This document shows, one piece after another, positions 1 through 64,000 of a DNA stretch of 64,000 nucleotides. The translations under genes and the position numbers were made by a program. This DNA is from a virus. The notes beneath the pieces were generated by a model that had not been told where the DNA came from, searched no databases, and saw only the letters and a list, made by a program, of their open reading frames with translations. Location of the stretch: positions 30,948 through 94,947 of IMG/VR virus record IMGVR_UViG_3300030406_003049. One strand, written 5' to 3'. Every line of letters starts with the position of its first letter. Within the stretch, counting starts at the first letter, position 1.

Positions 1-685
1 TACAACCTTTCTTAAGTTGCTTAACTCCATCTATCTTATGATAAGGCGACATAACTAAAGGATTCAAGCCTAAAGCACATGCCCTATCTAATAACTTAGG
101 TAAGTCAAACTTAAGACCAAACCATGCAATCAACATATCGGGGTCTTTAGCAATCATAGTTCCCATAAAGTGTTCTATCATTTCTTTTTCATTATCAAAA
201 CGATAATTGTCATTTCCTTCATAATCAGGAAACCATGCCCACTGATAATACAGTTCATCGTAATTATCATACACTACAATAGTAGTAATACAACCGTCAT
301 GTTCTCCGCCTTGCGCCCATTCCATATCCCAATACCACTTACGCATATTATATTCGGGCATTTCATTAACTTCATCAACTGCATATCTAAATGTATAAGG
401 CACATCAGCCTCATAAGTTTTAGTAAAGACTTGCCTAGCACCATTTATGTCATATGACTTTTCAACATATACTCTTTTTAGTGATTCGCCTTCTAAGTTT
501 TTCCAATCCCCTTCTTCGTATTCAAATTTACCCTTAGTATATTTATTCAAAGAATAAGTTGGTATTTCTTTTTCATCTGCTAAAACATAGAAGTATGGTC
601 TAAACTCTACTTCTTCGCTTTTCTTTACTCCGTTTTCTCTCCAAGATTTGTATATTGTATTTCCATTTTTATTACTAATTATCAT
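1..685 (-). CDS. polB: Family B DNA polymerase, N-terminal/exonuclease part (cut by window edge)
   Basis: The start is the ATG at 685 and the gene runs off the left edge, so only about 228 residues are visible. They match the N-terminal and 3'-5' exonuclease region of archaeal/viral family B polymerases: a WYWDMEW segment carries the Exo I Asp-x-Glu pair, and further on the segment LIAWFGLKFDLPKLLDRA matches the Exo II region (Asn/Gly-x-x-Phe-Asp). The polymerase domain is outside the window. The gene follows PCNA by 9 nt, so it is the last visible member of the replication operon. The replicative-polymerase role is inferred from family and neighbours. Confidence 0.85.
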   Translation of the reverse strand, partial: MIISNKNGNTIYKSWRENGVKKSEEVEFRPYFYVLADEKEIPTYSLNKYTKGKFEYEEGDWKNLEGESLKRVYVEKSYDINGARQVFTKTYEADVPYTFRYAVDEVNEMPEYNMRKWYWDMEWAQGGEHDGCITTIVVYDNYDELYYQWAWFPDYEGNDNYRFDNEKEMIEHFMGTMIAKDPDMLIAWFGLKFDLPKLLDRACALGLNPLVMSPYHKIDGVKQLKKGC

Positions 686-694
686 TTACATTCC

Positions 695-1468
695 TCAATT
701 TGCTAAGTGCGGTGCTTTAATCAAGAGTTTATTCTCCGATATAATTAACATCGGGAAATCATCTTTGACATAAAAGTTCAACATTTCATTGTCAAACAAT
801 ACATGTAATGGGCTAGAAAAATCTAGCGTTGCTGATTCTCCGATACTATTTTCTAAGTCAATAGAAGTTTCAAACTTATTTGAGTTAGTAGTAGCACTAG
901 ACATTGATAATTTATTCTTATCATGTTCATAGTTTAAGTGATAAATACCACTACCAATTAACTCACAAAGTTTCATAGTCTCACTAAATGTATTTGAGTC
1001 TAATTGAAATGCGCCCTCAAACTTTGATTTGTTAAATTCAAACAAAGTTTCTATGTTTTCTTCGTAATGAACATCAATAACATATTGACCCATACGATTC
1101 AATGTGTCCATGTTAGGGTGATTCGCAATAGTAGGTTGTGAAAGTTTACTATTATTGTTTGTCATAGTAATAACATCATCACACTTTACTACTACATCAC
1201 CACTAAACTTCTTTAGATATTTTAGCAACTCTCCGGTTTCACCTACAACTGTTCCGTCTTCTTCGCCTTCAACTGTCAAATCAACTTTAACTATTAATGA
1301 ATTAATAGTGTCGCAATTCCACAAACTTAGTGTATTATTGTGCAATCTACCATAAAAGTTCTCTATTAGACTACTACTAGTTAGACTTGCACCGTTGAAG
1401 TATTTTCCTTTCAATTGTATATCTGTTAGTGCTTTAACTAAGTCTTTTGCATCTACTGTAAATTTCAT
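695..1468 (-). CDS. pcn: PCNA-like DNA sliding clamp
   Basis: This 257-residue protein has the length of archaeal PCNA and opens with the typical 'MKFTVDAKDLVKAL' start. Its C-terminus (LNFYVKDDFPMLIISEN followed by KLLIKAPHL) corresponds to the last strands of the second PCNA domain, which end in the 'L-APR'-type tail. Clamps encircle DNA and tether polymerase, ligase and nucleases. The gene lies between a RecA-like ATPase (4-nt overlap upstream) and DNA polymerase, with the RFC clamp loader 3 kb upstream, which supports the call. The interdomain loop is too diverged for me to mark the partner-binding pocket. Confidence 0.8.
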   Translation of the reverse strand: MKFTVDAKDLVKALTDIQLKGKYFNGASLTSSSLIENFYGRLHNNTLSLWNCDTINSLIVKVDLTVEGEEDGTVVGETGELLKYLKKFSGDVVVKCDDVITMTNNNSKLSQPTIANHPNMDTLNRMGQYVIDVHYEENIETLFEFNKSKFEGAFQLDSNTFSETMKLCELIGSGIYHLNYEHDKNKLSMSSATTNSNKFETSIDLENSIGESATLDFSSPLHVLFDNEMLNFYVKDDFPMLIISENKLLIKAPHLAN

Positions 1469-2226
1469 ATTGTTCCCTCTCTTAATTCTTTAATTCCATT
1501 CCATGTAATATTAGGTGGCGTTCCTTGTCTTACTGTCCACTTAGAACCAACAAGTTTACCATTTGTTCTACTACCCATAAGTTCAGCAAAGAAATGCGTT
1601 TCGCCCTTTACTTTCTTTTTTGAACAATAGATTTCTTGTTCAAGTTTACCGCCCCATTCTTTCCACATAGGAATCATACCAACGGCTACATTGTCCAAAT
1701 ATCTTTCAGTTTCGTGGGTAATAAAAATACAATCGCAATTTAGATTGTAAATTGTTTCTAATAAATAGTAGAACAATTTATTTCTATTACCATATTGAAA
1801 CGGCATAATTTTTGTTACGACTCTAGGATTAGGATTGACTTTTAGCATACAAGCGTCTAGCCAAGTATCTACTCCATCAATAACAAATATTGGGTTTTCA
1901 CCATTCTTTATTGATTCTTTAGCATGGTTTATGAATTGTAAAGAACGGTCTTCACTTTCATTAATGTCAATAATATTATCTTTAGTCATAACAATAGGAC
2001 AGAATACTTCTATTCTTTCCGTTGCGTTATGGTGTTGATACCAAGTAGACTCAACTCCTCTATCCCAATCTAAAACAAATATCTTCCTATCGGGGAAGTC
2101 TAACGCTAAACCAGTTTTACCTGTTTTTGGTTCACCCCAAATACCTAATACCATTCTTGATTTCATGCTCTCTCTCATTTTCTTTAGTAATTCACTAAAG
2201 TTTATTTTTTCTTTTCTAAAACTCAT
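1465..2226 (-). CDS. RecA/RadA-like P-loop ATPase (Sak4/AAA_24 type)
   Basis: This 253-residue ATPase has a Walker A motif GEPKTGKTG at about residues 31-39 and a Walker B strand NPIFVIDGVD near the middle. Single-domain RecA-like ATPases of this size next to replication genes in viruses are usually Sak4-type recombination mediators that promote strand annealing with an SSB; the SSB-like gene is 770 nt upstream. I chose the ATG at 2226 because GGTGA lies 5 nt before it. An in-frame GTG at 2235 is part of that ribosome-binding site. It overlaps PCNA by 4 nt. A RadB-like or packaging-related role is less likely here. Confidence 0.7.
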   Translation of the reverse strand: MSFRKEKINFSELLKKMRESMKSRMVLGIWGEPKTGKTGLALDFPDRKIFVLDWDRGVESTWYQHHNATERIEVFCPIVMTKDNIIDINESEDRSLQFINHAKESIKNGENPIFVIDGVDTWLDACMLKVNPNPRVVTKIMPFQYGNRNKLFYYLLETIYNLNCDCIFITHETERYLDNVAVGMIPMWKEWGGKLEQEIYCSKKKVKGETHFFAELMGSRTNGKLVGSKWTVRQGTPPNITWNGIKELREGTI

Positions 2227-2485
2227 AATTTTCACCTATCTCATTTCTTTCTAATAATAATTCTGTTTCTTTCAATAATCCCCATGTGTTCAATATATGA
2301 CACAACTCATCTTTGCCTTCACAAATATATCTTGTTTCCTTAGTTCCCACATGAAGTTTAATCCAATAACTATCTTTTTTGTTTTCATTTTCCTTCCAAG
2401 TAATGAAGTCCACTTTTTCTAAATCAATAATATAACTTTCATTCTTAAGAAGGAATCTATCTTCTATAATTCCTTTTCTATACAT
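2216..2485 (-). CDS. Hypothetical protein, 89 aa
   Basis: This small soluble protein is rich in Glu and Lys (N-terminus MYRKGIIEDRFLL). Its predicted beta strands DFITWK and SYWIKLHVG are followed by an acidic helix. It shows no motif I recognise. The start has a GAGG ribosome-binding site, and the 3' end overlaps the RecA-like ATPase start by 11 nt, so the two are probably translated together. A role with the recombination ATPase is only inferred from position. Confidence 0.7.
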   Translation of the reverse strand: MYRKGIIEDRFLLKNESYIIDLEKVDFITWKENENKKDSYWIKLHVGTKETRYICEGKDELCHILNTWGLLKETELLLERNEIGENYEF

Positions 2486-2661
2486 TTTAAATCCTCTTAA
2501 AAAATAGGCATCGCACCTATCCGAGTGTCAATTGTCCGAACACAAGTTCACACTTACACTTGCTATCTTATTACTCCCCACATGAAATCTGTAATGTCGC
2601 CAACACATCATACCCCAACTAAAACCCTTTACGACATTTCTAGGGGGGGAATAATAGGAAT
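2486..2661 (-). promoter_or_regulatory. 176-bp gap with short hairpin and T tract
   Basis: No convincing gene was found here. On the minus strand a 5-bp stem, ATAGG-TGCGATG-CCTAT, is followed at once by six T residues (about 2495-2518) and ends some 20 nt before the 89-aa gene. It looks like an attenuator or terminator-like hairpin between the DUF3846-type gene and the ATPase unit. No clear TATA box was seen. Confidence 0.35.
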
Positions 2662-2982
2662 TTACTGCTCCGAAAGCCAATATTCTTTTGTAATGAATGA
2701 CTTATCTACTCTAACTAATACATCACCAACAACTCTAGGTGCTAGTGATTCTAGTTGCATATTAGCCAAGTAGTTATCTTTTAGACCATGTAAAAGTCCT
2801 TCTTCATTTACAATCATATCTTTTATTTCGGGAGTTAAATATACATTAGGCATGTATTCAATACGGCCTCCTACTGCCTTTTGCATTTGCTCTAGTGTTG
2901 GTTTGTCTTCAAACACTTCACCCTTCAAACGCCAAAGGCAATTATCCTCAACTTTAATTTCTACCCATATATCATTACTCAA
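2662..2982 (-). CDS. DUF3846-like protein, 106 aa
   Basis: The central segment, MQKAVGGRIEYM followed by 'VNEEGLLHGL', 'LANMQLESL' and 'VVGDVLVRVD', follows the order of blocks in the DUF3846 family of phage and plasmid proteins (LQ..VGG.IE, NEEG, N..A, ivG). The function of that family is not known to me. The reading frame opens with TTG at 2982, preceded by GAGGAG at proper spacing; the nearby ATG leads straight to a stop, so TTG is the likely start. It lies directly downstream of the SSB-like gene. Confidence 0.65.
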   Translation of the reverse strand: MSNDIWVEIKVEDNCLWRLKGEVFEDKPTLEQMQKAVGGRIEYMPNVYLTPEIKDMIVNEEGLLHGLKDNYLANMQLESLAPRVVGDVLVRVDKSFITKEYWLSEQ

Positions 2983-2994
2983 ATAACCATCTCC

Positions 2995-4230
2995 TCAAAA
3001 CCAAATATCTTCATCTTCAAAGACTGCATCGGTTTCTTCCGCTATTGGATTACCAAAGGCTTCTTGAACTAACAAACCACTAGTGTTAATAGTAATTGGT
3101 TCAGCCTCTCCATCAATAATTCTTTGAGAAGTTCTACCGACAACAATGACGGTTGAACCGATACCAAAGTTGATATTGATATGTTCGGGAATCCAACATG
3201 TAGTTGCTAAGTTGTCTTCATCGGATTCTGTCAATTCCATATCGCTCGCTTTATCAGTAATAGATAAGATTCTATTACCATTAGCAGTCGGTGTCATTCT
3301 TTGATTAACAACTGTTCCTTCAACGATAGCGAACCTGTCTTTGGTTGCTTCCATCTGTAAGTTAGTATGTAGTCTATCCAAATCAACAAGCGGTGTTGCA
3401 TTCTTAATGTAGTTTTCAAACAAACAAGATGAAAAGTCAAAAGAACTCATATCCCTATAATCACTATTATCGGGGTTTACATCTTCGTTTCTAATCAAAC
3501 TATCTTTGGTAGCCATAGTCATACCATACAAGTTTGCCCCATCATCACTAGGAATAGCCTTGAAATGAACCCAATCAAAAGTATCGGGTGCAAAATCAAT
3601 TCCTCCTTGATTCTTATAAGAGAAGTAGTAAGACTTCATTTCTCCGCCATCAACGCTTCCAAAGAAAATTCCATTTCTTCTAAACTCATTCTTAGGCAAA
3701 GGCTTACCATATCTCTTATTTTCAGTTCCGCTTGCATAGTTAGGCATATTATCCAACGGGATAATTATTGTCCCATCTTCAAGTTCTTCTGCTCCATCAA
3801 CAAGAGTCTTAGCAACCTTTTCTTGGTAGTCGCCTTTGTAGTATCTAGCAATTGTAAAGGTTCCATCATCGTTTTCGGTAGCGGTTGCTACTATTCCTTC
3901 TTCCAAAGCCTTATCATTATCTCGCAAGAACTCCTCTTTTGCCTTGTTTCTGCTCCAACTCATCATATCTCTTGGTGCTTCCAAACTTACAAAGAAACCA
4001 AATGCGCTCTTAACTAAACTGTTAGAACCGCTATTGTTGTTTGTTGTCTTTGCTTTCATGTTTCCACGCACATAGTTTCTAAGAAGTGATACCGCTATAT
4101 CGCTATCAACTTCTACTCCGTTCTCTTCGCAAAAAGAACGGTATATTACTACCATTTCGTCGGTAGTGATATTTAGGTGCTTTGCTCCAATCTCTATTTC
4201 TTTCATTATTTTTTCTGGTATATCTTTCAT
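2995..4230 (-). CDS. Single-stranded DNA-binding protein, RPA/SSB-like (inferred)
   Basis: This 411-residue protein has an N-terminal helical region, then a long beta-rich part. Near residues 300-390 'AIVEGTVVNQRMT' and 'NGNRILSITD', then 'NFGIGSTVIVVGRTSQ', have the strand pattern of an OB fold. The last residues, AVFEDEDIWF, form an acidic tail ending in an aromatic, as in SSBs whose tail recruits partner proteins. It lies between the RFC clamp loader and PCNA/RecA-like genes, where a virus would place its SSB. The call rests on fold pattern, tail and context rather than a family motif. Confidence 0.55.
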   Translation of the reverse strand: MKDIPEKIMKEIEIGAKHLNITTDEMVVIYRSFCEENGVEVDSDIAVSLLRNYVRGNMKAKTTNNNSGSNSLVKSAFGFFVSLEAPRDMMSWSRNKAKEEFLRDNDKALEEGIVATATENDDGTFTIARYYKGDYQEKVAKTLVDGAEELEDGTIIIPLDNMPNYASGTENKRYGKPLPKNEFRRNGIFFGSVDGGEMKSYYFSYKNQGGIDFAPDTFDWVHFKAIPSDDGANLYGMTMATKDSLIRNEDVNPDNSDYRDMSSFDFSSCLFENYIKNATPLVDLDRLHTNLQMEATKDRFAIVEGTVVNQRMTPTANGNRILSITDKASDMELTESDEDNLATTCWIPEHININFGIGSTVIVVGRTSQRIIDGEAEPITINTSGLLVQEAFGNPIAEETDAVFEDEDIWF

Positions 4231-4243
4231 ATTTTTTTCCTCC

Positions 4244-5158
4244 TTAGATTAATTGTCCAACTATCCATGAAATTATTATTTTAGGGGTCATGGCGGTTGA
4301 ACGATATTCTCCTTCCCCTATTACCCTAAGAAGTTGAAACTTCTTAGCGGAATCTAAACCATCGGCAGTTAAAACCGAATTATGAAGTCCTAAACAAATC
4401 TCTTTCACGCTTCTTCCTCCATACAAAATGTCATGTAATTTGTCTAATGTTTCATTCGGTTTTTTATCAATTATTAATTTTAATATTTCATCAAACTCTT
4501 TCAATGAATCCTGCATCTGTTTTTTCAGCGTAAAGTTTGAGGCTCTTGCCGCTTGAATCTCGGTAATCGCCCTGCGTAAATCACCATCTAATTGATATAT
4601 AAAGCGAGCCAAGTCTTCATCAGCGAATCCTTCAACTCCTTCTTTCTCAAGAATATCCTTGATAACTTCAAGGACAACTTCATTCTTCAATGGATTAAAC
4701 CTATAATTAGCACATCTACTTTGAAGCGGAAATATAATCTTAGACTTATCATTACAAGTAATGATGAATCTAATATTACTAGCATATCTTTCCATAATTC
4801 TTTTCATGGCGTTTTGTGCGTCATTAGTCATTCCATCTAACTCATCTAATAGCATAATTCTAAATGGTGCATCACCAATAGTTCCGCTTTGTGCTACTTG
4901 TTTGATTGTAGTTCTTACAGTTTCTAGTCTTCTATCATCACTAGCATTTACTTCAAAGAAGTTATCTTTGAATAAATCTCCTAACATAGACTTAGCAAGT
5001 GCAATTGCCGCACCTGTCTTACCTGTTCCTTGCATTCCATAAGCAAGAACATTAGGCATATTATTTTCTAATACCCATTGTTCTGCATCTAATACAAAAT
5101 GCTCTTGTCCTACAATATCACTTAATTTACTTGGTCTGTATTTTTCTGTCCATAACAT
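4244..5158 (-). CDS. rfcS: Replication factor C small subunit (clamp loader)
   Basis: This 304-residue AAA+ protein starts with the diagnostic 'WTEKYRP' of RFC small subunits. It has Walker A GMQGTGKTG (41-49), a Walker B LLDELDGM in which the usual DEAD is DELD (105-108), sensor 1 at IITCND and the arginine-finger SRC motif at 147-149, then 'GDLRRAI' of domain II. It would load the viral PCNA onto primed DNA. At about 304 residues it is a little shorter than cellular homologues. No separate RFC large subunit is recognisable in the window, so it may act as a homo-oligomer or with the host subunit. Confidence 0.92.
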   Translation of the reverse strand: MLWTEKYRPSKLSDIVGQEHFVLDAEQWVLENNMPNVLAYGMQGTGKTGAAIALAKSMLGDLFKDNFFEVNASDDRRLETVRTTIKQVAQSGTIGDAPFRIMLLDELDGMTNDAQNAMKRIMERYASNIRFIITCNDKSKIIFPLQSRCANYRFNPLKNEVVLEVIKDILEKEGVEGFADEDLARFIYQLDGDLRRAITEIQAARASNFTLKKQMQDSLKEFDEILKLIIDKKPNETLDKLHDILYGGRSVKEICLGLHNSVLTADGLDSAKKFQLLRVIGEGEYRSTAMTPKIIISWIVGQLI

Positions 5159-5382
5159 TACAAAGCCTCCAATTTAGATTCTATTTCTTTAACTAATTTA
5201 TACATAATTTCACTTAGCCAACCATAAGGTTCTTGAATATTAACCTCTCCTATATTATCTAAAATATCAGTAATATAGCCTTCTGCTCTACTAGCCCATT
5301 CGTGCAGTTCTTCAAGTTGTTCGGCTTCATATGCTTTTGATTTTAGTTCTTCGCTTTTTCTTTCTAATTCTTCACTTTTCAT
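5158..5382 (-). CDS. Hypothetical protein, 74 aa, coiled coil
   Basis: The first half (MKSEELERKSEELKSKAYE) is a strongly charged heptad-like helix; the second half is an amphipathic helix ending EIESKLEAL. No enzyme motif is visible. Its stop overlaps the RFC start by one base, and its start overlaps the 41-aa gene by 4 nt, so it belongs to the same operon. It may be a small accessory of the clamp loader, but this is only positional inference. Confidence 0.65.
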   Translation of the reverse strand: MKSEELERKSEELKSKAYEAEQLEELHEWASRAEGYITDILDNIGEVNIQEPYGWLSEIMYKLVKEIESKLEAL

Positions 5383-5504
5383 TTCTCTCCCTCCAATTCA
5401 TCAATTAAATCAACTAACTGATTAAATGCGTGTTCATATTCTTTCTTTACTTCGTAAAGGTAGGCTATACGAGTAAGTCTCTTTATTATCTCTTTTTTCT
5501 TCAT
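5379..5504 (-). CDS. Hypothetical small protein, 41 aa
   Basis: ATG at 5504 follows GGAGGAATAAAA, the ribosome-binding arrangement used by many leftward genes here. The product begins MKKKEIIKRLTRIAYLYEV and is a single basic-then-acidic helix. Its stop overlaps the next start as ATGA. Translation signals and phase support a real gene; the function is unknown. Confidence 0.55.
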   Translation of the reverse strand: MKKKEIIKRLTRIAYLYEVKKEYEHAFNQLVDLIDELEGEK

Positions 5505-5506
5505 TT

Positions 5507-5626
5507 TTATTCCTCCTCAAATTTAATCAGTTCTTGTTCTATTGAATTATGCTCCGGCATTAATAGTCCTCCTAACCAATAAAGAAAACCTGCAAAAAAT
5601 AATAATACTACTATTTCAAATCCCAT
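5507..5626 (-). CDS. Small single-pass membrane protein, 39 aa
   Basis: The product starts MGFEIVVLLFFAGFLYWLGG, a clear transmembrane segment, and ends in a short acidic tail (EQELIKFEEE). ATG at 5626 overlaps the upstream stop by one base and is preceded by AGGAGGAATAA. The downstream gene starts 3 nt after its stop. A membrane peptide inside a replication operon could be an anchor or an inhibitor of a host membrane function; nothing distinguishes these. Confidence 0.6.
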   Translation of the reverse strand: MGFEIVVLLFFAGFLYWLGGLLMPEHNSIEQELIKFEEE

Positions 5627-5868
5627 TATTTATTCCTCCTATTGCTCCATGTAGCCTGTTTGGTGGCTTTACTAAATCCTGTCTTCTTGAAGTGGCGACC
5701 TAACATACTACCTAATTCAATAGTAGTCAATTCATATTTTACTCTATTAAAAGACAAATCTTCTAAATCCACATATCCATGAACAATCTCAAATATTTCT
5801 CTTGTTGTCAAATTCTCTTTTTTATTTAATGTCTTCTCTATTCTTTTTCTAATCATTTGCTTCACCAT
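5626..5868 (-). CDS. Winged-helix-like small protein A (tandem paralogue)
   Basis: Eighty residues from ATG 5868, chosen because a G-rich ribosome-binding stretch (GGGGGAAAAAAT) precedes it; an in-frame start at 5913 has none. The pattern 'LTTREIFEIVHG', then 'ELTTIELGSMLGRHF' and 'GFSKATKQATWS', is shared with the adjacent gene at 5849-6097 (MTTGEIYEAIHN, LTKNELQMVLRH, GFCNQTKQTIWG). The helix-turn-helix spacing suggests DNA binding. This is a local tandem duplication with strong divergence. Confidence 0.6.
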   Translation of the reverse strand: MVKQMIRKRIEKTLNKKENLTTREIFEIVHGYVDLEDLSFNRVKYELTTIELGSMLGRHFKKTGFSKATKQATWSNRRNK

Positions 5869-6097
5869 ATTTTTTCCCCCATATAGTCTGTTTGGTTTGA
5901 TTACAGAAACCAACTTTATTACAAGTGTGTCTCAATACCATTTGTAATTCATTCTTAGTCAATACATCTTTCTTTACCCTTCTACCTTCTTTTTTGGTAG
6001 TTGCATTATGTATTGCTTCGTATATTTCACCAGTAGTCATATTTCTATTTTCTACCATCTCGCTTATTCTCATTTTTACTCTCTTTCTTTTTCTCAT
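5849..6097 (-). CDS. Winged-helix-like small protein B (tandem paralogue)
   Basis: Paralogue of the neighbouring 80-aa protein, with the same three blocks (MTTGEIYEAIHN, LTKNELQMVLRH, GFCNQTKQTIWG). I start it at ATG 6097, which has GGTGA upstream; this still overlaps the zinc-finger gene by about 50 nt. The highly basic N-terminus (MRKRKRVKMRI) fits nucleic-acid binding. It may be a small regulator or a replication accessory; the target is unknown. Confidence 0.55.
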   Translation of the reverse strand: MRKRKRVKMRISEMVENRNMTTGEIYEAIHNATTKKEGRRVKKDVLTKNELQMVLRHTCNKVGFCNQTKQTIWGKKYGEAND

Positions 6098-6317
6098 TAT
6101 TTTCACCTTGTTTTTTATGATGATTACAATAGCCATCTACTACTATTGCTCTACATCTTTTACCTGTGCCTTTAGATATGCCTTTACAGAAAAAATGTTC
6201 CGGTAAATTATCTCTATCACTAAGACACGATAAACAAATTTTAACTTTAGACTTAGACCTACAACCTAAGCCCTTCCCACATATTACACAACTATGGGCG
6301 TGTATTGTGTGTTTCAT
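6045..6317 (-). CDS. Zinc-finger protein, 90 aa
   Basis: Cysteine pairs CVICGKGLGC and CLSC near the N-terminus, then CKG...CRA...CNHHKK, give two likely zinc sites. The last 20 residues are almost all Lys, Glu, Asn and Arg. Its start overlaps the P-loop ATPase stop (ATGA). The second cluster (C-x2-G..R-C...C-x-H-H) resembles small nucleic-acid-binding fingers common in phages. The function is unknown. Confidence 0.6.
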   Translation of the reverse strand: MKHTIHAHSCVICGKGLGCRSKSKVKICLSCLSDRDNLPEHFFCKGISKGTGKRCRAIVVDGYCNHHKKQGENNEKKKESKNENKRDGRK

Positions 6318-7162
6318 AGAAAGTCCTCCAAAGATGAACCCTTCTTTTTTACAGTTGGTTTCTTCTTACGGACTTTCTTTTCACCTAAACCTAAATCTCT
6401 ACATTGTGTATTGTTCAGTTTAGTTTTTGCATACTTAACAAAATCTTCATCATTTGTTAATTGCTTGAATACTCTCTTGCTACCGTTCTTTATTCCTAAT
6501 TTCTTAATTAAATATGAAGTCTTAGTGTATGGTCTATACTTAGGAAGATTGAATCTACCGTAATGCTTACCATTATGAACATAGGCTAACATTTCATAGA
6601 AATAATCTTGACTCCATTTTCTTTTTACTTTAGCATCAATAAACAATAACTTGTTTGGGTGTAGATTTTCTCCCAACACATTCATTATTTGATAGTCTTT
6701 AGGTTTGTTTACCTTTAGAAGTTTAGCCATCATATCTCTATCACTTTCTCTTAGGTAATTATTAGCCAAAGTAAAAGTGTCCATGTGCATAGAATATGGT
6801 TCTTCACTTCTAGGAGCAAGTTCTTTTATTGAATCAAAAAGATGTTTGACTGTTCCTGCTCTTTTCATTTTACAAAGAGCCTTCACTTCCTTTGGAATAT
6901 CCTTTTCGTTTATTGATGTGAAAATCAAACTACCTCTATATCTTCTAATTATACGCAATAAAGATTCTTTTTGTGTATTATAATGTATATCTTCAATAAT
7001 AAGTCCATTTTCAACATTAACAGAACTTGCGTCTATTTCTAATTCATCGCCATATAGAACCAAAGCATCTGGGAGCATTCCTTTAGCCATTGTTGTTTTT
7101 CCTGTTCCTGTTTTCCCTGTTATTATTATTGGTCTATTTCTATTCATATTTGTTAATCCCAT
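6314..7162 (-). CDS. P-loop ATPase with PIP-box-like C-terminus
   Basis: This 282-residue protein has Walker A ITGKTGTGKTTMA near the N-terminus, a Walker B-like strand 'NGLIIEDIHY', and a sensor-like 'GSLIFTSINE', as in AAA+/helicase-loader proteins. A long basic C-terminal region ends KKGSSLEDFL, which resembles a PCNA-interacting peptide (Q-x-x-h-x-x-F-F/L) lacking the Gln. The virus encodes PCNA and RFC-S but no visible RFC-L, so this could be a loader-type partner. Alternatives are a helicase loader or an unrelated ATPase. Confidence 0.6.
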   Translation of the reverse strand: MGLTNMNRNRPIIITGKTGTGKTTMAKGMLPDALVLYGDELEIDASSVNVENGLIIEDIHYNTQKESLLRIIRRYRGSLIFTSINEKDIPKEVKALCKMKRAGTVKHLFDSIKELAPRSEEPYSMHMDTFTLANNYLRESDRDMMAKLLKVNKPKDYQIMNVLGENLHPNKLLFIDAKVKRKWSQDYFYEMLAYVHNGKHYGRFNLPKYRPYTKTSYLIKKLGIKNGSKRVFKQLTNDEDFVKYAKTKLNNTQCRDLGLGEKKVRKKKPTVKKKGSSLEDFL

Positions 7163-7560
7163 TACATAACCCCTTTTAATTTAAATAATTCTTCTAAGCC
7201 TTCTAATTGAAGATGCCTCGCTTCGGCAACTATTCTCACTGCCTTTTTAAAATCAGCGAAGTTATTGTTAGCATCGGGCAACTTCACCAAGAAGTTATGA
7301 ACCACTAATGCAATATTTTTAATTCCTGTAATTATCAAAATTGGTGTTGGCCGACTTTTGTTTTGTTGCGCTTTGTATTTTGATTCTATCCCATACTGAA
7401 TTAAACTTCTTTGTATGGCGTGTAAGAAATCAGCACTACCTCTAATATTAATACTAAGTTTAGTTCTATATCCTATTAATATCTCATCGTTTTTTGTTAT
7501 GCTGATGTGTCCGTTAGCCTTAGCAAGAAATATACCTGTTAGCATATCTTTACTATACAT
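7162..7560 (-). CDS. LAGLIDADG-fold protein, catalytic residues degraded
   Basis: About 132 residues from ATG 7560, which has GAGG upstream; the longer frame from 7593 lacks such a site. The block 'LTGIFLAKANGHISI' aligns with the LAGLIDADG helix and following strand, and 'RGSADFLHAIQRSLIQYGI' plus 'LIITGIKNIALVVHNF' match the later parts of one homing-endonuclease repeat. The conserved acidic residues are replaced (AKANG for IDADG), so it is probably not a nuclease. It may be a domesticated DNA-binding protein. Confidence 0.55.
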   Translation of the reverse strand: MYSKDMLTGIFLAKANGHISITKNDEILIGYRTKLSINIRGSADFLHAIQRSLIQYGIESKYKAQQNKSRPTPILIITGIKNIALVVHNFLVKLPDANNNFADFKKAVRIVAEARHLQLEGLEELFKLKGVM

Positions 7561-7930
7561 TGGACTCAACCTCAAAGAATCCGATAAACTCATTTTCCAC
7601 TTGCATGTAATCCATACCTTCTTTTAATAAATCACTAATGTATTGGCTATCGTCTTGAAAAGAACCTGCTAAAGCAATATTTAGATTAGTGTTGGCTACT
7701 CTACCAAATAGAGAAGCCATCTCGGAATCTTCTTTAGTTTCAATTACTGTTATGTGTTTTTCAAAATCGTCTACCAAAACAACATTACTATTTATCTTAA
7801 TTGCTACATATAAGCCCTTAGTTAAAATAAATAAATCCTCATCGGACATATCACTATACACCGCAAAAGAAAAGATAGATACCTTACCAAATTTATTTAT
7901 CATCAATTCTATTTCCGGTGGATTATTCAT
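7553..7930 (-). CDS. Hypothetical protein, 125 aa
   Basis: An alpha/beta-looking protein with strands 'KVSIFSFAVY', 'LYVAIKINSNVVLVDDF' and 'HITVIETK', and a helical acidic C-terminus. No recognised motif. It is translationally coupled: its start overlaps the ligase stop by 4 nt, and its stop overlaps the LAGLIDADG-fold gene by 8 nt. Confidence 0.65.
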   Translation of the reverse strand: MNNPPEIELMINKFGKVSIFSFAVYSDMSDEDLFILTKGLYVAIKINSNVVLVDDFEKHITVIETKEDSEMASLFGRVANTNLNIALAGSFQDDSQYISDLLKEGMDYMQVENEFIGFFEVESNV

Positions 7931-9459
7931 ACAAGTGCCTCCACATCTTCTATCGTATTTATATCCGCCACAAACTTATCATGTCTTATTCTTTTACATC
8001 GTGGGAATCTTAGCCCATAATTGCCTTTAGCATCTTGGCTAACTAAGTCTGCTGATACTTCTAAAACAACTCTAGGCAATAAGTTATATGTGCCGTTATC
8101 ATAAGTTTCAACATTCTTTCTAAGTTCATTTGTTAGCCAAACTAAATCAGCATCACTAAAACCTGTTCCAATAGAACCGATTGATTTGAAGCCACTATCG
8201 CTCTTTACAGAAATACCAAAAGTTCCGAATACATTTGCTCTTGAGCCTTCGCCATATTTAGCAGTAGTAATGGCCACATCTAATTCAATGCGAGGAGGCT
8301 TGTATTTAGCCCACCCTGCGCTTCTTTTACCTGCCTCATAGGGTAAACTAGTATCTTTGACAATAATGCCCTCAAAACCATCGTTAATTGCTCTATTATA
8401 GAATGCTAGAACATCACCGCCCTCTTCCATTCTATGTGCTTGGTCGGGCAGTTGTGAAAATTTAGCCAATCTTTCAGCGTAAGGTAAGTCCATTATAGTT
8501 TCATCACCAAACTTAAGACAATCAAATATAACCCACTTGACTTTAACTTTCTGTAGTGCTTCTTCATGGTCTTTAGAATGAACTCTTGTTCCCATTAGTT
8601 TATGTTCAGCAGGTGAACCATCATCTTTAATTGGGTATATTTCACCATCAAGAATACAATCTACTTCATATTGTCTAACTGTTTCTACAACATCTTGAAA
8701 TTGAGGAGTAGCGATATTACCTTTACGATTAAAGATAATTACACTATCTCCTTGTTTGTGTATTTGGTATCTATTGCCGTCATATTTGTAATCAACAATT
8801 TTATCTTTAGGCCATTTATTCATAGGAACTTCTTTTGCTAACATTGGTTTTACAAAAGAGCCATGAGATAATTTCATAGGCGGTTCTTCTTTCATTTCAT
8901 AATATACACAAAGATTACCTAAACTGTTGAAGTTAGCATGTTTCTTTACTTCACTAATTTTCTTGTCGTAGTGTTTTGCTAATATCTTTTTAACGACTCC
9001 GCTATCAATGCCGTTTGTTGGTGAACCTAACCAGTATCTAACAAACCATTTTCTTTCTAAGGCTGACATTTTTAATAAAACATCTTGCACTAAAAGGAAA
9101 GAGGCATCGTTTACAGAACCACAAGCGTTCTCTAAAACTCTTAGAACAGAAACGATACCTATGTTTCTTTGAGTTTCTGCCCCTGTATCTAGTAAATATA
9201 TTGCTTCTCCTAATTCTCCATCTATTGCATACAAGGTTTCTATTTCATCGTCAAAGCAATTAAAAATCTTAGTTAGCCAAGACTTAGCCTTTGCTAAACC
9301 AATATTATTACTAGGGTATTCTCTAGCCAAAATCTGTATTGCTACGCTTTTACTAGAAGTAAACTTATCTAGTTCTGTTGCTATTAATTTTACTTGTTCC
9401 GTTGGTGTCTTTCCTTTCGTGGATTCTAACAATCGGCTCATCATTTTCCAATCTATCAT
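7927..9459 (-). CDS. lig: ATP-dependent DNA ligase
   Basis: This 510-residue ligase has an archaeal layout: an N-terminal helical DNA-binding domain, then motif I YKYDGNR with the AMP-accepting Lys at about 225, motif III CILDGEIYP, motif IV GFEGIIVKD, and motif V WAKYKPPRIELDVAI leading into an OB domain with a 'RFPRCKRIR'-type motif. It would seal nicks during viral replication, probably with PCNA. The start at 9459 has GGAG upstream and overlaps a small gene. All catalytic motifs look intact, unlike the second ligase at 54843. Confidence 0.93.
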   Translation of the reverse strand: MIDWKMMSRLLESTKGKTPTEQVKLIATELDKFTSSKSVAIQILAREYPSNNIGLAKAKSWLTKIFNCFDDEIETLYAIDGELGEAIYLLDTGAETQRNIGIVSVLRVLENACGSVNDASFLLVQDVLLKMSALERKWFVRYWLGSPTNGIDSGVVKKILAKHYDKKISEVKKHANFNSLGNLCVYYEMKEEPPMKLSHGSFVKPMLAKEVPMNKWPKDKIVDYKYDGNRYQIHKQGDSVIIFNRKGNIATPQFQDVVETVRQYEVDCILDGEIYPIKDDGSPAEHKLMGTRVHSKDHEEALQKVKVKWVIFDCLKFGDETIMDLPYAERLAKFSQLPDQAHRMEEGGDVLAFYNRAINDGFEGIIVKDTSLPYEAGKRSAGWAKYKPPRIELDVAITTAKYGEGSRANVFGTFGISVKSDSGFKSIGSIGTGFSDADLVWLTNELRKNVETYDNGTYNLLPRVVLEVSADLVSQDAKGNYGLRFPRCKRIRHDKFVADINTIEDVEALV

Positions 9460-9592
9460 CTATAATCATCTCCATATTTGTATTTATTTTGTAAACTAAT
9501 TCTTTTAGAAGGTCGCTTATTTTACCTTCATGCTTTTCGGCATATGTCCACATAGCATTTGCTAAGTATATCCATTCATTCTTCTTCATCAT
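9365..9592 (-). CDS. Hypothetical protein, 75 aa, overlapping ligase
   Basis: ATG at 9592 follows GGTGA with good spacing. The product has a helical N-terminus (NEWIYLANAMWTYAEKHEG) and a charged tail. It overlaps the ligase start by 95 nt, more than usual here, so its C-terminal part is coding in two frames. The good ribosome-binding site supports it, but it is less certain than its neighbours. Confidence 0.45.
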   Translation of the reverse strand: MMKKNEWIYLANAMWTYAEKHEGKISDLLKELVYKINTNMEMIIDDRLENDEPIVRIHERKDTNGTSKINSNRTR

Positions 9593-9932
9593 CTTCACCA
9601 CTATTGATAACTCCCATTATTCTAGTAAAGTTAATCATAATGGCGTTCATTACTTGAACTTCATCTAACTTATCTAACTCAACTAACTTATTAGTCATAG
9701 AAACTAGAGTTCCTTGAACAATAGGTGGGGCTAAAGTGGCTAGTTTAGTGTCTGTTTGTATCTCCCAATACATAACAAAAGACGCTCTTGTAAATTCATT
9801 AGCCTTTTTTATTTGAGAAAAGTCTGCTTCAAAGTGTTCTAACAATCTTTCGTTAGGTAGTTTCTTTCTAATGGCTTTACCCCATTCATCTAACTTTTTA
9901 TTATTCCGCCAAATTCTAACATACTTGAGCAT
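9576..9932 (-). CDS. Hypothetical protein, 118 aa
   Basis: A mostly helical protein (MLKYVRIWRNNKKLDEWGKA to a DDEEE tail). It shares no recognised motif. Its start overlaps the histone-fold gene's stop by one base, so the two are likely co-expressed. The acidic tail next to a histone-like gene could suggest a partner or chaperone of that protein; this is inference only. Confidence 0.65.
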   Translation of the reverse strand: MLKYVRIWRNNKKLDEWGKAIRKKLPNERLLEHFEADFSQIKKANEFTRASFVMYWEIQTDTKLATLAPPIVQGTLVSMTNKLVELDKLDEVQVMNAIMINFTRIMGVINSGEDDEEE

Positions 9933-10198
9933 TATTCTTCCTCTCCTATGAAGTGTCTTAATACTGGTTGTTTCTGTAAAACAACTGCATTAGCGAATAC
10001 ATTGAAAGCATCAATAATATCTTGCGGCTGAACTCTTTTAGTCCCAACCGCATTATTTTCAATTTCAAGCAATAAGTAATTCATCATATTATTAAGAGAA
10101 ACTCTAAGTTGTTCTAAACAACCATTAGACCATTCTCTTTTAGGATTAAATCTTTTCATTAAGGCTTTAATTTTTACATCTGTTATTATTTTACTCAT
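9932..10198 (-). CDS. Histone-fold protein (archaeal histone/TAF-like)
   Basis: This 88-residue protein has the helix-strand-helix layout of a histone fold: a long central helix 'LNNMMNYLLLEIENNAV', a short basic loop GTKR, then 'VQPQDIIDAFNVF', which parallels the R-K-T-V-x-x-x-D-I of archaeal histones and CBF/TAF proteins. The N-terminus is basic (MKRFNPKREW). Such a protein could compact viral DNA or replace host chromatin; a transcription-factor role like TAFs is also possible. It sits in an operon with a PC4-like protein and ligase. Identity is by pattern only. Confidence 0.55.
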   Translation of the reverse strand: MSKIITDVKIKALMKRFNPKREWSNGCLEQLRVSLNNMMNYLLLEIENNAVGTKRVQPQDIIDAFNVFANAVVLQKQPVLRHFIGEEE

Positions 10199-10299
10199 TG
10201 ATTAATCAACTCCAATATTACTTCTAGTGTTCCATCTCTATATTCTATGCAAAGGAAAGGTAGTGCCTCTCCGTGTCTTGTTTGTATAATTTCATTCAT
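10195..10299 (-). CDS. Hypothetical small protein, 34 aa
   Basis: The frame from ATG 10299 (MNEIIQTRHGEALPFLCI) overlaps the PC4-like stop upstream and the histone-fold start downstream, each as ATGA, exactly as its neighbours are coupled. It looks like a short beta hairpin plus helix. Function unknown. Confidence 0.5.
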   Translation of the reverse strand: MNEIIQTRHGEALPFLCIEYRDGTLEVILELINQ

Positions 10300-10493
10300 T
10301 CTAATTCCCTCTCTAGTATTTTTAATAATAATTTAGCCTCCTCAACATTCAAGCGAATGCCTTTTCTTGATGGTTTGTCATTGACATACCACCGAACATC
10401 AAAGACTTCAATGTTCCAATAATTTCCACGCTTAACTAATATTTCTTCTGTTGCGTTTCGGGCTATTGTTCCCTTTGTTTCTAAATCGCTCAA
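10296..10493 (-). CDS. PC4-like single-stranded DNA-binding protein
   Basis: Sixty-five residues with the PC4/p15 layout: strands 'NYWNIEVFDVRWYVND', then the conserved 'SRKGIRLNVEEAKLLLK' and a final helix. PC4-like proteins are small dimers that bind ssDNA and act in transcription and replication. The gene is between two 4-nt overlaps. Together with TFB (16227-17078) and the histone-fold protein it suggests the virus adjusts host transcription. Confidence 0.65.
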   Translation of the reverse strand: MSDLETKGTIARNATEEILVKRGNYWNIEVFDVRWYVNDKPSRKGIRLNVEEAKLLLKILERELE

Positions 10494-10888
10494 CTAATCC
10501 ACCCCTCTTTGAATTTCTTTATTTCTTTTAGACTACTGAAATATCTAGGAGTTTCTAGTTCATCTAATCTATTTACTACCCAACAAGCACCACCTAAAGA
10601 TGATATTTGCACTATCTCATATTGACCCTCATTGACTTCAACTACTTCTTTAGTTCCTATCTCCGGCACTAAACCATACATTCTAGTTAGTTCTTGGGAA
10701 ACATCTTGCATGTTCTCCATAACATATTTGATAATGTGCGCTCTTTGTATTGGTATCTTTGGTGCAACATCTATCTTTAGATTACCAGTCATATTACAGA
10801 CTACACATTTATTTCCTTTACAAATAGGACACTGAATCTGTGCTTTATGCGGTGCGGGTAAATTAACTGTTATTGCTCTTTTCTTCAT
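10490..10888 (-). CDS. Zinc-binding hypothetical protein, 132 aa
   Basis: ATG at 10888 follows GGGGAGAA; an in-frame ATG at 10909 lacks a site. A zinc site CPICKGNKCVVC lies near residue 20, followed by a helical region and a C-terminal beta hairpin 'YEIVQISSLGGACWVV'. The 'CPxCxGxxC' run resembles DnaJ-type zinc loops. It overlaps its neighbours by 4 nt on both sides. Function unknown. Confidence 0.6.
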   Translation of the reverse strand: MKKRAITVNLPAPHKAQIQCPICKGNKCVVCNMTGNLKIDVAPKIPIQRAHIIKYVMENMQDVSQELTRMYGLVPEIGTKEVVEVNEGQYEIVQISSLGGACWVVNRLDELETPRYFSSLKEIKKFKEGWIS

Positions 10889-10980
10889 TTCTCCCCACCT
10901 TCCAAACATACCTTACACATACCGAACCTTCTAGCATAATACTTAGTCATATCTCTCCAACAATTAGGACATTTAATCAT
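10885..10980 (-). CDS. Tiny zinc-ribbon protein, 31 aa
   Basis: Starts at ATG 10980 and encodes two CxxC knuckles, CPNC and CKVC, 20 residues apart, enough for one zinc ribbon. Both ends overlap neighbouring genes as ATGA, which supports a real, translated gene. Such minimal ribbons recur through this leftward block. Confidence 0.55.
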   Translation of the reverse strand: MIKCPNCWRDMTKYYARRFGMCKVCLEGGEK

Positions 10981-11633
10981 TTATCATCACCCTTTACATA
11001 TTTATACCCTAACTTATCCATCAGTTCGGGCGACAAAAAATGTTCGGGCATGGCTCTTTGTTTTCCATGAGTAGGGTCGTTTACTATTCTTTCAGTAAGA
11101 GCAATAACATAGTTTTTTTCTTCCGGTGTTTTAGCCTCATCTAAACTTTTAGCAAGAAAATTTCGTGTATCTTCATGTGCTATTTCTGTATTAGGCACTA
11201 TATGTTGGTGTTTGTAGCCAAAGTCTAATTCATAATCTTCGGGATAAACCCATAAATGAAATTGATTGCATGTATCTACTAGTTTACTCATAGGAGGAAA
11301 AACCTCTACTGCCGTTCTTTCTTCACCGCATATTTCATTTTTCATCATTTGCATATCCCTCCAATCGTGGGCAGTATGGGTATTTCTAACATTTCTAAAA
11401 CATAACCATGTAAACTTGTTATTTGGGAATTGATGAGCAGGATTATTCGGATAATATACCTTAACGATATATTCATCATTACGCCAATACTCATCATATT
11501 CTAAACTGCTTACATCAACATCGGGGAAATATTCGCTTGTTAGTTCAAATCTAACCAAAGGAGTCCAAGCATTCTTTTTAGATTTCTTAGGTTTTTTAGA
11601 TTTCCTTTGTTTCTTGAAACTATTATATTTCAT
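10977..11633 (-). CDS. Conserved viral protein ('HDWRDMQ..KNE' family, DUF7694-like)
   Basis: This 218-residue protein has a basic N-terminus of Lys/Lys-Pro repeats, then 'AHDWRDMQMMKNEICGEE', 'AVEVFPPMSKLVDTCNQFH' and 'LWVY'. From memory this block is typical of a phage family whose members contain 'HDWRD.Q.IKNE..G' and 'VELYPAESRLVDTANQYHLW'. The function is not known to me. Placed between zinc-ribbon and GroEL genes in the same operon. Confidence 0.65.
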   Translation of the reverse strand: MKYNSFKKQRKSKKPKKSKKNAWTPLVRFELTSEYFPDVDVSSLEYDEYWRNDEYIVKVYYPNNPAHQFPNNKFTWLCFRNVRNTHTAHDWRDMQMMKNEICGEERTAVEVFPPMSKLVDTCNQFHLWVYPEDYELDFGYKHQHIVPNTEIAHEDTRNFLAKSLDEAKTPEEKNYVIALTERIVNDPTHGKQRAMPEHFLSPELMDKLGYKYVKGDDK

Positions 11634-11862
11634 AATGGTTGTCCTCCACCAAATGATAGTAGTGTCTTGCTAACTTTGCTTTGAAGGTTTTGTTGTTTCC
11701 TGCCTTTATTATATGATATACTTGTCTTTCATTAAGTCTAACTATTGGGTCTATTTCCATTTCTCCGATTTTTAAGAGCAGTTCTAAATTACATTTTTTA
11801 AACCAATATTTAATTTTAAAATCCACTATATCTTTTTTCTTAAATGTTATTTCCTTTTCCAT
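11623..11862 (-). CDS. Hypothetical protein, 79 aa
   Basis: A basic protein (KKKDIVDFKIKYWFKKC) with a helical C-terminal half that may be a helix-turn-helix (LNERQVYHIIKAGNNKTFK). It starts after GGAGGAATAT and overlaps the next gene by 11 nt. No family recognised. Confidence 0.6.
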   Translation of the reverse strand: MEKEITFKKKDIVDFKIKYWFKKCNLELLLKIGEMEIDPIVRLNERQVYHIIKAGNNKTFKAKLARHYYHLVEDNHYEI

Positions 11863-11864
11863 AT

Positions 11865-13382
11865 TTATTCCTCCGGTAATAATACTGCTACATCAGTAGA
11901 ATAGAACAATTGTGCGATAGACATAGCCGCCAAGAAACTATTTTTGGCTACTTTAACAGGGTCAAAAACTCCTGCCGTTCTTAGGTTTTGGGTGCTACCA
12001 GTTAGAGCATTAAAGCCCATGTCTTTCTTACCAAAAGAAACAGAAGGGTTATCTATTCCACTGTTTCTTTGTAAGACTTTCATTGGTTCTTGCATGGCTA
12101 ACTCAAACCACTTAGAACGCTTTTTGTCCATGTCCTTTATTGCTAACTTAGCGGCCTTTGCTAGAGTCAATCCACCACCAACAATAATACCTTCTTCTAA
12201 TGCGGCCTTTGTAGCATTAAGAGCGTCGTCTAATCTTTCTTTCTTTTCTCTCATTTCAATAGATGAAGAAGCACCAACCTTAATTGTAGCAACGCCACCA
12301 CTAAGTCTTGCTATTCTTCTCTTGAGTCTAAGTTTATCATACTCGTCTTGGGAATCTTCAAGTGTTCCTTTTAGTGTAGTTATTCTATTTTCTGTTAGTG
12401 GTCTATTACCTCCAACAAAGATTGTTTTATCTTTAGTAATAGTAATGCTATCACAAGTCCCAAAGGTATGTGCGTGTAGTTGCTTAGGGTCGTCTTTGCT
12501 TTCATCTGTATAGACTGTTCCGCCAACAACTCCTGCAATATCAGCCAACTCATCTAATTGAGCATCACCAAAGTTAGGTGCGGTAATTACTGCAACTTCT
12601 ATTGTCTTTTGTAAAAGATTCATAACTACATTGTTCATAGCATTACCTTCCATTCCTTTACAGAATATAACTAACGGTTGTTTATTATTAGCCGCATGTT
12701 CCATCATAGGTAATATTTCACTAAAGTTTCTTATCGCTAAGTTAGATAAGAAAATCAGTGGACTATCAAATGTGCATTTACCATCTTCACTATTAGCCAT
12801 TAAATGACTCATATAACCTTCATCAATCTCTAATCCTTTTCTTACCACAATTTCAGTGTTATGTGTTTTAGATTCTTCAACAGTAATAATACCATCACGC
12901 CCAACTTTATCAATTGCTTCTGCAATTAAAGAACCCAAATGAGAATCATTATTGGCCGCTATTGTGGCGATATTTTCAATATCAGTATCTTTAACTTTTT
13001 GCGATGCTTGGTCTAAATGAAAAATAGTGGCCATTTTTAATCTATCAATCAAATTATTAAATTGATGAGCATTCATTTCCGGTGCATCTAACATATTATG
13101 ACATAATGCTTGAGCAAGAATACAAGCAGTAGTAGTTCCATCACCGCTACCTTCTTGTGCCTTACTTGCTAAGTTTTGAACTAATTGTATTCCCATTTGA
13201 ACATAGGGGTCTTCATCACTAATATATTTTGTAATTGTGACTCCATCATTAATTACAACAGGTGGATTACCTTGTAATATAACTGTCTTGGCTTGTGGGC
13301 CAAGTGTGGGTTTTACTGTATTAGCAACAATGTCTATTCCTTTCAATAGTTTTTCCTTTACTTCTTTTCCGTGTATAATCAT
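11865..13382 (-). CDS. groEL: GroEL-type (group I) chaperonin
   Basis: This 505-residue chaperonin has 'TVKPTLGPQAKTVIL', 'NDGVTI', the nucleotide motif GDGTTTA at about 80-86, apical 'NIATIAANNDSHLG' and 'VGRDGIITVEES', then 'LSGGVATIKVGASSSIEM' and 'EGIIVGGG', all in group I order. It lacks the Gly-Gly-Met tail of bacterial GroEL and is about 40 residues shorter. A GroES-like gene lies just upstream, so the pair probably folds virion proteins. A group I chaperonin in an otherwise archaeal-type virus points to ancient transfer or to a host carrying this type. Confidence 0.93.
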   Translation of the reverse strand: MIIHGKEVKEKLLKGIDIVANTVKPTLGPQAKTVILQGNPPVVINDGVTITKYISDEDPYVQMGIQLVQNLASKAQEGSGDGTTTACILAQALCHNMLDAPEMNAHQFNNLIDRLKMATIFHLDQASQKVKDTDIENIATIAANNDSHLGSLIAEAIDKVGRDGIITVEESKTHNTEIVVRKGLEIDEGYMSHLMANSEDGKCTFDSPLIFLSNLAIRNFSEILPMMEHAANNKQPLVIFCKGMEGNAMNNVVMNLLQKTIEVAVITAPNFGDAQLDELADIAGVVGGTVYTDESKDDPKQLHAHTFGTCDSITITKDKTIFVGGNRPLTENRITTLKGTLEDSQDEYDKLRLKRRIARLSGGVATIKVGASSSIEMREKKERLDDALNATKAALEEGIIVGGGLTLAKAAKLAIKDMDKKRSKWFELAMQEPMKVLQRNSGIDNPSVSFGKKDMGFNALTGSTQNLRTAGVFDPVKVAKNSFLAAMSIAQLFYSTDVAVLLPEE

Positions 13383-13384
13383 TT

Positions 13385-13567
13385 TTATTCCTCCGATTCG
13401 CTATCAAATCTGTGTAGAGTCTCCATAGCCTCCATTATATGTATGTGAGCATGTATGAGGTCAGCAAGGTCTTCAGCCTCACTATCGCTTAGTTTATTTT
13501 CATCAACACCACTAACTCTATTCCAAAGTTCTATTTCAATCGGCCTTAGTATTTTTGTAAAATTCAC
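13385..13567 (-). CDS. Hypothetical protein, 60 aa, between GroEL and GroES
   Basis: An acidic, helical protein (LSDSEAEDLADLIHAHIHIM, ending SESEE). No motif recognised. It overlaps the GroES-like gene by 4 nt and ends 2 nt before GroEL, so it is part of the chaperonin unit; a small cofactor of the chaperonin is possible but unproven. Confidence 0.6.
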   Translation of the reverse strand: MNFTKILRPIEIELWNRVSGVDENKLSDSEAEDLADLIHAHIHIMEAMETLHRFDSESEE

Positions 13568-13776
13568 ACTTCCACCGCCATTATATCATCATAGTGGACT
13601 ACAATAAAATCCTCCACCTTAACATAATCTTTTCTTCCATTAAAGTGAACTATTTTATCTTTCAATTCCTTAAAGCGACTACTATGGACTCTACCTTTAC
13701 TGTTATTCTTAGATACAATATGGCCGTGTTTCTCGTCCATTAATTCAACCAATACCCAATCTCCTACTGCTTTCAT
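13564..13776 (-). CDS. groES: GroES-like co-chaperonin, compact
   Basis: Seventy residues with the GroES frame: MKAVGDWVLVELMDEK at the start, a shortened mobile region with 'HIVSKNN', then 'KIVHFNGRKDYVKVEDFIV' and the closing strand 'HYDDIMAVEV', equivalent to the 'REDDILAV' end of GroES. At 70 residues it is shorter than the usual 95-100, with most of the roof loop missing, as in some phage co-chaperonins. The GroEL gene is two genes downstream. Confidence 0.75.
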   Translation of the reverse strand: MKAVGDWVLVELMDEKHGHIVSKNNSKGRVHSSRFKELKDKIVHFNGRKDYVKVEDFIVVHYDDIMAVEV

Positions 13777-13910
13777 TATTCTTCACCATACCATTCTTTT
13801 TTATTTACTTCTTTTACTCCGTCATATTCATTACAAGTAGAACAAGACCAATAACCTAAATCATCGTCTGCTTCTCCTTCACAATAAACACAAATCATAA
13901 TTGTTGTCAT
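13776..13910 (-). CDS. Zinc-ribbon protein, 44 aa
   Basis: The frame from ATG 13910 begins MTTIMICVYCEGEADDD and has CVYC and CSTC pairs 15 residues apart, then a charged tail. Its stop abuts the GroES start, and its start overlaps the JAMM protease stop by 4 nt. It is a typical small ribbon of this block; the partner is unknown. Confidence 0.55.
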   Translation of the reverse strand: MTTIMICVYCEGEADDDLGYWSCSTCNEYDGVKEVNKKEWYGEE

Positions 13911-14428
13911 TCTTCCTCGCCTCTATATTGTCTTTGCTCCATAGTAGAAACTACTCCGTTTTCATCTACATATCTAATTGTTAATAAATTAGGCTCGGTA
14001 TTATTCCAATAACCATAATGTTCTACACCGCCTAATACATAGGCTTCGTGCATTAATCCATTCCATGTATTAACTGTCTTCCAATCAACACCACTAAAGT
14101 AAGCACTGCCGAATGGGTGTGTATGAATCCAACACTTGATAGGTAATTTCATGCCGATAGGGGGCTTCATACCAAACTCAACATAGCCCGAAGAACCTGT
14201 AGTGGTATGACAATTATTATCACCATCAATAACTACTTGCACTTCTAAAGCGGGTAGTATTACAGTTGAAGCATACCAAATAGCCTCAAAAAAACCTAAT
14301 GCTTCAACATCTTGTTCACAATCCCATGCTTCTTTTATGTGTAGTTCTGCACTTTTTCTAGCATCTTCAATGCTTGACTCATATTCAACCATGTTTTCAA
14401 AATCTCTTATTGATTTACCATCGCCCAT
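13907..14428 (-). CDS. JAMM/MPN+ metalloprotease (isopeptidase-like)
   Basis: About 173 residues from ATG 14428, chosen because GGAG lies upstream; an in-frame ATG at 14452 does not. The metal motif is complete: H102-T-H104-P, seven residues, then S112-G-V-D115, i.e. H-x-H-x7-S-x2-D; a candidate Glu is in VEALGFF at about 42. JAMM enzymes cut isopeptide bonds between ubiquitin-like proteins and targets. An E1-like gene lies 380 nt upstream in the same operon, and a Gly-Gly ubiquitin-like gene is 4.4 kb further, so removal or processing of that modifier is the most likely role. A phage tail-type peptidase is the alternative. Confidence 0.85.
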   Translation of the reverse strand: MGDGKSIRDFENMVEYESSIEDARKSAELHIKEAWDCEQDVEALGFFEAIWYASTVILPALEVQVVIDGDNNCHTTTGSSGYVEFGMKPPIGMKLPIKCWIHTHPFGSAYFSGVDWKTVNTWNGLMHEAYVLGGVEHYGYWNNTEPNLLTIRYVDENGVVSTMEQRQYRGEEE

Positions 14429-14648
14429 TATCAACCATCTCCACATAATCATAGTAAGCCTTCATAAATTTGTTAAATTCTTGCTTAGATACTTCTTGAA
14501 TAATAACTCCACCGGAAGTATATACTTTCAGTTCAATTATATCATATGTGCTATTATTCCAACTAATGTGCTGAATATTCTTATATCTAACACATGCTCT
14601 TCTCGTTTGTAAAACTCTTCTTAATACTGTTATATTTTCTCTTTCCAT
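14415..14648 (-). CDS. Hypothetical protein, 77 aa
   Basis: Lies between the E1-like and JAMM genes. It has a basic N-terminus (LRRVLQTRRACVRYKN), a strand-rich middle (DIIELKVYTSGGVIIQEV) and a helical end. It carries one Cys (about residue 19). It does not look like an E2 or a Gly-Gly modifier, but its place makes it a candidate partner of the conjugation cassette. Start after GGAGGAATAAAA. Confidence 0.6.
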   Translation of the reverse strand: MERENITVLRRVLQTRRACVRYKNIQHISWNNSTYDIIELKVYTSGGVIIQEVSKQEFNKFMKAYYDYVEMVDNGRW

Positions 14649-14650
14649 TT

Positions 14651-14800
14651 TTATTCCTCCACTCTAATTTGTTCCATCACAAGGTCTGCATTTTCAACAA
14701 TAAATTGTAAAATTACACTATGCAAATCCCTGTGCATTAAATCGTCTACATCTAGTTCCATGTTTATTTCTCCGTCTAACATTAATTTTATTTCTATCAT
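14651..14800 (-). CDS. Hypothetical small protein, 49 aa
   Basis: The frame from ATG 14800 begins MIEIKLMLDGEINMELDVDD, two likely strands and a helix, with an acidic tail. It sits in the gap between E1-like and 77-aa genes with consistent spacing to both. It is too short and lacks a C-terminal Gly-Gly, so it is not the obvious modifier. Function unknown. Confidence 0.5.
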   Translation of the reverse strand: MIEIKLMLDGEINMELDVDDLMHRDLHSVILQFIVENADLVMEQIRVEE

Positions 14801-14809
14801 TTTTATCCC

Positions 14810-15367
14810 TCATACATTTATAATAGCGAATGAATTTACTCCATCACCGCTAAACCATCTTTGAATCCATTGTGCGCCCATAGCCGCAATAGCCATGTGC
14901 ATGAAATGTATTCCTTCTTGTGAACCGTCCCAAGATTCTCCTTGACAACTATATGACCCATCTTTACCCGCTAGTAAACTATCATACATTGATGGGTCGG
15001 CCTCATAAGAAACATAGGCCGCATTTCTACCTTGAGAACGCAAGTCTAACCACTTTATATTTGAGTTGTAAAGCATTCTTCTAGTGCTTAAGTTATCAAC
15101 ACAACAAACTACTAGGTCAAAGCCTTCAAGTTGTTGTGGTGTTAAGATAGGATATGGGCTAGAAATGCTTACACACTTATGTTTACCCATAGCCACAGAC
15201 TTATTTTTTCCAACTTCTTCTTCACTAAAGTTTTGATATGTTAGATTCTTTGTTTCTACTTTATCATCATCATTCACTTGTATTTCATACAAGTCTAAAT
15301 TATCTAAGAATGAAATAAGATAACTTCCTATTCCACCTGCTCCAATTACTAATATTTTTCTTTTCAT
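14810..15367 (-). CDS. Compact E1/ThiF-like adenylating enzyme
   Basis: 185 residues with an E1/MoeB/ThiF Rossmann domain: ATP loop GAGGIG at 9-14, acidic and ribose-contact region D33-D-D35-x2-E38 followed by N41-L-x2-Q45, Lys at GKNKS, and 'CCVDN' (DN at 91-92) with R97. The usual Arg of N-L-x-R-Q is Tyr. Cys141 (SYSCQGE) is a candidate thioester site. No zinc CxxC pairs are present. E1-like enzymes adenylate the terminal Gly of ubiquitin-like proteins. With the JAMM protease two genes downstream and the Gly-Gly protein at 18804, a modifier pathway is likely. It overlaps a Myb-like gene by 4 nt. Confidence 0.85.
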   Translation of the reverse strand: MKRKILVIGAGGIGSYLISFLDNLDLYEIQVNDDDKVETKNLTYQNFSEEEVGKNKSVAMGKHKCVSISSPYPILTPQQLEGFDLVVCCVDNLSTRRMLYNSNIKWLDLRSQGRNAAYVSYEADPSMYDSLLAGKDGSYSCQGESWDGSQEGIHFMHMAIAAMGAQWIQRWFSGDGVNSFAIINV

Positions 15368-15573
15368 ATTTGTTCACTTCTCCATTCTAAAATTTCTTTG
15401 CATGACATTGTTGCTTCCGCAACTTGTCGTGCAAAAATCTTGTCCATTACTCTTTTACAAGCACTAACTTTCCTATTCAACTTTACAGAAATTTCTTCAT
15501 ATGTCATATCTGTATTTACAACCATGTCATATAGTTCATCAAATTCTTCACTACTCCATCTTCCTCTTTTCAT
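15364..15573 (-). CDS. Myb/SANT-like helix-turn-helix protein, 69 aa
   Basis: 'GRWSSEEFDELYDMVVN' followed by 'TYEEISVKLNRKVSACKRVM' matches a three-helix Myb/SANT or homeodomain-like fold with Trp in helix 1. Probably a small DNA-binding regulator. It is the gene immediately before E1 and overlaps it by 4 nt, so it may control or be co-regulated with the cassette. Start after AGGAGGAATAAAA. Confidence 0.6.
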   Translation of the reverse strand: MKRGRWSSEEFDELYDMVVNTDMTYEEISVKLNRKVSACKRVMDKIFARQVAEATMSCKEILEWRSEQI

Positions 15574-15584
15574 TTTTATTCCTC

Positions 15585-15701
15585 CTAATATTTTCTACTT
15601 TGTTCATTATAGCCACAATCTTTACATTGGACTCCTTCATAATTTTCTGTTTCCCATTCAAACATTGTTCCATTACATCTAGGACACATATATTGTCTCA
15701 T
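15585..15701 (-). CDS. Zinc-ribbon protein, 38 aa
   Basis: From ATG 15701: MRQYMCPRCNGTMFEWETEN, then CKDCGYNEQ. The two CxxC pairs are 20 residues apart, a complete zinc ribbon of the TFIIS/RNA-polymerase subunit type but without further domains. It lies between the 69-aa genes with 2-11 nt spacing. Confidence 0.55.
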   Translation of the reverse strand: MRQYMCPRCNGTMFEWETENYEGVQCKDCGYNEQSRKY

Positions 15702-15703
15702 AT

Positions 15704-15913
15704 TCACACTTCCTCAAAAGTCATGTTAAAACCTTCATGGCCTAAAATTGCTTTTACATCAAAATTATCTATTAATTTAATGTCATTCATACTTACATTA
15801 TCTTGTAAGAACTGAATTATTTTTTCAACCATCGTTCCCTTTTTCATTTCATCTAAGACATAGAGTTCACCGTCTACATCAAAGGTTATATTCCATATTG
15901 TTATATTCTTCAT
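15704..15913 (-). CDS. Hypothetical protein, 69 aa
   Basis: Predicted strands 'NITIWNITFDVDGELYVL' are followed by a helix (TMVEKIIQFLQDNV) and an acidic end. The strand-strand-helix start is reminiscent of a beta-grasp, but there is no Gly-Gly terminus (it ends TFEEV), so I do not call it a modifier. Start after GGAGGAATG. Confidence 0.55.
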   Translation of the reverse strand: MKNITIWNITFDVDGELYVLDEMKKGTMVEKIIQFLQDNVSMNDIKLIDNFDVKAILGHEGFNMTFEEV

Positions 15914-15916
15914 TTT

Positions 15917-16225
15917 TCATTCCTCCTCTCTTTTTTCTTTTTCTACTTTCTTTAAATCTTTACCGTGATATTTACTCCACGCCCTCACAAATGAAGACAT
16001 GATTATCGCTTCTGCTTTACCTTCGGCAAATAACTTAGGGTGTTCAAGACCCCTTCTTTTTGTTTCATCTATTACATTAAACATTAGATACATTGATTTA
16101 TTCAACCAACTTCTTATTTTGAAAGTTAGTCTATGAAGTTCCCTATCACTAATCCTAGTGATGGGTGTTTGTATTCCATCTTTATCTGTTATCACATACG
16201 CATAAGTTAATATATTATCTTCCAT
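15917..16225 (-). CDS. Hypothetical protein, 102 aa
   Basis: A helical protein with an N-terminal beta hairpin (LTYAYVITDKDGIQTPI), a middle segment 'DETKRRGLEHPKLFAEGKA' and a basic tail. It is separated by a single base from TFB's stop and probably shares its transcript. No motif recognised. Confidence 0.6.
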   Translation of the reverse strand: MEDNILTYAYVITDKDGIQTPITRISDRELHRLTFKIRSWLNKSMYLMFNVIDETKRRGLEHPKLFAEGKAEAIIMSSFVRAWSKYHGKDLKKVEKEKREEE

Positions 16226-16226
16226 T

Positions 16227-17078
16227 TTAATTTCTCCTTATTTCATTTATCTGTTTACCTCTCAATTGAGAGCATTGTTCATAACCAATCAAAGCCAACA
16301 GTTTCTTTGTGGTTAGTTTTATGTTAGAAGTGGCTACATTCGCCCTTTCTGCAATCTCTTTCTGTTTTATTGGGTGCAAAAACATATTTGCGGCAATCCA
16401 ACAAATGCTAGAATAGTAGACTGTTCCTTTAACACAATCAGTTTCTTGGGTTAAAGTTTCAAACACTTCTAAAACATCTTGACACTTTGAAGCATAATTC
16501 AAATCATCTGTAATCTTAGAAGTTATTTGTTTCAACATATAATTAGGGTCTGTCTTAACTTTGGTGTTGGTATTGTAGTATTTGTTTATTCTTTTAATTG
16601 CCCTGTTCAATGTCCTAGTATTACAAGAAAATTCCTGCCTTAATTGCTTTAAAGGAATAGGTGTCCTATTTTCTTTTAGAACATAATAAACTACCGCAGT
16701 TGCTTTTTCTTCAATTCCTAAAGTAGTTAGAACATTTTTTCTATACAAATCAGTATAGCATTCTTCAACTCTACTAGATAATGGGTGTCTAGGCATAAGT
16801 GTTGATAACAACATATTACACATTCTAAGCCCATTATCTAAATGAGTAGTGTTGCTTGCTATCCACTTGACACTTTTCTTATTTGAATCAACATGACTTC
16901 CTAATTTTTTCTTACCGCCATAATCCGGTGTGTGAACAAACTCTCCGCTTTTATCAACGGCTCTAACTGTTTGTTCAAACAATTCTGTTATTGCTATCAG
17001 CCCACAATCTACACAAGATAGTTCGCCTAAATTATCATTCATTTCAAAATTATTTCCTTCGCATTCAAGACACTTCAT
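16227..17078 (-). CDS. tfb: Transcription initiation factor B (TFB/TFIIB)
   Basis: This 283-residue protein has an N-terminal zinc ribbon (C3-L-E-C6 and C22-V-D-C25), a B-reader/linker region 'GEFVHTPDYGGKKKLGS', and two cyclin-like repeats, the second ending 'QKEIAERANVATSNIKLTTK', the helix-turn-helix that reads the BRE element. TFB joins TBP at archaeal promoters and recruits RNA polymerase. A virus copy could redirect the host enzyme to viral promoters such as those at 27.4-30.4 kb. Its start overlaps the 386-aa gene by 14 nt. Strong evidence for an archaeal host. Confidence 0.88.
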   Translation of the reverse strand: MKCLECEGNNFEMNDNLGELSCVDCGLIAITELFEQTVRAVDKSGEFVHTPDYGGKKKLGSHVDSNKKSVKWIASNTTHLDNGLRMCNMLLSTLMPRHPLSSRVEECYTDLYRKNVLTTLGIEEKATAVVYYVLKENRTPIPLKQLRQEFSCNTRTLNRAIKRINKYYNTNTKVKTDPNYMLKQITSKITDDLNYASKCQDVLEVFETLTQETDCVKGTVYYSSICWIAANMFLHPIKQKEIAERANVATSNIKLTTKKLLALIGYEQCSQLRGKQINEIRRN

Positions 17079-18225
17079 TTAACTCAATCCTTTCATTTTC
17101 ATTTGGTTTTTCTTTAAGATGGCTTTTGAGCGTATTAACTCTCGCCACCGTCATATTATCATTCATAACTGCTAATGCTCTAGTGCAAAATTGGTCGCCT
17201 AGAGAAGAACCTCTAGCCATATTATCTATACAAATCGGCCCACTCCAATACCAATTTTTAGTATTGGTTTCTTTATCAAATGTAAATTGTCTAACAAAGG
17301 TGGACACCATTTGAATATCCGACTTATATTTGTTATTAGTTAGTTTCCAATCATAGTCATTACCTTTGATATACATTCTATCCGGTATTCCGGCTTCATC
17401 ATAGAAGACTTTGATTCTATTCGGGAAATTACTTACCATTTCAGCAACCAACTCTCTAGCCTTACTTTCTACAATTTCATCGGTTCTGTTTTGCATTAGA
17501 AACGCTTTCATCATTTTAACATCGGACTCTCTAGGTTCTTTGTCCATCAACATGCTATAAAGTCTCTTTAATCCGACTCTTCTAAATTTACTATTCTTTC
17601 TACCATGAATATAATATCCACAAAAAGACTGTAAATCTTTCATTGAGATATTACCCCATACTCCATCACCAATCTCAATAGCAAACATCTTATCATCTAT
17701 TTGAGCAACATTAAGTCTAACTTCCTGTCTATCAAAATCCTCATAGAAATGGTAAGGTATTCTATTTTCTAAAGCATACTTTACATCTTCCGGCAAACTT
17801 AATGAAGAAAACAAAGTCTTCATTAAAACCGTATTATCGTCAGTAAAGCATGATTTGAACAATACCCTAGATAGCGCACTAGCAATAGTTTGCACACTTT
17901 CAGTTTGTCCGTTTAATCGGTATTTACCATTCTTTCTTGAAAGAGCAAATGGACAGTCCTTAATCCAAATAACACCATCTAAATCTCCATCTCTAAATGT
18001 GCTACCACTAGCATTACTATATCCCCATCTAGTTACTCTAGGCTTTTGTAATATAGTCTTGAACCATTTTTTCATAGCCGATTGAAGGGGGTCTTTGTAT
18101 GACCTATCACTATATATTGTTTCTTGGCCTACTCCACCATGCCTACAAAGATTACTTCTAACCAATGTTTTGTATGATTTTTGTTGGTCGTCGGGCGACA
18201 TTATTCTTATATTTATTTCTCTCAT
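17065..18225 (-). CDS. Hypothetical protein, 386 aa
   Basis: A large protein I do not recognise. The N-terminal part has 'SNLCRHGGVGQETIYSDRS' and 'TRWGYSNASGSTFRDGDLD'; the middle holds 'IDDKMFAIEIGDGVWGNI'; the end is basic and helical. No Walker, nuclease or polymerase motif is evident. It is directly upstream of TFB and overlaps it. A primase or transcription partner would fit the place, but the sequence does not show this. Confidence 0.7.
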   Translation of the reverse strand: MREINIRIMSPDDQQKSYKTLVRSNLCRHGGVGQETIYSDRSYKDPLQSAMKKWFKTILQKPRVTRWGYSNASGSTFRDGDLDGVIWIKDCPFALSRKNGKYRLNGQTESVQTIASALSRVLFKSCFTDDNTVLMKTLFSSLSLPEDVKYALENRIPYHFYEDFDRQEVRLNVAQIDDKMFAIEIGDGVWGNISMKDLQSFCGYYIHGRKNSKFRRVGLKRLYSMLMDKEPRESDVKMMKAFLMQNRTDEIVESKARELVAEMVSNFPNRIKVFYDEAGIPDRMYIKGNDYDWKLTNNKYKSDIQMVSTFVRQFTFDKETNTKNWYWSGPICIDNMARGSSLGDQFCTRALAVMNDNMTVARVNTLKSHLKEKPNENERIELNEVS

Positions 18226-18229
18226 TTTA

Positions 18230-18397
18230 TCACATCATATATATTTTTGAATCTGATTTAGGCACACATTTTTTGTGCCTTTCTAATTTAATTTCTTCGG
18301 GCAATAATAGTTGCCCTCCGCATACACGGCATCTAGTAGCGATTCTTTTCTTATACGCTCTATGGCTACTAACATAGTTCGGGTCTTTTTCTTTCAT
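18230..18397 (-). CDS. Zinc-binding small protein, 55 aa
   Basis: I start at ATG 18397 (GGAG 8 nt upstream) rather than the far longer frame, whose N-terminus would overlap the upstream gene by 110 nt. The product has 'CRVCGGQLLLPEEIKL' followed by 'ERHKKC', a C2HC-type zinc site of the kind in short viral fingers. Confidence 0.55.
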   Translation of the reverse strand: MKEKDPNYVSSHRAYKKRIATRCRVCGGQLLLPEEIKLERHKKCVPKSDSKIYMM

Positions 18398-18716
18398 ATA
18401 AATTACTCCAATTTTTATTAAATTCACATATTTTACATTCTTTTTCACAATTAACATCGTGAAACTTGAAAGCCTCAAGTCTTATTGGGAAGTTTCTTTT
18501 TTTCCAACGAGTAAAGCCTTCATCAATAGCGGGTTCGTGATTCCACAATTCATCATTAAGTATTTGGTTCAATAAGTATTTCTTGTTCATTCTTTCAGTA
18601 TTCAACACATGAAAGAATTTTTTAATGTTATCGTCTTTTTCAAAGTTATCCTTAATATCATGGATAATAAATGAATATGCACACTTAGCATAGTCGTCAA
18701 TATCAAGGTCAAGCAC
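18369..18716 (-). CDS. Hypothetical protein with C-terminal Cys cluster, 115 aa
   Basis: I place the start at GTG 18716, preceded by GGTGA. A longer in-frame ATG at 18791 would read through a perfect 11-bp hairpin at 18730-18759. The N-terminus is acidic (VLDLDIDDYAKCAYSF); the end has CEKECKICEFNKNW, four Cys that could hold zinc or an iron-sulfur group. Function unknown. Confidence 0.55.
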   Translation of the reverse strand: MLDLDIDDYAKCAYSFIIHDIKDNFEKDDNIKKFFHVLNTERMNKKYLLNQILNDELWNHEPAIDEGFTRWKKRNFPIRLEAFKFHDVNCEKECKICEFNKNWSNLYERKRPELC

Positions 18717-18729
18717 TATCTCACCAAAT

Positions 18730-18759
18730 GGGGAGAGGGTATATTTCAACCCTCTCCCC
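18730..18759 (-). terminator. Strong hairpin after ubiquitin-like gene
   Basis: GGGGAGAGGGT and ACCCTCTCCCC form a perfect 11-bp stem with an 8-nt loop. It begins 44 nt past the stop of the ubiquitin-like gene and ends just before the GGTGA/GTG start of the next gene. No U tract follows, so it may end, stabilise or process the transcript. Confidence 0.6.
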
Positions 18760-18803
18760 CAAACACAATTCACAAGAAGATGAATTATCAACTTATTCCT
18801 TGT

Positions 18804-19004
18804 TTAGCCACCAACGATAGCAGGGGTCAAATCAACCATTTCTACCGTGTCCCAATTGATTTCGTTGATAGTTTCACGGCTAACCATTACACCATCAACA
18901 AAAACCCAATGTGTCGGGTGTGTGTCTATCTGTTCAATTACTTCACTTGCCTCAAGTTGCGAAGTGTAGTGTCCCATTTCGTTCTGTATTCTCAATTTTA
19001 TCAT
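18804..19004 (-). CDS. Ubiquitin-like beta-grasp protein ending in Gly-Gly
   Basis: 66 residues whose last two are Gly65-Gly66 directly before the stop. The order strand MIKLRIQ, strand around 'GHYTSQLEA', helix 'SEVIEQIDTHP', strand HWVFVDG, and end strand 'DTVEMVDLTPAIVGG' matches the MoaD/ThiS/SAMP beta-grasp fold; the ending parallels the 'VAFIPPVAGG' tails of MoaD. Such tails are adenylated by E1-like enzymes. The genome also encodes an E1-like protein (14810) and a JAMM isopeptidase (13907). It appears monocistronic, with its own TATA box and a hairpin after it. MoaD/ThiS-type sulfur carriage is an alternative. Confidence 0.8.
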   Translation of the reverse strand: MIKLRIQNEMGHYTSQLEASEVIEQIDTHPTHWVFVDGVMVSRETINEINWDTVEMVDLTPAIVGG

Positions 19005-19101
19005 ATCTATTTCTCCTGTTTTCTCTTCTTTTTAATCACTATTTAAAGCGAGCCTGATTTTAGGCAGGGCTTTGATTAATGAAATTAAATTAATAATCAA
19101 T
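19005..19101 (-). promoter_or_regulatory. Promoter of ubiquitin-like gene
   Basis: On the minus strand CTTTAAATAG (about 19038-19047), a good archaeal TATA match, lies about 35 nt before the ATG at 19004, with AGGAGA as ribosome-binding site. A short inverted repeat, GCCT-6-AGGC, overlaps the upstream edge and could be an operator. It makes the Gly-Gly gene a separate unit. Confidence 0.5.
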
Positions 19102-19368
19102 TTAATCTTCACCCCTACCGTTTATTTGTCTTTGCGTGTCATTATCATCAATTTCAAATATTCTTTGTTCCCTCAAATATCCATCTAAAATCATATCAAT
19201 TTTTTCCGGCAGGGCTTCAAAGATACCTAAGATTAATCGTCTATTTAAAGACAACCATATTTTATGTTGAGTATTCAACACAACCTTTGGTTCATCGTCT
19301 TCATTCATTGAAATTACCATTGGAGGTAATTCTATATCTTGCACTATTTTAAATTCTACTTTTCTCAT
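19102..19368 (-). CDS. Hypothetical protein, 88 aa
   Basis: A strand-rich N-terminus (RKVEFKIVQDIELPPMVIS), a central 'LNTQHKIWLSLNRRLI', and an acidic/polar end. No motif known to me. It ends 97 nt before the ubiquitin-like gene, in front of that gene's promoter. Confidence 0.6.
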   Translation of the reverse strand: MRKVEFKIVQDIELPPMVISMNEDDEPKVVLNTQHKIWLSLNRRLILGIFEALPEKIDMILDGYLREQRIFEIDDNDTQRQINGRGED

Positions 19369-19380
19369 TTCTATTTCTCC

Positions 19381-19698
19381 TTATACACAATTGAAATACA
19401 TCAGTAATCCTCTAATATCTTTAGATTCTACCATGCTTTCAAGTTCTCTAAAATCACCATAGTATTCTTGTTTGTAGCCTCTTTGCTCATGTAGAATCAT
19501 CATTTTGTTAGTTAATGATTGAATGAGTTTTTGTTTACTAACATTACTAAGCAATTTGTTTATTTTAATCATCAATTCTCTTTCCTCGTATTCTTTCGCC
19601 ATACAATCGGTGCATTGTTCTTTCTGCATAACATCATGTCCTATTGAAAAAACATCTACCCAACCGACTCCATCGCATGTTTCACATTTATATTTCAT
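19381..19698 (-). CDS. Zinc-ribbon plus helical protein, 105 aa
   Basis: Starts MKYKCETCDGVGWVD and has a second pair, CTDC, making a DnaJ-like CxxCxGxG...CxxC ribbon; the rest is helical and charged. It overlaps the 46-aa gene by 4 nt. Possibly RNA/DNA or protein binding; unknown. Confidence 0.6.
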   Translation of the reverse strand: MKYKCETCDGVGWVDVFSIGHDVMQKEQCTDCMAKEYEERELMIKINKLLSNVSKQKLIQSLTNKMMILHEQRGYKQEYYGDFRELESMVESKDIRGLLMYFNCV

Positions 19699-19835
19699 TT
19701 GTTATTCCTCTCCTCTCTTAATTCTTCTATTACTTCTAACATCGTATCTAAATCAACATCTATTCCATTCTTTAGTTCTTGCACTTGAGAATGCAACCAT
19801 TCTAATTTGAAGTTAATTACAAAATCATTACTCAT
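19695..19835 (-). CDS. Hypothetical small protein, 46 aa
   Basis: From ATG 19835: MSNDFVINFKLEWLHSQVQE, an amphipathic helix with heptad-like Leu/Val and an acidic/basic end. It overlaps both neighbours as ATGA, consistent with a coupled gene. Confidence 0.5.
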   Translation of the reverse strand: MSNDFVINFKLEWLHSQVQELKNGIDVDLDTMLEVIEELREERNNK

Positions 19836-20470
19836 TGTTCCACCTTCAATAATTTCAAGTCAGCACCAAATTGTTCATTGAATGCTTTTATTTCTTCATT
19901 GTATTTGATTGCATAATGACTCTTAGGCCACCATTCCGGTGTTCTATCTTGCCTCCATTCAGCAAACTTCCACTTACCTTCAAGGTAATAATGCCTATAA
20001 GAATCAATTACATATTCCCAACAATGTTCACCATACTCGTTATCTATCCTATACTCATCAGCCATAGCAATATCAACGGGTGTTGCTAGTTTAGAATCAC
20101 CATCATACTCTATTGGAGTAGATAATATTCTACTATAAGTCCCATGAGTCTTACCATATCTATATGTGTATTCAGCACACAAAGCAATAGAATGTTCAAA
20201 TAACCACATAGTATTGTGGATATTTTTTCTAGCCCAAATAGTGCTAGGGTGATTAAGCATAGCGGGTTTCATTAGAGTTGATTCTATTTCTTCATGGTAT
20301 TCTTTGAGTCTTCTTAGACTTGGTTCATATCCGTATCTATCAGCAAACTCATTAAACAAAGCATTAGTATGTAGCATTTGACAACTTTCAGTCGGCATCT
20401 TAACTATGTGCTTATCTAACATTTGTTTTGCTGATTCAATCGGGTCTTTTGATAGTGCAAATATATTCAT
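19832..20470 (-). CDS. Conserved viral protein ('DKHIVKMPTESCQML' family)
   Basis: This 212-residue protein begins 'MNIFALSKDPIESAKQML' and continues 'DKHIVKMPTESCQMLHTN', 'LNHPSTIWARKN' and 'EYTYRYGKTH'. I recall this pattern from cyanophages and giant viruses, where proteins start MNIF...CDKHVVKM; it is sometimes listed near pyrimidine-dimer excision proteins, but I cannot verify that activity. It is coupled to small genes on both sides. Confidence 0.6.
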   Translation of the reverse strand: MNIFALSKDPIESAKQMLDKHIVKMPTESCQMLHTNALFNEFADRYGYEPSLRRLKEYHEEIESTLMKPAMLNHPSTIWARKNIHNTMWLFEHSIALCAEYTYRYGKTHGTYSRILSTPIEYDGDSKLATPVDIAMADEYRIDNEYGEHCWEYVIDSYRHYYLEGKWKFAEWRQDRTPEWWPKSHYAIKYNEEIKAFNEQFGADLKLLKVEQ

Positions 20471-20565
20471 TCTTCTTCACCCCTATCATCTTCTAATATT
20501 CCCCATGATACCATAAGTTCAATTAAGTCTTCTTTACTCTTATATTCGCAATCGCTAACCTTCAT
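20467..20565 (-). CDS. Hypothetical small protein, 32 aa
   Basis: The frame from ATG 20565 (MKVSDCEYKSKEDLIELM) is acidic and overlaps both neighbours by 4 nt. The coupling suggests a real gene; nothing can be said of its role. Confidence 0.45.
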   Translation of the reverse strand: MKVSDCEYKSKEDLIELMVSWGILEDDRGEEE

Positions 20566-20780
20566 TGTTCAATCCTCTCCTGTTGGCTTTCTAAGGTAAT
20601 TATGGTGTTAATTAGTTGCTCTCTAGCATTGTCATAATTGCCTTCATCTAGGTGCATTAATGCGGCATATACCATACCGATAGTTCCTTTGACTATATCA
20701 TCAATATAGCCTTTCAATCTTTGACATTGTTCATTCAAAGTTTTTTGGACTTCTTCTAATATTTTTTCTTTATCATTCAT
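20562..20780 (-). CDS. Hypothetical protein, 72 aa
   Basis: A helical protein (MNDKEKILEEVQKTLNEQ; MVYAALMHLDEGNYDNAREQ). The second part looks like one TPR-like helix pair. It overlaps the zinc-ribbon gene upstream by 4 nt. Confidence 0.6.
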   Translation of the reverse strand: MNDKEKILEEVQKTLNEQCQRLKGYIDDIVKGTIGMVYAALMHLDEGNYDNAREQLINTIITLESQQERIEQ

Positions 20781-21016
20781 TTTTTCTCACCTTGTAATTC
20801 TTTCATGTGTTCAACTATACTTTCTCTTGAAGTATCATACCCACATGATGTGCATTGAATAGATGGTGGTTCGCCATCGTTAGTCCATTCCCTTAGAACA
20901 TGACCGTCAAACTCTAAGTCGCCATCATCATTCATATACACAGAATAGTGTTGAAATACGCATTCAACAGATACCATGTTTTCTTTACCGCACATAGGGC
21001 ATACTAATTCTTTCAT
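20777..21016 (-). CDS. Zinc-ribbon protein, 79 aa
   Basis: Begins MKELVCPMCGKENMVSVEC and has a second pair CTSCGYDTSR about 45 residues later, a full zinc ribbon with a beta insert. It overlaps both neighbours by 4 nt. Role unknown. Confidence 0.6.
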   Translation of the reverse strand: MKELVCPMCGKENMVSVECVFQHYSVYMNDDGDLEFDGHVLREWTNDGEPPSIQCTSCGYDTSRESIVEHMKELQGEKK

Positions 21017-21234
21017 TCAATCACCTTCTTTTGTGTCCAGTATTGGTAAGATAACAAAGCCAAAAGCATTCCATTGTAATTAATAGGGCTACAATTCTCT
21101 TTGAAATGATTTAATCCCATATCTAATGCTTCCGTTGCTCTCTTTAGATACTCGGTCTTTGTTTCTTTATCGGTTGCATCAAATACATTACCAAAACCAT
21201 CTTCTAGTATTTTCCATATTTCTTCTTCATTCAT
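21013..21234 (-). CDS. Hypothetical protein, 73 aa
   Basis: Acidic helical protein (MNEEEIWKILEDGFGNVFD) with 'TKTEYLKRATEALDMGLNHF'. No recognised motif; 2 nt after the upstream gene's stop. Confidence 0.6.
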   Translation of the reverse strand: MNEEEIWKILEDGFGNVFDATDKETKTEYLKRATEALDMGLNHFKENCSPINYNGMLLALLSYQYWTQKKVIE

Positions 21235-21236
21235 TT

Positions 21237-21464
21237 TTATTTTCCCTCCTCATTCCAAACAACATTGTTCCAATCTTCGTCTGTCCAATGGTCTGTTAAT
21301 TGTTCATATCTAGCATATATACGATTAAGTTCTTTACGCAAGCGTTGGACTTGTGCAAGTGCTTTTTGATATTCTGCAAATATGAATGCTTGAAAAGAAC
21401 CCATTGGTTCTTCCATCAACACCCATTCTTCATAGGCTTGTTCGTGTTTGTCTATGTCAGTCAT
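21237..21464 (-). CDS. Hypothetical protein, 75 aa, coiled coil
   Basis: An acidic start (MTDIDKHEQAYEEWVLMEEP) and a long helix 'YQKALAQVQRLRKELNRIY' with heptad repeats, then 'HWTDEDWNNVVW'. Likely a small oligomeric accessory protein; unknown. Confidence 0.6.
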   Translation of the reverse strand: MTDIDKHEQAYEEWVLMEEPMGSFQAFIFAEYQKALAQVQRLRKELNRIYARYEQLTDHWTDEDWNNVVWNEEGK

Positions 21465-21634
21465 TTAATCATCTCCTGTTTAGATAACTCATAGGCTTTG
21501 TATGGGGATATTCCCGAAGCCGTAAGTATTCTACATATTCCTATTCTTTTTTCTTCCATAGAAACAAGCCTGTTTAGATATTCGGGCTTATATAATCTAT
21601 GATTTATTGTTGGTATTACATCTTTCATTTTCAT
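21461..21634 (-). CDS. Hypothetical protein, 57 aa
   Basis: From ATG 21634: MKMKDVIPTINHRLYKPEYL, then a helix-turn-helix-like 'ILTASGISPYKAYELSKQ'. The stop overlaps the next start as ATGA. A small DNA-binding protein is possible. Confidence 0.5.
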   Translation of the reverse strand: MKMKDVIPTINHRLYKPEYLNRLVSMEEKRIGICRILTASGISPYKAYELSKQEMIK

Positions 21635-21636
21635 TT

Positions 21637-21804
21637 TTATTCCTCTCTTTTAAGTAATTCTTGAGTTATCGCTTGCATCAGTGAAAACTCGTATTTACAA
21701 TCAAATCTAAGTTGATTGTAAAGACTCAACAAAGTTTCACTTTCCATAGTGAGTATCTCAAATTTATTCGGTAGCGTTGAATACATATCTCTTACAAATT
21801 TCAT
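21637..21804 (-). CDS. Hypothetical protein, 55 aa
   Basis: From ATG 21804 after GGAGGAATAAAA: MKFVRDMYSTLPNKFEILTM, then a helical end (LMQAITQELLKREE). Spacing to both neighbours is only 2 nt, and the ribosome-binding site is the standard one for this block. Confidence 0.5.
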   Translation of the reverse strand: MKFVRDMYSTLPNKFEILTMESETLLSLYNQLRFDCKYEFSLMQAITQELLKREE

Positions 21805-21806
21805 TT

Positions 21807-22046
21807 TTATTCCTCCTTTACTGCGGGTGGTATGTAGTCTTTGTCATATATCTCAAATAGTTCTATATGACAATGACTACATAGTTGGACTAGAATATTG
21901 TTTTCTGTTTCTTCTAGTTCTATAGTTTTGATTTCCATAAATACCATATGTGAAGCCATTAGACCGCACTTATAGCATTTAGGAACTTTCTCTTTTTGTT
22001 CTTTTACAAAGAACTTCTTTATCCAGTCAAACAACTCAATCACCAA
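21807..22046 (-). CDS. Zinc-ribbon protein, 79 aa
   Basis: An amphipathic basic start (MVIELFDWIKKFFVKEQKEK), then CYKCG and CSHCHIELF 34 residues apart. The ribbon resembles small HNH-like or nucleic-acid-binding domains, but catalytic residues are absent. Confidence 0.6.
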   Translation of the reverse strand: MVIELFDWIKKFFVKEQKEKVPKCYKCGLMASHMVFMEIKTIELEETENNILVQLCSHCHIELFEIYDKDYIPPAVKEE

Positions 22047-22049
22047 GAA

Positions 22050-22238
22050 TCATATTTGACCCTTGAAGAATTTTTTGTAGGCTTCAATAAACTTTCTTGC
22101 TCTTAGATGTTTATTATCATCAAGAAACTTATCAAATTCTTTTATTAGCCCAACAAGATATTCCCCATCTTTATTCAAATCTTCTTTCGGCTTAGAGCGT
22201 GTCTGTCTCTTATTGTTAGTTTTCTTCTTTTGTGTCAT
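22050..22238 (-). CDS. Small basic protein, 62 aa
   Basis: Very basic N-terminus (MTQKKKTNNKRQTRSKPK) then a helix ending KFFKGQI. It could bind nucleic acid. It overlaps the start region of the 446-aa gene's stop by 4 nt. Confidence 0.55.
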   Translation of the reverse strand: MTQKKKTNNKRQTRSKPKEDLNKDGEYLVGLIKEFDKFLDDNKHLRARKFIEAYKKFFKGQI

Positions 22239-23575
22239 TGTTTCTCACCATCAAAAGTCCCATAATTATTCTTATTAGAAATTAGAATACTTGCTTGCCT
22301 CTTTGCTATCGTAGTCAAATCGCCCTTATAGCCTAAAGACTTCAAATATTCTACTTGCTTATGAGTAGCAGGTTCATTAGTGCAAATACTCTTAAGTCGT
22401 TGTAGTTGATTTGGTGTTAAGTCAGTTCCTCTAGCAAGTTTATTTCTAAGGTCTATTAAGAAACCGGATTCCCATACAGAAATGGGGTAGTTTCCATCAA
22501 ATACCGGAAGTCCGTAGTAATCACACATGTTCTTAAATTCACTAATCTCATTGTTGTTAAACATGGACAAATCATTCAAAGTTTTCCTGTCCTGTAGAAG
22601 TTTATCAGCATTGTCAATTTTAGCCTGTGCCTTTTGCTCGGCTTCTCTAATCTTGCGTTCTTCTTCTCTTTTCGCTCTTTCTTCTCTAGCAATTCTTTGT
22701 CTTTCAGCAAATCTTTGTTGGGCTTCTTCCCTTCTTTTTCGTTCTGCTTCTTCCCTTTGCTTTTTCTTGACTGTCATTTCAGCAAGTCTAGCATCTTCGG
22801 CTTCTAATACACGCTTATGTTTTATATCATACATAGCATGAAAATAATTTAAGTCAGCCCATAGTTTATCATTAGGATAGCCTCTAGTTATTTGTTGATT
22901 CTTAGGATTGTTAGGGTGATTCCATCTCCATGTTATTGAAGACATTTGGTAATTAGCATCACCCATTTTACCACTACCTCTCTTTAAGATTTGAAGTCTG
23001 TATTTATATCTGCTATCAGTATAACACCAATACATATCTTTACGCTTACTATTAATTCTCAAGTCAGCCTCTTTGATTTTATCAAACATTTGAGTAAAGT
23101 GTTCGCCATGTTTATCCCACCAAGCGGTAGCAATCATAGATTGAGTTCTTTCATCAATCCACTTTTGAATCATCTCGTCGGTAATGTATTCCTCACTTAG
23201 TCCCGTTCTTTCCTTAATTTCTCTAAGGATAAGATAAGAACCGATGTGTTCACTACCTACGCATTCTTCATTACCATTCTCGGTGTTTCTAATTTTAAAA
23301 TGATAGACAACTCTATGTCCACAAAGACATTTACCCTCATGCTCATTTACCCATGATGGGACTTCTTCATCTAAAGTGTCCGGTCTTCTAAACCACACTT
23401 CTCCGGTAGCAATCCATTCTTCTTTTGCTTCTTCGTAGTTGTCTGCGTTAGATAATGCTACCATGTTAGCCATTAGTTTTCTATCCCAATGTCCATCACC
23501 TAGACTTCTTTTGAACTTGATAGTTCCATCGCTATTCATATAACTCTCGCTACTTAATTCTTCTTCTCTTTCCAT
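22235..23575 (-). CDS. Large coiled-coil protein with zinc site, 446 aa
   Basis: Start at ATG 23575 after GGAGGAATAAAA; the frame extends upstream to 23614 but overlaps the helicase end without a site. Near residue 80 'GKCLCGHRVVYHFKI' and 'NEECVGSEHI' form a putative zinc site. Residues ~270-330 are a long Arg/Glu/Gln-rich helix (EEAERKRREEAQQRFAERQR). The C-terminus has 'ATHKQVEYLKSLGYKGD', a helix pair often found repeated in phage proteins. Coupled to a helicase; function unknown. Confidence 0.6.
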   Translation of the reverse strand: MEREEELSSESYMNSDGTIKFKRSLGDGHWDRKLMANMVALSNADNYEEAKEEWIATGEVWFRRPDTLDEEVPSWVNEHEGKCLCGHRVVYHFKIRNTENGNEECVGSEHIGSYLILREIKERTGLSEEYITDEMIQKWIDERTQSMIATAWWDKHGEHFTQMFDKIKEADLRINSKRKDMYWCYTDSRYKYRLQILKRGSGKMGDANYQMSSITWRWNHPNNPKNQQITRGYPNDKLWADLNYFHAMYDIKHKRVLEAEDARLAEMTVKKKQREEAERKRREEAQQRFAERQRIAREERAKREEERKIREAEQKAQAKIDNADKLLQDRKTLNDLSMFNNNEISEFKNMCDYYGLPVFDGNYPISVWESGFLIDLRNKLARGTDLTPNQLQRLKSICTNEPATHKQVEYLKSLGYKGDLTTIAKRQASILISNKNNYGTFDGEKQ

Positions 23576-23591
23576 TTTTATTCCTCCAAAT

Positions 23592-25025
23592 TCAGTTTTT
23601 TGGGCGTGGCCCACAATAATATAGATTTCTCTTTGCTCTTGTTATAGCAACATAACAAATGTTTCTTTCCTCTTGCATATTAGATGCTTTAGGGTGAGGC
23701 ATTCTTTCAGTTGCTAGAATAAACACATTATCTGCTTCAAGACCTTTAGCCTTGTGAACAGTTGATAGTTGAATATCTCCTTTTGATTTACTGTTAAACA
23801 GTCTTTCAATTTCTGTGATTATTCCACCAACAAATTCAGCCTTTGATGCAAATATCTTAACACATTCATATTTGTCAGTTAGTGTGTTTGCTTGATTTTG
23901 CTTTTCAGCCTTAACCAACTTGTTGTATTCAGCAGTATAGTTAGTGTTAAGCAATTCAAGGAAATCACTTGAGGTCATTCCTTTGTTCTTGGTAATTTTA
24001 TTTACATAGTTTACCAAACCTTTGTGCATATCTCTACCTAGAATGTAGGCTGATTTACCTTGAGTAATTAAATCATAAAATGCACTAACTAGTGGTGCAT
24101 TATATCTACACAAAACCATATCTCCCTTTTGTGGGTTTAGATATGCGTTTACATGAACATTACCAGTTTCAGCAGTTTCTAAACAATTGAAATCTTTGAC
24201 ATATCTGTTTGCTTCTGCAACTACTAACTTAGGACATCTCCATGTTAGAGTTAATCCAAACTCTACAACAGTTTTACCCTTCGCTTCTAGTTGATTCTTG
24301 AAGATAGCAATACTTCCGCTATCTGCTCCTCTAAAGCCATAAATAGCCTGATTCTTGTCTCCAACAATAATACATCTACCGTTTTTCGTGCAAGCCAAAA
24401 CTAGTTGTCTTTGCATTTCATTGAAGTCTTGTGCTTCATCAACAAATAGAATATCAAATTGAGGTAGAGGCATGTCCATTACCAATGGTAGCCAAATCAT
24501 ATCATCAAAGTCTATCTCGTTTGTTATGAGTTTACATTCGTCAAGTATTTGACATACTGCACCAACTCCCATTACTTCTTCACGGTCATTAGCGAACTCA
24601 ATATTGTATTCGTCAATCAACTTATAGATTTCTTTTTCATCGGTGCAATCAATCATTGAACCCTTGACTAAACTAATTAGTTTGACAAGTGGTTGTGCTT
24701 GATAATCACGGCCAAAGATACCATCAATGATATTCTTTACTTTCCAGTTGTTTACTCTAGTGTTGCCTACTGCATCTCTAACTGCTTTCATACCTAGTGC
24801 ATGAAATGTCTTTGCTTCTACATGTTCGGGTAGTCTTTCAGCAAGTTCAGTTGCGATAGATTTGTTAAATGCTAAGAATCCCATTCTTGGGGCATTTGCT
24901 CTATTAGCACCTTCTACGATTGTGAAAGTCTTACCTGTTCCTGCACCGGCATTGACTATTACATCATTATCAGTATTCACTATTTCATTCCATATTTTTT
25001 CTTGTTCTTCTGTTCCTTTTATCAT
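23592..25025 (-). CDS. UvrD/Rep-type superfamily 1 helicase
   Basis: 477 residues with all main SF1A motifs: Q-motif region 'TEEQEKIWN', motif I NAGAGTGKTFT (about 25-34), Ia 'FLAFNKSIA', motif II FVDEAQDFN, motif III 'GDKNQAIYGFRGAD', IV 'LTLTWRCPK', V 'STVHKAKGLEADNV' and VI 'CYVAITRAKRNLYYCG'. It would unwind DNA in viral replication or repair. It starts after GGTGAATAAAAATG, with a TATA-like box at 25071-25080 upstream, so it probably begins the leftward operon. Confidence 0.92.
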   Translation of the reverse strand: MIKGTEEQEKIWNEIVNTDNDVIVNAGAGTGKTFTIVEGANRANAPRMGFLAFNKSIATELAERLPEHVEAKTFHALGMKAVRDAVGNTRVNNWKVKNIIDGIFGRDYQAQPLVKLISLVKGSMIDCTDEKEIYKLIDEYNIEFANDREEVMGVGAVCQILDECKLITNEIDFDDMIWLPLVMDMPLPQFDILFVDEAQDFNEMQRQLVLACTKNGRCIIVGDKNQAIYGFRGADSGSIAIFKNQLEAKGKTVVEFGLTLTWRCPKLVVAEANRYVKDFNCLETAETGNVHVNAYLNPQKGDMVLCRYNAPLVSAFYDLITQGKSAYILGRDMHKGLVNYVNKITKNKGMTSSDFLELLNTNYTAEYNKLVKAEKQNQANTLTDKYECVKIFASKAEFVGGIITEIERLFNSKSKGDIQLSTVHKAKGLEADNVFILATERMPHPKASNMQEERNICYVAITRAKRNLYYCGPRPKN

Positions 25026-25339
25026 TTTTATTCACCATTTTTATTTCGGGTGGAGTGCGAGGTGGCCGACTAAATATAAGCATCACATGTTCCCCCCGAA
25101 ACATGGTAAATTATTAGAGAGCGAGGTGATATAAAATTCTCTCTCACAATAAACTTCATTGTTGCGCCTTGCTTTATTATCTAGCCGACCATTTGAAACA
25201 CTTAACAGTAGATAGTCAAACTATCACCGTTAAATGTGAGGGGCGAAGTCGGATTCCGACCTCATCAAAGAGGGGGTGGATAGTATATAAAGGGGGGGCG
25301 AAACCTCCCGACCCTTGATTTTTAACGGAGATAGTAAAA
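25026..25339 (-). promoter_or_regulatory. Intergenic region with helicase promoter and possible ncRNA
   Basis: No gene supported. On the minus strand CTTATATTTA at 25071-25080 is a good TATA box for the helicase. A second TATA-like run, TTTATATAC (about 25280-25292), could drive a short RNA through a GTCGG-ATT-CCGAC hairpin (~25242-25258). The 12-mer GGCGCAACAATG (25157-25168) recurs, in opposite orientation, at 27666-27677. Confidence 0.4.
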
Positions 25340-25810
25340 TTACTCGTCTTCAACGGGCGTTAGCCCTGCTACCGTTCCGTCCCACTTCCCATCTCGGAAC
25401 TCTTTTTTGAGCCTCGTCATTAGTCGCTTTTTGTTCGCATTGGCGAACTCTTTGTTTGTCTTATAGAAGCCACCGCCTGATTTCTTATGTCTTGGCGTGA
25501 TGAATCTAATCACAGGGTCATGCTCCATGTAGTCAAGCGAAGCCGAAAACATCTTCTTGCCTAATTGCTCTACCACTACCCTTACTTTAGCGGGAAGGTC
25601 GCTCTTGTTTCCTTTGTGAAAGGGTGTCCCTTCCTTGTCTTTCAGCAAAGCCTTCATTGACTTTACAACACCATCTCTTGCCTTTTCATCATTTTGCCCT
25701 ACTTCAAGGTTCAACTTCAAGACTTGAATTAGTCCACTTGAAATGTCAGCCCCCGAATCTAGGTATTCTTCCACATCTAACTTAATGTGAGTCCATGTAT
25801 TGTCGTCCAT
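25340..25810 (-). CDS. Origin-region paralogue A, 156 aa
   Basis: One of three diverged copies (with 27702-28160 and 29174-29677). They share 'KSGGGFYKTNKEFANANKK' or its equivalent and an end of the form 'FRDGKWDGTVAGLTP'. The first half is helical and acidic (DDNTWTHIKLDVEEYLDS). Lys and aromatic residues suggest nucleic-acid binding. A TATA-like run (TTTTATATG, ~25831-25840) sits close before the start. Function unknown; all copies flank the putative origin. Confidence 0.6.
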   Translation of the reverse strand: MDDNTWTHIKLDVEEYLDSGADISSGLIQVLKLNLEVGQNDEKARDGVVKSMKALLKDKEGTPFHKGNKSDLPAKVRVVVEQLGKKMFSASLDYMEHDPVIRFITPRHKKSGGGFYKTNKEFANANKKRLMTRLKKEFRDGKWDGTVAGLTPVEDE

Positions 25811-26504
25811 TAATTCATCTACAGGTCATTGACATATAAAACAGGCTTTAATCATTAAAATGAAAAAATAGGGGTGAGTATTGTTATCAAACTTTACATT
25901 ACATTTTAAAATAAATCAATTAACACTATTCTCCTTAATTTAAGCACTAATGAAGTTTATGTGACTACAAACCTGCACCACAAAGTAAAGTGTGTTTGTA
26001 TAGACGACAAATTTTCCGACACGATAACGACACCCCTAAACGGGCAACTGCGCCTTAAACGACATTTGCGACATTTGCGACACCCCCCTAGAATATATTG
26101 GGGAGAATAACTATGAAGATTCTTAATAATAAATTAGAGGGGGAGAGGGGTTAAGATAGAAGGGGTGTCGTTATTGTCGTATTGTCGGTAATAATATATT
26201 ATTATTAATAATATTAATAATAAATTAATTACTATCAAGAATCTTACTAGTAAATATGCGACACTTTTACCGACACCCCCTGCCTCTATCCTGTCGCCTA
26301 TCCGATTCTTCTATATTATATACTATACAATATGAATATTTCAATAAATATAGGTAATACATTATACATTCAATTGAAAGTGATACTATCAAAGTGTCGT
26401 ATATCTGTCGCTAACATGTCATACACAATTGAGAGCCTATGGATATAAATAGACTTGGTTTACTTTGGAAACCCACAGACAAAATAAAATTTTTGAAAAT
26501 GAGA
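25811..26504. other. Putative replication origin: iterons and AT-rich core
   Basis: About 700 bp without a supported gene. At least thirteen CGACA/TGTCG words occur in 26005-26410. On the + strand they are direct at 26005, 26017, 26028, 26060, 26069 and 26078 (the last three at 9-nt spacing), inverted near 26166, 26175 and 26183, direct at 26259 and 26271, inverted at 26292, 26395 and 26406. Several extend to CGACACCCC. An AT-only tract (26188-26235) lies between clusters, flanked by the inverted pair AAGATTCTT/AAGAATCTT (26117, 26237). This is the layout of an iteron origin. Confidence 0.6.
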
Positions 26505-26534
26505 GGCGGATTTGAGTTTTATTTCAAATCCGCC
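26505..26534 (-). terminator. Hairpin terminator, leftward
   Basis: GGCGGATTTGA and TCAAATCCGCC form a perfect 11-bp stem with an 8-nt loop, then AT-rich sequence with T runs on the minus strand. It follows the 41-aa zinc ribbon gene by 35 nt and separates the 26.6-27.4 kb unit from the origin. Confidence 0.65.
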
Positions 26535-26568
26535 CCTCTAGCAATATTCAACAGAACTATTGTTGAAT

Positions 26569-26694
26569 TTAATCGTGCTTATCGTAGGTGTTCTTGTAGA
26601 AGTCGTCTGTTGTTCTACAGTGATAACATTCACTTACCTTATCACTTATTCGCTTACTACAAGTGTTGCATCTATTTTGCTTCCTAAACTTCAT
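26569..26694 (-). CDS. Zinc-ribbon protein, 41 aa
   Basis: From ATG 26694, overlapping the 249-aa gene's stop as ATGA. MKFRKQNRCNTCSKRISDK then CYHCRTT gives CxxC pairs for one zinc ribbon. The rightward frame across this stretch is only a shadow. Confidence 0.6.
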   Translation of the reverse strand: MKFRKQNRCNTCSKRISDKVSECYHCRTTDDFYKNTYDKHD

Positions 26695-27440
26695 TGGTTT
26701 CTAGCCTCCCTTGTCATTTTTACAATGTCGGGTGTGCATTTGCTTTCATTGAGAGTAATTGCTTTGAAATTACAATCAATTTCAACATTATCAACATCAT
26801 ATCCGAATTGTTTTGTCTTCAAGACCCTTTCAACTACGCTTTGGACTTTACCAAGTATTTCAAGTGGGAAAGCCACCATGTATTCTTCAATTGTTTCCTT
26901 TCTTTGGACTGTTTCACAACTCCAAAATGTTTTGAAAATCAACTCCATACCACCATAGTTATTTTCAAGTTCTATTCTAATTTTAACCCCATTATCCAAA
27001 ACAATTCTATTATCTCTTTCAATTTCCTTAAAGTTAAATAGACTATTTTCTGTCGGTGGATAAGTATAGTATTGTGTTTCATCAAAAGCAGGAACTAAAT
27101 AATCACCTTTTGGTTGAACCCAATCTTTCTTAGTGGTTTCACTTACTATTCTATCAGTGCTTACATTTTCAAATTTATTTGACAAACCTTCAACTATTTC
27201 ATTTGCAGTTGAAATGTATTGAACAGTAAAGATTAGTTCATCATCAATGTATATACCATGTCTTGTTGATTTCTTAGTTATGGTATTATAACCGTATTCG
27301 GGAACTTCGCCCCAATAGGTTGTCATCATTGTCAAACCTTTCTTTTGTAGTTGATGAGCCAACTTTGCTTCTTCTTTTTGATTGAGTCTTTCATCATGCT
27401 CATATCGTATTTTCATAGTTCTATTATATTCTATCGCCAT
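26691..27440 (-). CDS. Hypothetical protein, 249 aa
   Basis: A beta-rich protein with 'HGIYIDDELIFTVQYIST', 'DNRIVLDNGVKIRIELEN', 'GGMELIFKTFWSC' and 'EIDCNFKAITLNE'. No motif identified. It is the first of the promoter/operator-controlled cassettes right of the putative origin, with an upstream CCATATGG site (27502-27509) and TATA box (about 27475-27482). Confidence 0.65.
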   Translation of the reverse strand: MAIEYNRTMKIRYEHDERLNQKEEAKLAHQLQKKGLTMMTTYWGEVPEYGYNTITKKSTRHGIYIDDELIFTVQYISTANEIVEGLSNKFENVSTDRIVSETTKKDWVQPKGDYLVPAFDETQYYTYPPTENSLFNFKEIERDNRIVLDNGVKIRIELENNYGGMELIFKTFWSCETVQRKETIEEYMVAFPLEILGKVQSVVERVLKTKQFGYDVDNVEIDCNFKAITLNESKCTPDIVKMTREARNQ

Positions 27441-27570
27441 AGTTAATAACCTCCAATGATAATATGTTAGGTTAGTATATATCGTGGGTTCTCAAAGTAA
27501 ACCATATGGTTGTTTCACTATTACTTTTGTTGTCGTAGACTAGTAGAAACAACCTTAAAAAAAGGGCGAA
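27441..27570 (-). promoter_or_regulatory. Promoter-operator cassette 1
   Basis: On the minus strand in order: stem GGTTGTTTC/GAAACAACC (27508-27516 with 27546-27554), palindrome AACCATATGGTT (27500-27511), then a TATA-like ATATATAC (about 27475-27482) ahead of the 249-aa gene. The same order is found at four other leftward starts. Confidence 0.6.
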
Positions 27571-27573
27571 GAC

Positions 27574-27651
27574 ACCCGCTAAGATTGTGTTTTTTCCTAT
27601 CTCATAAGAAGTGCTTTTCCCTGCACTATATGAGTTTCCGTCTTAGCGGGT
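27574..27651 (-). terminator. Three-tier hairpin after paralogue B
   Basis: ACCCGCTAAGA/TCTTAGCGGGT (27574-27584 with 27641-27651) encloses CTCATA/TATGAG and AGTGC/GCACT, all perfect. It lies downstream of the 27702-28160 gene and before a T7 tract on the minus strand. It is likely a terminator or a small structured RNA. Confidence 0.55.
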
Positions 27652-27701
27652 GCTTGCGTGAGTTTGGCGCAACAATGGGTTGTTTTGTGGCTCTAACGGG
27701 T

Positions 27702-28160
27702 TTATTCGGTAGCCTCCGTTATGGCTACGGGAAGTGAACCGTCCCAAGTTTTATTGTTGTAGTGTTGTCGTAGTTTTCCGGCAGTCATGTTAGCCATCAT
27801 TGTCGCATATTCGTCAGCGTCAGCGAATAGACCGCCACCGGACTTACCATGCTTGAAGATAACCGAACTAACCGAGCCGTGATTGTAAAAGTTAGTTGAT
27901 GCTTCTACAATTTCTGCTTTGATAGCGTTGATTGATGCTTGCACATTCTCCGGTAGAGTAGAGCGTGAAGGTAGTAAGTCGTCAAGGCTCATAGCCTTAA
28001 CCAATGCTCTAATACTAGCCCAAAATTGGTCTGCTGATTTTTCATCAGTAGCCTCAAGTCCGGCCTTGATTGTGTTCTCAAGTGCCGCATTCTTGATTTT
28101 CTGTGCTTTCATGTTTGCTTGTAATCCTGTCATTCTGCTTAATGTTCTTTCTAAATCCAT
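27702..28160 (-). CDS. Origin-region paralogue B, 152 aa
   Basis: Shares 'QFWASIRALVKAM' with copy C (QFWASIRSLCQTL) and 'KSGGGLFADADEYATM' and 'NNKTWDGSLPVAI' with copies A and C. The N-terminus is helical (MDLERTLSRMTGLQANMKAQ). It lies in a self-contained unit with a conserved leader (28201-28220) and promoter. Function unknown. Confidence 0.65.
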   Translation of the reverse strand: MDLERTLSRMTGLQANMKAQKIKNAALENTIKAGLEATDEKSADQFWASIRALVKAMSLDDLLPSRSTLPENVQASINAIKAEIVEASTNFYNHGSVSSVIFKHGKSGGGLFADADEYATMMANMTAGKLRQHYNNKTWDGSLPVAITEATE

Positions 28161-28324
28161 ATTTTTTCATCTCCTGTGTTTTACCACTACTCCAACCCAT
28201 TGAAGCAATAATAAGTGGGTTCATAGTATATATTGGGGTTCAACAAAAGCAACACCATATGGTTGCATCAATAGTTCTTTTTGAATTAAGCATAGCGTTA
28301 TTAGATGCAACCTTAAAAAAAGGG
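28161..28324 (-). promoter_or_regulatory. Promoter-operator cassette 2 with conserved leader
   Basis: Minus-strand order: stem GATGCAACC partner (28304-28312 with 28261-28269), ACCATATGGT (28254-28263), a TATA-like GTATATAT (about 28225-28233), then a leader whose 20-mer at 28201-28220 is identical to 29713-29732 in the next-but-one cassette. GGAGATG precedes the start. Confidence 0.6.
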
Positions 28325-28360
28325 AAAAACTCCCCAAATCCTAAGAAATGGGGAGTTTTT
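28325..28360. terminator. Bidirectional hairpin terminator
   Basis: AAAAACTCCCC/GGGGAGTTTTT is a perfect 11-bp stem with a 14-nt loop and T runs on both strands. It ends the 123-aa gene leftward. The same design, including the shared word 'CCGAGTGTGA', occurs at 29831-29868. Confidence 0.7.
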
Positions 28361-28377
28361 TTGACCGAGTGTGATGG

Positions 28378-28749
28378 TTAGAAGTAGTCCATGTATGAGG
28401 CAATATACTTTGGCTTTCCGTCCCACGCTTCACCGTTTACATACCATTGAAAATCCTTTTGATGGATATTAACTCCATTAAATCCGTTCAATCTTTCTTT
28501 TGTGGTGTTAGTTGGCCAACCTGCCGAAGTAATCCACAATTTCTTGAAATAATATCTATCACCAAAAGAACTAGGAACTGTATGTTTTGGATATACACAT
28601 TCGTTGTATGCTATAACATTCCCATGTAATAACAATTCAATTTTTTCTGGTTTTTCAGTTGGCCCACATACTCTAACTTGAGTATTACCTTTTTTGAATT
28701 TCTTTCCCTTTTCAAATGCTCTTAATGCTTCATAAGTTATCTTTCGCAT
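28378..28749 (-). CDS. Conserved phage-type hypothetical, 123 aa
   Basis: 'LLLHGNVIAYNECVYPKH' followed by 'LWITSAGWPTNTTKERLN' and 'DFQWYVNGEAWDG' is a pattern I recall from marine phage hypotheticals (LHGN.IA, SNAGW.TN.TKERLN, WYLNG..W). A beta-rich small protein. It has its own leaderless-type promoter and terminator. Role unknown. Confidence 0.65.
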   Translation of the reverse strand: MRKITYEALRAFEKGKKFKKGNTQVRVCGPTEKPEKIELLLHGNVIAYNECVYPKHTVPSSFGDRYYFKKLWITSAGWPTNTTKERLNGFNGVNIHQKDFQWYVNGEAWDGKPKYIASYMDYF

Positions 28750-28860
28750 ATTACTATAATGTTAATTAGTATATAGTCGGGTTTCTCAAAAAGATACACC
28801 ATATGGTTGCTTAACTAATCTTTGGTGGCTTTAGCCTAGTAAAAGCAACCTTAAAAAAAT
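28750..28860 (-). promoter_or_regulatory. Promoter-operator cassette 3 (leaderless)
   Basis: CCATATGG at 28799-28806, stem GGTTGCTT/AAGCAACC (28805-28812 with 28843-28850), and TATA-like CTATATACTA (about 28767-28776) about 20 nt before the ATG at 28749, so the mRNA likely begins at or near the start codon. Confidence 0.6.
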
Positions 28861-29173
28861 GAGAAACTCCGGCTACTCGTTCAAATCCAGTGAATGCGTG
28901 ATGCTTACAGAAAATAGACGAGGGAATACGAGTATAACTAGTATTCTCGCAGTATCAATCTATATGTATCTCCGACCGACTTACATTTACAACTTGACTT
29001 TCGCCTTCGTTTCTCAATGGTGTTATGGCCACTAATAACCATAGGAATAGGACTAGGGAGCATAACGATTTTAACTCTTAGTTTTCTATTTTTATTTCAA
29101 TTTCAAAAATGAGTATCGCTATGCTCCCGTTGAATGGGACTGGCGCAACATGGGGATATTGCATTAGTTAGGC
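28861..29173 (-). other. Structured gap downstream of paralogue C
   Basis: No gene supported. GGGAGCATAACGAT (29056-29069) pairs with ATCGCTATGCTCCC (29115-29128), 13 of 14 bases, around an AT-rich loop. A weaker inverted repeat (CGAGGGAATAC...GTATTCTCG) lies near 28918-28948. GGCGCAACATG (29142-29152) repeats the motif at 27666. Likely terminator plus untranslated or small RNA. Confidence 0.4.
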
Positions 29174-29677
29174 TTATTCGCTATCCTCCTTAACAGGTAG
29201 CGTAAGACCAGTGATGTTATCATCGGTCAATTCACCGTTCCAAAGTTTATTCTTGTATGAGTCAGTTAGAAGTCTTCTAACTCTCTTACCAAAGTAGTCT
29301 GCTAGTTCTTGAATATCAGCGAACTTTTGACCCGATGTATTACGCATAGGCATAATAGTATCAATCATCAATTCCGGCTCACCAATACCCACAAAAACAT
29401 TTACTACCCGATTCACTACAGAATCCACAACGGCTTGAACTTGTGTAGGTAATGATGGTTGAGTGCCTTTGCGGATAGGGGAGTTTGGGAGTGTTTGACA
29501 CAAAGACCTAATACTCGCCCAAAATTGCTCATATTGTTTTTCAGTTTGACCTTCAACTTGTGCTGATGTTATCATGCCTCTTAGAACTATGTCCAAAGAA
29601 CCAGCATCGTTCACATCTAGCCAAGTTATAATGCTATTTGTTTTTTCTACTAATTTACTATATTCCATATTTTTCAT
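29174..29677 (-). CDS. Origin-region paralogue C, 167 aa
   Basis: Third copy of the family: 'QFWASIRSLCQTLPNSP', 'KFADIQELADYFGKR' and 'YKNKLWNGELT' match blocks in copies A and B, but the basic/Gly loop differs (RNTSGQKFAD). Its 5' leader and ribosome-binding site are nearly identical to copy B. Function unknown; three paralogues with conserved control suggest dosage or specialised variants. Confidence 0.65.
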   Translation of the reverse strand: MKNMEYSKLVEKTNSIITWLDVNDAGSLDIVLRGMITSAQVEGQTEKQYEQFWASIRSLCQTLPNSPIRKGTQPSLPTQVQAVVDSVVNRVVNVFVGIGEPELMIDTIMPMRNTSGQKFADIQELADYFGKRVRRLLTDSYKNKLWNGELTDDNITGLTLPVKEDSE

Positions 29678-29830
29678 CTCCTTGATTGTATGCTAACCAT
29701 ACAATATCCCCATGAAGCAATAATAAGTGGGTCTATTCTATATGAAACGGGTATTTCAAAGTAAACCATATGGTTGTGTCAGTCATTCTTTTTGATTGCT
29801 TCGCTACTAGACACAACCCTAAAAAAAGGG
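29678..29830 (-). promoter_or_regulatory. Promoter-operator cassette 4 with conserved leader
   Basis: AACCATATGGTT at 29764-29775, stem GGTTGTGTC/GACACAACC (29772-29780 with 29810-29818), TATA-like TCATATAG (about 29736-29743), and the 20-nt leader word 29713-29732 shared with cassette 2, then AAGGAGATG before the start. Confidence 0.6.
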
Positions 29831-29868
29831 AAAAAACCGACTACCCCTAAAGATAGCCGGTTTTTTTT
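29831..29868. terminator. Bidirectional hairpin terminator
   Basis: AAAAAACCGACTA pairs with TAGCCGGTTTTTT (one mismatch) with T runs on both sides. It ends the 62-aa/89-aa leftward unit and mirrors the terminator at 28325. Confidence 0.65.
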
Positions 29869-29884
29869 AACCGAGTGTGATTAT

Positions 29885-30073
29885 TTATCCTAAACATTCA
29901 TAATCATTCATAATACACGCCCTAAGTTTTTCCCCCTCAAGGTGTGTTAGTCGCTTTTGGTGTAAATATTGCTCAAACTTTTCAAGAGCATATCTTTCTA
30001 ATTGTTCACGGCTCATTGATTTGATTAATCTTATTGTATATGGGCTTACATAGTGTAGTTTCAACATATTCAT
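29885..30073 (-). CDS. Hypothetical protein, 62 aa
   Basis: A basic, helical protein: 'RLIKSMSREQLERYALEKF' then 'YLHQKRLTHLEGEKLRAC'. It overlaps the 89-aa gene by 4 nt. No motif recognised. Confidence 0.6.
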   Translation of the reverse strand: MNMLKLHYVSPYTIRLIKSMSREQLERYALEKFEQYLHQKRLTHLEGEKLRACIMNDYECLG

Positions 30074-30339
30074 TCCTCCTCATCTGCTTCATTCCAAGCC
30101 TCATAAAATCGTCCTAAAAACGCCTCAAAAATATGACCCTGCATTATTTCTCCAACTTGAAGACCTGTATGTTGGGGTTCAATTTGAATGTTTAACGGTG
30201 TTCCTATTACATCGTGATATGTTGTATATATTTCACCGAAATATACAGGGAGTAAACTCTCTACATATTCATGTATTCCGTCTTCATCATCATATTGCTT
30301 TTTGTATTCTTTTACTTCTTCTGCCCAATCTATTGACAT
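30070..30339 (-). CDS. Hypothetical acidic protein, 89 aa
   Basis: I use the ATG at 30339 (MSIDWAEEVKEYKK), 20-25 nt after a TATA box on the minus strand, so likely leaderless; a longer frame to 30402 would run through the promoter and operator. The product is acidic with 'LPVYFGEIYTTYHDV'. First gene leftward of the divergent switch region. Function unknown. Confidence 0.6.
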   Translation of the reverse strand: MSIDWAEEVKEYKKQYDDEDGIHEYVESLLPVYFGEIYTTYHDVIGTPLNIQIEPQHTGLQVGEIMQGHIFEAFLGRFYEAWNEADEEE

Positions 30340-30574
30340 ATTATTATAATATGAATTGGTATATAATCGGGTTATACAAAGCAACACCATATGGTAATAC
30401 AATCTAGTCTGTTATACAACCATATGGCTTTGTTCCAAAATTTTTTTCTTTGTTAATTTAGCCTAATTAACCATTAATCGTTAAATTAGGCTCATTAACT
30501 ACTGATATTAACAAGTTAGGACATAAAACTACAACATTTATTACCTCTATAATATTACGATATGTCAAGGAGGT
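30340..30574. promoter_or_regulatory. Divergent promoter with paired CCATATGG operators
   Basis: This gap separates the leftward and rightward blocks. CCATATGG occurs twice, at 30387-30394 and 30420-30427, with flanking ACAAAG and CTTTGT in inverted arrangement. A leftward TATA-like TATATAC lies at about 30358-30364. A rightward TATA is less clear. TAATTTAGCCTAAT and ATTAGGCTCATTA near 30457-30497 form an inverted repeat. It could be the early/late switch. Confidence 0.55.
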
Positions 30575-30811
30575 TTGTTCATTAGTGCTGAATTACGAAA
30601 TAGATTAGATTCCGTAGTTCAAACAATAAGGCAAGTATTACAATATACAAAAGAGCAAAAAGCGTTTACTGATAAACAAAATAAGGAATTACGCTATGCT
30701 CAAGTAGAGTTAAGAAAACTGATTAAGTATATACAGGATATTAAATCAACCACTGATAAAGATGAGAGATTTAAGGACTATGGTAATACTAAGCAAACTA
30801 AACTATTGTAA
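30575..30811 (+). CDS. Hypothetical coiled-coil protein, ~78 aa
   Basis: 'SAELRNRLDSVVQTIRQVL' and 'KQNKELRYAQVELRKLIKYI' form two helical heptad stretches. The start is unclear: TTG at 30575 lies directly against AAGGAGGT, while ATT at 30581 has ideal spacing, so an ATT start is possible. It is the first rightward gene. Confidence 0.5.
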   Translation: MFISAELRNRLDSVVQTIRQVLQYTKEQKAFTDKQNKELRYAQVELRKLIKYIQDIKSTTDKDERFKDYGNTKQTKLL

Positions 30812-30923
30812 GTTAAAGTTTTATTGTGGAAATACATAATATAAGAAAAAAAAATTTTCGCTAGTGCTACAAAAATTCCGCCACATTTTTTGAAAAAGTC
30901 GTTTAAAATAAAAGGTGAATAAT
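30812..30923 (+). promoter_or_regulatory. Candidate late promoter
   Basis: AT-rich gap with CATAATATAAG (about 30830) and GTTTAAAATAA (30901-30911). The second word is repeated at 57396-57406 before the protease-capsid genes. GGTGA then precedes the ATG at 30924. Either could be a TATA box; the first gives a plausible leader. Confidence 0.4.
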
Positions 30924-32153
30924 ATGACATGGGAAAATATACTCAAAGACAAACCACTACTAGATATGAGAAGAATAAATAATCTATATTCCCCATATAT
31001 TGCATATCATGTAGCAGGGTTGATAGAATCCGAACTTTATGGAAAACTTAGAACTATTCCGTATAATGAAAAAATAAGCGACGCTTTAGAATATTGCATT
31101 AGTTTTGATTATAACGAATTTGCAGAAGAGATATTTAGTGGAAGCAAGGGCGACTATGGTATAGCAGATAAAGAAGCCGAAGGGTTGTATAATGATGGTA
31201 AAAAATTTGGTGGTAAATTTACTCTTAAAGTAAGATGGGAAAAACCCATGTATCAGTTTGAAGGAGTAGAAGAAGTTGGTAAAAAATTAGACGGTGTTGA
31301 ATTAGATATAGAATATGAAGGTTCATGGGCTAAAAATTATCAAGGTGTAAAACTAGGAAAGGGGCAGAATGTTAAAAATTTCAAAATCAATGCTTCTTCA
31401 ATTAAAAAACAACTAGACGAGGCACTAGAAGGTGCAACCATTAAACACGACGGAGAAGAATATGGAGTAATGTTAAGATTTTTAGACAAGCCTGACTTTA
31501 AAATTAAGGCTCTTCAAGACTTAATTGGGCGAGCATATATGGACTATGGCGGCACTATTGGTGACGACCCTGCAAGAAGTTATCCAAATTATAATAAAAG
31601 ACCAACTAGTAAAACTAAGAAAGAGTCTTGGCGTAGCGTTTTGCGAACTAGTGCTAACTTTGGCGGTAAGGGTAGAAGGAGCGACAAGAAAGTAGATGCT
31701 TATATGAAGGCTCTTGATATTGACAATGACCCCGAATCCATAGCAGATATGCAATCCGGTAAAAAACTCATACAAAATGATGTAGAAATTGCCGAAGGAA
31801 TAAGTGTAGATGATTTCTACAAAATAATGGATAAAGCGAATGTAAGTCAAGAAAAGTTAGAAGAAGAAGAAGAAGAGGCAGATGCGGAAGGTAGAGATGA
31901 ACTGATTTTTTACTTGCAGGGTGAAATGTCATCACTTGGTAAATTGGATTTAAATATAACTGTTCCTAATCTTGAGGAGCGAAACACAAAGCGTAGCAGA
32001 TATGGTTATATTGATGGAACTTATACCCCACTTACTTTTAACGAATATATGGAATTAGAAAACATAAAGGCTAAACAACATATATTTGAGATTGAAAAAG
32101 TAAAAGAAGGTTTTATGAAAATTTTTGAAGAAGTAAAAACATTAGGTGAATAA
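30924..32153 (+). CDS. Late protein with N-terminal W-tag, 409 aa
   Basis: Begins MTWENILKDKP after GGTGAATAAT; the GTG at 30915 is part of the ribosome-binding site. The rest is unfamiliar, with 'GKFTLKVRWEKPMYQFEG', a second Trp segment 'KESWRSVLRTSANFGGKG' and an acidic helix. The opening peptide M-T-W-x-x-I-L-K is shared with many proteins in this block and, in variant form, with the scaffold C-terminus, so virion cargo is likely. Confidence 0.65.
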   Translation: MTWENILKDKPLLDMRRINNLYSPYIAYHVAGLIESELYGKLRTIPYNEKISDALEYCISFDYNEFAEEIFSGSKGDYGIADKEAEGLYNDGKKFGGKFTLKVRWEKPMYQFEGVEEVGKKLDGVELDIEYEGSWAKNYQGVKLGKGQNVKNFKINASSIKKQLDEALEGATIKHDGEEYGVMLRFLDKPDFKIKALQDLIGRAYMDYGGTIGDDPARSYPNYNKRPTSKTKKESWRSVLRTSANFGGKGRRSDKKVDAYMKALDIDNDPESIADMQSGKKLIQNDVEIAEGISVDDFYKIMDKANVSQEKLEEEEEEADAEGRDELIFYLQGEMSSLGKLDLNITVPNLEERNTKRSRYGYIDGTYTPLTFNEYMELENIKAKQHIFEIEKVKEGFMKIFEEVKTLGE

Positions 32154-32154
32154 T

Positions 32155-32430
32155 ATGACATGGAAAGATATGTTGAAGAAAGATGATGGAAGAAAGGAAT
32201 TGAGACGAGAGATACTTCATCATAGAAGGAAGAAAGAAAGCAAGAAGCGTCAAATGGATAGGAAGAACCAAGATAGTAAAAAACCAAAAAGAAAAGTGAA
32301 TTATGCTAATCCAACAAGACTTGAGGATTTTCCTGAACATATAAAGGGAATTAGCCTACCTAGTAGTTTTGACCCCGATAAAGATAGTGTAGAAGATTAT
32401 CTTAAAGACCCTAAAAGATTTGAAAGGTGA
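32155..32430 (+). CDS. Basic W-tagged protein, 91 aa
   Basis: Begins MTWKDMLKKDDGRKEL (ATG 32155, GGTGAATAAT upstream). The middle is strongly basic (RRKKESKKRQMDRKN) and fits DNA binding inside a capsid. The C-terminus is acidic. It is one of five consecutive tagged genes. Function unknown. Confidence 0.6.
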   Translation: MTWKDMLKKDDGRKELRREILHHRRKKESKKRQMDRKNQDSKKPKRKVNYANPTRLEDFPEHIKGISLPSSFDPDKDSVEDYLKDPKRFER

Positions 32431-32435
32431 ATAAT

Positions 32436-32687
32436 ATGACATGGAAAGATGAGATAAAGAAAAGAGCATATCGTTATGATGGTGTTTTTTTAGTTAAGTT
32501 AAGAGAGGCAATAGATGATTTGGCTTCCGATTTAGAAGATATTGTTAGTGAAAAAGATATTAAGGAAATGGCTGAAAAATACAAGCAAAATTTTAGCCGT
32601 TATGAAATAGTCATTATGGCTTTAGAAGATGAAGCAAGAAAAATACAAGACCAATTAACCGAAGATGCTGAAACGGCAAAATACTAA
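32436..32687 (+). CDS. W-tagged helical protein, 83 aa
   Basis: Begins MTWKDEIKKRAYRYDG (ATG 32436). The rest is helical with acidic/basic alternation ('LREAIDDLASDLEDIVSE', 'IVIMALEDEARKIQDQL'). The same N-terminal tag as its neighbours; presumably packaged or assembly-linked. Confidence 0.6.
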   Translation: MTWKDEIKKRAYRYDGVFLVKLREAIDDLASDLEDIVSEKDIKEMAEKYKQNFSRYEIVIMALEDEARKIQDQLTEDAETAKY

Positions 32688-32697
32688 GGTGAATAAT

Positions 32698-33129
32698 ATG
32701 ACATGGAAAAACGCTATTCGCAAGGCAAGAGTATATGATTTTACATATACTACTGAACTTGAGAGGCGTAAGCATGGTAGATTGCATTCTATTACTGGTG
32801 GAAAGGGTGTCTATGAAACTGATTATGAAAAAGTCATAATTGAATGGAGTTTGACTTTTGAGAATAGCGAAGATTCAGTATATATCCAAGAGCCGAATAT
32901 TGACAAAATTACTGTAGTGGGTGTTGATGCTTCTTTTGATGAGGGCTTTGATGCGGCTAATATGGAATGGGATATAGAAAATAAAGATGTTGTAGTAGAT
33001 GATGTTCAAGCAGATATATATTTAAGCACTAAGGAATTACCTATGACTTTGATTCCTTACATAGATGCTGAATTGGTAAAAGACGGAGATGGATTGACAT
33101 TAGATGAAATTGTTATTACATTTGGATAG
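32698..33129 (+). CDS. W-tagged beta-rich protein, 143 aa
   Basis: ATG 32698 gives MTWKNAIRKARVYDF; an in-frame ATG at 32665 overlaps the previous gene. The body is beta-rich and acidic ('KVIIEWSLTFENSEDSVYI', 'DVQADIYLSTKELPMTLI'), unlike the basic tagged proteins, showing that unrelated bodies carry the tag. Confidence 0.6.
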   Translation: MTWKNAIRKARVYDFTYTTELERRKHGRLHSITGGKGVYETDYEKVIIEWSLTFENSEDSVYIQEPNIDKITVVGVDASFDEGFDAANMEWDIENKDVVVDDVQADIYLSTKELPMTLIPYIDAELVKDGDGLTLDEIVITFG

Positions 33130-33137
33130 GTGAAAAT

Positions 33138-33422
33138 ATGACATGGAAAGAAGAAATAAAGAAAAGAAGTATGAGAAGAAAACCACAAACAAAGATTGCA
33201 GGAGTAGGTAGAGTCACAAGAGCCAAAGACACCGGAACTGCAAAGAGAGGTAGAGAGCGAATGTTAGATGTAGACGAAACTAGTTTAGACGACAACAGAT
33301 ATGAAGAAATGTTGGCGGAGTCTACAAAACAAGAGTTGCTTGATGCTATTGAAAAACTAAGTCAAGAAGATTTAGTTAATATCTTTGTAGCGGCTAGAGG
33401 CGATGTTAAACTAAGGCTTTGA
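33138..33422 (+). CDS. W-tagged small protein, 94 aa
   Basis: Begins MTWKEEIKKRSMRRKPQ. A basic Thr/Arg region ('TRAKDTGTAKRGRERM') precedes an acidic helix ('QELLDAIEKLSQEDLVNIF'). One of the consecutive tagged genes; function unknown. Confidence 0.6.
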   Translation: MTWKEEIKKRSMRRKPQTKIAGVGRVTRAKDTGTAKRGRERMLDVDETSLDDNRYEEMLAESTKQELLDAIEKLSQEDLVNIFVAARGDVKLRL

Positions 33423-33427
33423 TAAAT

Positions 33428-33535
33428 ATGACACGGTGTAATTACTTAGATGGTTGGTTTGATGCAAAGTCAAAAGAATTAGATGAGGCCGAGAAAAAAC
33501 AAAAGAAAGATTTGATTACAGGTGAAAAGAAATGA
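33428..33535 (+). CDS. Hypothetical small protein, 35 aa
   Basis: From ATG 33428: MTRCNYLDGWFDAKSKELDE, then a Lys/Glu tail; its TGA overlaps the next ATG. It lacks the tag (MTR rather than MTW). Coupling supports it. Confidence 0.45.
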   Translation: MTRCNYLDGWFDAKSKELDEAEKKQKKDLITGEKK

Positions 33536-33900
33536 CTTGGGAAGATATTGTTAAAAATAGAGATGAGGTCAAAGCGAGAAAGCAAAGAGTTGCTGAAAGA
33601 AGAAAACTCCGAGAATCACCAAGTCATTTTTTACAGTCTGTAAAACAACTAAAGGACACAATTAAGACTTTAGAAAAACTAAGTAAGAAATATGACTATG
33701 ATAAAAAGAAAATGATTGATAATACTATTGCAGGGCTTGAGCAACAAATAGACAAACTAATGAGTATTGCTTTAGATAAAGGAGATACTTTTGAAAAAGG
33801 AGCAGGAGGAGTTTCTTTTGGCGGTCATGGAACTAACCCCGAATTATTTAACATAAGATATGGTAAAAAGCGGAGGAAGAAAGATGGGGAAAGAGACTAA
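33532..33900 (+). CDS. W-tagged helical protein, 122 aa
   Basis: Begins MTWEDIVKNRDEVKARK after AGGTGAAAAGA. Followed by 'RVAERRKLRESPSHFLQSVK', a coiled coil and a Gly-rich end 'EKGAGGVSFGGHGTN'. Same tag as neighbours, with acidic second position. Confidence 0.6.
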   Translation: MTWEDIVKNRDEVKARKQRVAERRKLRESPSHFLQSVKQLKDTIKTLEKLSKKYDYDKKKMIDNTIAGLEQQIDKLMSIALDKGDTFEKGAGGVSFGGHGTNPELFNIRYGKKRRKKDGERD

Positions 33901-35038
33901 AAAATCCGTTATTAATTACAATGGTAATGAGTTTTCAATTAGCGGAACTTATAAATTCATAAAAGAATATGAAGTTTGGAAAACAGTTTGTGAAGGAATA
34001 TCAAGTAAGAGACTTCTTAGCGAAGGCAGAAGAATAAGGCGTGATAGAGAAGGTAAAAAGAAAGGAACTATTGATACTAAAAGTGGACAACCTCACCCCG
34101 ATGATTTATACGGGCAATTAAGGCAACATGTCACCAGTGCTTATAGAAGGGAAAAATCCCCCAACAAAGGAGGAACAGGAACTTTTACTCTACTAAATGA
34201 TATAGACCAATTTATGAAAGATTTTCCCGATGTTGGGATTTTAACAGAAGAACATAGAGAAGACCTTGAAGCATTCAAGAAAAAAATAGATGGTTTCAAT
34301 GAACCAAATAGCACCTTAAATCCAAGAAACATAACTTTCAAATCTCCTAAAAAATATGATAAAAAAGGAAAAAACATTGGTGGAGCAGATGAAGTAGAAG
34401 TCTATTATGGACACTACGCTAATGAATGGTTTAAGGCTAAATACCCCGACGCAAAAAAAGCACCCTCAAAATGGTATAGCACTTCTAAAAATACGGCAAA
34501 TCCTCCATTGGCTCAAGCCTTATTTGGAAAGGGCGACTTGGTAAAAGTTGGTCTTAAGCAAGTAATTGATATTGCTATTGCTGAACTGAATAAAGATATT
34601 GATAATGTAAATATCGTAGTTAGGCGACCTTCATTACTAAACAGGTTTAAGTCAATTAGAAAGCATGTATTTTCTTTATTGAATAATAAAAATTTATTCA
34701 ATAAAGACGGAGTTCCTAATTTAACAAAAATGGCTCAAACATTTCAAGGCATGAGATTTACAATAGAAGGAAGAACCGCAGGTAAAAGATATGCCGGAAC
34801 TGAAAAAGAATCTTTGGCTAGAACCGCAGGTATTGATGTTCCGGCAGGTAATATCAAAACTTTTACTTTACAAAAAATAGGGAGACAGGCTATGGCTTCT
34901 CTAATTGTTGCAGTAGTTGGTAAAGGAAAGTCAAAGAAATTAAGATGGGGTGGCTATCTAAGATTAAAGGGCTTGAATGTTCCCGAAGAACCACAAGATG
35001 ATGTGAAGAAATCTTGGTATGAATATTTATGGGGTTGA
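33884..35038 (+). CDS. Hypothetical late protein, 384 aa
   Basis: ATG 33884 (MGKETKKSVINYNGNEFS) follows GGAGGAAGAAAG; the frame extends upstream but overlaps the preceding gene. Basic, with 'PSLLNRFKSIRKHVFSLL' and 'GKSKKLRWGGYLRLKGL' near the end, which finishes 'KKSWYEYLWG'. No family known. The Trp-rich C-terminus may be an unrelated assembly peptide. Confidence 0.6.
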   Translation: MGKETKKSVINYNGNEFSISGTYKFIKEYEVWKTVCEGISSKRLLSEGRRIRRDREGKKKGTIDTKSGQPHPDDLYGQLRQHVTSAYRREKSPNKGGTGTFTLLNDIDQFMKDFPDVGILTEEHREDLEAFKKKIDGFNEPNSTLNPRNITFKSPKKYDKKGKNIGGADEVEVYYGHYANEWFKAKYPDAKKAPSKWYSTSKNTANPPLAQALFGKGDLVKVGLKQVIDIAIAELNKDIDNVNIVVRRPSLLNRFKSIRKHVFSLLNNKNLFNKDGVPNLTKMAQTFQGMRFTIEGRTAGKRYAGTEKESLARTAGIDVPAGNIKTFTLQKIGRQAMASLIVAVVGKGKSKKLRWGGYLRLKGLNVPEEPQDDVKKSWYEYLWG

Positions 35039-35042
35039 TAAA

Positions 35043-35699
35043 ATGGTGACTAGAAAGCGTTGTGGATTTTGTCAGCATGAAGATAGAGAAGAATTAGAGG
35101 AGGCTCTTGAACAAGGTTCAGTAAGTTGTGATGATTTAGATAGAACCCATAATTGGAGAAGTGGAACTGCGGCACAACATCAAAGAAACCACATGGGGGA
35201 TTATGTCAATAGTAGTAATCCTAAATGTGTATTATGCACAGACCCGATGAGAAAACACTATGAAGAAAGTTTGTCAAATGGTGATATTACAAGTGAGGCT
35301 ATTGCCGAAGCATTAGGAACAACAAAAGAACAAATCCAAAGGCACATGAAACATCACTTAGCACCACTAGTTCAAGAATCAGCCGCAGTTGTTATAGCAA
35401 AAAAAGAAGTAAATGAAATTGATTTACTAAGCACTAACATACAAAGGCTAGATAGCAAATTAGATGATTTATTTAATGCGGTTGATTTAGAACCTAGAGA
35501 AATAGATAGTCTAACTAAACTTGCGAAAGAAGTTAGAGAGTCGTTAAAATATCTTATGGAGTTTAAGGGCAAACTTATACATAAGAGACAGGACACAATT
35601 ATATTTGCACAGATGCAAATTGTCCAAGAAGTGCTTGCTGAAAACAATCCCGAAATTTGGTTAGACATTAAGAAAAGAATGCAGGAGAAATTACAATGA
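35043..35699 (+). CDS. Tandem zinc/helix DNA-binding protein, small terminase candidate
   Basis: 218 residues with two related modules: CGFCQHEDREELEEAL ... 'SGTAAQHQRNH' and 'CVLCTDPMRKHYEESL' ... 'TSEAIAEALGTTKEQIQRH'. Each looks like CxxC...H-x3-H around a helix-turn-helix. The C-terminal third is a coiled coil. DNA-binding modules plus an oligomerisation helix are typical of small terminase subunits, but the large terminase is 7 kb downstream, so this is uncertain. Confidence 0.5.
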   Translation: MVTRKRCGFCQHEDREELEEALEQGSVSCDDLDRTHNWRSGTAAQHQRNHMGDYVNSSNPKCVLCTDPMRKHYEESLSNGDITSEAIAEALGTTKEQIQRHMKHHLAPLVQESAAVVIAKKEVNEIDLLSTNIQRLDSKLDDLFNAVDLEPREIDSLTKLAKEVRESLKYLMEFKGKLIHKRQDTIIFAQMQIVQEVLAENNPEIWLDIKKRMQEKLQ

Positions 35700-36268
35700 G
35701 TTGGGAAGACATACTTAAACAAAAATTTGATTTTAACAAGTTAAAATTTTATAGTCAAGGAGGCCAACAAGACCCTCATGGTTGGCGTGGACTATATCAA
35801 TTCCCAAAGGGAGGTTATTTTAGTATTGTCATGGGGCGTGGAGCATTTAGTAAACCCGAAACATATCTTAAAGACCCAATGGCGTATGAAGGATATGAAG
35901 TATTGTTAAGACACCCTGTTATAGATGAGGCTTACGAATTAGAATTTCTAGGCGTAGCCCCCGATTTATTAAACAACTATGAGAAAATTTCATCATATGA
36001 AGAACCCATTATTTTCAAAAATTTAACAAAAGAAGAAGTGTCCGAAATTGCTAGACTAGTTGAAGAAACTCCTCATTCAGTAATAGAGGAAAGAAAACTA
36101 GATTCTTATTCTTCATACAAAGCAGAAGAAGCAACAACAGTTGAAGATTATGACTCGTTAATTGAGCATTTTAAGAAAGATAACATGGAACTAGATGAAA
36201 AAGAAAGAAAATACCTAATAGATAAATTTACTAGAATGAAAAAAGACTTACAGGAGGGCAAAAAATGA
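35696..36268 (+). CDS. W-tagged protein, 190 aa
   Basis: Begins MSWEDILKQKFDFNKLK; its start overlaps the previous stop (ATGA). The body has 'GWRGLYQFPKGGYFSIVMG' and an acidic helical C-terminal half. The tag uses Ser and different codons from the earlier genes, pointing to selection on the peptide. Confidence 0.6.
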   Translation: MSWEDILKQKFDFNKLKFYSQGGQQDPHGWRGLYQFPKGGYFSIVMGRGAFSKPETYLKDPMAYEGYEVLLRHPVIDEAYELEFLGVAPDLLNNYEKISSYEEPIIFKNLTKEEVSEIARLVEETPHSVIEERKLDSYSSYKAEEATTVEDYDSLIEHFKKDNMELDEKERKYLIDKFTRMKKDLQEGKK

Positions 36269-36462
36269 ATTGGGAAGATGTATTAAAATTACAAGCATAC
36301 TCCGGCACTTGTCCTAAGTGCGGCACATTTAGACCAAGAGAAGGAACTTCTGTTTGTCCAATAAAAGACCCTCAATGCCCTATGGAAACTAAGAAAAAAA
36401 CTTCTCTAATTGATAGAGCAAGACAGGCGAATAGAGAAGACCCTAGAATGGGAAGTAGATAA
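36265..36462 (+). CDS. W-tagged zinc-ribbon protein, 65 aa
   Basis: Begins MNWEDVLKLQAYSGTCPKCG; second Cys pair 'CPIKDPQCPM', then a basic tail. The tag is joined to a zinc ribbon. It overlaps the 190-aa gene by 4 nt. Confidence 0.6.
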   Translation: MNWEDVLKLQAYSGTCPKCGTFRPREGTSVCPIKDPQCPMETKKKTSLIDRARQANREDPRMGSR

Positions 36463-36477
36463 TTGGGGTAGTTTGTT

Positions 36478-38589
36478 ATGCCTACCTTTCCCGTTCCTAT
36501 GGCGTTTTGGGATTTCTTACTACTTGATAGTGAATATAACAAAATGATAGTGAAAGAAAGTGCTACTGCTGAAAGACTAGATAACATCAATGAAACAAAA
36601 GAACAAATATTTTCAAAATTTGTTAATTTGACAACTGGAAGCAAATCTTATGACGATTTAGATTCATTTTTGGGTTTATTTAGTAATAATTTTCCTAAAG
36701 AATATGAAAGATTAATTTCTAACGAGCCAAGAAACACAAGAAAGGCAGTAAAACAGAAAATTTTTGAAAGATTTGAGAAAGTTTTAGAATTTAATACAAC
36801 GAGAGACAAAGGCGGAAGGCCAAAATTAGATTTTGAAGGACAAATGACTAAATTTGCTAATAGCGAAACAGTAAATCCCAAAATTTTAGACGCATTTTAC
36901 CGAATTTTGATGGAAAAATATGAATCTTATGGAGGAAATAAAGAAAATAACATTAAGCAGTTAAGAAAAGACATTGGTAAAGAGAATTTAGGCAAAATTT
37001 TACCAATTTTGAAGCAAAATGTTAAGGATTCAAATGCAAAATTGGCTGATTTTGACAATCCCGACAAAATTATGTTCAATGTGATGAAAATTACAATAGC
37101 AATTGGTAATTTTGGCGTTAAATTACCAAAAAAAGTCGCAGGATTTACTAAAACAGAAGAAAACGATACTCAAATTAGAGGAATGAACACAACACAACAA
37201 AATTCTTACACAACTTATGAAAAAATTGTCCCAATTGAGGGATATGACCGTAAAAAGACAAGAGAAGAATGGATTGACGGTATGGATAAGTATATTGAGA
37301 TTGACTATGAAAAGAGAAGGGGTCAATTTTCTCAAGAATATGTTTTTCCTTTTTCGGATAGAATGTTGTCCGATGATGAAGAAACAAGTAGATTAAAACT
37401 CAAAGAGGATAGTGATTTTGAACTATCTATCGTCTATATTGAGGATAGGCCACTTCTTAGAGAACTTCTAAGTAAGCAAGATATTGTAATTATTGATGAT
37501 ATTAACATTGATGTTGGAATGGAGGCAGAATATACAGTTCCGGCACTAAATAGCACTAAAATACAAGCATATTTTGATGTTATGGCTACTTCTTCAAAGA
37601 CAGACCAAAGCAATAAAGACAAGTATTTAGCGTTTAAATTGGGTAAACAAAGCCTACAAGCGCAAAGAAAAATACTATATTCGGCACAGAAAAAGGGGTC
37701 AAGAAGGCTATATTTTCACCCAATACTGCAAAATTTATTCACAACAGAAGGAAATGATGTGTTTGGAGAAGCAGTTAAAGATATTACAGTAAAAACTGCT
37801 AAGGCATTTGAACAGGCAAAAGAAAGTGAGTTGGATAAAGAAGTCGGCATTCAAACATACGATAGAGAATTGATTGAAGAAGAAATTTTTGATGAAGACA
37901 ATATGCTAGAAAACGATGAATTGTATGCTGATTACATAGAAGGAGATGAATTTACACATATAGTTCAAGAAGGCGGCACAGAAGTAGAAAGATTACAAAG
38001 AGGTTTAGTCTTTGATGGAAAATCTTACATTACTAAAAATAGAAATTTAATTTCATTTATCAACGCAATTAAAAAATTCGCTATAAATGAAAGAGGCACT
38101 TTTTCTAATTCATTGGCCGAAGAAAACAAAGATAAGATTTTAGGAGAAGTTTCGGATAAAGTTGAGTTCACAAAACCTGCTGAAATAGCATTCGCTGATT
38201 ACTTGCTTGCTCAAAAGGACACAAAAGAAATAGAAAATGATTTAATAACTGGTGATTTATCTAAATACTATAAAGCAAAGATGAATCAACAAGATGGTTT
38301 TGCTTTCTTGTTTTCTATAGCGCATTTATTCGGACAGGATTTGAAAACAGAACTTAAACAACTAATAGGAAAAAAGAAATTGTTTACTAAGAAAGATTTA
38401 TCAACAGAAGGCAAATCCCTAATAACTAAGATTGTTGCTAAAGTTGAAGAAAATTTACGGAAACTAAGGACACAATTCAAAGAAGGTCTTGAACAAAAAT
38501 TAGAAAAAATAGCGAAAAATCCTAAGAAAAATCCAAGAACACTTATTAAAAAATTAGTTGATAAACAATTACTAGAGATGGAGGAATAA
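36478..38589 (+). CDS. Large Lys/Glu-rich late protein, 703 aa
   Basis: No domain recognised. Long helical stretches alternate with charged loops; 'GMEAEYTVPALNSTKIQAYF' is one of few beta parts, and the C-terminus is basic ('KNPKKNPRTLIKKLVDKQLL'). With the 841-aa and 1,356-aa proteins it forms a set of very large charged proteins in the late block, perhaps internal virion proteins. It has no W-tag. Confidence 0.55.
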   Translation: MPTFPVPMAFWDFLLLDSEYNKMIVKESATAERLDNINETKEQIFSKFVNLTTGSKSYDDLDSFLGLFSNNFPKEYERLISNEPRNTRKAVKQKIFERFEKVLEFNTTRDKGGRPKLDFEGQMTKFANSETVNPKILDAFYRILMEKYESYGGNKENNIKQLRKDIGKENLGKILPILKQNVKDSNAKLADFDNPDKIMFNVMKITIAIGNFGVKLPKKVAGFTKTEENDTQIRGMNTTQQNSYTTYEKIVPIEGYDRKKTREEWIDGMDKYIEIDYEKRRGQFSQEYVFPFSDRMLSDDEETSRLKLKEDSDFELSIVYIEDRPLLRELLSKQDIVIIDDINIDVGMEAEYTVPALNSTKIQAYFDVMATSSKTDQSNKDKYLAFKLGKQSLQAQRKILYSAQKKGSRRLYFHPILQNLFTTEGNDVFGEAVKDITVKTAKAFEQAKESELDKEVGIQTYDRELIEEEIFDEDNMLENDELYADYIEGDEFTHIVQEGGTEVERLQRGLVFDGKSYITKNRNLISFINAIKKFAINERGTFSNSLAEENKDKILGEVSDKVEFTKPAEIAFADYLLAQKDTKEIENDLITGDLSKYYKAKMNQQDGFAFLFSIAHLFGQDLKTELKQLIGKKKLFTKKDLSTEGKSLITKIVAKVEENLRKLRTQFKEGLEQKLEKIAKNPKKNPRTLIKKLVDKQLLEMEE

Positions 38590-38591
38590 AC

Positions 38592-41117
38592 ATGGGAGAA
38601 AAAAATATCAAAAATAAAGAGGCCCTTTTTCTTGAGATAAAAGATGAGTTTCAAGAACTCTTAGGAAAACACAAAGACAACAAACAGGCCATCGTTTCCG
38701 AACTTAAAGACAGTCGGGTTTTCAAAAATAAAAGTTTAATAGATTTTGGGACTTTACGAGGACAAGAAAGAAAAGACGCTAAAAATCAAGTTATAGAAAT
38801 AGTTTACAATCATTTCACTAAAGAGAAAAAAGTTGAAGCACCCGTTGAAGATATTGAAGAAACTAATAGGGACTACATAGCGGGAATGCTAGAACAATTA
38901 AGAATAAATGTTGGAGGCGGAGGACAAAGAAGCGTTAAAACTTCAAGAGGCAATTCTCTTACAGTTAATGCTATGTTTAGAAAGGGGCTTAAGTTTGACC
39001 CTTCCTCAATAGTCGCTCGCAATAAACAAGGAAGAAGACCATTAAAACCCGATGCAGTATTAGTGAATTTAAAAAACCTAAAGGGTAAGAATGCTCGCAC
39101 AATACGAGCCAATTTTAAAAACTTGATTGAAACAATAAGAGAAAGATATGCTCAAACAGAAGATGATACAATAGAATATGTGCAAATAGATTTAACAGAT
39201 ATTTTAGATAAAAACACTATGACTGATTTATCTAAAAGAAAAAGCATCTATGATTATTGGAAAGGAATATATGAAAAGTTCCCCGACTTATCTAAGGCAG
39301 TAAAAGAACTTGCAGATAAATTGGAAAAGGAAAACACAGAAGATAAAACGCTAAAAAACGACATTGATAAGTTTGTAAAAGTGGCGAATACATTAGGCGA
39401 TAAAGGCGAAAATATAAATTACATATCCGAAGTTTCTCAAAAAGAAATTAATGTTGGTGATGTAGACGGTAGAGCGTTTAAAGCACTTAAACAGTTCTTT
39501 GCTCAATTGGATATGCTTGCTACTAAAACTGATGAAAGCGGAGTAGATATTTTCTTTGAGGCAGGTTTTACTGATACTGGCGAAAGGAAGGATTCTTATT
39601 CAATGAGTGAGCAATTAGCAACAGATAAAGAAAGAGATGAAATGGAAGACTTGGGAGAAGAAGTGGAATTAGACCCACTATCTATTTTGTATCTAAAAAG
39701 GGATTTAAACGAAATAGCCGAAGTATTTAGCGACCATGATTTTGAATACACAGTAAGAGATTTATATTACAAAATGATAACAAGCAAAGAAAAAGTTGAA
39801 TTAATAGCCGAACAAGGAATGGAAGAATTAATTGAAAAACTATTAGAAACTAAAAAAGTAATCACCAAGTATGAAACTGATATTATTCATTTACCTGTAT
39901 TTTTATTTGAGTCTCAAGAGTTAAGACAAGATTATGGCGACGAAGCAAAGAAGGCGGGTAAAATTAAAGAAACCATAAATGATTTCTTTAGAGCATTTGC
40001 TGATTTATTAGAAGAAGTTAGAACTACCTTCACAACATTTGCAGACATTCAGCAATTTGGTAGAGAACCAAAAGGCGTAAAACCTCAAAAGCCGGAAATG
40101 GGCTACGAAACTACAAGTGAAGGTTTAGGGATAAGAAGATACATTTACGGCCAAGAAGGAAGAAAAGGTAGGGCTAGAGAAATCAAGTCATTTCAAAATA
40201 TAATGGGAGATATAAATAAAGTCGGAGAACTAATTGCTGAACTCTTTGTAGCACCTATGAATTTACCAAGCGTCAATGCAGGAGAAAAATTACCTTTTAG
40301 CATAAACGGACACCTAAGAATAATTAGTGCGATTATTGATTTTAAAGGAGGAGAGGGTAAAATAGAGGGAGGAGGTTTCTTACCTTACAAAGTCATGAGT
40401 AAACTTGTCCGAGAACAACAATTAGATTTCATAAAAAAAGACGATTTAGAACAATTAATACCTTTCCTAAAATCAATTAACACAGGAGAAATATTTAGCA
40501 GTATAGAATTAGCGGAGAGCAAGGCGGAAGATTTCAAAGACGCTTTGTTAGACATTTACCAAAAAGAAAAAGGAATGGAAAAAGTAATTGATAGAGATAT
40601 TGCTTCTATTTTTGGTGCAATAAACAAAATAACTAATAAAGTAGTTTTAGAAGAATTTGAAGGGGTAAATGCTTCGGAGGCTTACGAAAAGACTAGCATT
40701 GATAATGTCACTGAAATAACACCCGTTATGGTTTTAGTTGATGCTTTAGAACAAGCCAAAAAGAATGAAGCATTAAGACTTAGAAATAAACCACTAATAG
40801 AAACTATTGATGAATTTTTAGCAGAAGCAAAGAAACTAAGCCCAATGAAAAAGTCGGAAATACATGCTCGCATATTAGAAGCACACGATTCTCTAAGAAT
40901 ATTAAAAGGTAAAGAAGTATATTATGCTACAAGAAACGAAAATAACTTTGAGCATGTTGAAGGAATGCTAACTAAGATGCAAAAAGAACATAATTTAGAC
41001 ATGAGCGCAAGCGAACTAATTAATATTGTAAATGAAATAGATTCATTTGATAGCATTAGCAAATCTTATGGGATTAGTAATGAACATGTATATTTAATTA
41101 AGGCTAACTTTAGGTGA
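38592..41117 (+). CDS. Large Lys/Glu-rich late protein, 841 aa
   Basis: Unrecognised. Begins MGEKNIKNKEALFLEIKDE; the central part has 'GGEGKIEGGGFLPYKVMSK'; the end resembles a helix-turn-helix ('SFDSISKSYGISNEHVYLIK'). Mostly helical and charged. It follows the 703-aa gene by 2 nt. Virion-internal or scaffold role inferred from place and composition. Confidence 0.55.
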   Translation: MGEKNIKNKEALFLEIKDEFQELLGKHKDNKQAIVSELKDSRVFKNKSLIDFGTLRGQERKDAKNQVIEIVYNHFTKEKKVEAPVEDIEETNRDYIAGMLEQLRINVGGGGQRSVKTSRGNSLTVNAMFRKGLKFDPSSIVARNKQGRRPLKPDAVLVNLKNLKGKNARTIRANFKNLIETIRERYAQTEDDTIEYVQIDLTDILDKNTMTDLSKRKSIYDYWKGIYEKFPDLSKAVKELADKLEKENTEDKTLKNDIDKFVKVANTLGDKGENINYISEVSQKEINVGDVDGRAFKALKQFFAQLDMLATKTDESGVDIFFEAGFTDTGERKDSYSMSEQLATDKERDEMEDLGEEVELDPLSILYLKRDLNEIAEVFSDHDFEYTVRDLYYKMITSKEKVELIAEQGMEELIEKLLETKKVITKYETDIIHLPVFLFESQELRQDYGDEAKKAGKIKETINDFFRAFADLLEEVRTTFTTFADIQQFGREPKGVKPQKPEMGYETTSEGLGIRRYIYGQEGRKGRAREIKSFQNIMGDINKVGELIAELFVAPMNLPSVNAGEKLPFSINGHLRIISAIIDFKGGEGKIEGGGFLPYKVMSKLVREQQLDFIKKDDLEQLIPFLKSINTGEIFSSIELAESKAEDFKDALLDIYQKEKGMEKVIDRDIASIFGAINKITNKVVLEEFEGVNASEAYEKTSIDNVTEITPVMVLVDALEQAKKNEALRLRNKPLIETIDEFLAEAKKLSPMKKSEIHARILEAHDSLRILKGKEVYYATRNENNFEHVEGMLTKMQKEHNLDMSASELINIVNEIDSFDSISKSYGISNEHVYLIKANFR

Positions 41118-41121
41118 TATT

Positions 41122-41823
41122 ATGGAGCAAGTTTCCGGCCCACATACAAAAGAAGAGGCGGAGGAGGCTTACAATGAAGATAATCCCGATGATAAAATCA
41201 ACCGTGATGTTCCCGAATGGTATGAATTAGACCAATATGTAATTAGAAGGGTAAATGGTAAAGTAGTAGGGATAGCGGGGTGGGCTGATAAGGGCGACTA
41301 CGCTATACTTGGAGGAATGAAATCAAAGGAGGGTTCTAAAAGTTGGAAACCTATGGCTAATAAGCGAGAACAACTTATTGGAGATAAGCCAAAGATAGCA
41401 GGATTTAGAACACAAAAAATTCCTCTTGAAAGGTGGAAACAAAAAAACAGAACAGAATATGATTGGGAAATACCACCGGAAGACACTATGGGTATAGATG
41501 AAGAAATGTTAGCAAACTTTACTGAAAGATACGGTGATGATTTCGGCATTAAGAAATGGTGGGACTTAATTAAGAGGCGAAGTGTTATGAGCGACTTTCA
41601 ATGGAAACAATTGATTGTTGGTATTAAGGAAGATAGATTTCCTAAAGATAGAACAAAATATGTTAGATATTCAAACTTAGATACTATTAATAGAAGAATG
41701 GTAAATGGTTATTTGAAAAAAGGAGTAAAGAATCCCGAAAAAAGAAACCAATATCTAAAGGGTATTGCCGATGAAATGTCTAGGAGTAGTAATCAAAGAT
41801 ATGAATTGGAGGATAGGAGTTAA
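41122..41823 (+). CDS. Hypothetical protein, 233 aa, possibly GNAT-like
   Basis: The N-terminal half ('YVIRRVNGKVVGIAGWADKG' then 'DYAILGGM') has the strand pattern of a minimal acetyltransferase fold, but no clear acetyl-CoA loop is seen. Residues near 145 read 'IKKWWDLIKRRSVM', a W-x-x-I-K peptide like the late tag but internal. Immediately before the tagged 216-aa protein. Confidence 0.5.
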   Translation: MEQVSGPHTKEEAEEAYNEDNPDDKINRDVPEWYELDQYVIRRVNGKVVGIAGWADKGDYAILGGMKSKEGSKSWKPMANKREQLIGDKPKIAGFRTQKIPLERWKQKNRTEYDWEIPPEDTMGIDEEMLANFTERYGDDFGIKKWWDLIKRRSVMSDFQWKQLIVGIKEDRFPKDRTKYVRYSNLDTINRRMVNGYLKKGVKNPEKRNQYLKGIADEMSRSSNQRYELEDRS

Positions 41824-42473
41824 TGTGGTTTGATATTCTAAAGGTCATGCCTCCGAGCAAATATGAGGCTTATGCGATACCCGAACATGATATGTCCGAA
41901 GTTGATAACCCCGCACAGGCTTTTGATTATGACACGACTAGGGTTATTGTAAGAGGCCATTATTTAATGAGAGTTAAGGAAAGAACTTCTAATAGAAATA
42001 CTGATGAAATTGAAAAATGGGTTAATTGTGTTAAAGACAAGGCTCAAGGAAAATATTGGTTTTATAGAACAAGCGATGAAAATAATTATGAAATTATTTT
42101 AGTGGATATTTATACTACAAAAGAAGCGAACATAGCGGGAACAAAAAAGAAATTTAATCGTAATATGAGAAACCCCGAAACTAAAGAATTGATAACGAAA
42201 CTAATTGTTTTTACAAATTATTTTGGTGGGAGGGTTTTGCTTACTCAATCCCAATTATCAAAAGATTATAGAGGAAGAAAAAGGATAGATTGTTTTTATC
42301 AAGGTGTTAAGCCTAATCACCCTAAAGGACAGGCTATGCTTGAAAAAGAACCAAAAAGGGAAGAACCAAAAGAAAAACCAAAGCCAAAAGAAAAACCAAG
42401 AGGATTTACGCTTCCGCCTCCCCCTCCAAGAAGAAAAAATAAAAATAGACAAAGAAATAGAAGGAGGAGATAA
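41823..42473 (+). CDS. W-tagged protein with Pro/Lys tail, 216 aa
   Basis: Begins MWFDILKVMPPSKYEAYA, a shortened form of the tag. The middle is a mixed alpha/beta domain; the tail is Lys-Pro-Glu repeats and 'RRKNKNRQRNRRRR'. The basic tail suggests DNA contact. It lies directly before the large terminase. Confidence 0.55.
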   Translation: MWFDILKVMPPSKYEAYAIPEHDMSEVDNPAQAFDYDTTRVIVRGHYLMRVKERTSNRNTDEIEKWVNCVKDKAQGKYWFYRTSDENNYEIILVDIYTTKEANIAGTKKKFNRNMRNPETKELITKLIVFTNYFGGRVLLTQSQLSKDYRGRKRIDCFYQGVKPNHPKGQAMLEKEPKREEPKEKPKPKEKPRGFTLPPPPPRRKNKNRQRNRRRR

Positions 42474-42475
42474 TT

Positions 42476-43906
42476 ATGGATTTAGAAGCATTTAACTTTG
42501 AACATCAAATGGATATGGAGTTATCTAAAAACTCATTCCCATATTTTTTTCAAAATGTTTTAGGTTGGGAGTTTGCTAACCACCAAAAGGAATGGTATGA
42601 TTTAATGAATGATACTCAAAGAACTGTTATTATTTGTTCAAGAGGTCATGGTAAATCAGTATTCATGCACAGTTGGGTTGTATGGAATTTAGTTTTTAGA
42701 GAGCCTCCTTATCAAATGCTATATATTTCCTCTAACCAAAAACAGACTTTGGTTCACATGAGAGATATTGACAAGTTATTCAATCACCCTATGCTTAAGA
42801 AATTTAAACCTGCTAAGGGTTGGGCTATTGGAAATATTACACTTACCAATGGTAATCAAATCTTGGAGCGTTCTGTTGGTTCACAGATTAGAGGTCTTCA
42901 CCCTCAAGAGATTATTATTGACGACCCTTTGAAAGAGTTTAGTATGACTGGTATTCAAAAAGTCACTGATTGGTTTTATGGTGATATGATACCAACACTT
43001 CACCACACCGCTTCTTTGAGGGTTATTGGAACTCCGTTTAGTTATACAGATATTTACCAACAACTCGCTGAAAATCCCGCATATACTCTTAGAACATATC
43101 CTTGTCTTAATGCTCTCAATGAACCACTATGGCCGAATAGATGGGACTATGATGCTCTTATGGCGAGAAAGGCGGAAGTCGGTTCTCTTATGTTTACAAG
43201 AGAATATATGTGTGTTCCTATATCAACTGGAACTTCTTTGTTCAATCCCGAATATTTAGAAGCGGCTAAGAGTAAAGACCATGTTTTGAAACCAATGCGT
43301 AGAGAGGGCTACAAATATTATGTTGGTATTGACCCTGCTATTTCAACAGATGGCGACTACAATGTAATTACTGTATTAGAAGTTGATGAGAACGATAACA
43401 AAACTATCGTATTTATTGACCGTTCTAAGAATGTAGAGTTTAGAGAAAACATACAGAAAGTAAAGTTGATTGGTAAAGTATTTCAGCCCGAAGCGATATT
43501 ATTTGAAACAAATACATTTGCTAAATCATTTACACAAGAAATTAGAAATGTCACTGATTTAAATGTGCATGACTTTAACACTACTAGAAAAAAGAAAGAG
43601 GAGATTATTCTAAGTTTACAAATGAACTTTGAAAACGGTAAGATAATTTTACCTTATGCTAACGAAGAAAGTCGTCGGGTAACATCTACTTTAATTGAAG
43701 AATTATCTATGTTTGCTATTACAGACAAAGGAAAGTTTGAGGGAATAGGAGCGCATGACGACATGGTTATGAGTTTAGCGTTGGCCAATGCCGCTACTCA
43801 TACAATGAGTGAAACATTCATACTCTTAGATGACATGGGGCTATTTGACCCGCCAAAGGTCAATAAGTATAAACGCTCTCAAGGAGTTATGGGAATTAAT
43901 TTTTAG
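42476..43906 (+). CDS. terL: Terminase large subunit
   Basis: 476 residues with ATPase Walker A CSRGHGKS (54-61), Walker B 'EIIIDDPL', a coupling motif 'RVIGTPF', and nuclease acid residues in 'YVGIDPAIS', 'AILFETNTF' and 'GAHDDMVMSLALANA'. It would drive DNA packaging into the procapsid and cut concatemers. Both domains look intact. The LAGLIDADG gene follows by 10 nt. Confidence 0.93.
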   Translation: MDLEAFNFEHQMDMELSKNSFPYFFQNVLGWEFANHQKEWYDLMNDTQRTVIICSRGHGKSVFMHSWVVWNLVFREPPYQMLYISSNQKQTLVHMRDIDKLFNHPMLKKFKPAKGWAIGNITLTNGNQILERSVGSQIRGLHPQEIIIDDPLKEFSMTGIQKVTDWFYGDMIPTLHHTASLRVIGTPFSYTDIYQQLAENPAYTLRTYPCLNALNEPLWPNRWDYDALMARKAEVGSLMFTREYMCVPISTGTSLFNPEYLEAAKSKDHVLKPMRREGYKYYVGIDPAISTDGDYNVITVLEVDENDNKTIVFIDRSKNVEFRENIQKVKLIGKVFQPEAILFETNTFAKSFTQEIRNVTDLNVHDFNTTRKKKEEIILSLQMNFENGKIILPYANEESRRVTSTLIEELSMFAITDKGKFEGIGAHDDMVMSLALANAATHTMSETFILLDDMGLFDPPKVNKYKRSQGVMGINF

Positions 43907-43916
43907 GTGATATAAA

Positions 43917-45272
43917 ATGCCGACTGCGGAGGAATATAGAGAGGGTTCGGAACAAATGAATCGCCTTGCAGAACTGCAAGAAGAACAAGATGAAACTAAA
44001 GATGAAATTGAGGAAGCATTAGGAACTAAATTGGCTTCTGTTGATGATTACATTATGTCGGACTATGAAGCAGTAAATTTACTTTCTAAAAATTTAAACA
44101 TCAATGCTAGTGATGCTAGAAAACAATTAAGTTCTTTTCCCAATGAATATTCTATTGATGGTGAAAACATACCCGACTTAGTAAAAAAGATGAGAAAGGC
44201 TCGTAGAAAATTAAAGGGAGAACAACGAACTAGAATGGCTAAAGCGATTGATACTGTTATTGATGGCTACTCCGACCATATCAACAAGTGCATAGATTCT
44301 ATTTACTGGATTAAACCATACAAACCGGCTATTCTTAAGATGGGTTTTAGTGAAAAAGACTTAATGAAAATAAACAAGATTGATTCTGTAAACGATAGAA
44401 GAAACATTATTGATGCAATATGTAAGTATTGGGAGAGCGATTTAAAGAAAGAAGGCATGGTTTATTCTAAGGAATATGCTCAATTAGAAAAAGAATGCCG
44501 TATTGCTAAAAGAGATTACAAGCAACAAATAAAAAATATATCCGACCAATCAATAACTAAAAGCAAAAAAGAAAGAATTATGTCTTTCATTGAAAGTGAA
44601 ATAATAAAGAGTCCTTCTATCGGTGCTAAACAAATACATGATAGAATGCCTAACAATCTACATAAAAGCACAACAACAAATATGATTTCTAAAATGGTGA
44701 AGAAACTTGATGTTGCTAACATTGATGGAGCATATTACAAATTACCAACAATGCTTAAGAAAAATATTTGGGCTTATACTGCGGCTTTTATTGACTCCGA
44801 TGGCTATATTACAATGGATAGAAACCACAATCCTAGAGTTGGTCTTATTGCTACAGGTGAAAGAGGCAGGGCATTTATGGAAGAAATGCACAAGAGTATA
44901 GGTTTTGGTAAATTACATTTGAATCAAAAATCCCCACAACAAACTAGACCTGTTCAAAGATTAAACTTTTATTCACAAAACGATGTGTATAATTTGTTAA
45001 GTAAGTGCTTGCCGCATTTTAAACTAAAGAAAGGTAATGCTAAATTACTCATGGAACTTATACGAATGAAAAAATCCTACAAAAAAGAAGATTGGTATAA
45101 AGGTCGTTGTGATGAAATTTTTAAATTAATGAAGTGGGAGAATCATAAAGACCATGTTGGTTTTGATTGGTTAAAAGAGGGAATATATCTTGACGATATA
45201 CAGAAATACAAAGACAACTGTAAAATGTCTTTAATGGATAGTATGGAAAACATAGGGGGTGTCTTGGCTTGA
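43917..45272 (+). CDS. LAGLIDADG homing-endonuclease-like protein, 451 aa
   Basis: A long helical N-terminal region is followed, near residue 285, by 'AYTAAFIDSDGYITM', a clear LAGLIDADG-type helix with acidic residue retained, and 'RGRAFMEEMHKSIGFGKL'. Only one copy of the motif is seen, so it would act as a dimer or as a DNA-binding protein. A free-standing endonuclease gene beside terminase suggests homing, but the long N-terminal part, with a helix-turn-helix-like 'SIGAKQIHDRMPNNLH', suggests added function. Confidence 0.75.
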   Translation: MPTAEEYREGSEQMNRLAELQEEQDETKDEIEEALGTKLASVDDYIMSDYEAVNLLSKNLNINASDARKQLSSFPNEYSIDGENIPDLVKKMRKARRKLKGEQRTRMAKAIDTVIDGYSDHINKCIDSIYWIKPYKPAILKMGFSEKDLMKINKIDSVNDRRNIIDAICKYWESDLKKEGMVYSKEYAQLEKECRIAKRDYKQQIKNISDQSITKSKKERIMSFIESEIIKSPSIGAKQIHDRMPNNLHKSTTTNMISKMVKKLDVANIDGAYYKLPTMLKKNIWAYTAAFIDSDGYITMDRNHNPRVGLIATGERGRAFMEEMHKSIGFGKLHLNQKSPQQTRPVQRLNFYSQNDVYNLLSKCLPHFKLKKGNAKLLMELIRMKKSYKKEDWYKGRCDEIFKLMKWENHKDHVGFDWLKEGIYLDDIQKYKDNCKMSLMDSMENIGGVLA

Positions 45273-45415
45273 ATACAAAAGAATGGGTGATTAGTAAAAA
45301 GAAACTTGATTTCAAGTATTGCGGTAGGTGCTACATAACAAGAGATGTTCACCCATTCGGTTTTTGTAGAAAGTGTTGGGAACAAGCAGATAAACCAAAG
45401 AAGGTGAAGGTATGA
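45269..45415 (+). CDS. Zinc-ribbon protein, 48 aa (TTG start)
   Basis: TTG at 45269 follows GGGGGTG and overlaps the LAGLIDADG gene's stop. 'CGRCYITRDVHPFGFCRKC' holds the two Cys pairs of a ribbon. The stop overlaps the next ATG. Confidence 0.5.
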   Translation: MNTKEWVISKKKLDFKYCGRCYITRDVHPFGFCRKCWEQADKPKKVKV

Positions 45416-45618
45416 GTTGGGAAGAAATATTGAAAAAGAAAAAGAAAAAATCTACTGTAAACCAAGCGGGTAATTATACTAAACCTGCTATGCGTAAAAG
45501 AATCTTCAATAGAATAAAAGCAGGAAGTAAAGGCGGGGCTAAAGGTCAATGGTCGGCTAGAAAGGCACAGATGTTAGCCCAAGCCTATAAACGGGCAGGT
45601 GGCGGCTATCGTAATTAA
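45412..45618 (+). CDS. W-tagged basic protein (DUF5872-like core), 68 aa
   Basis: Begins MSWEEILKKKKKKS, then 'YTKPAMRKRIFNRIKAGS' and 'KGGAKGQWSARKAQMLAQ', which from memory is the core of a widespread phage domain (similar to DUF5872) of unknown function. The tag is fused to a domain that elsewhere occurs alone, good evidence that the tag is modular. Strongly basic. Confidence 0.65.
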   Translation: MSWEEILKKKKKKSTVNQAGNYTKPAMRKRIFNRIKAGSKGGAKGQWSARKAQMLAQAYKRAGGGYRN

Positions 45619-45883
45619 GTGGTGGAATATCCTAAAAGCCAAGTCAAAAAGGCAACAGGATTTAACCCAATGGACACAGGAAGATTGGGGAAGTGCCGAA
45701 CAACATAGAGCGAAAGCAAAAGGAAAGAAACCTAAATCAAAAACTAAAGGAAGATATATGCCTAGAGCGACCTATCAAAGAACAGATAAAAAAACACTAA
45801 GGTATCAAGACGCTAAGAAAAGAAAAGGCCGTAAAAAAGGCATTCAACATGTGCCGACAGGAAAGAAGTTTAGTCAAAAGTGA
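45599..45883 (+). CDS. W-tagged basic protein, ~94 aa
   Basis: The start is uncertain: GTG 45599 overlaps the previous gene. The peptide IKWWNILKAKSK follows at once, so the true start may be an ATT at 45614. The rest is very basic ('GKKPKSKTKGRYMPRATY', 'YQDAKKRKGRKKGIQHVP'). Likely a DNA-condensing internal protein. Confidence 0.5.
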   Translation: MAAIVIKWWNILKAKSKRQQDLTQWTQEDWGSAEQHRAKAKGKKPKSKTKGRYMPRATYQRTDKKTLRYQDAKKRKGRKKGIQHVPTGKKFSQK

Positions 45884-45888
45884 TTATA

Positions 45889-46332
45889 ATGTGGCGGCAA
45901 ATCCTAAAGAAAGATATGTCCTACTGCGTTTGTAGTGGTAAAAATAAAACTAAAGGATTTACTTGTGAAGCACATTGTAGGAGTAAAGAAATGAAAAAGG
46001 CTGACCCGAAAAAAGGAACGGGTAAAAAACCAAAAGGTTCAGCAAGAAGATTATACACAGATGAAGACCCAAGCGATACTGTTCCCGTAAAATTTAGAAC
46101 AAGACAAGATGTTCAAGAAACATTTAGCAGTAGTGCGTTCAAATCTAAATCTCATAAAAGGCAGTCGCAAATAATTAACTTAGTAGAACAAAGATTGCGA
46201 GCCGCAGTTAAAAATGCTAAAGATTCTAAAACAAAGAAAAGGCTAAAAACGGCACATACTTACGCTAAACAAAGAAAAGAAGCGAGTAAGCAAAAAACAA
46301 AGAGCAGAAGTAGAGGAGCGTTTACAAGATGA
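45889..46332 (+). CDS. W-tagged basic Cys protein, 147 aa
   Basis: ATG 45889 gives MWRQILKKDMSYCVCSG; an upstream GTG at 45880 is less likely. A Cys cluster 'CVCSGKNKTKGFTC' with 'CEAHC' is followed by a strongly basic helical tail ending 'KQKTKSRSRGAFTR'. Fits an internal DNA-binding protein. Confidence 0.6.
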   Translation: MWRQILKKDMSYCVCSGKNKTKGFTCEAHCRSKEMKKADPKKGTGKKPKGSARRLYTDEDPSDTVPVKFRTRQDVQETFSSSAFKSKSHKRQSQIINLVEQRLRAAVKNAKDSKTKKRLKTAHTYAKQRKEASKQKTKSRSRGAFTR

Positions 46333-46682
46333 GTTGGAAAAATATACTAAAAACAGAAGACGAAAAAGCCCATTGTGGAACTAAGCAAGATGAGAAAATG
46401 CTTTATGGAAATCAAAAAAGAATTGATAAAGACAAAGATGGTAAAATAACTGGAAAAGATTTTGCTATGCTTAGAGATGAAAAGAAAGCCATGAAAACCG
46501 ATGCTCAAATAGAAAAAGAAATACTTGCTGAAATTAAAAAAGAAGGAGGAGCATTGGGTATGAAAAACCTAAAAGCAATATGTCCTCCTAAAGAATTAAA
46601 GAGAGTTCTTAATGCTATGAAAAGAAAGAAAGTTATATTCATGCACAAAGATGGAGATATTTACACCCATAATCCGAGATGA
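46329..46682 (+). CDS. W-tagged protein with EF-hand-like loop, 117 aa
   Basis: Begins MSWKNILKTEDEKAHCG. Residues ~31-43 read IDKDKDGKITGKDF, matching the EF-hand calcium loop (D-x-D-x-D-G-x-I-x3-D). The C-terminal half looks like a winged helix ('NLKAICPPKELKRVLNAMKR'). The mix of tag, Ca loop and DNA-binding-like domain is unusual. Confidence 0.6.
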   Translation: MSWKNILKTEDEKAHCGTKQDEKMLYGNQKRIDKDKDGKITGKDFAMLRDEKKAMKTDAQIEKEILAEIKKEGGALGMKNLKAICPPKELKRVLNAMKRKKVIFMHKDGDIYTHNPR

Positions 46683-46686
46683 TAAT

Positions 46687-47088
46687 ATGACTTGGAAAAT
46701 TATTCTTAAACAACTTGAGTGTCCTTTGGCTACACAGGACTTAGAAGTTAATACTAAGAATAGAGATGCCGCAGTTAAAAATCCTAACATTAGATATGGG
46801 CCACTTAACCTTAACGATAAAAAATATTGGGAAGAATACGCTAAGAGATGGAAGACTACACCCGAAGTAGCAAAGAAGTCTAATTGCAGTAATTGTATTG
46901 CTTTTGATATTTCACCTAGAATGGACGACTGTATGCCTTTAACTACTGATGAAGATGGGCGTTTAGGCTATTGTCATATGCACCATTTCAAGTGTCATTC
47001 AGCAAGAACTTGCTATACTTGGGCTAAAGGTGGCCCAATTGATGATGATAAAACTTCTAAAGAAAATCAAATGAGGAGTAAAAAATGA
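46687..47088 (+). CDS. W-tagged Cys-rich protein, 133 aa
   Basis: ATG 46687 gives MTWKIILKQLECPLATQD. The core 'KSNCSNCIAFDISPRMDDC' and 'GYCHMHHFKCHSARTCYTWA' is a Cys/His domain seen in marine phage hypotheticals, perhaps binding metal or FeS. Tag and core are again combined. Confidence 0.65.
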   Translation: MTWKIILKQLECPLATQDLEVNTKNRDAAVKNPNIRYGPLNLNDKKYWEEYAKRWKTTPEVAKKSNCSNCIAFDISPRMDDCMPLTTDEDGRLGYCHMHHFKCHSARTCYTWAKGGPIDDDKTSKENQMRSKK

Positions 47089-47393
47089 ATTGGTTTGATA
47101 TAGTTAAAAGAAAGAAACACCCTGCTTTGAAAAGAGCCGGTGTTAGTGGCTTTGGAAAACCTAAGAGAACTCCTAAGCACCCTAAAAAATCACATGTTGT
47201 AGTTGTCAAAGATGGGGATAAAGTCAAAACTATTCGCTTCGGAGAACAAGGAGCAAGTGTAGCGGGTAAGCCAAAAAAGGGTGAAAGCAAAAGAATGAAA
47301 GCAAAAAGAAAATCTTTCAAAAGTCGCCATAGAAAAAATATCAAAAGAGGCAGAACTAGTGCCGCTTATTGGGCTAATAAAGTTAAGTGGTAA
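47085..47393 (+). CDS. W-tagged basic protein with 'FGEQG' core, 102 aa
   Basis: Begins MNWFDIVKRKKHPALKRAG. Core 'VVVKDGDKVKTIRFGEQGAS' then 'KGESKRMKAKRKSFKSRH' and 'GRTSAAYWANKVKW' is a phage domain I recall without assigned function. Overlaps the previous gene by 4 nt. Confidence 0.65.
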   Translation: MNWFDIVKRKKHPALKRAGVSGFGKPKRTPKHPKKSHVVVVKDGDKVKTIRFGEQGASVAGKPKKGESKRMKAKRKSFKSRHRKNIKRGRTSAAYWANKVKW

Positions 47394-47395
47394 GT

Positions 47396-47629
47396 ATGCC
47401 TTATGAATTAAGAGTTGGTAAAGACGGCTATTATGTAGTTAATACTGACACTAAGAAAAGAAAAAATAAACACGGCATGTCAAAGTCAAAAGCAAAAAAA
47501 TACATGGCCGCTTTATACGCTAATAAAAATCCCAAGCAATACGACACTAAGCCTAAAAGAAAGAAAAGTATAACTGGCGGTTGGCGTGGAGTTTTACGAA
47601 AACATTTGCGAAGATTCTATAATAGATAG
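47396..47629 (+). CDS. Basic late protein with C-terminal Trp helix, 77 aa
   Basis: ATG 47396 gives MPYELRVGKDGYYVVNTDTK, then 'HGMSKSKAKKYMAALYANK'. The end 'ITGGWRGVLRKHLRRFYNR' has a W-x-x-V-L-R-K helix that resembles the tag placed at the C-terminus. Very basic. Confidence 0.55.
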   Translation: MPYELRVGKDGYYVVNTDTKKRKNKHGMSKSKAKKYMAALYANKNPKQYDTKPKRKKSITGGWRGVLRKHLRRFYNR

Positions 47630-47659
47630 AATAGTCCAAAGTAAACGGGGGTAGTTGTT

Positions 47660-49306
47660 ATGACAGAAAAACGAAGACGGTTCTCTTTCACAAATCTTTT
47701 TAGGCGCACTACACCAAAACCTGCTGATAGGAATATCTACAACATGGGTATTCAAGAAAGGCAAAACAATTACATGATGACTGCCCCCATCATCTACTCT
47801 ATGGTTCAACAATCAGTAATTGTTAGAACTTGTATAACCCAACTTAAACAAGAAGTTTACAGAAGAGGCTATGTTTGGGAAAAGGCATTTGAAGCCCGTT
47901 GTAATAATTGTGGTAAAGAACATACTAGACCTGTTCAAGAATGTTCTAGGTGTGGTTCTACTGACTTAAGGACTCCCGACATGAAACAACTACAATACGC
48001 TGAAAAGTTCTTAGAGGGATATGTAAATTCTTCCGAGCAACTATTTATTGATGTGTTAAAAGAATTAGAAGACGACTTGAATATCATGGACGACGCTTAT
48101 ATCGTTATGGTAAAAGAATACTTCTTAGACGGTAATGGTAAAATTAGAATGCACCGTATCAAAGAAATATATCGTGGCGACCCAGTGACAATGTTCATTT
48201 ATGCTGATGAAGACGGAGTAAAAGGAAATAAAGGATTTACTTGTGTTCATCATAGAGATGTTGTTTCAACAGAACCACACGATAGTTGCGAAACATGCGG
48301 TTCTCCTCTTATGCCTATACACTATGTAAATAGAGCAAAGGGAGATGAACAGTATTTCTTAGAAGGAGAAGTATTACATTTTAGTAAGTATAGTCCTTCA
48401 AGACTCTATGGTTTTTCTCCTGTAATTACACTTTACAATCATATTATGACTTTAATTGCTATGGAAAATTATGTCAATTCCGCCTATACTAAGAGCAGAA
48501 TGCCTAGAGGATTATTAGCAGTTCAAACTAGAAACATGGATTCAATGAGAGCCTTTTGGAGAGGAGTAAAAGAAAAGATGGAGGCAGACCCTCATTTTAT
48601 TCCTGTAATGGGAATAGAAGCAGAAGGTGGGAAAGGCGCAGTTGAATGGATTAAGTTCATGGATAGCCTAAAAGAAATGGATTATATTTCTGTTAAAGAT
48701 GATTTAAGAGATAGAATATCAGCGTTCTATGGAGTAAGTAAAGTCTTCATGGCTGATAATACTACAAGTGGTGGATTGAATAATGAAGGTATGCAAATTC
48801 TTGTTACCAATAGAGCCGTTCAAATGGCTCAAAATGTTTACAATGAATATGTATTTCCTTATCTTGTAAAGCAATTTGGTATTACAGATTGGAAACTAAA
48901 GTTGCCTCCAAGTGAAGAAGAAGATGAGATTGCAGGATTAAGAAAGAAAGAGATTGAAGTTAATATAGCGGCATCAATAAAAAACTTAGGTTTTGAAGTT
49001 GATATGGACGAAGACGGTAATTTCACATATAAAAAACCCGAACCACAACCGGAACAAAAACCGGAGGGAGAAGAAGATAAGCCACTTGAAAAAGACCCAC
49101 TAGCAGGTTCTAATTTAGACCAAAGGGACTTAGATGAACAAACAAGAATGTTTGCAGAAGGTGGCGGTAGTAAACCACAAGAGAATCCACCCGCTACTAG
49201 AAATAAACCTTCTATGAGTAGAGGGCCGGATAAAAGATTAAGCGGATTGCCGGAAGACGCAGGAAATCAAAATGTAGATAGAAGAAGTGAAAGGAGGACA
49301 GGTTAA
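47660..49306 (+). CDS. Portal protein with zinc-finger inserts
   Basis: 548 residues. 'APIIYSMVQQSVIVRTCIT', then 'DDAYIVMVKEY', 'VLHFSKYSPSRLYGFSPVI' and 'SAFYGVSKVFMADNTTSGGL' match the wing, stem and clip order of HK97/SPP1-type portals. Two CxxCG sites lie in an insert (CNNCG and CSRCG, about residues 81-100), with 'CETCG' further on, unusual for portals. The Pro/Glu-rich C-terminus is probably disordered. Confidence 0.85.
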   Translation: MTEKRRRFSFTNLFRRTTPKPADRNIYNMGIQERQNNYMMTAPIIYSMVQQSVIVRTCITQLKQEVYRRGYVWEKAFEARCNNCGKEHTRPVQECSRCGSTDLRTPDMKQLQYAEKFLEGYVNSSEQLFIDVLKELEDDLNIMDDAYIVMVKEYFLDGNGKIRMHRIKEIYRGDPVTMFIYADEDGVKGNKGFTCVHHRDVVSTEPHDSCETCGSPLMPIHYVNRAKGDEQYFLEGEVLHFSKYSPSRLYGFSPVITLYNHIMTLIAMENYVNSAYTKSRMPRGLLAVQTRNMDSMRAFWRGVKEKMEADPHFIPVMGIEAEGGKGAVEWIKFMDSLKEMDYISVKDDLRDRISAFYGVSKVFMADNTTSGGLNNEGMQILVTNRAVQMAQNVYNEYVFPYLVKQFGITDWKLKLPPSEEEDEIAGLRKKEIEVNIAASIKNLGFEVDMDEDGNFTYKKPEPQPEQKPEGEEDKPLEKDPLAGSNLDQRDLDEQTRMFAEGGGSKPQENPPATRNKPSMSRGPDKRLSGLPEDAGNQNVDRRSERRTG

Positions 49307-49533
49307 TGACAGAAGATAATAGACAGAAAGAGATTAGACTAAAGAAAGAATTAGCGAGAGTTAGGACACAGAATGCAAATGAAACTAGAAAGACCACAAA
49401 GAATCGTGATTTTTCTATTGGTGGATTACCACCGGACACAACTCATAAGGCTATAAGAGCATCTAATGATGTTCCCGATGTTATCTTACCCCCACAAAAA
49501 AGGAGAGGTAAGAAAGAGAATATTCCGTTTTGA
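49306..49533 (+). CDS. Small charged protein, 75 aa
   Basis: Begins MTEDNRQKEIRLKKELARV, a coiled coil, then 'IGGLPPDTTHKAIRASND' and a Lys/Arg end. Overlaps the portal stop by one base; perhaps a portal-linked assembly factor. Unknown. Confidence 0.6.
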   Translation: MTEDNRQKEIRLKKELARVRTQNANETRKTTKNRDFSIGGLPPDTTHKAIRASNDVPDVILPPQKRRGKKENIPF

Positions 49534-49542
49534 GGCGATACT

Positions 49543-52500
49543 ATGTTTATGAAGGCTATCTTATACAATAAAGAAGACGACCTTCATTTTTTGTTGAAGT
49601 GCTTAGTTGAAAAAATAGAAGATGATTTATTATTAAAGCAAGAAGATGATGATAATTTCCTTGAACCTGAATCAAGAGCAGATGATAAATTAGAAGATTC
49701 TATTTTTGCTGAAACTAGTCTTCAAGACATGGTAGAAGAAGACGCTATCAAAGATTCGGACTTTGGAGATATTAAAGAAGGCAAAAGCGATGATAAAGTA
49801 AAGGCCAAAGTAATGAATAAACTTTCTACAGGATTTTACGCTGATGTTAAACGAGCAATAGAAGCCGAACAAAAGAAAAGTCCCACGCCACTAACTAGAC
49901 AACAAAAAGAAAAAATTACTTTTGATTTAAGAGAAAAAGCCTACGAGAAATTTATTAGTGAAGGTAAACCACTTGAAATCAAACTAAAAAATACTAGTTA
50001 TAAGTGGACAGTTGATGAAATAAAAGATACATGGAAAGAGTTTACTGCTGATAGAGATAGGGAATTAAGAAGACAACAATATGTAAAAGACAAGGCTGAA
50101 TTAAAAAACGCTAAAAGGTTTTTAGATAGTTTTGATGATGATGCTAAGTTATTAGATAGAGCAAGAGAATATGCACAAAAGACTAAAATGGATTTACTCT
50201 CAAGTATGTTAGTTAGTGAAAGAATTGGTAATGTATATGATGTTATTGATGAAAGCGATGAAAATATAGAATTATTTAATTATTACAAGAAAAAATTGGG
50301 TGATGCGGCATTTAGATTCAACGCAGGTAATGTGGCTTTGCTTAGAGAAGAAAGAAGGGGAATGTATAGGAAACACCCTAAAGGAACACCCGCAAGAAAG
50401 ACAATTGATGAATATTTTACAAAAAGAACAGAATTAACTAATAAAATAACTGCCTTAAATCGTGAATCACTTGACCTTTTTGGTAAGTTCAAAAAAGACC
50501 CAAAAAAACTTGAAGAAGAAGCCGAGAAATTAGATAACAAAATAAAAGAGGCAACAGAAAAAGTAAAAGAATTAGATAAAAATATAGATAAAAACCTACC
50601 TAAAGATGAAAAAGGAAAACCTATGTGGGCGGCTGAATATAAATTAACAGATGAAGAAAAGAAAGAGTATCAAGATAGAATAAAAGAACTGGAAACTAAA
50701 ACAAAAGAAGATGAAAAGTTCCTCAAAGAAATTCAAAGAGATAGTGTAAAAGTTAGCCCTATACAAGTCATGCAAGCGGATAAAGACCTTGCAGGTGTGG
50801 CTAAAAAATTAAAGCAACTATTAGAAAATCAAGCAGTAAAAGACTATCTAAAAGGCAAGAAAAACCCATTAGAAGGTAAGGAATTAACGGCCTATATGAA
50901 AGGGTCTTATAGTGATGCTAAATTAAGAGCATTTTTAGAAACTGATGCTAAGTCTAAAGGAATAAGAGATAAAGCAAGAGGAAAAAGAATACCTTTGGGT
51001 GATGGTGCAGGAGTAAAGAAAGAAGCGTATAGAAGAATATACAATTACATTCAATTTCTTACAGAACAAGTAAAAGAAAAGAGTAAGAAAGGAACTGTTA
51101 AAAGAGCAGTTAAAAGAATACAAGATTCACTAGAAGAACACAATGATAAGTTGTTTAGAGATTTAGATTCTCAACAAAGAAAAAGATTTGGTTCGGCTAG
51201 TAAATATACAAGAGCCGCTTATTCAACTTTGGCTAGGTCATTAAAGAACATGAAAGAGATTTCGGATAGGCAAGATACTAGCGATAACAAAAGAATGCTA
51301 CAAGCAAAGAAAGTCCTAGAGAATGAAAAATATGGTATGACATTAATGAGAGATTTGATGAATATTGCTTTGGGTCAAAAACTAGAGAAACCTCCTAAGA
51401 AACAAAGAAAGGACTCAAAAGGGCGTAGCCAACAAAGTGCAATTACTAGAAAAATAAAGGCACTAAGACAAAAAATATCGGAAAGCGATGAAGAGTTCAA
51501 AACCATAGAAGAAAAATTAAAAGAAGGTAAGCGTCTAACCGATGAAGAAACAACTAAGTATTTAGATTTTAAAAAGGATAGAGAAGACTTACCGAATAAA
51601 ATAAAAGAACTTACTACTAAACTTAGAGGAAAAATTAGTGATTCTACTAAAGATGGAGGGTTTGCCGAAGGAACTCCTGCTAGTCTTAGGGAACAACAAA
51701 AAGAAAGACAAAGTAAAAGAGGCATGACTCCAAAAAGAAAACCCTCTAAAAGAACTCCATATGAAGAGTTCCGTAGCAAAGTTCTATATGGTGCTATGAG
51801 CGCAAAAAGAAGTGCAGTAAAAGAAAACCCTAAGTTTGTTGAAAGGTATTTGAAAGAAAACCCCGATGATAAAGAATACATAGGGGAATTGAAAAAAGCC
51901 GAAGATGTAGGAGAAAAAACTGGACTCAACGCATTTAGATTCTTTGATGTTAATATGGTTGGTAAGACATATGTCTTGGAAGAAAGAGAATCGGCCTTAG
52001 ATACAAAAGACCCTAATTACGCAGACATAGAAAAGTTTGCTAATCAAATTAAAGATATTTTATCCGATAAAAAAATAATGTCGGCAATAGAAAAAACATA
52101 TTCTAAATTAACAGGAGGAACTGTTTTTGGACAAGATAAAAGAAGTGCTGAAAAGAGAAAGCAGATTTCAACCGCATTAGAATCATTGAAGCCATTGATA
52201 AGTGAAAGAAGAAAATTGAAGAAATTACTTAGACCTATACCGGATTTTTTGGTAAAAGAAATGATTGAAGATAAAGAAACACTTTCTACAAACTTCATGC
52301 AATTTTTGAGGGCTTTTGAGAAAATAAAAATAGTTGATGTTTCTAATATATTAGTTAATAATAATAAATTAGTATCGGACAAAAATAAAGTGAAAGGCAT
52401 AGGAGGAAGCCCTTACTATAATATATTCAACACCCCTATATTATTCCCAATACCCATTAAAGATATAACTAAAGAGATAGGCTACGATAAAGACTTGGAA

Positions 52501-53613
52501 GCAAAACTAATAAGAGAAACAAGAGATAAAATTAGCGAAGACCCAGATTCATTTTTAAGGGATTATTGGAATATTGTTATTGAAAAGATAAAATATGATA
52601 TGGACGAATTAGGTAATATATATGGGTCGGACGAAGGAAGAAAGGAGGCTTACATTGAACAGGCGAAAAAGAATGCGCCTTACAACCTCTTGACAGATAT
52701 ACAAGAAGAATTTTCAAGAATACATAATCCTAGCAACAAAAAGAAAAAAGCATTTGATGAGTTTTTCTTGGCTTTAGATAAAAAACAAGATGGTAAGGCA
52801 TTCTTTAAAGAAATTGAAGATTTAATAAAATCAATAGTTAAACTACAAAAAGCATATCTAACAAAAGAAGCCAAAACAAGCGAGCCTACCGATTTGAATA
52901 AAACAGCAAGAGAATATGCTATTGAAGCAATCCGTAGAATGGATAATGCAATTGATGATAGAACTATTGACCCCGATTCAACAAGAGATGATTTAGAAAG
53001 TGTGAAAACTTTTAAGCAAAAAACATTTAGATTTACTTCCCCTATTCCTATTTCAGTTGATAACGGAAAAGCAATTATTATGGGAGCATTACAACCGATA
53101 GCGAATCAAAAAATGGTTAGTAGTGTAGAGGGAATATTTGAAACAGACATAGATGATAGCATTTTAATTGAAGCCCTTGAAAAACAATTCTTGAATTATT
53201 TTAATCAAAACAAAGAAAAAATAGAGGAAATTGTTGGAGAAGAAAAAGAAATATATGATTTTCAAACTGCTATGTTAGAACAAATAAGAGATGATTTTGA
53301 AGATTTGATAAAAACTTTCAAGAGCAAAAAGACTGTAATTGATATGAGCAAAGTGGACTTTGATATTAACGATACCAACTTAAGAAAAATATTAACTGAT
53401 GCTCAATTTGGTGAAGACCTAGCAAAAATACTTGAGACAGATTTCACCGATGTTTACGATTCTTATGTTAAAAGATTGAATAAAGTAAAAACAATACATG
53501 TAAAAAATACTGAAAAGGCAAAAGAAATATCAAAGGATTTAATTCAAACCATTGGAACTTTAGAAGAAGATAACCCAACATACAAAACAAAAGAAGGAGA
53601 GGAAGAAGAATGA
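49543..53613 (+). CDS. Giant coiled-coil protein, 1,356 aa
   Basis: The largest gene here. Mostly Lys/Glu-rich helices with heptad patterning (for example 'EEEAEKLDNKIKEATEKVKE'). A Gly/Lys/Arg-rich 'LREQQKERQSKRGMTPKRKP' segment lies in the middle, and 'FRFTSPIPISVDNGKAIIMG' is one beta part. No enzyme motif found. Lying between portal and capsid genes and rivaling tape-measure or internal core proteins in size, it is a good internal virion candidate. No W-tag at either end. Confidence 0.55.
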   Translation: MFMKAILYNKEDDLHFLLKCLVEKIEDDLLLKQEDDDNFLEPESRADDKLEDSIFAETSLQDMVEEDAIKDSDFGDIKEGKSDDKVKAKVMNKLSTGFYADVKRAIEAEQKKSPTPLTRQQKEKITFDLREKAYEKFISEGKPLEIKLKNTSYKWTVDEIKDTWKEFTADRDRELRRQQYVKDKAELKNAKRFLDSFDDDAKLLDRAREYAQKTKMDLLSSMLVSERIGNVYDVIDESDENIELFNYYKKKLGDAAFRFNAGNVALLREERRGMYRKHPKGTPARKTIDEYFTKRTELTNKITALNRESLDLFGKFKKDPKKLEEEAEKLDNKIKEATEKVKELDKNIDKNLPKDEKGKPMWAAEYKLTDEEKKEYQDRIKELETKTKEDEKFLKEIQRDSVKVSPIQVMQADKDLAGVAKKLKQLLENQAVKDYLKGKKNPLEGKELTAYMKGSYSDAKLRAFLETDAKSKGIRDKARGKRIPLGDGAGVKKEAYRRIYNYIQFLTEQVKEKSKKGTVKRAVKRIQDSLEEHNDKLFRDLDSQQRKRFGSASKYTRAAYSTLARSLKNMKEISDRQDTSDNKRMLQAKKVLENEKYGMTLMRDLMNIALGQKLEKPPKKQRKDSKGRSQQSAITRKIKALRQKISESDEEFKTIEEKLKEGKRLTDEETTKYLDFKKDREDLPNKIKELTTKLRGKISDSTKDGGFAEGTPASLREQQKERQSKRGMTPKRKPSKRTPYEEFRSKVLYGAMSAKRSAVKENPKFVERYLKENPDDKEYIGELKKAEDVGEKTGLNAFRFFDVNMVGKTYVLEERESALDTKDPNYADIEKFANQIKDILSDKKIMSAIEKTYSKLTGGTVFGQDKRSAEKRKQISTALESLKPLISERRKLKKLLRPIPDFLVKEMIEDKETLSTNFMQFLRAFEKIKIVDVSNILVNNNKLVSDKNKVKGIGGSPYYNIFNTPILFPIPIKDITKEIGYDKDLEAKLIRETRDKISEDPDSFLRDYWNIVIEKIKYDMDELGNIYGSDEGRKEAYIEQAKKNAPYNLLTDIQEEFSRIHNPSNKKKKAFDEFFLALDKKQDGKAFFKEIEDLIKSIVKLQKAYLTKEAKTSEPTDLNKTAREYAIEAIRRMDNAIDDRTIDPDSTRDDLESVKTFKQKTFRFTSPIPISVDNGKAIIMGALQPIANQKMVSSVEGIFETDIDDSILIEALEKQFLNYFNQNKEKIEEIVGEEKEIYDFQTAMLEQIRDDFEDLIKTFKSKKTVIDMSKVDFDINDTNLRKILTDAQFGEDLAKILETDFTDVYDSYVKRLNKVKTIHVKNTEKAKEISKDLIQTIGTLEEDNPTYKTKEGEEEE

Positions 53614-53969
53614 CATGGGATTACTACGAGGAAGGTAAAGAATTTACCATAAAGAAAGAAGAAAAAGTAAAGAAGAATATCTTAGACACATTGGATAAGA
53701 AACAAACTAAGCGTCTAAAGAAAGTATTACAAGCGGCACAACCAACTGAATTTTTTGGACAAGATTTTACAAAACTAGGTGAATTAGTATCGGCATTAAA
53801 AGATGTTGAATTAGTTAAATCCGATAAGAAACTTACAAAGAAGATGAAGTCTATGGAAGAACGGAATGTAGATATAGTCGCTTCGGCTACGGAACTCCGT
53901 AAGGACTATGAGTTGCTTTACAGACAATTAAGAGATTTAGTATATCCACCAAAGGAGGAAAAGAGATGA
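53610..53969 (+). CDS. Helical late protein, 119 aa, weak W start
   Basis: Begins MTWDYYEEGKEFTIKKEE: M-T-W is kept but the I-L-K part is not, so I do not count it as a sure tag. The rest is helical ('KQTKRLKKVLQAAQPTEFF'). Overlaps the giant gene by 4 nt. Confidence 0.6.
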   Translation: MTWDYYEEGKEFTIKKEEKVKKNILDTLDKKQTKRLKKVLQAAQPTEFFGQDFTKLGELVSALKDVELVKSDKKLTKKMKSMEERNVDIVASATELRKDYELLYRQLRDLVYPPKEEKR

Positions 53970-54214
53970 GCGAAGAAAATACAATTAATGAAGAACTACT
54001 TGAGATTATTAAAGCCCTTAGTGCTAAGATAGAAAGTTTAGAGAAAGCAGTTTACAATGACGATAATCTACTAATGAAGTCCGGTTTTGTTGTTGTAGAT
54101 AGTCCAACTCCCAAAATGAATCATGGAACTATCGGTGGTTCACCATTGAAAGATGTTGGAAATATGGATTGGAAAGATATTCATAAGATGGTAGAAAATG
54201 TAGGTGGACAATAA
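53966..54214 (+). CDS. Small scaffold-like protein with C-terminal W-tag, 82 aa
   Basis: A helical start (MSEENTINEELLEIIKALSA), then a flexible middle and the end GNMDWKDIHKMVENVGGQ. The same peptide closes the protease-scaffold protein (DMDWSDIHKMVGGI). Scaffold C-termini commonly bind the capsid shell, so this may be a second scaffold or an adaptor. Confidence 0.65.
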   Translation: MSEENTINEELLEIIKALSAKIESLEKAVYNDDNLLMKSGFVVVDSPTPKMNHGTIGGSPLKDVGNMDWKDIHKMVENVGGQ

Positions 54215-54579
54215 TGGCTGAAAATTGGAAGGAAATATTGAAGGCGGCTATGCCGATAGGACAAATGCAAAGAGATACAGAAAGTAATTTAAGTAATATC
54301 GTAAATAAATTAATTGAAGAGACTAAATACACTGATAGGCTCAATAAAAAATTAGGAAAGGCAGTTAGAGCAAATCCCGATAAAGAAATCTATGTTGTTC
54401 CTTCTCCTATTTTTAATAGGATTTCTCAAAAGTTTAGGTTTAGAGGACAACCCGAAAAGATAGTAGATATGCTAGAACAAAAATTAGCCCAAGAATATCA
54501 AGCAGAAAAGGTAGTAATCTTTCCTAAAGAAATAAGATTTGAGGGAATAAAACAACCTCCCGAAGAAGATACAATATAA
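54214..54579 (+). CDS. W-tagged late protein, 121 aa
   Basis: Begins MAENWKEILKAAMPIGQMQ: the tag is set two residues in. Followed by helical segments and 'SPIFNRISQKFRFRGQPEKI'. It directly follows the C-terminally tagged protein, sharing one base. Confidence 0.6.
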   Translation: MAENWKEILKAAMPIGQMQRDTESNLSNIVNKLIEETKYTDRLNKKLGKAVRANPDKEIYVVPSPIFNRISQKFRFRGQPEKIVDMLEQKLAQEYQAEKVVIFPKEIRFEGIKQPPEEDTI

Positions 54580-54593
54580 AGAGAGTTGATATA

Positions 54594-54836
54594 ATGCCGG
54601 AAAGAGTAAGTAAAGAAGAAAGAATAGTTAGCCTTGCTATTGAAAAAGCAAGAAAGGCTAAAGAAGAATTAAGCGCAAAGAAAAGAAAGAACATTGAGCC
54701 AACTCAACTATTGGAAATAGATACTGACCCCGAAGTTGAAAAGATTAAGAGGCCAAAGGTGCAAGATGCTTCTAAGATTACTAATCAAACTCAAAAGAAA
54801 GAAGGGTATGGTTTAGCCGGTGAAACTAACAAGTGA
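54594..54836 (+). CDS. Charged late protein, 80 aa
   Basis: A Lys/Glu-rich helix ('IVSLAIEKARKAKEELSAKK') followed by a disordered-looking tail. No motif. Close to the ligase-like gene downstream (7 nt). Confidence 0.55.
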   Translation: MPERVSKEERIVSLAIEKARKAKEELSAKKRKNIEPTQLLEIDTDPEVEKIKRPKVQDASKITNQTQKKEGYGLAGETNK

Positions 54837-54842
54837 TGTAAT

Positions 54843-57392
54843 ATGCCTCTCCTTATTGAGAAGGATAAGTCAATATCCACAGATATTCTAAGACTCTTTG
54901 AAAGAACGAGAGTCGCTTATCTTTCAGCAAGAACCGACCCAAAAGAATACGGTTCTAAATGGAGAAACGCAGTAAATAAAATCAAAGAAGCATATGAAAT
55001 GACCGACGCTCTTTCAAATGAACTTAAGGATTATATTGATGAAGACTTATTAGAATCAAATGATGTTTCCGATGTTAGCACCAACAATGCTGAAAAGTTA
55101 TATGAAGGAATCAAAGCACTAAGATATTCTTCCGATGAAGTTAGCGACCCTTTCGCTAAAAAGTTCAAAGGTAATGTGTTAGAAGCATTATTAGAATCAC
55201 CCGAACTTATGATTAAGTTTGTTCACTACGCTATTAGAGAAGATGATAAGGCACTACCAAAGGAAGCGTATTCAATCAAAGATATGAAGCCCGATGATAT
55301 TACAGACGGTTTAACAGGATTAGATTTAGAAGTTGATGATGTTGCACTTTACATCATAGAACATTATGGTGATGGTAAAGATTCTAAAAAAGTAGAAACA
55401 AAAGTAAAAGCCGCTATGAATATGTTAGAATTAATATTCTTATCTAAAAATACTAAACAAGATTGGGCGGAACTAGAGGACATAGATACTGAATTAGATG
55501 AAGCGAAGGCTAAAGATGATAAAGACGAGGATAAAAAAACTATTCTCAAAGAAAAGAAGTCCAATGAAGAAAAAGCCCAAAGTGATTTTATTATTCCTAA
55601 CAAACCAATGTATAGAATATTCACAATAGAAGACATGAATGAGTTGAAAGGTTTTACAGGTGAATTTTATGTTCAAGAAAAATACGATGGTTTTAGAATA
55701 CAACTTCATAAGATAGATAAGAACATAAAAATCTATGACTATACAGGTAAAGACATTACATCAAAGTGTAAAGAAGCAGTTGAAGAACTAAAGAAAAAAC
55801 ATTTCGGTGATTGTATATTAGATGCTTCTTTGGTTTTATTTGATGGTGAAGATTCACTAAAAAGAAAAGAAGCCGTAGAATATTTAGAAGGTAAAAGAGA
55901 AGGAACACCTAGAATACATGTCTTTGATATTATGAGACACAATGAAGAAAACCTAATGGAAGATACTTTACAGAACAGAATGCAAATAATGTTCAACAAC
56001 TATTCTATTCATTCTACCGAAGCACTAACATTCCCATCTAAAAAAGATACAAGAGTAGCGGATAATCTAAAAGATGTTGAAGAATATTCTAAGAAGATTA
56101 TGGAGATGCCTACTGCCGAAGGAGTTATGATAAAAGATGCGACTTCAACATACTTCTTAGGAACTAAGAAAAATCCAAAGTGGATTAGATGGAAGCCTGT
56201 AGTAGAATTAGATTTGATTGTTCTTGATAAAAAACAAAGTGGTTCTAACTATTCTTACAAGTTAGGAGCAGGGCCAGTTGAAGAAGGAGATGAAAAAATA
56301 GAAGGTGTGAATTACCTTAATGTTGGTAGTGCAACTAATACTAAAGTTTCAGCCGATGTTGGAAACATAGTTAGAGTTTCAATAGATAAGGTCAAAGAAG
56401 TCAAAGGAAAACCTATGGTTTATTCAGCAAAGATAAATGAAATTGCTGAATCTATTACACCCGATAAATTAGTGACATTACAAATGCTAGTAAAAGATAC
56501 TGATAAATCACTAAATTATACAGTAGAAGAAGTAGAAAAAGGAATTGTAATTACAGACCATATTCACGGTGAAGCCAATATAATTATCAAAGGAGACATG
56601 GAAGGTTTTACTATCTATGGTTTTGAAAGAGATAATTTAATGGCTAAAAATGCAATTATGGATTTAGACTTATGGAAAAATCAAGCAGAAGAAATAATGA
56701 AAACAAAACAATCTAAACTTACAGTTGCTATATTTAATTACTTGAAAGAAAAAGGAGCAAAAACTCCTAAAGAAGTTCACAACTTTTTGGTAAAGAATCA
56801 TAAAGATAACTACCAAGATATATTAGAAAGCAAAGAAAGCAAAGTAAAAGATTGGTTTGAAAATAGAGATGGTATATCTTTTGATGCTAAAACAAAGAAA
56901 CTATTTGCTGAAAATGATAAAATAATGTTAGATTCAATTAAAAAAGAATATAAAACACCCGAAGAATATAGACAAGGGCAATATAAATTATATCTTAGAG
57001 ATGATGATAATTTAAATTTAGTGATGAAATTGGGTGATGAAAGCATTAATTGGTTAATACGATTAGATTCACAAGATGATATTTTTGAATTGTTTGGTAA
57101 AGCAGGTAAGTTCCCTGCTATCGTTGCTAAGAATATTTCAAAAAGAAAACTGTTAGATAGTGGAGATGTTAAATTAGGAGTTCAAAGAGAAGGCTACCAT
57201 GAATATTTCTTAGATGGTAATAAATTTGAAACTAAACTCCATGTTAGAATGCTTGAAGTTAAAGGAAAAAGAATGTGGTTAGCATGGACAGGCTATGAAC
57301 AGAAACCTGCTGATACTGATACAGATAGAGGCTTATGGAACATTTATGAAGATAAGTTTAGCAGTCTTAAATTACCTCCAAAAGAGGACTAA
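54843..57392 (+). CDS. DNA ligase-like nucleotidyltransferase in the virion block, 849 aa
   Basis: Residues ~255-600 form a ligase domain: motif I VQEKYDGFRI (K280), motif III at 'CILDASLVLFDG', IV 'TAEGVMIKD', V 'WIRWKPVVELDLIVLD'. In motif III the Glu of the canonical L-D-G/A-E is Ser. The N-terminal 250 residues are a charged helical domain, and the C-terminal 250 have 'GVQREGYHEYFLDGNKFET' of unknown role. It sits between scaffold-like and protease genes rather than with replication genes, so it may be packaged or act in assembly. The 7927 gene is the likely replicative ligase. Confidence 0.75.
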   Translation: MPLLIEKDKSISTDILRLFERTRVAYLSARTDPKEYGSKWRNAVNKIKEAYEMTDALSNELKDYIDEDLLESNDVSDVSTNNAEKLYEGIKALRYSSDEVSDPFAKKFKGNVLEALLESPELMIKFVHYAIREDDKALPKEAYSIKDMKPDDITDGLTGLDLEVDDVALYIIEHYGDGKDSKKVETKVKAAMNMLELIFLSKNTKQDWAELEDIDTELDEAKAKDDKDEDKKTILKEKKSNEEKAQSDFIIPNKPMYRIFTIEDMNELKGFTGEFYVQEKYDGFRIQLHKIDKNIKIYDYTGKDITSKCKEAVEELKKKHFGDCILDASLVLFDGEDSLKRKEAVEYLEGKREGTPRIHVFDIMRHNEENLMEDTLQNRMQIMFNNYSIHSTEALTFPSKKDTRVADNLKDVEEYSKKIMEMPTAEGVMIKDATSTYFLGTKKNPKWIRWKPVVELDLIVLDKKQSGSNYSYKLGAGPVEEGDEKIEGVNYLNVGSATNTKVSADVGNIVRVSIDKVKEVKGKPMVYSAKINEIAESITPDKLVTLQMLVKDTDKSLNYTVEEVEKGIVITDHIHGEANIIIKGDMEGFTIYGFERDNLMAKNAIMDLDLWKNQAEEIMKTKQSKLTVAIFNYLKEKGAKTPKEVHNFLVKNHKDNYQDILESKESKVKDWFENRDGISFDAKTKKLFAENDKIMLDSIKKEYKTPEEYRQGQYKLYLRDDDNLNLVMKLGDESINWLIRLDSQDDIFELFGKAGKFPAIVAKNISKRKLLDSGDVKLGVQREGYHEYFLDGNKFETKLHVRMLEVKGKRMWLAWTGYEQKPADTDTDRGLWNIYEDKFSSLKLPPKED

Positions 57393-57450
57393 TTGTTTAA
57401 AATAACCGTGTGTATTATATATTAGAAGTAAATTTTTTCCATATGAGCAA
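57393..57450 (+). promoter_or_regulatory. Promoter before protease-capsid genes
   Basis: GTTTAAAATAA (57396-57406), identical to the word at 30901, and TTATATATT (about 57415) lie before the ATG at 57451. Both are TATA-like. A separate promoter for the capsid genes would allow high expression. No classical ribosome-binding site is seen. Confidence 0.45.
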
Positions 57451-58701
57451 ATGTCTTCGGCAATCTTAGCAACTAGGAATGATGGCTTCTCCATCATAAA
57501 GAGTAGTAGCGATGATTTGATGATTGGTGGATATGCTAGTATTGAAATTGTTGATAAACAAAACGATTTGATTACACTTAAAGCACTTAATGAAGCAGTT
57601 GCTAAATTTATGCAAGATTCTAAATTTAGAAATGTAATGACAAACCATTCTAATGTTCAAGTTGGAGAGGTTGTAGATTCTTATAGAGATAAAACCGGCA
57701 GACTTTGGAAATCCGAAGTTGATGATGTTGGTTTCTTTGTAGTAATTAAACTACGAGATGATATAGAAAAGGCCAAAGAAGTAGGTCGCAATATTCGCAA
57801 AGGGTCGTTGAGGTCTTTTAGCATAGGAGGACAAGCCCTCCAAAAAGTAAAGAAAAGTAATGAAAACTTGGGAGAGTATAATGAAATCAGCAAGTTAGAG
57901 TTGCATGAAATTACTATATGCGAAAAAGGAATCAACCCCGAAGCGAGATTTGATATTTTGAAACAAGATAAGACAGGTGAAAAAACTATGAGTAATAAAC
58001 TAGAGAAAGCATTAGCGGAGTTAGACACTTTGCTAGAAGAAGTAAATACGCTTCGTAAAGAAGAAGAGATGCTTGATGAAAAAGGCATGAAAGAAGAAGA
58101 GATGGCTGATGAAACAGAAATGGGCGACTACGGCATGGACAAGGAAGATGAAGAAGATATGGACATGAAAGAAGATGAAGAAGACATGGACGAAAAAGGC
58201 ATGGGCGAATATCAAGATGAAGAAGCAAAGGCTTACTTGAGAACTCTTGATGGTGCAGGAAACCAAATTGGAGAACCTGCTGACCGTATCGTTATTAACA
58301 ACGGTAAGCCAACTGCTTCCGATATGCCGGTTGTAAAGGCATTTGATAATGGTGAATTTGACACACTAGATTTGTCAAACGCTAACATTGAGAAGGCTTA
58401 TGAGGCGTTCCGACAAGAACAACTTGAAGCACTTGCTTACGACAACCTAAAGAAGTCCTTTGAAGCAAGATTCGCTAGAGAAGTTTCAACAAGAGAGAAT
58501 GTTATCGCCAAGCAAAACTATGATGCACAAAGCGAGATTGCTTCTCTTAAGAATGAATTTACACAACTAAGGAAATCTTTGACTGCTGAAAAAGAAACTA
58601 TCCTAAAGGCACAAGAAGAATCCGCAATTAAACTCCCAAGTATGGAAGAGATGGCTGACATGGATTGGTCGGACATTCACAAAATGGTAGGAGGAATTTA
58701 A
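57451..58701 (+). CDS. Prohead protease fused to scaffold, C-terminal W-tag
   Basis: 416 residues. The N-terminal 150 match U35 (HK97 gp4-like) proteases: H66 in 'VMTNHSNVQVGEV' and the Ser pair in 'GSLRSFSIGGQAL' (about 119-130), then 'LHEITICEKGIN'. The middle (~215-250) is very acidic (Glu/Asp/Met repeats), the rest helical scaffold, and the last residues are MADMDWSDIHKMVGGI. Such fusions form the procapsid core and are then cut away. The tag at its end, shared with cargo proteins, is the key observation. Confidence 0.88.
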   Translation: MSSAILATRNDGFSIIKSSSDDLMIGGYASIEIVDKQNDLITLKALNEAVAKFMQDSKFRNVMTNHSNVQVGEVVDSYRDKTGRLWKSEVDDVGFFVVIKLRDDIEKAKEVGRNIRKGSLRSFSIGGQALQKVKKSNENLGEYNEISKLELHEITICEKGINPEARFDILKQDKTGEKTMSNKLEKALAELDTLLEEVNTLRKEEEMLDEKGMKEEEMADETEMGDYGMDKEDEEDMDMKEDEEDMDEKGMGEYQDEEAKAYLRTLDGAGNQIGEPADRIVINNGKPTASDMPVVKAFDNGEFDTLDLSNANIEKAYEAFRQEQLEALAYDNLKKSFEARFAREVSTRENVIAKQNYDAQSEIASLKNEFTQLRKSLTAEKETILKAQEESAIKLPSMEEMADMDWSDIHKMVGGI

Positions 58702-58702
58702 G

Positions 58703-60040
58703 ATGACAGGTTATATTAATACAATCGCAGATTTAGAAGCAAGCACATATGGAATAAACAATTTACCTGCCGGTAATGCTTTGTTAAAGCAAGCAGGTGC
58801 TATCGGTGGAATACACACCGGACATGACGGTTCTCCGTCATTCTCCGGTAGTGCCGTTAGTGATGTATCGGCATTATACAACATTGTTTACGGACAGAAA
58901 GTATGGTCTATGTTGAATAGAGAAGTTAATGCTCTTTCAATGATTTCAAAAAGACCTTATTCTTCTAGTGGTTGGAGAGTTCTAAAGTCAAGACCTGCCG
59001 GTGGAAGCGGTAATTTGTTTACTGTTGATGCAAGCGGAACTGAAAACTTAGCGGAACTAGGTTCGGATAGCCCAAGAGCAGATATGATTGGTGGTGTTCC
59101 TGAAAATGCCGCACTATCTACTGCACAAGATGGATTAGGCCCAATTGCTCCAACATATGCACAACTCAACATGAGTCCTAAAGTCGTTGCACATCAATTT
59201 GATTTCAGCGAACTTGCTATGGAAATGGCTCAAATTGATGATGGAATTGGCGACATTAGAGCGCAAATGAGAGAAGACATGGGTAAGCACCACGCAGAAG
59301 TTCAAAACAAAATGTTGGTTATGCCGCTAGAGCATTATGGTGAATCTTCCGCTATGCCTAATATCGGAAACAACTATACTTCTCTAAATAAGGTTATTAC
59401 CTCAAGAGATGAATTGCTAAAGATTGACGGTGGAGTTATCGCAACTGATACTACTTCCGCTTCTAACGCTCTAGGAAAGATTTACGGCAGTGAAAGATTT
59501 ACTGCGGCATCTTTCCTTGATGCAGAAGTAGATTGTGGAACTGGTTATGCGGCAGGAGATGTTCGTTCACTAACTCTAACAAGACTTAATGACATGATTA
59601 GAAACCTAAGACTAGCCGGTGGTTCTCCAAAGGTTATTCTAACTGGCTATGATACAATTCAAGCAATCGCTGATTTGCTACAAAGCCAAGAAAGATTCAT
59701 GGATAGAAAAGAAGTAGTCCCAACCGTAAATGGTGTTAGAGGAGTTAAAGGACAAGAAGTTGGATTTAGAGTAGCAACATACTACGACATTCCGCTAATT
59801 CCTGTTAAAGACATGTGTCAAACAGGCAGTGCTTCAACAAAACTAAGTGATTTACTATTCCTTGATACAGACCATTTGTGGCTTTCTGTTATGAAGCCAA
59901 CACAATACTTTGAAGATGGTATCGCTAATGGAAACCCATTCGGTGTCGGAACTCTAGGAAACAGGGCTTTGTATCGCACAATTGGTGAAGTTGGTTGTTC
60001 CTTCTTCAAGGGTCAAGGAAAGATAACAAACATACAGTAA
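58703..60040 (+). CDS. Major capsid protein (HK97 fold)
   Basis: 445 residues directly after the protease. The early 'YNIVYGQKVWSMLNREVNA' and 'HQFDFSELAMEMAQIDDGI' correspond to the E-loop/spine region, 'LTRLNDMIRNLRLAGGSPKV' to the P domain with 'SPKVILTGYDT', and 'NRALYRTIGEVGCSF' to the end. Position, size and segment order support the HK97 MCP. No lysine crosslink motif is obvious. It begins MTGYINTIADLEA without the W-tag. Confidence 0.85.
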   Translation: MTGYINTIADLEASTYGINNLPAGNALLKQAGAIGGIHTGHDGSPSFSGSAVSDVSALYNIVYGQKVWSMLNREVNALSMISKRPYSSSGWRVLKSRPAGGSGNLFTVDASGTENLAELGSDSPRADMIGGVPENAALSTAQDGLGPIAPTYAQLNMSPKVVAHQFDFSELAMEMAQIDDGIGDIRAQMREDMGKHHAEVQNKMLVMPLEHYGESSAMPNIGNNYTSLNKVITSRDELLKIDGGVIATDTTSASNALGKIYGSERFTAASFLDAEVDCGTGYAAGDVRSLTLTRLNDMIRNLRLAGGSPKVILTGYDTIQAIADLLQSQERFMDRKEVVPTVNGVRGVKGQEVGFRVATYYDIPLIPVKDMCQTGSASTKLSDLLFLDTDHLWLSVMKPTQYFEDGIANGNPFGVGTLGNRALYRTIGEVGCSFFKGQGKITNIQ

Positions 60041-60064
60041 GGAGAATAAAGGAGAGGATATAAT

Positions 60065-60328
60065 ATGGCTTTTACAACAGTAATACATTTGGAAATGAAC
60101 TTAGAAGGAAACAGAAAATTGGTGTGTGGACAAACAACTACCGATGGAACAGACGGTAATATTGAAACCGGACTTTCTCTAGTAGAGAGTTTGGTTTTTA
60201 CCCACAAAGGCAGTGCAGTTGAGGCTAATGCCGCTACAGTTAATGCAGATTTCCCACTAGCAAGTGGTGATGTTGCTATTAAATGCACTAGTGCTGATGT
60301 AGTCTACTTTCAAGCAATCGGGCAATAA
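60065..60328 (+). CDS. Small structural protein, 87 aa
   Basis: A beta-rich protein ('TTVIHLEMNLEGNRKLVCG', 'SLVESLVFTHKGSAVEA'). Next to the MCP; possibly a capsid decoration or vertex protein. Unknown family. Confidence 0.55.
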   Translation: MAFTTVIHLEMNLEGNRKLVCGQTTTDGTDGNIETGLSLVESLVFTHKGSAVEANAATVNADFPLASGDVAIKCTSADVVYFQAIGQ

Positions 60329-60339
60329 GGTGATTAATA

Positions 60340-60684
60340 ATGGCTATCGCAGTGACATTATTAGCAGACCATAAAGGCACTACACGACCTAAAGTTAGCG
60401 GTGATGAATATGTGGTTGATGCACTAATAGACATGGGAACTTATGCTTCCGGTGGTTTAGAAGTTGATGCTTCGCTATTAGGCTTAAGCACTATTACTCA
60501 AGTTATGATAACTGGACAAGATTCAGTAGTTGGACTAGTTGTTCCCGAAGTATCGGCAACAGGGGCTTATGAAGGCACTACTTCATTTAAACTCAATGTT
60601 GTTATAGGAACAAGCGGGGCTAATGAAGAAGGCGGTTCAGTAGACTACGGTTCAGTTAGAGTTAGAGTTTACGGAAACCTTTGA
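60340..60684 (+). CDS. Small structural protein, 114 aa
   Basis: Beta-rich ('VDALIDMGTYASGGLEVDA', 'VGLVVPEVSATGAYEGTTS'), few charges. GGTGATTAATA precedes the start. Probably a decoration or neck/tail protein next to the MCP; unproven. Confidence 0.6.
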   Translation: MAIAVTLLADHKGTTRPKVSGDEYVVDALIDMGTYASGGLEVDASLLGLSTITQVMITGQDSVVGLVVPEVSATGAYEGTTSFKLNVVIGTSGANEEGGSVDYGSVRVRVYGNL

Positions 60685-60694
60685 GGGGATTTAA

Positions 60695-61039
60695 TTGGTT
60701 AAAGTTAGATTGGCTGACAATTCTAAAATCGGCAGACTTAACATTACACCAAAGAAAGAAATTACAAGGAAAGATGAAGAAACCGTTTCAGTAAAATGGG
60801 CGGTTCTTCGTCTTTCCGACCCTAATTATTTCTTTGTGTTTAATGAAGAAGACCGAGAAGAGTTGTTAGCACTTAATGAAAAACTTGTTCTAATTGGTTG
60901 TAAGGAAACAGGTAAGGATATTTCAACTGTTGATGAATTAGCAGATGAACTTCTACCAAAGAAGATAAAACCTAAACCAAAACCTAAACCAAAGCCCAAG
61001 CCAAAGCCAAAAACTCCTTCTAAATCAAAGAAAGAGTAA
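60695..61039 (+). CDS. Protein with Lys-Pro repeat tail, 114 aa
   Basis: The start is TTG at 60695, with GAGGGG upstream. A small beta domain (MVKVRLADNSKIGRLNITP), then acidic helices, and a tail of about nine K-P dipeptides ending KTPSKSKKE. The tail is likely extended and basic. Similar to head-completion or neck proteins in position only. Confidence 0.6.
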   Translation: MVKVRLADNSKIGRLNITPKKEITRKDEETVSVKWAVLRLSDPNYFFVFNEEDREELLALNEKLVLIGCKETGKDISTVDELADELLPKKIKPKPKPKPKPKPKPKTPSKSKKE

Positions 61040-61091
61040 TCGCTACATTAAATAGGTGGAGTCTTTCTCCATCAATTGAACAGGTGTTAGT
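61040..61091 (+). promoter_or_regulatory. Gap with short hairpin and TATA-like word
   Basis: CATTAAATAGG (about 61045) and a 5-bp hairpin TGGAG-TCTTT-CTCCA (61057-61071) lie between the K-P protein and the next gene. Possible weak promoter or processing site. Confidence 0.25.
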
Positions 61092-61397
61092 ATGACAGGC
61101 ATAGGCGGTTGTAGAAGTAGTGGAGTTTTAGGAGCAAGTGCGGTTGTAAGTAATGAAGGTGCTAAGTTAATTAGCATTCATGCGGCAATTTCAATCTCCG
61201 GTGGAGATGCAGTAACGGTTAAAGTTTTCAACGGAACTAGTAATGGTGGAACAGAAATTGCTAGAATACATCAAGAAACAAATGGACACTACAATTTAGA
61301 GTATGACATGCATGGTGTTTTGTGTAGAAACGGTATCTACTTAGAAATAACAGAAGCCGGAAGTTCTACTGCTAATATTTCAGTAGAGTTCAATTGA
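61092..61397 (+). CDS. Small structural protein, 101 aa
   Basis: Gly/Ser-rich beta protein ('RSSGVLGASAVVSNEGAKLI', 'AVTVKVFNGTSNGGTEIAR'). The pattern fits decoration or tail-surface proteins. No motif. Confidence 0.6.
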   Translation: MTGIGGCRSSGVLGASAVVSNEGAKLISIHAAISISGGDAVTVKVFNGTSNGGTEIARIHQETNGHYNLEYDMHGVLCRNGIYLEITEAGSSTANISVEFN

Positions 61398-61406
61398 GGT
61401 TTTATT

Positions 61407-61814
61407 ATGGCGGCATTAAGTCAAGACACAAGATTAATTATGACAATTTTATTTGTCGGAACAGTTAGCGGAGCAAATGTATATTTTTACTCCGCTTATG
61501 GATTAAACTTCCCTTATGGGCCATTAGCACATTCTGTTTTATTTGGCCTTATTACAGTTGGCGGAATAATGGTTATGAAGGCATTGTTTGATTTATCACT
61601 AAATGACAAGATAGAAATTAGATTGTTAGATAGGCAAATAGAAAATCACTTTCAAAGACTACAAAGAGAAGAACAAATCAAGGCTAAACTTCAAGAAAGC
61701 ATGAAGCAGTTTGGGACAGTAAGGCGTGAAAATTGGCGCAACAATGTTATGACTGCTGACGATTATGAAGATAATACAATAGGAAATGAGTTCCTAGCAA
61801 CTATCCAACAATAG
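61407..61814 (+). CDS. Membrane protein, two TM helices, 135 aa
   Basis: Two hydrophobic segments: 'LIMTILFVGTVSGANVYFY' and 'SVLFGLITVGGIMVMKALF'; the C-terminal half is soluble, helical and charged. It is the first of three consecutive genes with membrane-like segments (also 61844 and the GTPase N-terminus). Confidence 0.65.
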   Translation: MAALSQDTRLIMTILFVGTVSGANVYFYSAYGLNFPYGPLAHSVLFGLITVGGIMVMKALFDLSLNDKIEIRLLDRQIENHFQRLQREEQIKAKLQESMKQFGTVRRENWRNNVMTADDYEDNTIGNEFLATIQQ

Positions 61815-61843
61815 GTTGTGATGGCTTGGTCTTTGGAGACATA

Positions 61844-62044
61844 ATGGGCTTTAGTGAGTCCGACTATGTGTATAATCAAAGTAGGGCGCATTCAGCAGAT
61901 ATGTTTTTTATAAAAATGAAGATGTATTTTTGGGGTTCTTGTGCGGCACTATCAGCGTTTTTGATTGGTAATATAATGGGAGTCTTTGACATTAATATAA
62001 TGGGTTGGATTATAGAGAGGGCTAAGGATATTTGGGGGCATTAA
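61844..62044 (+). CDS. Small membrane protein, 66 aa
   Basis: ATG 61844 follows TTGGAG; the frame extends back to 61826 without a site. One TM segment 'FWGSCAALSAFLIGNIMGVF' and an amphipathic C-terminal helix. Abuts the GTPase start directly. Confidence 0.6.
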   Translation: MGFSESDYVYNQSRAHSADMFFIKMKMYFWGSCAALSAFLIGNIMGVFDINIMGWIIERAKDIWGH

Positions 62045-62707
62045 ATGTCCATAATGACCGGCTTTGCTATTCTCGTCGGTGAAGCAATTATAGGATTTTA
62101 CAAAAGAGTCCATGCAATTAACTTTGGAGTATATGGTTCTACAATGGTTGGTAAAACAACTTTGAGCCATCAACTTAGAACAAGGGGGGAAGTTCCCACA
62201 ATAAGCGAAAGAACAGTTGGCTTGCATAGAGCCACTAGAAAAAATATAAAGATTGATGGAGATTCTCATACAATTAAAAGTGCTGACTTAGGAGGCGAAG
62301 CAATTTATTGGAAAGAATGGGTCAAAGATATGCAAAAGCGTAGAGTAAAATATATTATTTTTATGATAGACCATAGGCATTTAGATTCCCCTTCTAATTT
62401 AGACCATCAGTTAGCATGGAAATTTTTAGTAGATACTATTGTGGCTGATAGATGGCCTTCGGGTAAAAAGAAAAAAGAAGCAGATTATCCTATGGCCGTT
62501 GGTATATGGGCTAACAAATATGATATGTGGGGAGAGAAATATAAAAGCGATAAACCCATAGATAAACATGAAATATTTGAACCGTTTACATATGGAATGA
62601 GGCAGTTGAATGACAAGGGAATACCTTGTTTCAAGTATATAGTATCAGCAAAGTCCGACCCCGAAATGGTGTATAAGGGAATTACTAGTATGATAAAAGA
62701 TTATTGA
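62045..62707 (+). CDS. Arf/Ras-like small GTPase with amphipathic N-terminus
   Basis: 220 residues with five G motifs: G1 GSTMVGKT (31-38), a G2 Thr in 'VPTISERTVG', G3 DLGG (81-84), G4 NKYD (157-160) and G5 'VSAKS' (about 200-204). G3 as D-x-G-G is closest to Arf/SR-beta types. The first 27 residues (MSIMTGFAILVGEAIIGFYK) look membrane-binding, as in Arf, and two membrane-protein genes lie just upstream. Possible roles are membrane remodelling, injection or assembly switching. A phage structural P-loop is an alternative, but G4 and G5 argue against it. Confidence 0.8.
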   Translation: MSIMTGFAILVGEAIIGFYKRVHAINFGVYGSTMVGKTTLSHQLRTRGEVPTISERTVGLHRATRKNIKIDGDSHTIKSADLGGEAIYWKEWVKDMQKRRVKYIIFMIDHRHLDSPSNLDHQLAWKFLVDTIVADRWPSGKKKKEADYPMAVGIWANKYDMWGEKYKSDKPIDKHEIFEPFTYGMRQLNDKGIPCFKYIVSAKSDPEMVYKGITSMIKDY

Positions 62708-62717
62708 GGAATGAAAG

Positions 62718-63350
62718 ATGTATCAGCAACCTAATTTAATAAATACGCAACAAGCAAAGAACGCCTTTTTGCCTAAACTACAACAGTATAGAGCAGTTGG
62801 GGCAATTGAAGACTATAAGTTTGATGCGTTAAAACCAAAGAAGCAAATGAAAGAAATAAGAAAAGTATTGTTGCCGGAAAAGAAACAAATATTGTTTTTA
62901 AAATACGGCCATAAATTTAACTTCAAAGATAGATGTGTAGTATGTGGAACTCATCACATTTGGGAGGCTAGTGATTATTTGAGGCCACCAATACCACTAG
63001 ATAAAGTAGAGAAGGGAAGGCCACTTAGAGGAACTTATTGTCCTAGACATGCGGCTATTCACAAACAAATGGAAATGCTACAACAACAAATATTGGCTGA
63101 TGAACACGGCTTAGATTTTAAGGCATTTATTCCTAAAGCGAAAATGCCCTCTATGCTAAAAAGACAACAAATAACTGACCTAACAAAAGAAGATGTTATG
63201 AGGCTGACTAGCATGGGGTGGACTATAACGCCACCAACACCGGCCAAAGATGCAGAAACACAATTAGCAGAAATGGTTAGATTAACGGCAGAAATACAAT
63301 TAAATACAGAAAGGATTAATTATCTAATTAAAGGAGAGCAGGGTGAGTAA
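62718..63350 (+). CDS. Zinc-site late protein, 210 aa
   Basis: 'RCVVCGTHHIWEASDYLRP' and 'RGTYCPRHAAIHKQMEML' hold a CxxC...C-x2-H type site; the C-terminal part is helical with 'LTKEDVMRLTSMGWTI'. Follows the GTPase gene. Function unknown. Confidence 0.6.
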   Translation: MYQQPNLINTQQAKNAFLPKLQQYRAVGAIEDYKFDALKPKKQMKEIRKVLLPEKKQILFLKYGHKFNFKDRCVVCGTHHIWEASDYLRPPIPLDKVEKGRPLRGTYCPRHAAIHKQMEMLQQQILADEHGLDFKAFIPKAKMPSMLKRQQITDLTKEDVMRLTSMGWTITPPTPAKDAETQLAEMVRLTAEIQLNTERINYLIKGEQGE

Positions 63351-63351
63351 T

Positions 63352-64000
63352 ATGGGAATTTTAGGAACAAGTAATAAAACTGTTTTAGGAGCAGTTCAAC
63401 AACAAAGCGACCAACAATTTAAGAATGTAAATAACTTACTTTCTTTACAAGATAATCATGTTGAGGAGTTCTTTCAATATCACGGTCAAATGTTTTTGAC
63501 ACAAATGGAAAAACTCATGGAAGATGTTGTAGAAAGAGTAGTTAGTAAGATGTTAGCGAAACTACAATTTACAACTGATTCTACAACAGGAATGTTAAAG
63601 ATTCATAACGATGCTATGAGAGAATTTGAAAAGATTACGGCAGAAAATATAGAATTAGACATACAAAAAGTATTAGATGCGGCTATCAATACAGAAGTTG
63701 TTAATCAAAGAAAGTTAGCAAAACAACAATACCTAGAATCTCAAGGATTTAGCGGTGGTGGCGGTATGCAATCAATGACACAACCAACCGCAGGTGTAGC
63801 AATAGCGGGATTAACTGGTAATATGCAACAATACCAACAGATGCAAGGTGCTATGAATAATGGTAGTGGCTATCCTGTTCCACCATCGGGAACTGATAAT
63901 TATGGAAGACCATATTGGATAGATGCTCAAGGACAGATGAGTTACGAACCTCCACAAAGCGGATTAGGTTTAGGTAGTGCTATACAAAAAGGTGCGGCTT
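63352..64000 (+). CDS. Structural protein, Gln/Gly-rich end (cut by window edge)
   Basis: ATG 63352 follows GGTGAGTAAT and the frame runs off the right edge (216 residues visible). Begins MGILGTSNKTVLGAVQQQSD; helical coiled-coil region in the first 130 residues, then low-complexity Gly/Gln/Met sequence ('FSGGGGMQSMTQPTAG'). Likely a tail or virion protein; unrecognised. Confidence 0.6.
   Translation, partial: MGILGTSNKTVLGAVQQQSDQQFKNVNNLLSLQDNHVEEFFQYHGQMFLTQMEKLMEDVVERVVSKMLAKLQFTTDSTTGMLKIHNDAMREFEKITAENIELDIQKVLDAAINTEVVNQRKLAKQQYLESQGFSGGGGMQSMTQPTAGVAIAGLTGNMQQYQQMQGAMNNGSGYPVPPSGTDNYGRPYWIDAQGQMSYEPPQSGLGLGSAIQKGAA

Follow-up and report, generated by a model that had tools for sequence, protein, structure and literature searches.

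The same short peptide, roughly M-S-W-x-D-I-L-K, is carried by 9–25 unrelated late proteins in a group of archaeal tailed viruses, and most likely represents an address label for loading proteins into the head. Genome comparison shows that the motif is real and portable, that it is under selection as protein, and that it is restricted to this virus group, where it keeps to the late strand and the surroundings of the head module; its carriers are fast-changing accessory proteins with untagged relatives elsewhere. That these carriers are head proteins we infer from the position of their genes. By analogy, the tag is best read as a signal that loads cargo into the procapsid in the manner of the capsid-targeting sequence (CTS) of T4.

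The window, i.e. the whole stretch of 64,000 nucleotides analysed here, corresponds to bases 30948–94947 of a virus record of 94,947 bp. Its plus-strand half encodes a terminase, a portal, a prohead protease–scaffold fusion and an HK97-type major capsid protein, and its minus-strand half encodes replication genes and a thermosome. The protease fusion (57451..58701, + strand) combines a Peptidase_S78 domain with an acidic linker and a helical scaffold region; its assignment rests on Pfam (E=7e-10) and PHROGs (head maturation protease), since a PDB structure search with its model (pLDDT 59.8) gave no significant match. The capsid protein (58703..60040, + strand; SU10_MCP in Pfam, major head protein in PHROGs) is untagged and about 25% identical to those of the Haloarcula tailed viruses HVTV-1 and HCTV-1, the closest cultured relatives; the best annotated capsid matches are to Druskaviridae (25%). 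Magroviruses (order Magrovirales) have been described as tailed-virus genomes of 90–110 kb, with head and replication modules on opposite strands and a capsid related to Haloarcula tailed viruses (PMC12999244), and have been linked to the marine Poseidoniales (PMC12999244, PMC10160649). With a record of 94,947 bp, opposite-strand modules and a capsid related to Haloarcula viruses, the virus of the window matches this published description as far as layout, size and capsid relationship go, the agreement consisting of these features.

Some other genes deserve mention. An 849-residue protein (54843–57392), sequence-related to the ATP-dependent DNA ligase of this virus, is encoded inside the head operon in 17 of 17 genomes, flanked by the small assembly genes on one side and the protease on the other, in addition to the separate ligase copy of the replication module (7927–9459). 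A protein of 841 residues (38592–41117) is also present in all 17 genomes, is untagged in nearly all, and ends in a conserved ..VYLIKANFR in most of them, with variants such as IYKIKGLFR in divergent genomes. Between the terminase and the tagged small genes lies a gene (43917–45272) that, judged by sequence only, is likely of the homing-endonuclease type.

The first-pass annotation had listed 16 late genes, at least fifteen of them with a common start peptide, and all 16 carry the peptide where it was placed. On the plus strand, N-terminal tags were identified as MTWENILK (30924..30947, in the 409-residue gene 30924–32153), MTWEDIVK (33532..33555), MSWEDILK (35696..35719), MNWEDVLK (36265..36288, a small CxxC protein with a weak zinc-ribbon match), MSWEEILK (45412..45435), MSWKNILK (46329..46352, with a sub-threshold EF-hand match in the body), MTWKIILK (46687..46710, with a cysteine-rich body) and MNWFDIVK (47085..47108). 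The exact forms proposed for the other starts did not all hold, although the peptide is present in each. The relaxed forms KDMLK, KDEIK, KNAIR and KEEIK are found in MTWKDMLK (32155..32178), MTWKDEIK (32436..32459), MTWKNAIR (32698..32721) and MTWKEEIK (33138..33161), while MWFDILK (41823..41843) and MWRQILK (45889..45909) lack a residue between Met and Trp, the start at 54214 reads MAENWKEILK (54214..54243), and KWWNILK occupies residues 7–13 of gene 45599 (45617..45637). A stricter pattern finds 12 plus-strand starts in the window and none on the minus strand, compared to 0–1 in each of ten order-3 Markov sequences of equal length.

In addition, copies absent from the earlier list were found, again on the plus strand. 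Two are C-terminal, i.e. KKSWYEYLWG in gene 33884–35038 (35006..35035) and the tag-like WRGVLRKHLRRFYNR in gene 47387–47629 (47582..47626), and two are internal, i.e. KKESWRSVLR as a second copy in gene 30924–32153 (Trp at 31629–31631) and WWDLIK at a fusion junction in gene 41122–41823 (41557..41574). The tail genes of the record (G000, 1–21 kb) and the minus-strand replication half contain no tag. Three similar minus-strand proteins of about 150–167 residues (25340–25810, 27702–28160 and 29174–29677), apparently paralogues, have FWASIRxL or xWDG/xWNG stretches in common.

The comparison set consists of 17 related genomes or near-genomes of 72–96 kb, with capsid proteins that are 44–98% identical to each other. 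In this set, M-x-W-x-x-[IVL]-[LIV]-K starts 269 genes (9–25 per genome), every one of which is on the strand of the capsid gene, compared to 52% of predicted genes. These genes surround the head module, and none is among the replication genes. The motif rate is 0.101 at residue 3 and 0.00016 inside proteins, an enrichment of about 600-fold, and at extreme C-termini (last 0–3 residues) the motif occurs at 13 of 4,204 positions versus 34 of 235,301, a 22-fold enrichment. The absence of the peptide from orthologues in related genomes, named in the first-pass annotation as a refuting outcome, did not occur among the 17 genomes. Within the search pattern, which fixes the tryptophan, Ile is found at +3 in 219, Leu at +4 in 210 and Lys at +5 in 263 of the 269 genes, and Asp, Asn or Glu is preferred at +2. 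No conservation is seen after the lysine (entropy at least 3.7 bits from +6 onward), indicating a unit of about eight residues that ends at this residue.

A peptide with Trp, Ile and Leu next to Lys, Asp and Glu would suit a small amphipathic helix, and could direct its carriers to a place outside the virion, such as the host membrane, a virus factory or a host complex, or set protein stability. We consider this unlikely, as the tags keep strictly to the capsid strand near the head module and are absent from replication genes, as C-terminal use and the nearly fixed lysine (263/269) argue for a defined groove, and as a collection of cellular genomes gave chance-like matches only. Recognition by the virus-encoded chaperonin (thermosome, 11865–13382) was another candidate, since a thermosome is encoded by the virus of the window and by 12 of the 16 other genomes. 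However, three near-full genomes of 94–96 kb (G024, G032 and G057) have 15, 25 and 12 tags and no thermosome, which is a contradiction unless their records are incomplete; this candidate was therefore rejected as highly improbable.

The tagged proteins have little else in common. Their bodies form 166 sequence families, 119 of which occur in one genome only, and alignment of 140 family representatives yields the consensus MxWxxILK and nothing more, in agreement with the earlier view that the bodies are unrelated. The median number of genomes per family is 1 for tagged genes versus 13 for untagged genes of the same span, with shorter and more frequently basic products for the former than for the latter. 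No tag was found on the portal, capsid protein or protease in any of the 17 genomes. Searches with the 140 tagged families identified 12 matching library families in Pfam and 15 in PHROGs, nearly all in a single member, including GNAT acetyltransferase, PAP2, pentapeptide repeats, DUF5754 and DUF6321; with such sparse matches, body function does not decide the mechanism. Arrays of tagged paralogues were observed in a few genomes, with seven members in G036 (MxWxDILKExITQS...), four in G004 and three plus three in G032 (L366, L103, L348, L352), which suggests expansion of single cargo families.

Since ribosome-binding-like sequences precede most tags and some tagged genes are tandem paralogues, we considered whether the shared peptide might be a side effect of a signal in the nucleic acid (promoter or translation start region) or of gene duplication. 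A nucleic-acid signal is contradicted by the 29 nucleotide versions in which the I-L-K of the tag is written, by the ordinary codon use of the tag isoleucine (p=0.51 compared to the rest of the same genes) and by the C-terminal and internal copies, and duplication by the 166 sequence families that carry the tag. Such an origin is very improbable, and it was rejected on the grounds of codons, C-terminal copies and unrelated bodies. The leucine codons of the tag do differ, with less TTA than in the rest of the same genes. The earlier claim that codons vary between genes was upheld, and selection acts on the tag as protein.

The tag is also found in other places than N-termini. The family of gene 33884 ends in KKSWxExLW or SWQDILR(W) in most genomes, and its member in G023 has the N-terminal tag MAWQQVLK as well. 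In a structural model of this family (pLDDT 79.5), which gave no significant match in a PDB structure search, the C-terminal copy is a separate helix following a low-confidence linker. In G057_6, the separate gene G024_9 recurs as a 96% identical copy that retains the tag where the two parts meet, and in G009_80 a C-tagged type of body is joined to an N-tagged type, with both tags at the seam. Internal copies of the tag thus mark gene fusions, and the internal copy in gene 41122 of the window is explained likewise, by a fusion with the tag at the junction.

Several bodies have relatives in other viruses. The 45412 gene reads MSWEEILKKKKKKSTVNQAGNYTKP..., and its untagged relative gp66 of roseophage CRP-13 reads MAKAKKSTVNAAGNYTKP...; gp63 of HMO-2011, also without the tag, is 83% identical over 52 residues to the 45412 body. 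Marine bacteriophages of this kind also contain relatives of genes 45599 and 45889. The 46687 family is tagged in 11 of the 11 genomes that have it, and its phage relatives bear the annotation of high-potential iron-sulfur proteins. The tag is absent from all phage relatives read for 45412, 45599, 45889 and 46687. Taken together, extreme C-terminal use, copies at fusion junctions and untagged body relatives in other viruses indicate that the tag is portable, and it is best described, on this comparative evidence, as a peptide added to recruited proteins. On this point the earlier description is supported, namely that a protein-level terminal peptide is attached to late proteins of the head region that are unrelated to each other. 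Between 45412 and 46332, three adjacent tagged small basic proteins match adjacent untagged genes of pelagiphages and related marine phages (gp39, gp40 and gp42 in HTVC033P), a cassette common to archaeal and bacterial viruses.

The C-terminus of the scaffold (MDWSDIHKMVGGI, 58660..58698, + strand), with a tryptophan kept in every relative read, is related to that of an 82-residue protein encoded by gene 53966 (MDWKDIHKMVENVGGQ, 54164..54211, + strand), likely an assembly protein. Both had been regarded as near copies of the tag. They do exist, are conserved, and match the tag in W-x-[DE]-[IL], and in nearly all relatives they share the motif M-[DES]-W-x-[DE]-[IL]-[HND]; in the scaffold model a short C-terminal helix starts at W406. 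However, this is a motif of their own, as the two ends change together between clades (from HKM to N/D-[DE]-L), whereas the N-terminal tags stay ILK across the scaffold clades, with Lys at +5 in 98% of cases in both. The joint change is as expected if both ends meet the same partner. Scored by the tag profile, the scaffold ends fall at about the 86th–99th percentile of non-tag tryptophan sites. Given these scores and the failure of the tags to follow the clade change, the likeness is read as partial, and the claim that the tag, as a near copy, binds the capsid site of the scaffold end was not sustained. The partial likeness may reflect a shared docking surface.

We propose that the tag acts as a short linear targeting signal by which its carriers dock on the growing procapsid, become enclosed, and act in the head or are delivered; this is the likely explanation of the sequence patterns. 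Late in infection, M-[S/T/N]-W-x-[D/N/E]-[I/V]-[L/I/V]-K at either end of a protein would form a small docking helix, and candidate docking components of the procapsid are the scaffold–protease core, the product of gene 53966 and the capsid protein. The docked carrier would be enclosed in the procapsid, and would then have its role within the head or be delivered together with the viral DNA. Procapsid docking, internal location and delivery are what we infer from the restriction to the head region, the untagged core structural genes, the portability, the turnover of cargo and the neighbouring prohead protease, all of which fit loading of the T4 type. Two observations count against this reading: the scaffold end resembles the tag in part only, without covariation, and a search of 825 patterns found no shared cleavage motif downstream of the tag (best uncorrected p 0.0017). 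Docking onto the outside of the virion or at the portal or neck, as in decoration or head completion, would be equally compatible with the late head-module genes, the portability and the occurrence at either terminus. The odds are clearly against such an external role, as many unrelated, genome-specific and often basic small carriers are more like internal or ejected proteins than decoration proteins, and the partial likeness to the scaffold ends points inside. For internal loading, a bolder version would have one eight-residue docking code acting as a universal cargo-loading system for all of this abundant marine archaeal virus group, with the tag at either end, 9–25 changing packaged and delivered effectors per virus and a dedicated pocket of a kind not known from other viruses; we hold this version to be slightly more doubtful than probable.

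Among known systems, the T4 CTS is a peptide of about ten residues at the N-terminus of the internal proteins IPI, IPII and IPIII and of Alt (PMC9026906, PMC3012670, PMC5694885). Its carriers are otherwise unrelated, small, basic and fast-changing, and are taken by the peptide into the prohead core; on its own it can bring in foreign proteins, and a general role in the uptake of various proteins by T4-like phages has been proposed for it (PMC9026906, PMC3012670). By these features, T4 internal-protein targeting was a precedent of the right kind (PMC9026906). Similarly, the peptide described here is short and N-terminal on unrelated proteins (269 genes, 166 families), with a head role presumed from gene position, its carriers are often small, basic and fast-evolving next to conserved core head genes, and a prohead serine protease is present. 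Unlike the CTS, it occurs in an archaeal-virus group, is built on an invariant tryptophan with I-L-K, has 9–25 carriers per genome compared to about four in T4, and is also found at C-termini and fusion junctions, with no fixed cleavage site found, whereas in T4 the prohead protease cuts off the peptide at a defined adjacent site. The likeness is proposed as one of kind, and no homology is claimed for peptides this short.

Encapsulin cargo-loading peptides are short portable peptides on unrelated cargo of an HK97-fold shell, and resemble the tag in both respects. In contrast to encapsulins, whose shell is without genome-packaging genes, the capsid gene here lies alongside protease, portal and terminase homologues, so that the shell belongs to a tailed virus, and the tag is mostly N-terminal. 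Capsid-binding helices at scaffold C-termini are known from tailed phages, and protease–scaffold fusions from herpesviruses. A protease–scaffold fusion, a conserved terminal helix and a second small protein with the same end are found here too, whereas the motif of the scaffold end, W-x-[DE]-[IL]-[HND], is distinct and overlaps the cargo tag in part only. Finally, the ejection proteins of giant phage SPN3US have long N-terminal propeptides proposed to target them into the prohead (PMC5694885). These are likewise N-terminal segments with a proposed role in prohead targeting, but they are mostly longer than 100 residues and cleaved, and have no short motif common to many unrelated proteins.

No description of the tag motif was found in the open literature, a body that leaves subscription papers mostly outside, in line with the earlier statement that it is undescribed. 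If the inference holds, the tag would be like the T4 CTS, with a different sequence, scale, use of both ends and virus group. As a loading signal it would allow packaged proteins of abundant uncultured viruses to be listed from sequence alone (269 in 17 genomes, nearly all without assigned function), and would make directly testable what archaeal tailed viruses carry into their hosts. It would also show that a mechanism well understood in T4 operates in archaeal viruses, at larger scale, and could yield a minimal tag for filling virus-like particles with proteins.

Outside the 17 genomes, the DNA pattern of the tag matched at least 119 stretches in viral contigs, and 112 of those listed have tagged open reading frames, most of them several. 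Of 49 longer records among the listed viral matches, 36 match the capsid profile as well, and the others are, as far as can be told, fragments or chance hits. In bacterial and archaeal genomes (257 Gb), the same pattern gave 72 scattered single matches, 59 of them without a tagged open reading frame and none titled Poseidoniales. The head genes read in HVTV-1, HCTV-1 and a Methanomassiliicoccales virus carry no tag, and the virions of HVTV-1 and HCTV-1 can therefore not serve to test loading. This distribution of viral and cellular matches, together with the untagged cultured relatives, suggests that the tag is an invention of this virus group. The C-terminal regions of the prohead proteases of HVTV-1 (gene 119) and HCTV-1 (gene 111) (L383, L384) contain a tryptophan in a KSWE[QE][ED] context, about 25–30 residues from the end, which is possibly a relic or parallel of the scaffold-end tryptophan, the stretch being too short to tell. 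One record of 184,733 bp (L051 / G007) is about twice as long as the usual genome and has two distinct terminase genes, with 87% and 81% identity to that of the window, and possibly represents two viruses joined in assembly.
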